Positions 1-28,948 of a stretch of 28,948 bases of DNA are shown here, in pieces. The stretch is from the IMG/VR virus record IMGVR_UViG_3300027917_000143, positions 1 through 28,948 of that record; one strand, given 5' to 3'. The notes beneath the pieces are model-generated. The model was not told the DNA's origin. It did not search any database and saw only the letters and a program-made list of their open reading frames with translations. Both the position numbers and the translations under genes were made by a program. Numbering within the stretch: the stretch's first letter is position 1; every line of letters begins with the position of its first letter. The DNA is from a virus.

Positions 1-3000
1 ACACCTGATTTAGCACCACCTATGGATCTTCCCCTTGTTGGTGAAGAACCTACATTTGGGACTGCGGTTAGACCACAGACAAGAATGGAAGAAGATATTG
101 CTGAAAGAGAAGCAGCAAGAATAGGTGTTGAAAGTTCTATTGATTTTTCTAAATTAGAAGAAGCGTTTATTGAACGTGAGGGTATGAACGCAGACCAAGC
201 AGCACTTCAACGCAGAGCCATCCAGAGGGCTTATGAAGCCGAGAAAAGCCAGAACCCTACCCAACCCCCTGATGAAGTTTTTGAACGTGTTATAAGGCAA
301 CTGGAAGCCCTTGGAGGGGCATTTGAAGGTGCGGAAGGTGAAGACAGCGGTGTAGAATTACCGCAACTACAAGATACGCAGGGAGCAAGGGTCGGTCCTG
401 CTGATCCACTATATCAAACTTTTGTTAGGCAGAGGCAGCAGGGGGCTGCCGTGCCTGACCTTTCACCAGCGCAGTTGGCTTATTTTGATGTTATTTATAA
501 AGATCAACAGCGTCAGTTCCGTCAGGGAATAACCCAACAACTAACGGGACAGACCGAGCGTTATTATAGATTACCTGATGGAACAGATGTTCCTGCTGAT
601 GCTTATGATATTCAAAGACAGCAAAGCCCAGAATTTCCTGAACCTGTTAGAGAATTCCAAAGACCAATAACCGAAGAGCAAGCAGAGGTTCGTGCTGGAA
701 CTATTCAGGCAGGTCAACTACCAAACCTTTGGTGGGCTGATCCTGAAATGAAACCAAAGGTTCTTGCTAATCCAGAAGATTATAACCAGTTAGGCATCTT
801 TACAACTACTACGCCATACGGAGGTCAGGTTGAGACACCCGTAGGTTGGTTGCTTCGTTCTGCTATGATTGTTCCTAACACCCTTGCTGGTGTTGTTAGT
901 GATAATGTTATTGCTCCTATTATGTTGGATGAGGCAGGGGAAGAAGAGCGTGTTGAGCGTAGACCAGAACTTTATAAAGATAATCCTGTTCTTCTAAACA
1001 TCGCAGAGAACAGAGGCTTCACTATGGAAATGAATGAAGCCGCTGATATTATGGATTACAGCCCTGCTGGTAAATTTGCTGCTACTGCTCTTGGTTTTGG
1101 TCTTGACCTTCTTGATCCATCATTCGGTATGGTTGGTGGTGCTGCGAAAGGAACCAAGACTGCTCTTCAAATAGCAAAGGCTCGTAGAGCGATTTATGGT
1201 GGAGAGGCATTATCATCTACACTTTTTCAGGCAGGTAAGGTTGGTGCTGCCGAAGGTGTTTCTTACTTCCTGCGTGATACAAACCTTCCTTCTTTGATAA
1301 TTGAAGGAGGATCAAGTCTAACCAAGGGTGGTCGTTTATCAAACAGATTGGCTGTTGGTGATGTTCGTTTGGCTATGGGTGCCGATCTTGCTGGTTCTCT
1401 TGAAGCAAGAGCATTAGCCCGTGAAGCAGATACAGCCGCAGATGCTACACAAGCAATAGCAGAAGCAGGATTATCCAACACAACTTACGGCAGAGATTTA
1501 CAAAGAAGACTTGCTGGTCTTCGTGACGATCAATTATCTGTTGTTGGAACTTATGAACGTGTCCTTGATGATGCTGATAAAGTTATTACAGCAGGAACAA
1601 AAAGTTCAAAGGTCGCTGATAATATTGTAAATGTTGTTGATGACTTTGATGCTATTACAAAGTCTCTTGATGATATAGCCTCTGGAACAGCGAGAGGCAA
1701 AGGAAGTGCTGCTGCGTTAGATGGTCTTGCTGAAAATCTTGGAGCATTAGCCAAGCGTGATGCTGCTATTGAAACTTTGCTTCGTAATGTAGATGAGGCT
1801 GCTTATACAAACATCGGTCAAAAAGGTGGAACAAAAAGATTATTTGAATATGTAAAAGTTCTAAAAGAAGTAGGTGAATTACCCCGTCTGCGTAGACAAT
1901 TTGCTTTTGATAAGGCTATGGGCTACATCGTTGAGAATACAGGAGGTATGACTGGTCTTGATAGATTTAGAATGGTTACACCAAATACTTTTGCTACACC
2001 AGAAAAAGCAGCAGAGATCCTAACAGATGTAAAAAATAAATCTTTGATTGGTGCTGTTGGAGAACAGATTGCGAAGTTCCCTGATGAGGGACTACCAATT
2101 GTAGAAAAGATTTCTACACAAGAAACTATCACTACTTCAAAGGGAGCGAGAGGTATTCAGCGTAAGGCTGAACCTGCTTTTGATTTCAATAGAATTACAG
2201 ATGATATGGTTGCGCCAGCCGAAGATGGTTCAAAGATTACAGCCGCACAAGCAAAGCAAACCTTTGTTGATAGTCTTACTGATGTAGCACAGGAACTTCG
2301 TGCTTACAATAAAATCTCTAACACAACCTACGATGAAATCCTTTCTAACCTACAAGCAGGATTTATTACTACAAGAAATTATAGACAACTTATTTCTGGA
2401 ACAATTGATTTGTATGAGGAAGGAAAGCAGGTTGCTCTTCGTGGTAAAGATGTTGCTAAACTACCAGCAGTAGAAGCAAACAGATTGCTTGATCCTTTGG
2501 AGATGAGATCTTTTAGTAGAGGAACACTTCGTAAGTTTTATGATAAATACATAGCAGGAGCAGGCAAAACAGAAAGCCGTGCTGTTACACCAGCCCAAAG
2601 ACAATTGGTAAAGAACGCACAACAGCAAGCCAGCAATATGGATACTACACTTCGTCAGGGTGTTGCTCGTTTGAAGGGTGCCGAAGAAGCAGCCAAGTAT
2701 GGTGTTGCTCCAACAAAAGATAAATCACAGGCTATTGGTATTATGATTGTAGGCGAGCGTATGCCTACTTCTGCTGGTGGTCGTGTTGATATGGGAACAT
2801 TACGCCAAGAAGAAATCATAGCAGATACTATGAATTGGTATATGAGAACTATGTTCTATGTTGAGAAATCAACAGAAAGTTTGCTTGATAGTTTGCTTGG
2901 TTTCAAGAAAGTCTTTGAGAACCCAAATGTATTTTTATCACCAGCAGGTAGAGCAAAACTTACAGAAGTAATTGAAGAAGCAGCAAAGAGAGCAGCAGCC

Positions 3001-5211
3001 AATCCTGAAAGATATTGGGATGAGATGGCTTCTGTTGTTACAGAATTCAAAACAAGAATTATTACTGATCCAGAAATGTTACAGCCCCGTGTTCGTAAGG
3101 GTTCTATTGTGGACGTTCAAGCAGCAAACAAAGGTAAGATCCCAGCAGAGATACAAGTTGGTTCTTACTACTGGGCTGAAAGCACAAGGATTATGGATAA
3201 TACAATCAAGGAACTATTCTCTACTGATCCAGCGTTCAACGCATATACCTTCATTACCAAGGGTGATGATGTAGGTAAGTCTGCTATGAATAGATTGGGT
3301 CGTGAAGTTGGTGCTGATCCAGAACAAATTTACAGAGAATATATAAAGCAGCGTGCTGTTCGTCAGGTAGTTGAGGGCAGAGGAACTGAATTAGAAATAC
3401 TACGCCTAAACGAAGACTTTTGGGATGCTGCTGTAAAAGCAGGAGCAGATCCTAATAATCCAAAGATGGCTTCTTGGAAACAAAAGATTGAAGCATACAG
3501 AGCAAATCCAAATAGTCTACAAGCAGAATTAGGTTTGATTACTGAAAATGTTTTTATGCGTGACCTATTCTTGAAAGGTGATGATGCGGCACACGGATTT
3601 GTTCTTCGTAATAACATCAACACACAAGACTTTGGTTCTACATATACATCAGTAAGCCGTGTTGTTGAGGATCTAACACAACCAGATAATAGTAAATTCC
3701 TTGAAGCAGTATTGGGAAGAGATGCTGTTGATGAATTACAAGAAGCAGTAAAGGCTGGTAAGACTAATGGCTTCGCTCGTTATGTTGATAGTGCTATTCG
3801 TTCAGCCACAGGTAAAAAAGATTTCAAGCGTGTTGTTGATGGTCTGCTTTATAGTATGCGCTTGATAAACAACTTGCGTTATTCTGTTCTTCTATCAGCA
3901 AGATTACGCTTCCACGGAGCAAACATTATGACTGCCCCGTTCATTACCTATTCAACTATCGGGCAAATCCCTAATGGTGCGAGAGGATTAGAAGTATTTA
4001 CACAGGGTTACTTCCGTGGAAACAAAGGCAGAATGAAAATTATTACTGCTCCTGATGGTCGTATCTACACTTATGGTGAGATCGCTGATGGTCTTATCAA
4101 CGCAGGTATTCGTAGTGAATTTGGTTTTATTACTGATGTTGCTACACAGCAGAGAATTATTAGTTTTGCTAATGCGAAGGGTGTAAAGACACCGCTTCGT
4201 TCAGGAACCGCATATGTAGGACAAGTAGCCCAAGACGCAATCCTCGCAGAAGATATGGCTTGGAGAGCAGGTGTAGCAGTAAAGGCTTTGGAAGAAGGCA
4301 GATCGTTTGACGAGGCTATGACCTTGGCTCGTCGTTCTATGTTTGACTATAACGATATGACTGCTTTTGAGAAGGGACTATCAGGCTACGCATTTATCTT
4401 CTATGCTTTCGCAAGACAGAACTTTGCTACGATGCTTCGTAATATGATAAATGTAGAAGGCTGGAATAGAATGACCCGTGTTCTAAAAACTGAACGAGGA
4501 CTTGAAGCACTTGCTAATACAGCCTACGGAACAGATATGGAGAGCGAACAATTCTATCCTGATTATATGAATGTCCGTGTAACTTATAAGAAGATGGGAA
4601 GTAGACCAGATAGAGATGTTTATATAAACGCACCTCCTATCCCACCGATAGATGCTATGGTTATGCTTGGAACTGCTATGACCGAAGGTGGTTATAGCGA
4701 TCTATTAGCCCGTCAGTTACATCCAACATTCGCCCAGTTGCTAAATGTAGAAACATTCAAGACTTCTAACAAAGAACTAAAACCAGAACACGCAGCACTT
4801 ATATCTGGTATTGTTGGTAGAGATCCAGTTGATATTGCTAATTTCTTTGCTTCAATTGTGGGTGGTGAAGTTATACCTGTTCCATCAACAGACCCAGATG
4901 CTATTGATGGTTTCAAATATCCTCTATCACCAGAGCAGGAAAAGAACTATAAGTTCTATGAACGCTGGGGTTTACAATTCACAGGTTTAGGTTCTATGAC
5001 TACTGACTACGCAAGATCGTTAGGTGTAAGCGGTTCAGTCACACAAGACCTATCTACCTTTGAGCGTGTGTTTGGCTTCGGCACAGCAGCGATCACACCT
5101 ATCAAGGCTGCTCGTCCAGCACAAGTTAGTCAGTATGATTTGAGATCAAGAATAGAAGCAATCAATCAAAGGCTTCGTGAAATAGACCAAGAAGAAAAGA
5201 AGGAAAGATAA
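1..5211 (+). CDS. Giant internal/ejection virion protein, C-terminal part
   Basis: The frame is open from base 1 to a TAA at 5209-5211 (1,736 codons). The first ATG is at 22 but has no Shine-Dalgarno before it, and the frame is open upstream. It continues in frame from the gene at 27890-28948, giving about 2,089 residues if the ends are joined. The sequence is helical and rich in Ala, Gln, Glu and Arg. Two hydrophobic stretches lie about 275-300 and 350-375 residues after Met22, and an aromatic hydrophobic patch (GYAFIFYAFARQNF) lies near residue 1455. This size and its place after the tail genes suit the large internal core or DNA-ejection proteins of podoviruses (T7 gp16 position). I see no lytic transglycosylase or peptidase motif. 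Virion protein: fairly sure. Ejection role: inference from position. Confidence 0.75.
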   Translation, partial: TPDLAPPMDLPLVGEEPTFGTAVRPQTRMEEDIAEREAARIGVESSIDFSKLEEAFIEREGMNADQAALQRRAIQRAYEAEKSQNPTQPPDEVFERVIRQLEALGGAFEGAEGEDSGVELPQLQDTQGARVGPADPLYQTFVRQRQQGAAVPDLSPAQLAYFDVIYKDQQRQFRQGITQQLTGQTERYYRLPDGTDVPADAYDIQRQQSPEFPEPVREFQRPITEEQAEVRAGTIQAGQLPNLWWADPEMKPKVLANPEDYNQLGIFTTTTPYGGQVETPVGWLLRSAMIVPNTLAGVVSDNVIAPIMLDEAGEEERVERRPELYKDNPVLLNIAENRGFTMEMNEAADIMDYSPAGKFAATALGFGLDLLDPSFGMVGGAAKGTKTALQIAKARRAIYGGEALSSTLFQAGKVGAAEGVSYFLRDTNLPSLIIEGGSSLTKGGRLSNRLAVGDVRLAMGADLAGSLEARALAREADTAADATQAIAEAGLSNTTYGRDLQRRLAGLRDDQLSVVGTYERVLDDADKVITAGTKSSKVADNIVNVVDDFDAITKSLDDIASGTARGKGSAAALDGLAENLGALAKRDAAIETLLRNVDEAAYTNIGQKGGTKRLFEYVKVLKEVGELPRLRRQFAFDKAMGYIVENTGGMTGLDRFRMVTPNTFATPEKAAEILTDVKNKSLIGAVGEQIAKFPDEGLPIVEKISTQETITTSKGARGIQRKAEPAFDFNRITDDMVAPAEDGSKITAAQAKQTFVDSLTDVAQELRAYNKISNTTYDEILSNLQAGFITTRNYRQLISGTIDLYEEGKQVALRGKDVAKLPAVEANRLLDPLEMRSFSRGTLRKFYDKYIAGAGKTESRAVTPAQRQLVKNAQQQASNMDTTLRQGVARLKGAEEAAKYGVAPTKDKSQAIGIMIVGERMPTSAGGRVDMGTLRQEEIIADTMNWYMRTMFYVEKSTESLLDSLLGFKKVFENPNVFLSPAGRAKLTEVIEEAAKRAAANPERYWDEMASVVTEFKTRIITDPEMLQPRVRKGSIVDVQAANKGKIPAEIQVGSYYWAESTRIMDNTIKELFSTDPAFNAYTFITKGDDVGKSAMNRLGREVGADPEQIYREYIKQRAVRQVVEGRGTELEILRLNEDFWDAAVKAGADPNNPKMASWKQKIEAYRANPNSLQAELGLITENVFMRDLFLKGDDAAHGFVLRNNINTQDFGSTYTSVSRVVEDLTQPDNSKFLEAVLGRDAVDELQEAVKAGKTNGFARYVDSAIRSATGKKDFKRVVDGLLYSMRLINNLRYSVLLSARLRFHGANIMTAPFITYSTIGQIPNGARGLEVFTQGYFRGNKGRMKIITAPDGRIYTYGEIADGLINAGIRSEFGFITDVATQQRIISFANAKGVKTPLRSGTAYVGQVAQDAILAEDMAWRAGVAVKALEEGRSFDEAMTLARRSMFDYNDMTAFEKGLSGYAFIFYAFARQNFATMLRNMINVEGWNRMTRVLKTERGLEALANTAYGTDMESEQFYPDYMNVRVTYKKMGSRPDRDVYINAPPIPPIDAMVMLGTAMTEGGYSDLLARQLHPTFAQLLNVETFKTSNKELKPEHAALISGIVGRDPVDIANFFASIVGGEVIPVPSTDPDAIDGFKYPLSPEQEKNYKFYERWGLQFTGLGSMTTDYARSLGVSGSVTQDLSTFERVFGFGTAAITPIKAARPAQVSQYDLRSRIEAINQRLREIDQEEKKER

Positions 5212-5212
5212 T

Positions 5213-5653
5213 ATGGCTGCCGTTGGAAAATTTATAAAACTACAACATTTAGAAGTTGACCCACCAGTAACTTTTACAAATAGTTATAATGTCGCACTAC
5301 GAATTGATATACCACTACCCACAGGTGTTTATGATTTGGGTGTAAAAAGATTAGTTGGTATAGTAGGTCAGGTAAGATTGTTTGGAAACAATCAAACAGG
5401 TGGAGCAAAGAACCTATCTATCTTCTGGTCTAAAAACCAAGCAGGCACGGATCTTCTTTTTGAAGATCTAACCAAGCCTGTATTTACTTCTCCATTCTCT
5501 CCAACAGATTGGGTTGTAGATTTTGAATACGATAAAATGATGGTAATAAAACCAGAGGAACACCCCGAAGGAACCATCAGTTTATTTGGTGTTGTCTCGT
5601 CAGGCACACTAACTTGTAACCACCTTGATTTCTATTGGGAAGATATAGGTTGA
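5213..5653 (+). CDS. Small beta-rich virion protein, paralogue of 6507-6932
   Basis: 146 residues, starting 1 nt after the giant gene's stop with AAGGAAAG just upstream, so it is probably translated from the same message. The protein is beta-rich. It shares its start (MAxxGKFI), a central SKNQAG/TKDSAG segment, and the ending P-E-x-H-x-GT-SLF followed by a Trp-Glu tail with the protein at 6507-6932. The two look like copies of one structural fold, perhaps a capsid or tail decoration protein. No enzymatic motif is seen. Its stop overlaps the first copy of the late motif (5650-5671). Confidence 0.7.
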   Translation: MAAVGKFIKLQHLEVDPPVTFTNSYNVALRIDIPLPTGVYDLGVKRLVGIVGQVRLFGNNQTGGAKNLSIFWSKNQAGTDLLFEDLTKPVFTSPFSPTDWVVDFEYDKMMVIKPEEHPEGTISLFGVVSSGTLTCNHLDFYWEDIG

Positions 5654-5671
5654 CGATTACTATTATTATGA
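5650..5671 (+). promoter_or_regulatory. Late motif copy 1 (TTGACG-N10-TTATGA)
   Basis: TTGACG at 5650-5655, ten bases, then TTATGA at 5666-5671. This is one of five plus-strand copies, each ahead of a late gene group. It overlaps the stop of the preceding gene and lies 16 bases before the ATG at 5688. The Shine-Dalgarno GAGG follows directly, which leaves little room for a leader. Promoter function is inferred. Confidence 0.5.
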
Positions 5672-5687
5672 AAGAGGAAAAATAATT

Positions 5688-6476
5688 ATGTCTTATGGAG
5701 ATCCATACGCAGCAGAACAAGCAGCAGCAGCAGGAACAGAAGATTTATCTTGGGAAGTTCTTGATGTAAACGGCGCAGAATGGACTTTATCCAATCCCAG
5801 CGCATTTGGAACACCTGCTTATTCTACTGATGAGGCAGGAAACACAAAACTATCTTGGGCTAATAATAATGTTACAAGTGATAATATTATTACTTTCCAA
5901 TCTAATTTTGACGGACCCAGAATTTATGTCCCACTATCACGACCAGATGGAACACCTTATCGCTTTGATGATTTCCCTGATGGAAACATCACGCTTCGTA
6001 TAAAGTGTGAGAACTTTGTTAGACCAGCAGACGAAGCAGGAGGGAGCAATCCACTATTGGGTGCTGTGCTTGGGTTGTGTAGTGACCCTACACTTACGAG
6101 CAGACAGATCGTTGGTGGTATGAACCTAAATGGTTTGGGCTGGGGATACACAGGTGTAACTTCAAACAGAACTTTTTATGCCTATTGTAATTCCGCACAG
6201 AACCAACTTTCTAATACAAACCAACGAACTGCTATTGCCTCTCTTACTTTGGCTGGTAATGGTGGTGGTGCTGTTGATGTTTTGACTTTTAGTGCTACTG
6301 GAAATAACGAGATTAGAAATTCAAGAAATACAAATGTCTATCCATTAGCAACAAGAACAGGACAAATTTATTTATGTCTTGGATGGGGTGGATATTCTGT
6401 TGGTAGTGATATTACTGGCGCAGAACTTACCGCAAAGATTTCATACAAGATCATATCTTTTGATACGATCACATAA
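5688..6476 (+). CDS. Structural protein, fibre- or decoration-like, unknown
   Basis: 262 residues with a GAGGAAAA Shine-Dalgarno at about 5674. After an Ala-rich N-terminus (PYAAEQAAAAGTEDLSWEVL) the protein is rich in Gly, Asn, Ser and Thr with alternating beta-strand pattern, as in phage surface or fibre domains. No catalytic motif is visible. It sits between two paralogous small structural proteins and directly behind a late-motif copy, which supports a virion role. The exact function is not recognised. Confidence 0.65.
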   Translation: MSYGDPYAAEQAAAAGTEDLSWEVLDVNGAEWTLSNPSAFGTPAYSTDEAGNTKLSWANNNVTSDNIITFQSNFDGPRIYVPLSRPDGTPYRFDDFPDGNITLRIKCENFVRPADEAGGSNPLLGAVLGLCSDPTLTSRQIVGGMNLNGLGWGYTGVTSNRTFYAYCNSAQNQLSNTNQRTAIASLTLAGNGGGAVDVLTFSATGNNEIRNSRNTNVYPLATRTGQIYLCLGWGGYSVGSDITGAELTAKISYKIISFDTIT

Positions 6477-6506
6477 TAAAACCATATAGAAGAAGGAGAA
6501 GATATT

Positions 6507-6932
6507 ATGGCTAAAATAGGAAAATTTATACACAGAGCAGAATGGGAAGGAACCCAAGCAATTGGAACTGCCTATCTCGCATCAGGAGCAGGACAGGAAC
6601 TTATTGTAAATCAGTCATCTGGTTATGGTGAGGGCTTGACTGGTAGACTTTCACATCTACTTCTAAACTTTTCAGGGGCAGGTGCTAATACAAAGATGAC
6701 TGCCTTTCTTACCAAGGATAGTGCTGGGGATGAAGTTATTGTTCCAGAAACAGAGATGACTATTACTTATGGTAGAGCCACCGCAGGAACAGGTGGATGT
6801 GCCGCAAGATTGAATGTTGATATTAGACTTCTACCCACCGAACTACACAACGGCACTTCACTATTTATCTGGGTGAAGACAGATGCCGCAGCCGCAACCC
6901 TTACAGACGCTCGTTTGTTCTGGGAGGAATAG
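6507..6932 (+). CDS. Small beta-rich virion protein, paralogue of 5213-5653
   Basis: 141 residues with a strong Shine-Dalgarno (AAGGAGAAG) upstream. It starts MAKIGKFI and ends with a Thr-Leu-Thr strand and a Phe-Trp-Glu-Glu tail, matching the start and end of the protein at 5213-5653. The shared segment TKDSAG / SKNQAG lies in the middle of both. The fold is probably a beta-sandwich. The copy may be specialised, since the N-terminal halves have diverged. Structural role is inferred from position. Confidence 0.7.
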   Translation: MAKIGKFIHRAEWEGTQAIGTAYLASGAGQELIVNQSSGYGEGLTGRLSHLLLNFSGAGANTKMTAFLTKDSAGDEVIVPETEMTITYGRATAGTGGCAARLNVDIRLLPTELHNGTSLFIWVKTDAAAATLTDARLFWEE

Positions 6933-6936
6933 TGGA

Positions 6937-7155
6937 ATGGAATTGGAGATCCTTGGATTATTAGCAACACCAGCAGGGACAGCAGCCGTAGCCATCTGGT
7001 TCGTCCATAAGTTTATGGCTTTCCACAAAGATGCTGTTGATAAATGTTTGAATGACGCAGAAGAAGATAGAAAATTATTTAGGGAGGCGATCAACAAGAT
7101 TGATGTTCGCTTATCCTATTTGGAAAAACTTGTAGAAAAGATTATGGAGAAATAA
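6937..7155 (+). CDS. Holin-like membrane protein
   Basis: 72 residues from the ATG at 6937. I chose this start over an in-frame upstream ATG at 6883 because GGGAGGAAT lies just before it and the upstream ATG is inside the previous gene. One hydrophobic segment (residues 8-27, LLATPAGTAAVAIWFVHKF region) is followed by a charged amphipathic helix or coiled coil to the C-terminus. One membrane span plus a charged tail suits a small phage holin or holin-like protein. The next gene also encodes a hydrophobic N-terminus, which would fit a lysis cassette. No endolysin is found beside it, so the holin call is tentative. Confidence 0.6.
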   Translation: MELEILGLLATPAGTAAVAIWFVHKFMAFHKDAVDKCLNDAEEDRKLFREAINKIDVRLSYLEKLVEKIMEK

Positions 7156-7156
7156 A

Positions 7157-7327
7157 ATGCTACAAACAATAAAAGACTTTTTAGAGAAACACAAAGTATC
7201 AGCCGCAATTGTAGGAACTGCTGTTGTTCTATCAACCGCATATGGTTCTTGTTCTTATGATTATGTTGAGAAAGATGTAACCCTTTCAGCACCCGAAGCG
7301 GAGGAACCAGCGGAGGAGACTGAATGA
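7157..7327 (+). CDS. Small membrane-anchored or lipoprotein-like protein
   Basis: 56 residues, starting 1 nt after the previous stop with GGAG upstream. A hydrophobic segment at residues 14-29 ends in YGSC with Cys32, followed by a short, acidic, Pro/Glu-rich tail. This resembles a lipoprotein signal, but Tyr at -3 is not a good lipobox residue. It could be a small outer-membrane spanin-like lysis protein given the holin-like gene before it, but the call rests only on size and position. Its TGA overlaps the next ATG (ATGA). Confidence 0.55.
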   Translation: MLQTIKDFLEKHKVSAAIVGTAVVLSTAYGSCSYDYVEKDVTLSAPEAEEPAEETE

Positions 7328-7470
7328 TTACAAGGAAACCTTACCCTCGTCCACAGACACCCAAAAAGAAAAGCCCCTCTCGTAAGCGTGGAGGGCTTGT
7401 GGTGCCGTCTAATAAACCCAGTAGGGGTATGACTGCGGGAAGAAAAACAAAGCCCTCTAAAAAGAAATGA
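7324..7470 (+). CDS. Tiny Lys/Arg/Pro-rich basic protein
   Basis: 48 residues, coupled to the previous gene by an ATGA overlap. It is very basic (many Lys-Lys-Lys, Arg and Pro; ends KPSKKK) and has no hydrophobic core, so it is probably disordered and nucleic-acid binding. It may be one of a set of small basic proteins in this genome (7480, 18020 and 18995). Function unknown; translation is supported by the overlap and intact frame. Confidence 0.5.
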   Translation: MITRKPYPRPQTPKKKSPSRKRGGLVVPSNKPSRGMTAGRKTKPSKKK

Positions 7471-7479
7471 GAGACTGAT

Positions 7480-7635
7480 ATGAGCCTATACAGAAATATA
7501 AATAAAAGAAAGAAAGCAGGAACATCAAGAAGCAAAAAGAATTCTACGATTGATCCAAAGACTTACGATAAGATGAAGAAAAAGAAAGGTGGCTTTGCTC
7601 CTAAACCAAAGAAGCAAGCCACCAAAAAGAAGTAG
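7480..7635 (+). CDS. Tiny Lys-rich basic protein
   Basis: 51 residues. It starts 10 nt after the previous stop; only weak GAGA-type purines lie before the ATG. Lys-rich throughout (ends QATKKK). The TAG stop at 7633-7635 is shared with the 3' end of the reverse-strand tRNA. Perhaps a DNA-condensing virion component or simply a charged accessory protein; function unknown. Confidence 0.5.
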   Translation: MSLYRNINKRKKAGTSRSKKNSTIDPKTYDKMKKKKGGFAPKPKKQATKKK

Positions 7636-7704
7636 AACTACTGGGACTTGAACCCAGACCATCACCTTCGTAGGGCTGTATGCTCTCCATTACACCATAG
7701 TTCC
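7633..7704 (-). tRNA. tRNA-Arg (anticodon read as ACG)
   Basis: Read on the minus strand from 7704. The acceptor stem has 7 pairs (one G-U), the D stem 4 pairs with wobbles, the D loop contains TGG, and the T arm is a perfect 5-bp stem with loop TTCAAGT. The anticodon loop CTACGAA gives ACG (Arg, CGU codons, A34 normally edited to inosine). No CCA is encoded; the discriminator base is A. The anticodon stem is weak: the two pairs farthest from the loop are C-A and A-G. It could be a divergent or decaying tRNA. CGT is common in the late genes, while the early genes use mostly AGA, which would give this tRNA a use. Confidence 0.75.
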
Positions 7705-7756
7705 ACTACATACAAATAAAATAATATTTTATATTTCTGTGTAACTGAAAAAAGAA

Positions 7757-7800
7757 AACCCCCTCTTCCAATCAATTACGAAGAGGGGGTTAGTTTTGTT
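7757..7800. terminator. Bidirectional rho-independent terminator
   Basis: A perfect 12-bp stem (AACCCCCTCTTC at 7757-7768 with its complement at 7780-7791) and an 11-nt loop. On the plus strand it is followed by a T-rich run (TTAGTTTTGTTT). On the minus strand it is followed by the complement of the A-rich run at 7748-7758. It sits between the rightward structural/lysis genes and the leftward operon, so it can stop transcription from both sides. Confidence 0.85.
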
Positions 7801-7823
7801 TGGCGGTTTTAGAATAACAACAA

Positions 7824-8147
7824 TTAGGAGGATTGTTTGTCTGTTGAAGGTGTATCGTGTTCCTTCATAATAGAGATTTCGTCAAGTAGCAAATCACATT
7901 TATGCTGTAAAATCTTTTGCTTCTCGCTTGGATCTCTAAATATATTGTAACACGATATAGTCTCCAAGTCCACCTCTAAAACCCAATCAGGAATTTTTCC
8001 TATCTTCTTTGCTTGGTGTGCTTCCCTCTCTTCCAACAGGTAAGATCGTTGGAGGACAGGATCCTGCGAGGGCTGTTTTGATTTCAGCCGTAGCAACTTC
8101 ACCCACAAGATTGCGTGTCGTCTGTATAATATATCCGTCACTATCAT
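7824..8147 (-). CDS. Hypothetical protein, overlapping frame, start uncertain
   Basis: Last frame of the leftward operon, ending at TAA 7824-7826. The open frame reaches back to 8213, where only a TTG is available. The first ATG in it is at 8147, with a weak Shine-Dalgarno, giving 107 residues. The C-terminal half (from about GKIPDWVLEVDLE) looks like ordinary protein: helical and charged. The N-terminal part overlaps the 64-codon frame at 7987-8181 in the next frame. It may be the second half of one gene split by a +1 shift or indel. No known family recognised. Confidence 0.5.
   Translation of the reverse strand: MIVTDILYRRHAILWVKLLRLKSKQPSQDPVLQRSYLLEEREAHQAKKIGKIPDWVLEVDLETISCYNIFRDPSEKQKILQHKCDLLLDEISIMKEHDTPSTDKQSS
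7865..7885 (-). promoter_or_regulatory. Minus-strand match to the late motif
   Basis: On the minus strand: TTGACG, nine bases, TTATGA, the same pattern as the five plus-strand copies and especially close to the one ahead of the capsid gene. It lies inside the coding frame of the last leftward gene and points toward the terminator and the reverse-strand tRNA. It could be a promoter for the tRNA or a chance match, since the codons spell Leu-Asp-Glu-Ile-Ser-Ile-Met. Confidence 0.3.
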
Positions 8148-8181
8148 ATCGTTGCGTGTTGTTCTCTTCACATTTAGACAT
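7987..8181 (-). CDS. Hypothetical small protein, overlapping frame
   Basis: 64 residues from the ATG at 8181, with GGAG 10 nt upstream on the minus strand, 1 nt after the nuclease stop. Its first 40 residues (MSKCEENNTQRYDSDGYIIQ...) look natural. The tail (PVGREGSTPSKEDRKNS) is less convincing, and there the alternative frame looks better. Either two overlapping genes or one gene with a +1 frameshift is possible. No family recognised. Confidence 0.5.
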   Translation of the reverse strand: MSKCEENNTQRYDSDGYIIQTTRNLVGEVATAEIKTALAGSCPPTILPVGREGSTPSKEDRKNS

Positions 8182-8182
8182 T

Positions 8183-8749
8183 TCACTTCTGCTCCTTTTG
8201 TTTTACTTTCCAATTATCACCTTCTTTCCAGAAGGTTAGACACCAACCTGCTTCAACACATTCCCAACCAATACGAACGATCTGTCCTTTGTTGTTTATG
8301 TTCCCGTCATTACAGGAAGTCTTACGCAAATTGTTTTCTTCTATATAATTTTTTAGTGTTGTTGTCTTGAACCAATACAACTTATCAGTCCATTCATTTA
8401 CAAAGATAAGATAATCTAAATGTCCTGCCTCTGTTGCGATCCACCAACCTGCTCTAACAGAACCATTATTATCTTTCCATTCCTCTATAACCATCGTATC
8501 ATATCCAAAAGTTTTTTGTTGGTTACAACCTGATAGGGTCTTTACCTCAACCCCAGTTGTGCTACGATTTTTATTCCAAAGGATATAATCGTTTTCACCA
8601 TCTAACCCAAGGTGCTGATAGATGTAGTGTGGTGTCTTCGCATAGTCTTGGATTGTTCCACGATCCTTACACCAATCAAATAATTGTTCGGCTTTCTTCT
8701 CGCCACGATCACCCTGCTTCAAGGATGTCTTGAAATTTTTTATAGTCAT
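8183..8749 (-). CDS. PD-(D/E)XK-type endonuclease
   Basis: 188 residues. The motif order fits the PD-(D/E)XK nuclease fold: an N-terminal helix with Glu17 (GDRGEKKAEQLF), Asp54 in the GENDYILW strand, and Glu68-Val-Lys70 in GVEVK. Such phage nucleases act as Holliday-junction resolvases, debranching enzymes or host-DNA-degrading enzymes. The sequence does not show which. Its ATG overlaps the stop of the sigma-like gene before it (ATGA), so the two are coupled. Resolution of branched DNA before packaging is a plausible role (inference). Confidence 0.7.
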   Translation of the reverse strand: MTIKNFKTSLKQGDRGEKKAEQLFDWCKDRGTIQDYAKTPHYIYQHLGLDGENDYILWNKNRSTTGVEVKTLSGCNQQKTFGYDTMVIEEWKDNNGSVRAGWWIATEAGHLDYLIFVNEWTDKLYWFKTTTLKNYIEENNLRKTSCNDGNINNKGQIVRIGWECVEAGWCLTFWKEGDNWKVKQKEQK

Positions 8750-9360
8750 TCTACTTCCCCCTTTATCTTGTTTAGGAAATCTCTTCTGTGAAGGTAAAAA
8801 GTTTTCTTGGTTACAGAACCTTCTGGATAATTTACGAGCCTACCATCTTCCCATTCCAAGTCTATGAGATCCATAGAATAAAGATAAATAAACTTCTCTC
8901 TTTCAGTAGCAAAGTTGTCTACATAGTTTTTGATTACATCAATAATATCATTTGTTTCAAACATCAATTCTCCTAATGGTGTTGTGGCTACAAGCAATTC
9001 ATATTCAGGCTGGTAAGTGAAGCAAAGTTTTTTCTTTGCTTCTTGTTGACCGACCACGAATTCTCTATAATATAAACGACCAACAAAAGCCTTGACCTCA
9101 ACCTTTACCCAAGATCTAAAAGACTTCTGTAATCCAATATCGTTCCAGTCCCAATAGTCAGTAAGCCACTTGTCCCTGAACCTATTGGTGCTGCTTCTGT
9201 TGTGGGTCTTGATGTGAAGCCATAGTTCGCTGGCGAAGTCTTCAAGATCCCAAGACTTATAATGTAGGATGGTTCCCAATTTGTTATGAGGGGACAACAT
9301 CCTGTATGTTATTTCTTTACAGACTTGTAATAACTTCAAGTCAACAAAATCATTTTTCAT
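8746..9360 (-). CDS. Sigma-factor-like transcription protein (regions 2 and 4)
   Basis: 204 residues, first gene of the leftward operon, with GGAG 8 nt before the ATG on the minus strand. Residues 38-54 (WDLEDFASELWLHIKTH) match the region 2.2 pattern of ECF-like sigma factors. Residues 81-100 (FRSWVKVEVKAFVGRLYYRE) match the region 2.3-2.4 pattern. The C-terminus (about 150-200) ends in a helix-turn-helix-like stretch (SVTKKTFYLHRRDFLNKI) in the place of region 4. It probably binds host RNA polymerase core and redirects it. Overall similarity is weak by eye, so a divergent sigma is inferred rather than proven. Confidence 0.6.
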   Translation of the reverse strand: MKNDFVDLKLLQVCKEITYRMLSPHNKLGTILHYKSWDLEDFASELWLHIKTHNRSSTNRFRDKWLTDYWDWNDIGLQKSFRSWVKVEVKAFVGRLYYREFVVGQQEAKKKLCFTYQPEYELLVATTPLGELMFETNDIIDVIKNYVDNFATEREKFIYLYSMDLIDLEWEDGRLVNYPEGSVTKKTFYLHRRDFLNKIKGEVE

Positions 9361-9413
9361 TTTCTAATCTCCTAACTGATTTGATATTCAAGTCCCGCCA
9401 AGGACTTATAAAA

Positions 9414-9697
9414 ACTGAACTAACTAACTACTACATTATAGCATTTTATTAGTAGGTTCGCAACACTTATGGAAAAAAAACTACAACTTTTTTTCCTGTG
9501 CTATTAGTAAGTAGTATCTAAAAAAAAATTATACCCATCATCTAAAATTATTTTCTTTTTTTTTCTACTACCACTACTACTGATCTCAACTTCTTGTCCT
9601 GTGTATATAGTGTAGGGGATGAAAGTAGTAGCGCATCTCGGTCTACACCATATAGGGTGATAAACTAATAACTGATAATCTACTGAACTAACTAACT
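9414..9697 (+). repeat. 16-bp direct repeat within AACT-rich DNA
   Basis: ACTGAACTAACTAACT occurs at 9414-9429 and 9682-9697. Shorter AACTAACT/ACTAACTA units continue from 9690 to about 9795, with a 4-base period. They could be iteron-like protein sites or low-complexity leader DNA. Confidence 0.6.
9435..9463 (-). promoter_or_regulatory. Sigma70-type promoter for the leftward operon
   Basis: On the minus strand: -35 TTGCGA (complement of 9458-9463), 17-bp spacer, -10 TATAAT (complement of 9435-9440). The -10 is perfect and the -35 matches 4 of 6. It is 75 bases upstream of the sigma-like gene start and points the right way. Confidence 0.65.
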
Positions 9698-9742
9698 TAC
9701 TAACTAAAAAAACTAACTGATAAACTTATATAACTAACAAAC

Positions 9743-9770
9743 GATTGATTGATCCAAAAATCAATCAATC
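9743..9770. repeat. Perfect 11-bp inverted repeat
   Basis: GATTGATTGAT (9743-9753), six bases (CCAAAA), ATCAATCAATC (9760-9770). It lies 26 bases upstream of the Shine-Dalgarno of the first rightward gene. It can act as an RNA hairpin in the leader or as a protein binding site. There is no T-run after it, so a terminator is unlikely. Confidence 0.7.
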
Positions 9771-9812
9771 AAACTTTCATAACTAATAACTAACCAAGGA
9801 GGTGACTAACTT

Positions 9813-10052
9813 ATGAATGCTGATACTAACAAACTAACTTCTAAATTAGATACTGAAACTAATAAAGAATATAAATTAGATGACTACCAAGAACCTTCAC
9901 CCTCATTACATTCGGGTTCAGGTTCATACCAACAAGAAGAATATTACAGACACCTAAATGATAAAATCAAATCTAATAAAATTAGAAATGAAACTTTACT
10001 AATTTGGTTTTCTGGATATGTGTTTGGTTTCTTGTTGGGATTTGTTTTCTAA
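9813..10052 (+). CDS. Early C-tail-anchored membrane protein
   Basis: 79 residues. The Shine-Dalgarno AAGGAGGTGA at 9796-9805 is the strongest in the window, 7 nt before the ATG, so high expression is likely. Residues 1-60 are polar and Ser/Asn/Lys-rich. Residues 61-79 (LLIWFSGYVFGFLLGFVF) form one membrane span that ends the protein, as in tail-anchored proteins. First gene of the rightward early block. It could be an early host-takeover or superinfection-exclusion protein, but no family is recognised. Confidence 0.65.
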   Translation: MNADTNKLTSKLDTETNKEYKLDDYQEPSPSLHSGSGSYQQEEYYRHLNDKIKSNKIRNETLLIWFSGYVFGFLLGFVF

Positions 10053-10132
10053 CAAAACAAATCTCCCTTACAGGCTAATCAAACAAACAGGTGAGGTGAC
10101 TAACATAACAATAATAGAAAGGAGAATTGAAT

Positions 10133-10570
10133 ATGTTGAGAAGAAAGAAAAAAAGAAATACTAACTGGAAAGAAGAACTTGATAGGTTAGATAAAGAAAC
10201 ACAACTGAAAGATAATTGGAGATATGTTCCAGTAGGTTTAGATACTTGGAAGATAGATTACCAGCACAACTATGATCCTACTGATGAGATGATTGAGAGG
10301 ATAGATAGAAAGAATAATCCAGAAGAAAATAATATTATAAATAAAGAACTTCCTTCTGGTGTTGAGATGATTGAAAGATTAGATCCTATCAAACAGAAAG
10401 TTGTATTCTATTATCTCTGGGATGGTTTATCATTCAGTAAGATTGGAAAGATTATGAACCTAACCAAGCAACGAATACATCAAATCTATTGGTCTGCTAT
10501 TGAGGATCTCAAAGAAATTTATGGAGGTGATAATGTCTTCTATGATTTCTTTGTTGGAGAGGAGGAATAA
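10133..10570 (+). CDS. Sigma70 region-4 helix-turn-helix protein
   Basis: 145 residues from the ATG at 10133. An in-frame TTG at 10127 is too close to the AAAGGAG site at 10118-10124. The N-terminus is Lys/Arg-rich. Residues 83-127 match sigma70 region 4: LDPIKQKVV..YLWDGLSFSKIGKIMNLTKQRIHQI...AIEDL, with the typical IG-x3-L-T-x2-RI-x-QI helix-turn-helix. No clear region 2 is seen, so it is either a divergent small sigma or a region-4-like regulator of host RNA polymerase. Position in the early region suits an early-to-late transcription switch (inference). Confidence 0.75.
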   Translation: MLRRKKKRNTNWKEELDRLDKETQLKDNWRYVPVGLDTWKIDYQHNYDPTDEMIERIDRKNNPEENNIINKELPSGVEMIERLDPIKQKVVFYYLWDGLSFSKIGKIMNLTKQRIHQIYWSAIEDLKEIYGGDNVFYDFFVGEEE

Positions 10571-10579
10571 AAAAAAGAT

Positions 10580-10888
10580 ATGAGATATGAAGAAGGAGAA
10601 CTGATACTTCCCAGACATAACATACATCAAGATCATTATGGTTTAGGAATTGTATTAGAACAACTAACATTAGAACATCCAGACAACTGGAATGATGAAG
10701 AAGAAAACTTACAGGAAATAATATTAGACCTATACGAACACGGCTTCTATGATAATATAGATAATATTACCCAGCAAGAACATCTCCTAATTTACTTTAC
10801 GAGAATAGGAAATAAAATAATTCTTCCAAAAGATTGGATAGATAAAACCTATACAAGACATAGCAACAAAACAAAAGGAGAAGCATAA
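10580..10888 (+). CDS. Small SH3-like early protein
   Basis: 102 residues, 9 nt after the previous stop, with GGAGG upstream. It has a short-barrel pattern: GELILPRHN near the N-terminus, then GLGIVLEQL, and a C-terminal strand pair IYFTRIGNKIILPKDWI. The order G-x-hydrophobic, GIVL-[DE], then a strand ending near a Gly is shared with the proteins at 11681 and 12169. Function unknown; such small SH3-like proteins can bind nucleic acid or host proteins. TAATG overlap with the next gene. Confidence 0.6.
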   Translation: MRYEEGELILPRHNIHQDHYGLGIVLEQLTLEHPDNWNDEEENLQEIILDLYEHGFYDNIDNITQQEHLLIYFTRIGNKIILPKDWIDKTYTRHSNKTKGEA

Positions 10889-11043
10889 TGTCCCAGCAAG
10901 AAGTAGATATTGTAACCCTACTATCAGGTGTAATTCATTTACTAACACAACCACAGGAAGATGGAGAAGAACTTTCTATGTGGGTGTTAGAACAAGCAAC
11001 CAAGATCAGGAAAGATTTATTGGAACAGAATACTGAAAAATAA
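10888..11043 (+). CDS. Small helical early protein
   Basis: 51 residues, overlapping the previous stop by 1 base (TAATG), with AAAGGAGAAG upstream. Two amphipathic helices are likely (residues 5-20 and 30-48). No motif recognised. The overlap and Shine-Dalgarno support translation. Confidence 0.6.
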   Translation: MSQQEVDIVTLLSGVIHLLTQPQEDGEELSMWVLEQATKIRKDLLEQNTEK

Positions 11044-11051
11044 ATAATTTA

Positions 11052-11080
11052 TATACAGCATTATGCTGTGTGTTTATAAT
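11052..11080 (+). promoter_or_regulatory. Sigma70-type promoter with palindrome in its spacer
   Basis: TATACA (11052-11057), 17-bp spacer, TATAAT (11075-11080). The palindrome CAGCATTATGCTG (11056-11068) covers the end of the -35 and the first half of the spacer, where a bound repressor would block RNA polymerase. Promoter call from sequence; operator is inferred. Confidence 0.55.
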
Positions 11081-11088
11081 ATAAATAT

Positions 11089-11128
11089 GGGACTTTCTAA
11101 TAGATTTTATTATCTATCAGTCAGTCCC
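11089..11128 (+). ncRNA. Structured leader hairpin
   Basis: Directly downstream of the promoter at 11052-11080. GGGACT (11089-11094) pairs with AGTCCC (11123-11128), and ATAGAT (11100-11105) pairs with ATCTAT (11112-11117) inside, with a 5x5 internal loop. The RNA from here to the next gene (11129-11296) has no gene of its own, and that stretch also contains the next promoter. It could be a leader or a small RNA. Confidence 0.4.
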
Positions 11129-11243
11129 TAATTTGCTGTAAACCCTTGATATATCAGGCTTTTCGTAAGGTTTGTAGTGTTGCTCCACTTCGCTCTTTCA
11201 GTCAAGGTCTTCAAATTATTTACTAAAAAGTTGTAGTTTCTTG

Positions 11244-11272
11244 TAGACAATCCCCCAATTTCGTGTTATAAT
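11244..11272 (+). promoter_or_regulatory. Sigma70-type early promoter A
   Basis: TAGACA (11244-11249), 17-bp spacer, TATAAT (11267-11272). The bases TAGACAATCCC are identical to those in promoter B at 11546. It lies 24 bases upstream of the ATG at 11297. Confidence 0.8.
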
Positions 11273-11296
11273 ATATATATAAACAAAGGAGATTTT

Positions 11297-11527
11297 ATGA
11301 ATTTATTTACCGAGGATGTGAAGCAACCATTCACCCACCTGATCCCATTTATCCAGCACACCTGCTCGCAAGTTGCTGATGAATTATATTTTATAAATCC
11401 TCCGCTACGATTTATGGGTCAGGTCGTTACGCAGATCCTCCTGAAAGAAAAATGTATTTATATTGATTATGGTAGTGATGGTAATATCCGTCTACCAGTC
11501 AGCACCACGATGCTAAAACTAATTTGA
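11297..11527 (+). CDS. Small early protein, unknown
   Basis: 76 residues with AAAGGAGA 7 nt upstream of the ATG, own promoter just before. An N-terminal helix (residues 1-30) is followed by beta-strands (KCIYIDYGSDGNIRLPVS). No family recognised. Its own strong promoter suggests early, high expression. Confidence 0.65.
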   Translation: MNLFTEDVKQPFTHLIPFIQHTCSQVADELYFINPPLRFMGQVVTQILLKEKCIYIDYGSDGNIRLPVSTTMLKLI

Positions 11528-11545
11528 AAAAAAGAAAAAAAGTAG

Positions 11546-11574
11546 TAGACAATCCCAAAAATATATGGTATAAT
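11546..11574 (+). promoter_or_regulatory. Sigma70-type early promoter B
   Basis: TAGACA (11546-11551), 17-bp spacer, TATAAT (11569-11574), with the same TAGACAATCCC block as promoter A. It drives the gene at 11681 through a leader of about 100 bases. Confidence 0.8.
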
Positions 11575-11610
11575 ATATGTATAGATAGTTGAGAAAAAGT
11601 AGTAGTTTTC

Positions 11611-11680
11611 TTTTTTAGATACTATTTATAGTATAGGCACTTGGCGGTGCCTCGTAATAGACAACAACAAGGAGAATAAA
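11611..11680 (+). promoter_or_regulatory. Leader element copy A with hairpin
   Basis: A T-run, then the inverted repeat ATACTAT-TT-ATAGTAT (11619-11634), then the hairpin GGCAC/GTGCC (11636-11640 with 11647-11651, loop TTGGCG). The whole block down to ATGTCTAAAA is repeated ahead of the gene at 12169. It can be a second promoter (TATAGTAT as -10), an operator, or an RNA leader element. The paired changes in the stem favour an RNA role. Confidence 0.55.
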
Positions 11681-12046
11681 ATGTCTAAAAATTATAATGA
11701 TAATTGGAAATATCTAATGGGGCTAAACTTGAAGGTCGGTGATTTGGTCTACAAGCATAGCCCAAGAAAAGGAAAAGATTTTTGTATCGTTCTTGATATG
11801 GAATTAGATAAGGGAATGTCCGTAAAAGATATTCAGGAGAAATATAAATTATCTCATTATACTGGTGCGCTTGATATGAAGTATGTGCGATGCCTTGAAA
11901 CAGGAAAGGATTATCGCTGGGTTGCCCTATTCAATATGAGAACCAAGAAACAAACTTATTATTTATTTGCTCCTACTTATCTTCAATCCAATCAGGTTGA
12001 GGATTTGAACGAGCATAACTTATATGGCTGGACTTTACCAGAATAA
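11681..12046 (+). CDS. Small SH3-like early protein, leader element A
   Basis: 121 residues with AAGGAG upstream. Starts MSKNYNDNWKYLMG. Contains the short-barrel pattern GDLVYKHSPRKGKDFCIVLD, then YRWVALFNMRTKKQTYYLF strands. The fold pattern and the leader are shared with the gene at 12169, and the pattern more loosely with 10580, so a duplicated family is likely. Function unknown. Confidence 0.65.
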   Translation: MSKNYNDNWKYLMGLNLKVGDLVYKHSPRKGKDFCIVLDMELDKGMSVKDIQEKYKLSHYTGALDMKYVRCLETGKDYRWVALFNMRTKKQTYYLFAPTYLQSNQVEDLNEHNLYGWTLPE

Positions 12047-12062
12047 ATAAATAAAATAAATT

Positions 12063-12098
12063 CCCCCTTTCCTTCGGGATTGGGGGTCAGTTTCTTTT
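12063..12098 (+). terminator. Rho-independent terminator with TTCG loop
   Basis: CCCCC-TTT-CC stem with a TTCG tetraloop closed by C-G, then GG-ATT-GGGGG (12063-12086), followed by TTTCTTTTTT. The internal T-T mismatches are also seen in the terminators at 12630 and 21127. It ends the transcript of the gene at 11681. Confidence 0.8.
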
Positions 12099-12100
12099 TT

Positions 12101-12160
12101 AGAAACTAATTATAGTATAAGCATCTGGCGGTGCTTTGATAAGACAATAAACTAATAGGA
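12101..12160 (+). promoter_or_regulatory. Leader element copy B with covarying hairpin
   Basis: Repeats copy A (11611-11680): T-run, ACTAATTATAGTATA, then the hairpin AGCAT/GTGCT (12120-12124 with 12131-12135, loop CTGGCG). Compared with copy A, the outer pair G-C is A-U and the inner pair C-G is U-G, so pairing is kept while the bases change. Because it follows a terminator, TATAGTATA (12111-12119) may serve as the -10 of a promoter here. Confidence 0.55.
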
Positions 12161-12168
12161 GAATATAT

Positions 12169-12606
12169 ATGTCTAAAATAAAAATAAAAAATATAAATTA
12201 CCAATATGCTTTGGATGATCTGTTTGCTGGTGAGATAGGCAAATTAGTAAGATCAAAAAAAGAAAGAATGTTCTGGAACCATACTTGCTACAAAGCCAAT
12301 ACAAGAAAAGGTTGGTGTGTTGAGGAAGGATGTTTAGGAATTGTTCTTGACTTCATACCAGCAGAGAAAGATAAATATAATTCTTATTCATATCCAGTAG
12401 ATACAGAATATTATAATAATAATTTCTTTTGGAACTATGGTAAGAAATCCAAGATCGCTGGTGCTATTGTAATTGAATGGTTAGGTAAGGGATTGAGAGA
12501 AACAATTATTCTAAAACCTACTGAAATCTTTGAACGCAAACAAGATAGTATGTATCATATCTGTTATAAGTTAGAAGACTATATTGAACCACTAAAAAAT
12601 AAATAA
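12169..12606 (+). CDS. Small SH3-like early protein, leader element B
   Basis: 145 residues, AGGAG upstream. Starts MSKIKIKNINYQ, then an N-terminal helix region (GEIGKLVRSKKERMFW), the strand pattern GCLGIVLDFIPAEKD, and a second strand pair (AGAIVIEWLGKGLRETIILKP). Related in pattern and in leader to 11681. Last gene before the terminator that ends the early region. Function unknown. Confidence 0.65.
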   Translation: MSKIKIKNINYQYALDDLFAGEIGKLVRSKKERMFWNHTCYKANTRKGWCVEEGCLGIVLDFIPAEKDKYNSYSYPVDTEYYNNNFFWNYGKKSKIAGAIVIEWLGKGLRETIILKPTEIFERKQDSMYHICYKLEDYIEPLKNK

Positions 12607-12629
12607 GTCAATCCTCCTGTAATGACTTG

Positions 12630-12659
12630 CCCCCTTCCAGAAATGGTTGGGGGTTTTTT
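12630..12659 (+). terminator. Rho-independent terminator ending the early region
   Basis: CCCCC-TT-CCA stem, GAAA loop, TGG-TT-GGGGG (12630-12653), followed by six T (12654-12659). It separates the early genes from the terminase operon, which has its own late motif just downstream. Confidence 0.9.
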
Positions 12660-12696
12660 GTTATGCGGAGAATAAATAAAATAAATAAAGTAATCC

Positions 12697-12717
12697 TTGA
12701 CCTTTACTACATTATGA
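12697..12717 (+). promoter_or_regulatory. Late motif copy 2 (TTGACC-N9-TTATGA)
   Basis: TTGACC (12697-12702), nine bases (TTTACTACA), TTATGA (12712-12717). It lies 39 bases before the terminase small-subunit ATG and directly after the early-region terminator, so a start of transcription is needed here. A TATAAT lies further downstream (about 12723) with a 20-base gap from TTGACC, too wide for a usual sigma70 promoter. Confidence 0.55.
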
Positions 12718-12756
12718 GAACATATAATAAATAAATTATATGAAGGAGATTATGAT

Positions 12757-13023
12757 ATGGCGAGAAGAGCATTACCCAGAAACCTAATGCGTAAGGCAGT
12801 CCACGAAAAGAATATAGAAGATTTTATTTGGGCTTGTTTAGAATTATCCTGTGTTGAATTGAAAGCCGATGGTAAGTCTGGAACATTCAGCGGTAGAGAT
12901 ATACAAGCATTCTTGGATCATCTTATTAGAATAGATAAAGATAAAAAAGATAGAGGCGAAGCAACAGCCGAAGATCCAAATAAAATAAAAGAAATGAAAG
13001 ACTGGTTGAAACAGGTAAAGTAA
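12757..13023 (+). CDS. Terminase small subunit (probable)
   Basis: 88 residues with GAAGGAGA upstream, ending 1 nt before the large terminase start. Short and helical, charged, with an N-terminal basic region (MARRALPRNLMRKA). Position directly before TerL is the main evidence; such subunits recognise packaging sites on DNA. The sequence has no clear helix-turn-helix, so the call is positional. Confidence 0.6.
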   Translation: MARRALPRNLMRKAVHEKNIEDFIWACLELSCVELKADGKSGTFSGRDIQAFLDHLIRIDKDKKDRGEATAEDPNKIKEMKDWLKQVK

Positions 13024-13024
13024 T

Positions 13025-14542
13025 ATGGCGAAGAATATAAATGATATTCTTGCTGATCCTCTTTTGTTTATATCCAGATTGAAGATTGTAGACAAGAAAG
13101 GTAAATTGGTTTATTTGAAACCAAGTGAAGAACAAATAAAAATAGTTGAAGCATTACACGAAGGCAAAGATACAATTATCTTGAAGCCAAGACAGATAGG
13201 ATCTTCAACAATTATTTGTGCTTATTTCTTTTGGTGTGCCTACACATCACAGGATCCACAGACATATGCTATTCTTTCCCACAAACTTGCTTCATCAAAA
13301 CATATATTAGAAATACACAAAACATTTTATTATAATTTACCTACACCATTACAGAAGAAATTATCTGTTGAGAATTCTACCGAGATCCGTTTTGAAGATA
13401 GTGGTGCTGGAATTGTAGCAGCATCATCAGCAGACCGAGGAGGTCTGCGTTCTTTTTCTGTTTATAAATTACATATAAGTGAATATGCCTTTGCTGATAA
13501 TCCAGAGGAACTAAAAGCCACAGCCATCGCAGCACTAAACGACGGGCAACTGGTAATGGAAAGCACAGCAAATTATTATAATGATGCTTTACACCAAGAG
13601 ATCTTGAAAACACAGAGAGGTCTTGCTTCTTGGAATTATTTATTTTTTCCTTGGTTCTCCCACAGCAAATACACACAACCTCTACCCAATCGTGTGAAGT
13701 GGGAACCAACAGAAGAGGACATAGAACTAAAAGAAAAATATAATCTAAATAACCAACAACTATACTGGCGTTATTTACAAATACAAAAGATTGGCTGGGA
13801 TAAGTTCAGTAGAGAATATCCTGTAACATTAGAAGATGCTTACAAGCAAATAGGTAATTCATATTTCTCCCAAAAAGATTTAGAAAAAATAGAAGTTCTT
13901 TCAGTAGACCAAACAGAATTCGTTGTGTTTGAGGAACCTACACCTGACGATAGATATGCTATTGGTGTGGACGTTGCTGCGGGTGTAAACAGGGACTATT
14001 CAGTTATTTATGTTATTTCTAAAATGTCTTACCAGCCTGTCCTTGTTTATCGTTCCAATACAATTACCCCAGTAAATTTAGCAGAAATTATTATGGATAT
14101 ATCTGGGAACTACAACGATGCCCTTGCTCTAATTGAAAGTAACAACTATGGTAATGTTGTTATAAATGAATTGAAGCATCTTGGCTTCCGTAGGTTCTGG
14201 GTAGATCAAGATGGTAAGGATTGGACTACTACACTAAAATCAAAAACATTTATGTTTGAGAACCTAAAAGAATTGATCCGTGAGGGATACATATATAATC
14301 TTGATAATATTACCTTCGCAGAGATTAGAGCATTACAAGTAAATGAAAAAGGAAATATTATTATTCCTGATAATTTACAATCACACGGAGACAACGCTGT
14401 TGCTCTTGCTCTTTGTTCTGTTTGTTTAGATAATGTCCGTTTACCAAAAACAACCTATCTACCAGACTGGATCAAAGCCCGTAGAACAAATACTAAAATG
14501 CTCCAAACAGGAGCAAGAACAGGATTACATAGGAGATACTAA
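13025..14542 (+). CDS. terL: Terminase large subunit
   Basis: 505 residues, typical length. Walker A-like motif at 54-62 (KPRQIGSST), Walker B-like hydrophobic strand ending in Glu153 (KLHISEY), and a motif III-like segment EST at 179-181. The RNase H-like nuclease domain has Asp316 (YAIGVDVAAG), Glu371 (ALIESNNYG) and Asp457 (QSHGDNAVAL). It pumps DNA into the prohead with ATP and cuts the concatemer. Sits 1 nt after the small subunit. Highly confident. Confidence 0.95.
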   Translation: MAKNINDILADPLLFISRLKIVDKKGKLVYLKPSEEQIKIVEALHEGKDTIILKPRQIGSSTIICAYFFWCAYTSQDPQTYAILSHKLASSKHILEIHKTFYYNLPTPLQKKLSVENSTEIRFEDSGAGIVAASSADRGGLRSFSVYKLHISEYAFADNPEELKATAIAALNDGQLVMESTANYYNDALHQEILKTQRGLASWNYLFFPWFSHSKYTQPLPNRVKWEPTEEDIELKEKYNLNNQQLYWRYLQIQKIGWDKFSREYPVTLEDAYKQIGNSYFSQKDLEKIEVLSVDQTEFVVFEEPTPDDRYAIGVDVAAGVNRDYSVIYVISKMSYQPVLVYRSNTITPVNLAEIIMDISGNYNDALALIESNNYGNVVINELKHLGFRRFWVDQDGKDWTTTLKSKTFMFENLKELIREGYIYNLDNITFAEIRALQVNEKGNIIIPDNLQSHGDNAVALALCSVCLDNVRLPKTTYLPDWIKARRTNTKMLQTGARTGLHRRY

Positions 14543-14782
14543 ATGGAAGAAAGAAAACCTGCTAATGAAAAAGAATTGAAGCCCCTGTATGCTTCATCAC
14601 TTCGTCTTGTAACACCAGAAGGTTTCTGTCGTTGTGTGAAATGCCGCAAAGCATTTCCACCAGAAGCATTTTTCAAAAAAGATATTTTTGAAAATGACGA
14701 AGGTTTTTGTAAGGATTGTATCAAGAACTATGGAAGAGATTTCCTACACTTGACCTTTCCTAATAATGTGAAGGGAAAATAA
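14543..14782 (+). CDS. Small Cys4 zinc-finger protein
   Basis: 79 residues, directly after the TerL stop with AGGAGA upstream. Two CxxC pairs (CVKC near residue 31 and CKDC near residue 56) with about 22 residues between. The pattern resembles the small zinc fingers found near HNH nucleases, but no His-Asn-His follows. It lies between terminase and portal, so it is possibly a packaging or DNA-binding accessory protein. Confidence 0.7.
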   Translation: MEERKPANEKELKPLYASSLRLVTPEGFCRCVKCRKAFPPEAFFKKDIFENDEGFCKDCIKNYGRDFLHLTFPNNVKGK

Positions 14783-14783
14783 A

Positions 14784-16472
14784 ATGGCGAGAACAAACAA
14801 AGATATTATCCATCTATTACGCATAGTCCTAACCGAGCATAAGGACTACTGGGACAACCAGATGGGTGAACTGCGTAAATACAAAGACGCATATGAAAAT
14901 AAGTTCTGGAAAGGAGAACTTGAATATGACGATAGTATGATCCGTGTGGAGACTGCTGATTGTTTTTCTTATGTTGAAGGTTTTATCGCAGCACTATTTT
15001 CAAAGGCTCCTGCTGTTGTTGTAGGGGCTGACGCAGCCAACGCTGCTGGTGATCCTGAATTAGCACAGGCAGCAGCCAACCGCTTCTTATACGACCAGAG
15101 AGAACAATTAGAAATTGCTTCTCGTCTTGCTCTTATTTACCCTAATGCTTATCTAAAATTATCCCCCACCGACAGCGAAGAAATGCTTGAAAAGGTTTCC
15201 ATTCGTGCTGTCCCTCCTTGGGAGGTCATAACGGATCGTGATGCTTCTGGCTGGTGGAACCAAAGGTTCTGCGGGCATCACTATTATCTAACCATTCCAG
15301 AAGCCCGTGATAGGTTTGGTGCTAAATCATTCACGGCAGTTCCAAAGCAAGATTACTTTGGCTCTGGTAATTCAGGTTACAGGGGTGGGGGAAACCCAAG
15401 TCAATATGGTGTAAGCGATTATGCTGACCTACCAGATGATTACCTTTATATTGAAGTCGTAGAATTCTATGATATGGCTTATGATAAATTATATTTTTGG
15501 TCGCCCAATTATAAGAACGGAGAGGAACTATTAGAGAAATCTACTATTCCTGTTAGAACTTATGATGACCTACCACTTTCTAACCTATCCCCATTATACT
15601 ACGCACGCAAGCCTGAACGCCCTATGGAGGGCTTGTCTGCTGTTAGTAGGGTATACGATCAGTTCTACGAGAAAAACATTTTGAGAACCTACTGGGCTAA
15701 TGCTGTGCGTCGTGATAGTCGCCAATACATTTATAAGGAAGGTGCTTTTGATGAGGAAGAATTAGCAAAGATTACTGCTGGTGTTGATGGTGCTATGATT
15801 GCTACTGACGAGCAAACCCTTGCTGGTCTTATTCAGCCTGTTGGTGTAGAACCTATCTCTTCTAACTTTGATCGTTATTTGAACTTTATTGAGAGCGATA
15901 TAAACAGAGGATCCATCTTGGCTCCTTTCAGTAGAGGAGAAGCAACCAAAGCAACTGCTACTGAAATCACAGCCCTCGCCCAGTATTCCGCAAGTGAGAT
16001 TGGTAAGATGGCGAGAGAGCGTGACTTTGCTATTGAGACAATTGCTAAACTTTATTTACGCACACTTTCTCTTCTTGCTGATGATGGAGAGAAGGCTGTT
16101 CTTGTTTCAGGTGGAGAAGCAAAAGTTATTACAGCCAAAGACCTACACGGCAAGTTCCGCATCTCTGCTTTGGATCAGGGCAACCAACCCATAGCAGACG
16201 CAATCAAAAAACAAAATCTTATTTCTCTACTTCCTATCCTTACCCAGTTAGGCGTTCCAGCAGACAAAATAAAGACAGAAATTATTAGGGCATACGAACT
16301 ACCAGAAGACTTTTTGAAAGCGCCAGAACCCCAGCCAGAGGCTCCCAAAGTGGGTTCCCGCTCTATACCTGCGGAGGGAGAACTTGAAGAAGGAACACCC
16401 ACCCAACAGGAAACAGCCGCAAGTGAATTAGCGAACGCTCTTGTCGGCACAGCAGATCAAATAGGAGAATAA
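14784..16472 (+). CDS. Portal protein
   Basis: 562 residues, usual size for a podovirus portal. N-terminal helices (residues 1-60), a mixed middle with PPWEVITDRDASGWW near residue 142, then a long helical section (about 290-480) and a Pro/Glu-rich tail. It follows TerL and precedes the scaffold and capsid genes, as expected. It forms the ring through which DNA enters and leaves the head. Identified by position, length and overall pattern; no single motif is diagnostic. Confidence 0.85.
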   Translation: MARTNKDIIHLLRIVLTEHKDYWDNQMGELRKYKDAYENKFWKGELEYDDSMIRVETADCFSYVEGFIAALFSKAPAVVVGADAANAAGDPELAQAAANRFLYDQREQLEIASRLALIYPNAYLKLSPTDSEEMLEKVSIRAVPPWEVITDRDASGWWNQRFCGHHYYLTIPEARDRFGAKSFTAVPKQDYFGSGNSGYRGGGNPSQYGVSDYADLPDDYLYIEVVEFYDMAYDKLYFWSPNYKNGEELLEKSTIPVRTYDDLPLSNLSPLYYARKPERPMEGLSAVSRVYDQFYEKNILRTYWANAVRRDSRQYIYKEGAFDEEELAKITAGVDGAMIATDEQTLAGLIQPVGVEPISSNFDRYLNFIESDINRGSILAPFSRGEATKATATEITALAQYSASEIGKMARERDFAIETIAKLYLRTLSLLADDGEKAVLVSGGEAKVITAKDLHGKFRISALDQGNQPIADAIKKQNLISLLPILTQLGVPADKIKTEIIRAYELPEDFLKAPEPQPEAPKVGSRSIPAEGELEEGTPTQQETAASELANALVGTADQIGE

Positions 16473-16475
16473 TAT

Positions 16476-17030
16476 ATGCCCTTATATCAGTTTCGTTGCG
16501 AAGGTTGTGGAAGAAAGACCGAAGCCTTTATGAAAGTAAATGAAGCCTGCGGTGATAATAAATCGTGGGTTTGTGGAGAAGATAAAGATACTTTTATGTC
16601 TATGCGTGATTACGATGGAGATGGATTTGTAAATGAAGGTTGCGGCGGATTGGTCTATAAGATGATCGTAGCACCAGCATACACACCTTCTTTGTGGGGT
16701 GATGAGACAGGCAAATATGGTGTAAATGGTTACTTCTCTGCTGCTCTTGGAAAACATCTAAAAGGTGGAAGAAGAGAAGAAAGAAAGATTATGGAAGAGC
16801 GTGGTTATATTCCTGAAAGTGATATGCCGAAGCATTACTGGGCGGAACAAACCGAGAAGAGACAAAGAGAAGCAGCAGCAAAAGAAAAAGACGTTCAGGA
16901 AATTGCTGCGTTGGAAGCATCAGGTATGGATAAGGGAGAAGCAATAGCAAAAGTTTTTAGTGCTGAACGCTGCTTATCTGGTGACTTGGATAAGACTTGG
17001 AACGATAGTAAGGGGCAGACAGATGGGTGA
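16476..17030 (+). CDS. FmdB-like zinc-ribbon protein, copy 1
   Basis: 184 residues. N-terminus (MPLYQFRCEGCGRK) matches the FmdB-type zinc-ribbon start, with Cys8 and Cys11, and Cys25, Cys33 and Cys56 as further ligands. The C-terminal half (from about YFSAALGKHL) is shared with the next gene: GY-IPESDMPKHYW, then a helix, then AERCLSGDLD. It overlaps the next gene by 8 bases. Function unknown; the C-terminal helix may bind the portal or scaffold. Confidence 0.75.
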   Translation: MPLYQFRCEGCGRKTEAFMKVNEACGDNKSWVCGEDKDTFMSMRDYDGDGFVNEGCGGLVYKMIVAPAYTPSLWGDETGKYGVNGYFSAALGKHLKGGRREERKIMEERGYIPESDMPKHYWAEQTEKRQREAAAKEKDVQEIAALEASGMDKGEAIAKVFSAERCLSGDLDKTWNDSKGQTDG

Positions 17031-17502
17031 TTATCCAGAACAACATAGACTTTGTAAAGACCACGGACACTTTGTTGTGGCTTGGGGCAGGACTACTTCC
17101 TGTCCTGTGTGTGGGGAACTATGCCCTTCACATCCAGATTACCATAAAGGTAATCGTGGCTTTCATATTCTTGGAGCAGATACAGGTGTAGGCTTTTGGT
17201 CTGCCGCTCTTGGTAGAGAGGTTAGTTCCAAAGCAGAAGAAGAAAGAATTATGAATGCTAATGGTTTTATTAGAGAAAGTGATTTACCAGCACATTTCTG
17301 GGAAGATGAAACTAATAGACGCAGAGAGATTATAAGAAAACAAGAGGATGAAGTCCAAACACTTCAAGCCCATCTTGATGCTGGCTCTTCTATGGAAGAA
17401 GCCATCACAAAAACATTTGACGCAAAACGCTGCTTGTCTGGGGAACTGGATGAGATATACGAACAGAATGTTGATTTTTCAATACCAAAGGAGACAATAT
17501 AA
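17023..17502 (+). CDS. Zinc-ribbon protein, copy 2
   Basis: 159 residues from the ATG at 17023, with AAGGGG just before it. I chose it over an ATG at 16960 that lies inside the previous gene with no Shine-Dalgarno. Zinc ribbon with CPVC near residue 27. The C-terminal half repeats that of copy 1: FWSAALGREV, ESDLPAHFW, AKRCLSGELD. The overlap with copy 1 suggests tandem duplication and coupled translation. Confidence 0.75.
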   Translation: MGDYPEQHRLCKDHGHFVVAWGRTTSCPVCGELCPSHPDYHKGNRGFHILGADTGVGFWSAALGREVSSKAEEERIMNANGFIRESDLPAHFWEDETNRRREIIRKQEDEVQTLQAHLDAGSSMEEAITKTFDAKRCLSGELDEIYEQNVDFSIPKETI

Positions 17503-18020
17503 TGGCTACTGAAATGATCGTAATTGGTGGAAGATCCCCAGAAGAGGGTATGCTTGCCGAAGACCTGAACGCAGCGGAGAACGCTGATGAGATGGAAATG
17601 GAAGCACTATCCCCAGAGGGTAGTTTTTCTACCAAGTCACTAAACGCATTAGTGAAAGCAACTAACAAACTACTTCCTGCCTTCGGTCAGGAACCAACTT
17701 ATCCTACATTTGAAGAGGATATTTCTAAATTTCCTACTGACTTCACACGCATCCTTGCTATGTTTGCCGAGGCTTCTGCTGACGCTGCCGAAGCAGATGC
17801 TATTGATGGAGAGATGGTAGTGGATCTTGGTAAGATTACTGATGATCGTTCTATTATGATGGAGGCAGGAAGAATTGATGCTCTCTCTCGTAACAAGGAC
17901 TTCAAGCGTTTCTTGAAGGAACCATCACCACAGGAAGAAATGGAAGAGGAAGAAGCACCAGCCACAGCCGAAGATATGGATGATGCTGCTATGGACGCAC
18001 TTTTTATGGAGCGTATGTAA
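17502..18020 (+). CDS. Acidic head-module protein, unknown
   Basis: 172 residues, starting on the last base of the previous stop (TAATG), with AAGGAGA upstream. Strongly acidic, with many Glu/Asp/Met (C-terminus EEMEEEEAPATAEDMDDAAMD). No motif recognised. Position between portal and scaffold suggests an assembly factor. Confidence 0.65.
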   Translation: MATEMIVIGGRSPEEGMLAEDLNAAENADEMEMEALSPEGSFSTKSLNALVKATNKLLPAFGQEPTYPTFEEDISKFPTDFTRILAMFAEASADAAEADAIDGEMVVDLGKITDDRSIMMEAGRIDALSRNKDFKRFLKEPSPQEEMEEEEAPATAEDMDDAAMDALFMERM

Positions 18021-18151
18021 TGCCTATCCGCAAAGTGAAAGGCGGTTACAAGATAGACAAAGTAAAAGGTAAGTCCAAAACAAAGACCGCTGCTAAAAAA
18101 AGATTAGCAGCAATAAAAATAAATCAATCTAAAAAAGGAAAGAAAAAATGA
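18020..18151 (+). CDS. Tiny basic protein (MPIRKVKGGY type)
   Basis: 43 residues. TAATG overlap with the previous gene and ATGA overlap with the next, so tightly coupled. Starts MPIRKVKGGYKI, a start I recall from small basic phage proteins that are usually longer, then a Lys-rich tail. Function unknown. Confidence 0.6.
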   Translation: MPIRKVKGGYKIDKVKGKSKTKTAAKKRLAAIKINQSKKGKKK

Positions 18152-18972
18152 ATAATACAATAGAGACTGGAAACAGCACCTCTGTTGAAAACAACGAAGT
18201 AGTTGAGACAACAGAGACACCCGAAACTTATGAGGCATCAGCCCCAGATGTAGAGGATCTTACAATTGACGACCTACTTTCTCTTGGCGAGGATGTAGAC
18301 CCACTATTCACAGATGACGCAAACCACAAAGGTATGAAGCCACTTCATAACTGGGTTCAGCATCTACCAGAGGACGTAAGAAAGCACGTTGCTAATCTTC
18401 GTTCATCTTACACCCGTAAGACCCAAGAACTTGCTGATATTCGTAAAGAATTAGAGGCAGAACGCCTCGCATTACAACAGCAGAGGGAAAGCACCCTAAA
18501 CAACCCAGCGTATCGTAGAGCAGTAGAACTTGCTAATAATCAGGAAGAATTTGACCTATATGATCCAGAGGGTATGAAGCGTGAAATTGAGAGACAGGCT
18601 GCTCTACAATTGAAGCAAATGCTTGAACCTGCGAGAGAAGAACTGATGGTAAAGCAGAGACAAATGGAATTACAGAATTTCAAGTCCCAGCACCCAGAAC
18701 TAATGAATGACGAATACAGGATGCCTATTGCTAAAATGCTTACAGAGCGCCCAGAATTGAAGTTAGAGGACGCTTACTTTATTGTGAAGGCAAAGGTAGA
18801 CGCAGAGAAATCAAGTGCCTTGAAAGCCGAATTAGAGGCTGAAAAGGCTGCTCGTAGATCTGCTCTAATGAAGACTGCTTCTGGTAAGGCTACTACACCA
18901 AAGGGAACACCAAAGTTCCGTAACGCTTGGGAAGCCTACCAGTATCACAAGGCTAAACAACAAGGTATATAA
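18148..18972 (+). CDS. Scaffolding protein (probable)
   Basis: 274 residues just before the capsid gene. Acidic, disordered N-terminus (about 1-55), a strong coiled coil at about 83-114 (TRKTQELADIRKELEAERLA), a helical middle, and a basic C-terminus (residues 240-274) of the kind that binds capsid protein. This order is typical of phage scaffolds, which shape the prohead and then leave. Confidence 0.8.
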   Translation: MNNTIETGNSTSVENNEVVETTETPETYEASAPDVEDLTIDDLLSLGEDVDPLFTDDANHKGMKPLHNWVQHLPEDVRKHVANLRSSYTRKTQELADIRKELEAERLALQQQRESTLNNPAYRRAVELANNQEEFDLYDPEGMKREIERQAALQLKQMLEPAREELMVKQRQMELQNFKSQHPELMNDEYRMPIAKMLTERPELKLEDAYFIVKAKVDAEKSSALKAELEAEKAARRSALMKTASGKATTPKGTPKFRNAWEAYQYHKAKQQGI

Positions 18973-18994
18973 TATATAATAAAGGAGATACACT

Positions 18995-19291
18995 ATGCCT
19001 GCCCGTAAAAACAAAACATCAACTAAACCAGCAAAGGGAAAAAGATTTACCAAAGTTGTAAAAAATCCCAAGACTGGTAGAACAAAAAAGGTTTCTTACG
19101 GGCAGGCTGGTGCTAAAAATAAATCAGGTAAGCAGCGTATTCAGCCTTCAACAAAGAAGGGCGATGCTTATTGTGCGAGATCCTACGGGATCAAAAAGAG
19201 ACTACCTAAATCTAAACAAAACGATCCTAACACACCCAATAATCTTTCACGAAAGAAATGGAAGTGTGCGGGTAAAAAAAGCAGACGATAA
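18995..19291 (+). CDS. Small basic protein with YCARSYG...LSRKKWKC motif
   Basis: 98 residues with AAAGGAGA upstream. Very basic: Lys-rich N-terminus (residues 1-30), SYGQAGAKNK, then GDAYCARSYGIKKR and NNLSRKKWKC. I recall the YCARS...LSRKKWKC pattern from small proteins of unknown function in marine phages. Two Cys in the motif could pair or bind metal. It may help DNA packing or be a minor virion part. Confidence 0.7.
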   Translation: MPARKNKTSTKPAKGKRFTKVVKNPKTGRTKKVSYGQAGAKNKSGKQRIQPSTKKGDAYCARSYGIKKRLPKSKQNDPNTPNNLSRKKWKCAGKKSRR

Positions 19292-19309
19292 ATAAAATAA
19301 ATTATTTAT

Positions 19310-19331
19310 TTGACGATTTCTCTATTTATGA
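19310..19331 (+). promoter_or_regulatory. Late motif copy 3 (TTGACG-N10-TTATGA)
   Basis: TTGACG (19310-19315), ten bases (ATTTCTCTAT), TTATGA (19326-19331). Ahead of the capsid gene, with a 160-base leader between it and the ATG. It is the only late-motif copy with such a long untranslated stretch. Confidence 0.55.
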
Positions 19332-19491
19332 AACGGGCAACCTTTCCCTCCGTCAATCAATAGAACCTACGGGTCACCTTGCGATTACTAAAATGGTGAA
19401 GGAACTAAATAAGTAAAAATCCCACAGGGACACTTTGAAGATTTAGATAAATCCAAACAAACCATACTAAATTATAAAGGATGAAAATATT
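19332..19491 (+). promoter_or_regulatory. Long leader of the capsid gene
   Basis: 160 bases without a convincing gene. Possible weak stems: ACGG/CCGT near 19333-19356 and TCACC/GGTGA (about 19375-19400). It may stabilise or control the capsid mRNA. No strong single structure is seen. Confidence 0.35.
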
Positions 19492-20508
19492 ATGGCTATT
19501 TCTAATGACTTACTATCATCCACCCTCTATTCTATTCGTGACGGAGAGGTAGACCAGTTATACCAGAAGGTCGCCTTCTTGGATCACGCAAGAAAGTCAG
19601 GTGGTATTGAATTTGAGGACGGGGGCATCAAGATCCAGCGTCCACTTTCCATCGCAGAGCATTCTACTATTACAGAACTTCCAACAGGTTACGAGCCAGT
19701 CTCGCTTGCCGTCAAGGATGTTTTACAGCCTGCGATTTACGAATGGTGTGACTTCACCGCACCTATCGTTGTAACCAAGAAAGAAGAACTTGAAAACAGC
19801 GGCGAAAAAGCGATCGTCAAGATCGTTGAGGCTCGTATGCGTTCAGTTATGTCTATGCTTCGTAGAGAACTAAACAAGCAGATCCTTCGTGGTAATTCTA
19901 CTATTCTTACTACGATGAATACCTTGAATGGTGATGTTGCTGGTGGTTTCCTTGAAGCCGAGCAGAAGATCAACCAGAACAACGTAGTTGGTGGCGTTTC
20001 CAAAGCAACCTTCAACGTAAATGGTTGGACTAACCAAGTCTTTGATGTTGGTGGTGCTTTCGGCACAGACGGCATCCGTGGTTTACAGCAACTTTACATC
20101 AACGCAAACAGCGTTTCACCTATGGGTGATGTTGATTGTGTGCTTTTGAGCGAGGCTGGTATGGCGAACTATCGTCGTGCTTTGTTCGCACAGGAGCGTT
20201 ACATCAGCGAGACTACCCTTGATGGTGGGCGTATGAGCCTTGCTTTTGCTGGTGCTGCTGTGGAGCAGGATATTGAACTTGGCTTCAACTACAATAGTGC
20301 TGACTTCGGTTTAGCACCTCTTACTGGCTATATGCTAAACTTTGACGGCATCAAACTTGTGTTCCACAAGGATGCTGACTTTGCTGTTAGTCCGTTTGAA
20401 TTTGTTGCTGGGACAACTGCCCGTGCCGCACATCTTTACGTCAAAGCACAACTTATCGCAGATCACCTTGGTTCACAGGGCGTTCTATTTGACGGCGATA
20501 CTTTCTAA
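19492..20508 (+). CDS. Major capsid protein (HK97 fold)
   Basis: 338 residues, normal size. Preceded by scaffold and followed by a cement-like protein. The helix around residue 110-130 (EARMRSVMSMLRRELNKQILRG) and the C-terminal beta-rich half with LLSEAGMANYRRALFAQERY fit the HK97-type capsid fold. AAAGGATGA precedes the start. Confidence 0.9.
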   Translation: MAISNDLLSSTLYSIRDGEVDQLYQKVAFLDHARKSGGIEFEDGGIKIQRPLSIAEHSTITELPTGYEPVSLAVKDVLQPAIYEWCDFTAPIVVTKKEELENSGEKAIVKIVEARMRSVMSMLRRELNKQILRGNSTILTTMNTLNGDVAGGFLEAEQKINQNNVVGGVSKATFNVNGWTNQVFDVGGAFGTDGIRGLQQLYINANSVSPMGDVDCVLLSEAGMANYRRALFAQERYISETTLDGGRMSLAFAGAAVEQDIELGFNYNSADFGLAPLTGYMLNFDGIKLVFHKDADFAVSPFEFVAGTTARAAHLYVKAQLIADHLGSQGVLFDGDTF

Positions 20509-20538
20509 TCATAGTTTCAAATATAAGGAGAATAAATT

Positions 20539-21090
20539 ATGGCTACACAAACTATTATTCAGTATCTTGAAACTTCGCAGGTAGATGGTTTCGGTGCTTC
20601 CGTTCCAGTAGGACTTGCTGCTATGAACCGCCGCCAGACAGAGGTTTTCCTCGCTGGTGAGGCTCTTGACGCAGGTGACTGGGTTGCGCTTGATCTAACT
20701 GCCGCAAGTGACGAGGTTGCTTCTGTTACAATCGCCAAGGCTGATAGTAACAAGGGCGCTGGTGCTGGTGTAACTTCACAGGCTTCTATTGTTGTCGGTG
20801 TTGTTCTCGGTCCAGCAAGCGAGAGAGATGATGACGGCTCTGGTGGCGTTGTTTCTGGGGGTCAGGCTTCTGTCTGTATCCGTGGAATTTGCGAAGCCAA
20901 GACCGATGGAACTGGAACTGCTATTGCGGTTGGCGATGCTCTAACTGCTGATGCGGCTGCTGGTAAGGCTGTAAAGGCTCAATACACGGGCGCTGCTCCA
21001 TACCCAAGAACACTTATCTGCGGTATGGCTGTTGACGCTACTGCTCTTGATGGTCTTTCATCTGTCTATGTTATGCCTGCCCTTGGCTAA
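20539..21090 (+). CDS. Capsid cement/decoration protein (DUF2190-like)
   Basis: 183 residues with TAAGGAGAA upstream. Small and beta-rich; the pattern GDWVALDL..., VVGVVLGPA, and VGDALTADAAAGKAVKA matches the repeating short strands of phage head cement proteins. It directly follows the capsid gene, as such proteins do. Ends ahead of a strong terminator. Confidence 0.75.
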   Translation: MATQTIIQYLETSQVDGFGASVPVGLAAMNRRQTEVFLAGEALDAGDWVALDLTAASDEVASVTIAKADSNKGAGAGVTSQASIVVGVVLGPASERDDDGSGGVVSGGQASVCIRGICEAKTDGTGTAIAVGDALTADAAAGKAVKAQYTGAAPYPRTLICGMAVDATALDGLSSVYVMPALG

Positions 21091-21124
21091 TCACCAAAGC
21101 AAAGTAACAGGATAAAGGAGAACT

Positions 21125-21208
21125 ATGCCCCTTCCCCTCGCTGGGGTTGGGGCTTTTTCTTTATCACTTGACTTTTACTATATATTGAAGACGAGGAAAC
21201 CTTTATGA
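21125..21208 (+). CDS. Possible leader peptide running through a terminator
   Basis: 27 residues (MPLPLAGVGAFSLSL...). AAAGGAG lies 6 nt before the ATG. The frame covers the terminator stem (21127-21153) and the late motif, and its TGA overlaps the ATG of the adaptor gene (ATGA). If translated, ribosomes would melt the terminator stem and feed the next gene. It may also be a chance frame; no homologue is known to me. Confidence 0.35.
   Translation: MPLPLAGVGAFSLSLDFYYILKTRKPL
21127..21162 (+). terminator. Rho-independent terminator after the cement gene
   Basis: GCCCC-TT-CCCC stem, loop TCGCT, GGGG-TT-GGGGC (21127-21153), followed by TTTTTCTTT. Nine G-C pairs around a TT/TT mismatch. It separates head and tail units. 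Confidence 0.9.
21168..21188 (+). promoter_or_regulatory. Late motif copy 4 (TTGACT-N9-TATTGA)
   Basis: TTGACT (21168-21173), nine bases (TTTACTATA), TATTGA (21183-21188), a slightly changed second half. It lies directly after the terminator and 16 bases before the adaptor ATG. Confidence 0.5.
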
Positions 21209-22737
21209 ACCTAACAGCAATTAGAGAAAAAATAAAAAACATTACTGACTATTCCCCAGATTTACAAGCATTCAACGAACAACTTGATGAGATTGTAAAT
21301 GATGCTTACTATTCTATCTGGACGCAGAAGCGTTGGACTTTTGCTACTGAAACCATACCATTTAGATTTTTCGTAGATATTCTCCCAGACAGAGATAATG
21401 AGAATGTCGTTGCTCCTGCTACTTCTGTTGGGGCTATTTGGGTTCAGGGTGAACGACTTGTAAACTTTCAGTTTCCAATTGATAGACTAACCAAAGTTGG
21501 AACACTTGAAGGAAGAGATGTATGGGAAGGACAGCCCATTACAATTGAGAACAGAGAATATATTATTGAGAAAGTTGTTCTTGGAAATCAAATTATTGTA
21601 GACGAACCTATCGTTGCTCCTGCTCCATTAGCAGGCACATATTCTTATAACTGGTATATCAAAAAGAGATGGTATGATCTTCCAGAAGATCTACTTGAAT
21701 TGTTATTCTTGGGTCACCGAGATTACCCCTATAACACCTCCGCAGGTTCTTATCCACCCTACGGCAAGGCTACTGCTATTATGCCTCGTAGAGAGGAACA
21801 GATAGACCTACGAGCCGATTACAAAGCATCCTACGCAGAAGCATATATCTGGTCGCCAAGTCGCTTTGTAAAGCCAGCAGAGCGTTTGAAAATAAACATT
21901 CTTCAAGATGTTGGTGTTGGTTGGAACGCTAATGGATATTATGAATTTTGCTGGGCTTTTCTAAAAGATGGAAAGATTGGATCGTTGAGCGAACCTACTA
22001 TCGCCCAACAGAACGCAGAAGGAAATAATGCTTTTGTTTTCCAGTTCTATGGTTGGGATGATGAACTAATTGTTGCTGATGCTTACAACAACGAAGATGA
22101 AAGACCAACACCTTGGCGTGGTTACAGAAAGGTTTTGTTCTGGAATAAAAACTTTGATAGTGTTACTGGTGAACGCAAAGGTCTACCTTGCTGGATACAA
22201 GTTCGTAATGGTGGAAATACCAGAAACAGCGAAATCTACAACGAACCTGTTGTTGTAAATGATGAGGCTAATGCTTACACACTTGCTTATTTCAATCAGT
22301 TAGACAACGGACAGAAGCGTTATATTGAGATTGACGGACAGCATCAGCAGATCCGTCCTTATCCCCGTGTTGATGGTTTTGATGAGGAAATAGCACAAGC
22401 AAAGAACGATCAAGTTATTCAAACATTCCACGACTTCCGTAGAGATGGGATTATCCGTTATTACAGAAAGCCAAAGGATCTTCTGCTTGGAACTGATAGT
22501 CCTGATATGCCTTACGAATTTCACCAACTAATTGTCTACAAAGCACTTGAAGATATTTATTTGAAATTGGGACAGGATACTTTATCCAGCACATATGCTC
22601 GTAGAATTGAGAACGAGATGAAAACATTACAGAAAAGATATGTAGACCATATTGATAGTAATGTTCGTAGAGGTCAGTTCGGTTCAACCAGAAGAGGATT
22701 TATCTACGACTACCAGTCACTAAAACACTTGGGGTAA
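21205..22737 (+). CDS. Tail tube adaptor-like protein with inserted domain
   Basis: 510 residues. N-terminal helices (1-45: an AIREKIKN...IVNDAYYSIW pattern) and C-terminal helices (434-485: MPYEFHQLIVYKALEDIYLK ...) resemble the helical bundle of T7 gp11-like adaptors that attach to the portal. T7 gp11 is about 200 residues, so this protein is much longer. The extra middle (about 225-330) has a fibronectin-type strand pattern (YYEFCWAFLKDGKIGSLSEP). Starts on the TGA of the leader frame. Role: joins portal to nozzle. Confidence 0.75.
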   Translation: MNLTAIREKIKNITDYSPDLQAFNEQLDEIVNDAYYSIWTQKRWTFATETIPFRFFVDILPDRDNENVVAPATSVGAIWVQGERLVNFQFPIDRLTKVGTLEGRDVWEGQPITIENREYIIEKVVLGNQIIVDEPIVAPAPLAGTYSYNWYIKKRWYDLPEDLLELLFLGHRDYPYNTSAGSYPPYGKATAIMPRREEQIDLRADYKASYAEAYIWSPSRFVKPAERLKINILQDVGVGWNANGYYEFCWAFLKDGKIGSLSEPTIAQQNAEGNNAFVFQFYGWDDELIVADAYNNEDERPTPWRGYRKVLFWNKNFDSVTGERKGLPCWIQVRNGGNTRNSEIYNEPVVVNDEANAYTLAYFNQLDNGQKRYIEIDGQHQQIRPYPRVDGFDEEIAQAKNDQVIQTFHDFRRDGIIRYYRKPKDLLLGTDSPDMPYEFHQLIVYKALEDIYLKLGQDTLSSTYARRIENEMKTLQKRYVDHIDSNVRRGQFGSTRRGFIYDYQSLKHLG

Positions 22738-22744
22738 TAAGTAA

Positions 22745-25048
22745 ATGGCTTTGAAAACAAAAACAATACAATTCGTTCAGGCGGCTGGATTAGACCAAAG
22801 ATGGAAAGGTTCTATTGGTTATGCTGATAATGTAACCAATATGAGAATTGATCCTAATGGTCTTGGTTGGGTTGCTGATCGTGGTATAGAAAGTTGGTGG
22901 AAATTTCCAAGTTCATTTACTATTGTAGGCAACGCAACAAGTATTACAGAAAATTTGCTTTATCCCACAGATGCTTGTTTTATTTGGGAGAAGTCTTCAA
23001 CAGGACAGATATATTATTTCTGGGAGAGAGCAGGTAAACTGATTTATGCTTGGGGTAATAAAAACCAAGGATCAACTTATTCAGGAAACTATTACTACAA
23101 CGATTTTGTTTATCTTGATAGTGATAGACACAATAGAAAAACAAATGATTTAGGAACCCAGTTTATTCCTTATGGTAATAGACTTCTAATCATCAACGGC
23201 TACGACAAGCCTATCTGGTTTAGCGGTAATGAAGATTATAGGCAGTTTGGTTTTTCAATTGCTACACCTTCCGTTCAAGCAACTGCTATTCAGCCTGATT
23301 ATCTATCAGGTCAACAACTTGAAATTGGTTCTGCTTTCCCTGTCTTTGGTGAGAAATCTACACTTGGTCTTGGTTCTCTTGATAATGAGAGATCACAATT
23401 CAATTATTATATGACTACTATTACAGAGGACGGAGCAGAAAGTCCACCTTCTTCTGTAACATCAGTAGACTGGATAGTTGCCTCAAACGCATCACAACCA
23501 GACGAACAAAGACGATTTGGTGTTGTTCTTTATGTTCCACAAGGAGCAGAGGGAACTGCTGCTCGTAGAATATACAGAACTAAAAATATAAAAAGAACTG
23601 GTGCTACTGATAGTAATGATAGTGTATTCTACTTTGTAAAAGAAATAGAAGATAATTCTACCACACACTTTATTGATATAATCCCAGATACTTCACTAAC
23701 AGCACAAGCCCCAGAGAACTTTGCTTCTTCTCGTATCAATACAACCTACAAGGTTGGTGCTACTTGGGACAACCGCATTTGGCTTGCTGGTGGAGACAGC
23801 ACACCTACAAGAATTATTTATAGTGATAAAGGTATACCAGAACAATTTGGTTCTTTCTCTTTCTTTGATGTTGGTAATAGTCAGGGAGGACACATCGTTC
23901 AGTTGTATCCTTACTACAATAACCTTCTTGTATTCCGTCGTAATGCTATTGAGATCATCAGGCGTGACGGACAGGGACTTCCAACTATCTCTACATTAGC
24001 AAGTAACTTGGGAACAGAAGCAGGCAACGCAATTTGTAATGTTCCTAATATGGGTATAATGTTTTTGAATGAAGAAGGTATTTGGCTAATATCTGGTGGT
24101 CTTGATGGTGGTTCATCTGTAACCATTACCAAAGTTAGTGAGACACTTGATAAAGAAATACAAAAAATAAATACCGCAGCAATCCAAAGATCTTGGGCTT
24201 GTTATTCTAAAAAGGAACGTGAGGCTTGGTTCCACTTCCCACAGGACAGCAATTCAATTCCAACAAGAGGAATTGTATTCCATTTAGATAATAACCAGTT
24301 CTCTGCGAGAGGAGCAGTAAATAATGCTAATGAAAATTTGTTTAGATTTACTTGTGCTGCTGCTGATCCAGAGGGTCATTTTGTTTTCGGTCAAGCACCA
24401 AAATGGACTGGGCTTGGAGGGGGTGTTGGATCCCCTATTGTTATTGGCTCTTTTGGTATTGGTGTTTCACCCTTGGCTGTATGGTCTGGTTCTCCAAACT
24501 TCGGTCAAACCTTTTTAGTAAATTCCTTCAATCAGGATACAGCAACCTATAATGTAGCGAATGTAAATAAACCAGAGAGCCTTTGGGAAAGTAACTGGAT
24601 AGACTTTGGAGACAACAGCATAAAACATCGTGTTTATTCTGTTGAGGTTGAACTTCTATCTTATGGAGACAATCCACTACAACTACAATACGCTACTGAT
24701 TATGATGCTACATTCACAACAGCAGGCGAGCAAAAACAAGCCCTAAATGAAAGGGTTTTTACATCAAAAGAAGATCCCGTGTTTGGAGCCAGCGATCCTA
24801 CAATCAGTAAGAATTTCTTTACAATAAACCAAAGTTCTCTACAAGATGGACGCATTATTAGGCTACGCTATGATGTAAATACACAACTGGTAAATCAGTT
24901 CAAGTTTAGAATAAAAACACAACCAGCAATAACAGGATCACCTGCTAATTCTACTTTCCATTTGCTTTCCTTCCATATCAATTACGACAGCAGAGATCAA
25001 ATGGCTCTAAACCAGAATACAAGATTACAGAAGGGGCAAGCAAGATAA
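22745..25048 (+). CDS. Tail nozzle protein (T7 gp12-like)
   Basis: 767 residues, beta-rich. N-terminal ADNVTNMRIDPNGLGWVADRG resembles the propeller start of T7 gp12-like nozzle proteins. A fibronectin-type insertion (about 220-320: YYMTTITEDGAESPPSSV) follows, then propeller repeats (NRIWLAGG, NNLLVFRRNAIEIIRR, GIMFLNEEGIWLIS). Directly behind the adaptor gene, as in short-tailed phages. It forms the tail tip that opens into the host. Confidence 0.8.
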   Translation: MALKTKTIQFVQAAGLDQRWKGSIGYADNVTNMRIDPNGLGWVADRGIESWWKFPSSFTIVGNATSITENLLYPTDACFIWEKSSTGQIYYFWERAGKLIYAWGNKNQGSTYSGNYYYNDFVYLDSDRHNRKTNDLGTQFIPYGNRLLIINGYDKPIWFSGNEDYRQFGFSIATPSVQATAIQPDYLSGQQLEIGSAFPVFGEKSTLGLGSLDNERSQFNYYMTTITEDGAESPPSSVTSVDWIVASNASQPDEQRRFGVVLYVPQGAEGTAARRIYRTKNIKRTGATDSNDSVFYFVKEIEDNSTTHFIDIIPDTSLTAQAPENFASSRINTTYKVGATWDNRIWLAGGDSTPTRIIYSDKGIPEQFGSFSFFDVGNSQGGHIVQLYPYYNNLLVFRRNAIEIIRRDGQGLPTISTLASNLGTEAGNAICNVPNMGIMFLNEEGIWLISGGLDGGSSVTITKVSETLDKEIQKINTAAIQRSWACYSKKEREAWFHFPQDSNSIPTRGIVFHLDNNQFSARGAVNNANENLFRFTCAAADPEGHFVFGQAPKWTGLGGGVGSPIVIGSFGIGVSPLAVWSGSPNFGQTFLVNSFNQDTATYNVANVNKPESLWESNWIDFGDNSIKHRVYSVEVELLSYGDNPLQLQYATDYDATFTTAGEQKQALNERVFTSKEDPVFGASDPTISKNFFTINQSSLQDGRIIRLRYDVNTQLVNQFKFRIKTQPAITGSPANSTFHLLSFHINYDSRDQMALNQNTRLQKGQAR

Positions 25049-25779
25049 TGTCTAAACACTATACAGAAAAACCAAATGTTCGTTTCAGTCAAGTAAAAAG
25101 TGAAAACCTAAACGACAATATAACAAAAACATTAGGCGAGGTAAATGGAAATCTAAATTCTAATAATCTTCCTGTTGATGCTCTAACATTTGATAAGTTT
25201 TCTTCTCCCAACAGAACATCACTAACTTCTAATGCTACAACTAAATTAGATTATGAAGGGGCTACACAAGATTACCATAGTGTTAGACGCTGGAATACTT
25301 TTGAAGACAGCAACGATATGTGGGAGCCAGTTGAAAGTATCAATCTACAAACAGAGAACTGGTCTACGGGCTGGAATAAATTAGTAGATTTTGGAAGTAT
25401 GGATTATACCTTTTTAGATTTTGATGCGAAGGAAGGTATACTTACGGGCTGTGCTGTTATTGATTTCCACCACGGATTAGATAGAATTGTTTATCAAAGT
25501 GATGATACAACCTTCCGTGTTTTTTATGGATATGATTGGTGGACTGAATGGGGTGTGTTTGTAAATGATACACTTGTAGCAGAAACTTCTTGGATTTATG
25601 CTCGTAGGATTACTTGTAATATTCCATTCAAAGTTCCTGTTGGATCACAGAAAGTAAAAATAGATTTGCGTTGGAGAGCAGTAACCAGTAATGCTGTTGG
25701 AACACCATATCAAGGAAACCCAACAAGACCACTTGATATATTTGGAGCGCACATTTGGGTCAGGAATGTAAAGAGGTAA
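25048..25779 (+). CDS. Tail fibre/spike-like protein 1
   Basis: 243 residues. TAATG overlap with the nozzle gene. N-terminal segment with SENLNDNITKTLGEVNGNLNSN, probably a virion-binding helix, then a beta-sandwich-like domain (from about 85 to the end) with a YDWWTEWGVFVNDTL strand. Ends in a beta-strand with a terminal Arg. Probably a host-contact protein. Confidence 0.6.
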   Translation: MSKHYTEKPNVRFSQVKSENLNDNITKTLGEVNGNLNSNNLPVDALTFDKFSSPNRTSLTSNATTKLDYEGATQDYHSVRRWNTFEDSNDMWEPVESINLQTENWSTGWNKLVDFGSMDYTFLDFDAKEGILTGCAVIDFHHGLDRIVYQSDDTTFRVFYGYDWWTEWGVFVNDTLVAETSWIYARRITCNIPFKVPVGSQKVKIDLRWRAVTSNAVGTPYQGNPTRPLDIFGAHIWVRNVKR

Positions 25780-25783
25780 TAAT

Positions 25784-26464
25784 ATGGGACAGATAAATTT
25801 TACAAAATTTAGAGAAGGAGACACACCAGACGCTACTGGTCTAAATGCTCCTTATGATGATCTTGCTGCTGTATCAATTGAAAAAGAAAATACAAAACCA
25901 AACTGGGCTACAAGAGCGCACTTTGATGATACAGGTGAGAAAGCAAATGAATTATTCTTTTATGACTATGATGGTGTATCTGCTTTCCAAACAACCAACA
26001 CAAACTACCAAGTTGTAATAAATGCTGGAACCCCAAGTAGAATTACTTTTCCAGCAGGAACCAGTATGGATGGCGCACACATAATTCGTGCTGGGGCTTC
26101 GGGTATTATTGGAGATATTATTTGTAATACTGATGGGAACGGAGATGGAACACAAGATAGTTATAACTATTTTTCTTTCCGTCTGTTAGTAACTTATAAT
26201 GTAGGTGGAGGAAACCTAACTGATGTTATTGCTGAATGTGGTTATTCTTACACAAGACGATCAAGACTAACCAACGACAGCACAGGTTTAGATAGTGCTT
26301 TGTGGTGGAGGAACTTTTCTTTCTCTGGATTGTGGGCTGTTCCAAATAATAATACACAAATTATTTCAATACAACTTGAAGCAAAAGTAGGACCGAATGG
26401 TGGTGCTGGTAATCAACTTGATGTTACAAGAAATAATATCAACGCAGTTTTGGTGAGGAACTAA
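25784..26464 (+). CDS. Tail fibre/spike-like protein 2
   Basis: 226 residues, 4 nt after protein 1. N-terminus INFTKFREGDTPDATGLNAPYDDLAAVSIEK resembles the attachment segment of phage fibres, then a beta-rich C-terminal domain ending in NAVLVRN. Shape and place match proteins 1 and 3. Confidence 0.6.
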   Translation: MGQINFTKFREGDTPDATGLNAPYDDLAAVSIEKENTKPNWATRAHFDDTGEKANELFFYDYDGVSAFQTTNTNYQVVINAGTPSRITFPAGTSMDGAHIIRAGASGIIGDIICNTDGNGDGTQDSYNYFSFRLLVTYNVGGGNLTDVIAECGYSYTRRSRLTNDSTGLDSALWWRNFSFSGLWAVPNNNTQIISIQLEAKVGPNGGAGNQLDVTRNNINAVLVRN

Positions 26465-26465
26465 T

Positions 26466-27176
26466 ATGGCTTTCGTAAAACCCTACAATTATATAAACAA
26501 CCAAGTTTTAGAAGATACAAACCAACGCTCTAATGAAGAAGCGGCAAAGGTTTATGTGAACCAAGAAATTGTTGCTGCTGATTATGGAACTAATTTAGAT
26601 TATACAGAGATAGAAGCAGGAGAATTCCTACCAGTTACAAACGATCATAAGTTTGCTTCGTCCTTTATCGCAGGACAAAACATTTCAAATGATAATATTG
26701 ATAGGGCTTACTTTACTTCTACAACAAAAGCAAATAACCAAACATCAGCCAGTTCAGTTGTTTATCGGGATTTGTATGGATGTGGTAAAAAAATCAAACT
26801 GGATAGGTCAGCACAAGTTCTTGTAACTTTCCAAGCAGCATTTATCGCAGGAGATAATAGTAATACTACTGGTGGTGATGGTTCAGGTATGTGGGAAAAT
26901 AGGGTTGTTCTACGCCACACAGATTATACTACATCAAATCCTACGCCAGTATATATTGCTGGAACAAGAGGATATGTCTTTGAAGGTGCTGGCGCATCAT
27001 TAGGTCTGCTAAATCCTAACGCTGGTGGGACTGCCGCAAACAGAAGACAAGTCCAGCATCAGTATGTTTTATCTTTATCAAGAGGCGAACACGACTTACA
27101 AATCGCAGTCAATCCAAAAGTAGAATATGGTTGGACTTCTGCGAGAAACTTTTTAGTTGAGGTCTTCTATCTATAA
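26466..27176 (+). CDS. Tail fibre/spike-like protein 3
   Basis: 236 residues, 1 nt after protein 2. N-terminal helix region (residues 1-35), then beta-rich domain with Gly/Asn/Thr-rich loops, ending in a strand (FLVEVFYL). Last gene before a late motif. The three proteins are not close in sequence but similar in size and plan. Confidence 0.6.
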   Translation: MAFVKPYNYINNQVLEDTNQRSNEEAAKVYVNQEIVAADYGTNLDYTEIEAGEFLPVTNDHKFASSFIAGQNISNDNIDRAYFTSTTKANNQTSASSVVYRDLYGCGKKIKLDRSAQVLVTFQAAFIAGDNSNTTGGDGSGMWENRVVLRHTDYTTSNPTPVYIAGTRGYVFEGAGASLGLLNPNAGGTAANRRQVQHQYVLSLSRGEHDLQIAVNPKVEYGWTSARNFLVEVFYL

Positions 27177-27180
27177 GGAC

Positions 27181-27201
27181 TTGACTTATTCACTATTATG
27201 A
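27181..27201 (+). promoter_or_regulatory. Late motif copy 5 (TTGACT-N9-TTATGA)
   Basis: TTGACT (27181-27186), nine bases (TATTCACTA), TTATGA (27196-27201). The Shine-Dalgarno of the next gene (GAGGAA) begins on its last bases, 12 bases before the ATG at 27214. That would leave a very short leader. Confidence 0.55.
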
Positions 27202-27213
27202 GGAAATAAAAAT

Positions 27214-27879
27214 ATGGATCCAATTACATTAGCAATTATCGGTTCAGTCGCAGGAGCGGGAATTGGCGCACTACCACAGATTATTCCTTCCAAGTTTGAA
27301 AGAGAACAGAAGAAGCGACTAAAAGAATTACAGAGAAAAGAAGAACTTGGACTTCTTGGTCTTACTGATAAAGAGCGTCAGGTTCTTGAAGGCAGACTTG
27401 AAACAAAAGCAGATGCCGCAGAAAACTTCGCACAGCAGGAAAGAGAAAGATTGCTTGCTACACAAGCAGGCGGGGCTACTTCTGGTGCTGCTCTACTTGG
27501 CGCACAAGTAGCAAGCGAACAAGAAAGAGAACAAAACAGAGCAATCAGTCAGGCTATTGAAGAGCAAGACCTTGCTAAACAGCAGAGACAGATTGATGAG
27601 ATCCGTGCGTTGGAAGCAGCACAGGGTCAGTATGCTGCTAATAGAGCGCAGGCTATTGCTGGTGTTGTTGGTTCTGGTGTTGAGGCTGGCTTTGGTGCCG
27701 CAGCACAACAGAAGATTATTCAGGGAAATCTAACCCCAAGTGCTAATTCTGTAAATGCTATTAGCGAATTGTATGGTATTAGTGAGGATCAAGCAAGAGG
27801 GCTACTTGAAGTTTCTGCTAAAAACCCAGAAGCCCTACGCCTCTACCAGACACTAAACACACCATCGTCAGGACAATAG
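27214..27879 (+). CDS. Internal/ejection protein with N-terminal membrane segment
   Basis: 221 residues. A Gly/Ala-rich hydrophobic segment (residues 4-24, TLAIIGSVAGAGIGALPQII) is followed by long coiled-coil helices (about 28-150) rich in Gln, Glu and Arg. A short Ala/Gly-rich stretch, VGSGVEAGFGAA, comes near 150. This resembles small podovirus core proteins (T7 gp14 position) that insert into the host envelope during DNA entry. It lies between fibre genes and the giant protein. Confidence 0.7.
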   Translation: MDPITLAIIGSVAGAGIGALPQIIPSKFEREQKKRLKELQRKEELGLLGLTDKERQVLEGRLETKADAAENFAQQERERLLATQAGGATSGAALLGAQVASEQEREQNRAISQAIEEQDLAKQQRQIDEIRALEAAQGQYAANRAQAIAGVVGSGVEAGFGAAAQQKIIQGNLTPSANSVNAISELYGISEDQARGLLEVSAKNPEALRLYQTLNTPSSGQ

Positions 27880-27889
27880 AGGATTTATA

Positions 27890-28948
27890 ATGGGTATAAA
27901 AAATGTAAACGGACAGAATGCTTATGTTATTGAAGCACCCCCTTATGAAAGTAGAACTTCAAGAGGCGAGGGCTACGCACAATACATAACCAATCTTCGT
28001 TGGAAGATGTGGGAAGAAGCACAGAAGTCTATTCAAGTTGAGATGGAATTTGAGAAGATGGCGTATCAGGAACAGATGCGTTTTCTCCGTTCCCAGCAAC
28101 AGCAGATCCAAAGCGATATTGCTGCTACTAACAGACGACTTGCTGACTTGGATAGAATGGAGGCTGATAAGGCTGCTGCTCTTTCACAGCGTAACGCATC
28201 AGCACAAAACACACAGAACGCACAGACAAGATCATTACAATTCCAAGCACAGCCAACTGGGTCTGTATCTACCACAATAGGTAGAACTGCTGCTACACCA
28301 TCATCAGGCAGGGCAAGAACAAGAGCAGATATTCTTGGTGACCTTTCTGGTGATACACAAGATAGTTTTTTGAGGGTTCAGGAAGCAGCCAACATCGCAG
28401 GTGGAACTGAAACCGACCCAACAGCGAGATCACAAACCCAAGCAGCAAAGGCTATGGAGCGTGCTAATTATCAGTTAGGTTCTGGTGGTGGTGTTACTGC
28501 TGGTGACGAACAAGCATTCAAGGCTGCTATTGTTGCTGCCGAAATTGAAAGGGCTGGTGATGCCGCAGAAGCCGCTGGTGGTGATCGTGCGAAAGCAGAG
28601 CAAGATGCTTTATCAAACTTCACAGCAGATTACCAAAGTGATTATAATACACAGATCGCATCAATACCAGAAGAACCTGCTGCTGGAACTGGTGGAGGAA
28701 GAACAGAAGTTCCACCTACCACAACATCAACCACAAGAGGCGGCAGATCAGTTCCCCCAGCAGCGACACTTGCGACAGGTGAAGCACCAAAATACACCGC
28801 AGCAAGAGCAGCCCTAATTGCTGAAAGAGATAGATTAGAAGCACAACTTTCTAATCTTCAACAGCCAGAAGTTCCGCAGTTTGATATGTTGGAAAGAACC
28901 CGTGGTAAGTTCCAGCAGTCTTATGGTGAAGGTGGATTTGGTTTAGCA
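27890..28948 (+). CDS. Giant internal/ejection virion protein, N-terminal part
   Basis: 353 codons from the ATG at 27890 (AGAGGA upstream) to the last base of the window, with no stop. The window ends exactly on a codon boundary, and the frame continues at base 1. N-terminus (residues 1-30) is followed by a coiled coil (about 35-105: QEQMRFLRSQQQQIQSDIAA), then a Ser/Thr/Gly/Ala-rich middle and a Pro-rich end. Together with 1-5211 it would form about 2,089 residues. Truncated only by the window boundary. Confidence 0.8.
   Translation, partial: MGIKNVNGQNAYVIEAPPYESRTSRGEGYAQYITNLRWKMWEEAQKSIQVEMEFEKMAYQEQMRFLRSQQQQIQSDIAATNRRLADLDRMEADKAAALSQRNASAQNTQNAQTRSLQFQAQPTGSVSTTIGRTAATPSSGRARTRADILGDLSGDTQDSFLRVQEAANIAGGTETDPTARSQTQAAKAMERANYQLGSGGGVTAGDEQAFKAAIVAAEIERAGDAAEAAGGDRAKAEQDALSNFTADYQSDYNTQIASIPEEPAAGTGGGRTEVPPTTTSTTRGGRSVPPAATLATGEAPKYTAARAALIAERDRLEAQLSNLQQPEVPQFDMLERTRGKFQQSYGEGGFGLA

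Follow-up and report, generated by a model that had tools for sequence, protein, structure and literature searches.

The stretch of DNA analysed here (the window, 28,948 bases long and recorded in IMG/VR) carries a repeated motif ahead of its structural genes, which raises the question whether this motif is a family of phage late promoters and, if so, what reads it. The terminase of the window has 73 relatives in IMG/VR (48-90% identity). Closest to the window is G001 (30,132 bases). The two records are circularly permuted with respect to each other and each spans the ends of the other, so that together they give the gene content of a genome of about 30 kb: genes for terminase, portal, capsid, tail, and ejection, plus a few small early genes. 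Treating the window as a closed circle was rejected, as the comparison with G001 shows that about 1.4 kb of ejection-gene sequence present in that record is missing at the junction. A search of a cultured-phage collection gave no match at the DNA level and none at the protein level for the tail protein and both sigma-like proteins of the window, and the best matches of terminase and capsid protein there are only 24-27% identical; a search for the host through terminase relatives in bacterial genomes found none. In the collections searched, this is a lineage without cultured members.

The initial annotation of the window listed five plus-strand copies of the pattern TTGACB-N9/10-TTATGA. Four of them (5650, 12697, 19310, and 27181) match it exactly, as does a site on the minus strand (7885-7865), while the copy at 21168 (TTGACTTTTACTATATATTGA) departs from it and belongs to the family by synteny. 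That list was also incomplete, as it lacked the minus-strand site and a plus-strand site ahead of the portal gene. The motif set of the whole window comprises seven sites, given here with the evidence that assigns them:

5650..5673, plus strand: motif site ahead of small virion and lysis-like genes (262-aa, 141-aa, and holin-like); exact pattern, synteny, and weight matrix
7865..7885, minus strand: motif site absent from the initial list; exact pattern, synteny, and weight matrix
12697..12719, plus strand: motif site of the terS/terL unit, TTGACCTTTACTACATTATGAGA, with a terminator upstream; pattern, synteny, and weight matrix
14750..14774, plus strand: motif site of the portal-to-scaffold unit, TTGACCTTTCCTAATAATGTGAAGG, absent from the initial list; refined pattern, weight matrix, and orthologues
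19310..19331, plus strand: motif site of the capsid unit; exact pattern, synteny, and weight matrix
21168..21190, plus strand: motif site of the tail unit, TTGACTTTTACTATATATTGAAG, off the earlier exact pattern; synteny and weight matrix
27181..27203, plus strand: motif site of the ejection-gene unit, in which GAGG doubles as a Shine-Dalgarno sequence; exact pattern, synteny, and weight matrix

The second half of the motif shifts by one base between sites. Small reading frames overlap part of the minus-strand copy and of the site at 14750.

Alignments of syntenic regions with the relatives allowed us to refine the motif to TTGAC-N-WWW-N-CW followed by about six A/T bases and a purine run, its summary form being [A]CTTGAC-N-TTT-N-CT with the same continuation. 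The refined 5' half, TTGACNWWWNCW, has seven matches in the window, which coincide with all seven family sites and add 14750 to the set; 2.05 matches would be expected, and seven were reached in 2 of 100 shuffles. Because the sites of the position table were chosen with this half, its invariance in that table is partly by construction; the syntenic alignments with relatives are free of that choice. An independent weight matrix was trained on 31 sites from the more distant relatives only, with the window and G001 left out. With this matrix, the seven family sites score 18.1-26.9 bits and the next best place in the window 9.0 bits, a separation of 9 bits, and the maximum in 200 shuffled sequences averages 11.7 bits, with a 95th percentile of 16.6. 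Counted against shuffled sequence, as had been proposed initially, the exact pattern gives five matches compared to 0.04 expected, and five or more were found in 0 of 100 dinucleotide shuffles. The motif is real, far beyond chance, and the chance-level matches elsewhere in the window that had been considered as an argument against it were not found. Chance or codon-driven similarity, toward which the overlap of two sites with small reading frames might point, has next to no probability in view of these counts, the gap in matrix scores, and the synteny of the sites across diverged genomes.

Relatives whose terminase is as little as 67-69% identical still have orthologous sites ahead of the same virion genes (G001, G004, L009, L011-L017, L092, L093, L096, and L112). 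Within the reach of each record, the sites are kept ahead of the genes for terS, portal, capsid, tail, or ejection, in agreement with the expectation that related phages would carry the motif at the same places. Orthologues of the 14750 site were found in G001, G004, L009, L011, L014, and L016. Scans of IMG/VR with the pattern gave more than one exact match per record only in this phage group, while non-relatives contain single scattered matches. Another stretch of DNA, L116, which comes from a 32.9-kb contig and contains several TTGACTTTTACT repeats, was set aside as unrelated.

The strongest functional argument for a promoter role is an exchange of signals ahead of the capsid gene. In ten motif-bearing loci (the window included) the motif is present and a sigma70 promoter is absent, as a search for TTGACN-16/18-TANNNT ahead of the capsid genes of the motif clade found none, whereas in 17 sister loci TTGACA-17-TANNNT is located at -117 to -131 and the motif is absent. 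The motif and a host promoter occur together in no locus, and deeper lineages have neither. The sigma70 promoters of the sister phages (L042, L045, L053, L055, and others) are like the motif in preceding the same capsid gene and in their TTGAC core but differ in having a 17-bp spacer and TANNNT, neither of which is found in the motif.

The layout of transcription units is consistent with this role. The motif sites head almost all virion-gene units, with an intrinsic terminator (12634-12653) just upstream of the 12697 site and a terminator-like stem (21136-21152) just upstream of the 21168 site. Possibly, the motif could be an operator, an RNA-processing site, or another repeated signal rather than a promoter, and its closeness to several start codons, whose Shine-Dalgarno sequences it includes, would agree with that. 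However, its distance to the start codon varies from 31 to about 180 bases, which indicates that it is not an extension of the ribosome site; moreover, it and a canonical promoter are mutually exclusive at the capsid gene, it follows terminators, and the stretch headed by its minus-strand copy has a terminator at its end. Such a role appears quite improbable. Convergent indirect evidence, namely strand and position of the sites, upstream terminators at two of them, synteny, and the capsid-gene swap, makes it very probable that the motif sites form a genuine family of phage late promoters, and the proposal of a phage-specified late promoter made in the initial annotation is thereby well supported at the sequence level.

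The position of the motif relative to the genes is informative with respect to the start point. In the case of the portal, tail, and ejection genes, the ATG follows the first motif base at a distance of only 31-42 bases, and the Shine-Dalgarno sequence (GAGG, AAGGG) overlaps or follows the end of the motif. These Shine-Dalgarno sequences would be lost both with a start 7 bases past a -10 placed in the A/T stretch and with a sigma70 start near position 36. The predicted start of transcription lies within the motif, near position 19 (+/-2), which would place the conserved block TTGAC-N-TTT-N-CT at -18 to -7. A start at the 3' end of the motif had been suggested before, and the overlapping Shine-Dalgarno sequences, together with the following predicted structures, argue for it:

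19333..19353, plus strand: capsid leader hairpin ACGG...CCGT, directly 3' of the motif
7750..7867, minus strand: predicted RNA of about 115 nt from the minus-strand site, with a 5' hairpin, a CCUCCUA loop, and a terminator at 7791-7756

The capsid hairpin opens the leader and pairs in 8 of 8 sequences, with three pairs changed on both sides in L096. The terminator of the minus-strand stretch is strong, a tRNA-Arg gene lies just beyond it, and G001, G004, L011, and L015 show a similar succession of motif, short stretch, and terminator-like hairpin. The arm of the 5' hairpin in the predicted minus-strand RNAs begins at motif positions 19-21 (in L011, the arms are GTGAGAGG and CCTTTCAC). Individually, the 5' hairpins are modest in comparison with shuffled sequences, which were as good in 0 of 40 cases for L011, 1 of 40 for G004, 4 of 40 for the window, and 8 of 40 for both G001 and L015, and these counts are not independent, because the sequences are homologous.

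The spacing of 9 or 10 bases had been described as unlike that of sigma70 promoters, and the position table agrees, as information is at background 17 bases after TTGAC, where the -10 should be. A sigma70 promoter with TTGAC as its -35 was rejected, since no -10 is present at 16-18 bases and the Shine-Dalgarno sequences would be lost, and so was a T4 MotA-like box with a -10, as inspection of the sequence revealed no -10 12-13 bases further on. A variant of these readings is that the motif binds a phage activator, perhaps a region-4-only protein encoded in the window, which recruits the sigma70 holoenzyme to a weak downstream -10. TTGAC is indeed the -35 core, TTGACA-17-TANNNT serves the same gene in the sister phages, and the region-4 protein matches a PHROG of transcriptional regulators. 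We nevertheless regard this explanation as unlikely, considering the background level of information where a conserved -10 would lie, the loss of the portal, tail, and ejection Shine-Dalgarno sequences upon a start 7 bases past such a -10, and the fact that records lacking the motif also contain relatives of the region-4 protein.

A block at -18 to -7 fits two architectures, namely a promoter of a T7-type polymerase or one of a sigma factor with an extended -10-like element, and the 12-bp block with its A/T stretch and purine start looks equally like a T7-type promoter. The earlier observation that no RNA polymerase gene is present holds as far as testable. The single-subunit RNA polymerase family PF00940 was found in 0 of 17 records (the window, G001, and 15 other relatives), while T7, used as a positive control, was detected and phiEco32 was empty; a PolA-type DNA polymerase was not found in the same records either. 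A polymerase hidden in the 1729-aa ejection protein was rejected as well, its profile giving no meaningful match to any solved polymerase. Gene content therefore speaks against the analogy with single-subunit polymerase promoters drawn in the initial annotation, none of these enzymes being recognisable in the genome of about 30 kb.

The sites could still be promoters for a T7/N4-type single-subunit polymerase that is not encoded by the phage and comes from a helper phage, a host element, or an unrecognised virion protein. The motif of about 23 bp, a length like that of the ungapped consensus of T7-type promoters, would reach into the transcribed region with the start point inside it, and the block at -18 to -7, the A/T melting stretch, the purine-rich start, and the 5' hairpins mirror T7-class promoters; the T7 gene 10 leader also forms a hairpin at the 5' end of the capsid mRNA. 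This reading is at odds with the lack of a polymerase gene in every searched record of the group, with the ejection protein profile, and with the pattern scans, in which multiple exact matches only inside the clade give no signature of a helper phage. Furthermore, the distance between the motif halves varies by one base, a variation that T7-type enzymes are, to our knowledge, not known to tolerate. We consider a single-subunit polymerase of any of these origins improbable, and the narrower case in which the late genes are switched on only by such an enzyme acting in trans from a helper phage or host element, which would make this phage, with its full set of virion genes, a capsid-encoding dependent virus, very improbable indeed. 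A phage sigma factor acting on host RNA polymerase fits better than a single-subunit polymerase, and because the phage appears to be without a polymerase of its own, host polymerase with a phage sigma-like protein is the probable reader. Two such proteins are encoded in the window:

8746..9360, minus strand: divergent sigma-like protein of 204 aa, which is proposed to give specificity for the motif and was found only in relatives that bear it
10127..10570, plus strand: protein of 147 aa in which region 4 is the only sigma region, proposed as a co-factor (Pfam Sigma70_r4, 4.8e-07)

Two sigma-like proteins had been mentioned before. The assignment is clear in the case of the 147-aa protein as far as region 4 is concerned (profile match to solved sigma factors, 1.4e-08), and weakly supported in the case of the divergent 204-aa protein. 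The presence of region-4 relatives in motif-less records makes the latter the better candidate for specificity. Its gene was found in six motif-bearing records (G000, G001, G002, G004, G005, and G007). It was detected neither in the nine records of 30-35 kb from sister or outgroup phages nor in the 23.9-kb G009; in G008 (L016), a 10.9-kb fragment, the motif is present and the gene was not detected. The co-occurrence of motif and gene may reflect a single ancestral gain. Neither Pfam nor PHROG gave a match for the 204-aa protein itself, while its homologue in L018 has a marginal match to Pfam Sigma70_r2 (E 0.042). Structural comparison of its model (pLDDT 65.8, modest confidence) placed FliA at the top (Z 5.3), with SigE and SigB (Z 4.8) alongside unrelated folds for the N-terminal part and a sigma4 domain (Z 3.7) for residues 136-204; a Z of about 5 may arise by chance, and the scores of unrelated helical folds are similar. 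Foldseek with this model gave no match at E <= 0.001 and no sigma factor among the 50 matches listed. A second model (L015 first) was too poor for a search (pLDDT 53.9). No significant similarity to phiEco32 gp36 was detected, the profile comparison aligning only 13 helix-turn-helix columns. The marginal Pfam match of the homologue and the structural comparison suggest that the 204-aa protein may be a sigma factor.

Host-type promoters of the early region complete the picture:

11244..11272, plus strand: sigma70 promoter of early genes, TAGACA-17-TATAAT, TG-extended (11/12 matches)
11546..11574, plus strand: second sigma70 promoter, TAGACA-17-TATAAT, TG-extended (11/12 matches)
9435..9463, minus strand: promoter-like site of minus-strand early genes, including the sigma-like gene (10/12 matches with TG)

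In the model that we consider rather probable, host core RNA polymerase recognises the late promoters with the help of the 204-aa sigma-like protein. Early genes would be transcribed from the host sigma70 promoters at 11244, 11546, and probably 9463 (minus strand), and their products would include both sigma-like proteins. The 204-aa protein would bind host core and take the conserved block for one extended element of the -10 type, with no -35 involved, the region-4-only protein docking on the beta flap as a co-factor. The A/T-rich stretch after the block would then melt, transcription would start within the motif at about position 19, and host polymerase would be redirected to the virion genes and one short minus-strand RNA. 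Promoter activity, start point, binding, timing, and the sigma identity of the 204-aa protein are what we infer here, as is the use of host core polymerase.

Similar strategies have been described in other phages. In phiEco32 and 7-11, late and middle promoters are read by a phage-encoded sigma factor, and their short motifs suggest a sigma reading one -10-like element without a -35 (PMC4331800). The present phage resembles them in the apparent lack of its own single-subunit RNA polymerase, in early genes with host sigma70 promoters, in structural genes with a short single-element phage promoter, and in a phage sigma of about 200 aa (here a sigma-like candidate). It differs from them in promoter sequence (TGTGATGTTATA or TAATGTATA vs. 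TTGACNTTTNCT here), and from phiEco32 in genome size (77.6 kb vs. 30 kb here) and in that no PolA-type DNA polymerase was found here. The late promoters of T4, read with the split sigma gp55 and gp33, consist of one 8-bp element in the -10 region without a -35 (PMC2988020). The likeness to T4 would lie in such an element, in two separate sigma-like proteins, one of them region-4-like, and in the proposed use of host core; the promoters of T4 are shorter, and there is no sign of a sliding clamp here.

Sigma appropriation of the phiEco32 or T4 kind, in a lineage without cultured members, is the most likely interpretation. With it, an uncultured phage lineage of about 30 kb that is apparently without RNA polymerase or PolA-type DNA polymerase would have a concrete programme of transcription and a candidate for the factor that confers specificity. 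The minus-strand copy of the motif predicts a conserved late small RNA. The capsid gene offers a natural experiment, with a near-perfect host promoter in the sister phages and the motif plus sigma-like gene in the others, and this contrast would make the switching of promoter specificity directly testable.

The minus-strand promoter of the proposed late family lies in a region with these features:

7632-7704, minus strand: tRNA-Arg(acg), adjoining the late minus-strand unit
7750-7867, minus strand: predicted RNA of about 115 nt from the minus-strand promoter
8183-8749, minus strand: gene of a 188-aa protein, adjoining the sigma-like gene

The tRNA-Arg(acg) is also present in two motif-bearing relatives, G001 and L011. 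The predicted RNA, for which an Rfam search gave no match, displays by its hairpin the sequence CCUCCUA in the window, G001 and G004, and this sequence is anti-Shine-Dalgarno-like; L011, L015 and L030 have a CTCCTAA stretch. Because the opposite strand carries AGGAGG and a short frame (in G001, MSVEGLSGPFIIEISSSS), the CCUCCU may be merely the complement of a ribosome site.

The 188-aa protein is kept further out in the group (L064, L018, L020, and L023) than the sigma-like gene. Judged by eye, its sequence looks like that of a PD-(D/E)XK nuclease; neither Pfam nor PHROG gave a match. The outgroup L064 also encodes a sigma homologue with region 4 only, upstream of which lies a further frame:

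L064 (31.5 kb) 7278-8549, plus strand: 423-aa frame

Polymerase-like motifs were noted in it by eye (VDIDAKASYNC, LFGNKNADFVYG, and MSYQFDGLII), and searches of Pfam, PHROG, and PDB returned nothing significant.

Repeats were observed in a 32.9-kb viral contig unrelated to the window:

L116 9200-10000: many TTGACTTTTACT-like repeats within a short stretch

The matrix search also pointed to the capsid leader:

19378-19404, plus strand: top sub-threshold matrix match, 9.0 bits

This match lies 68 bases past the promoter, within the conserved stretch TGGTGAAGGAAC, and is possibly a decayed second motif copy or another leader element. The sister loci (L042, L045, L053, L055, and others) have their own conserved hairpin-like stretch, CATTCCACAGGAATACGG, upstream of the capsid gene and after their sigma70 promoter.
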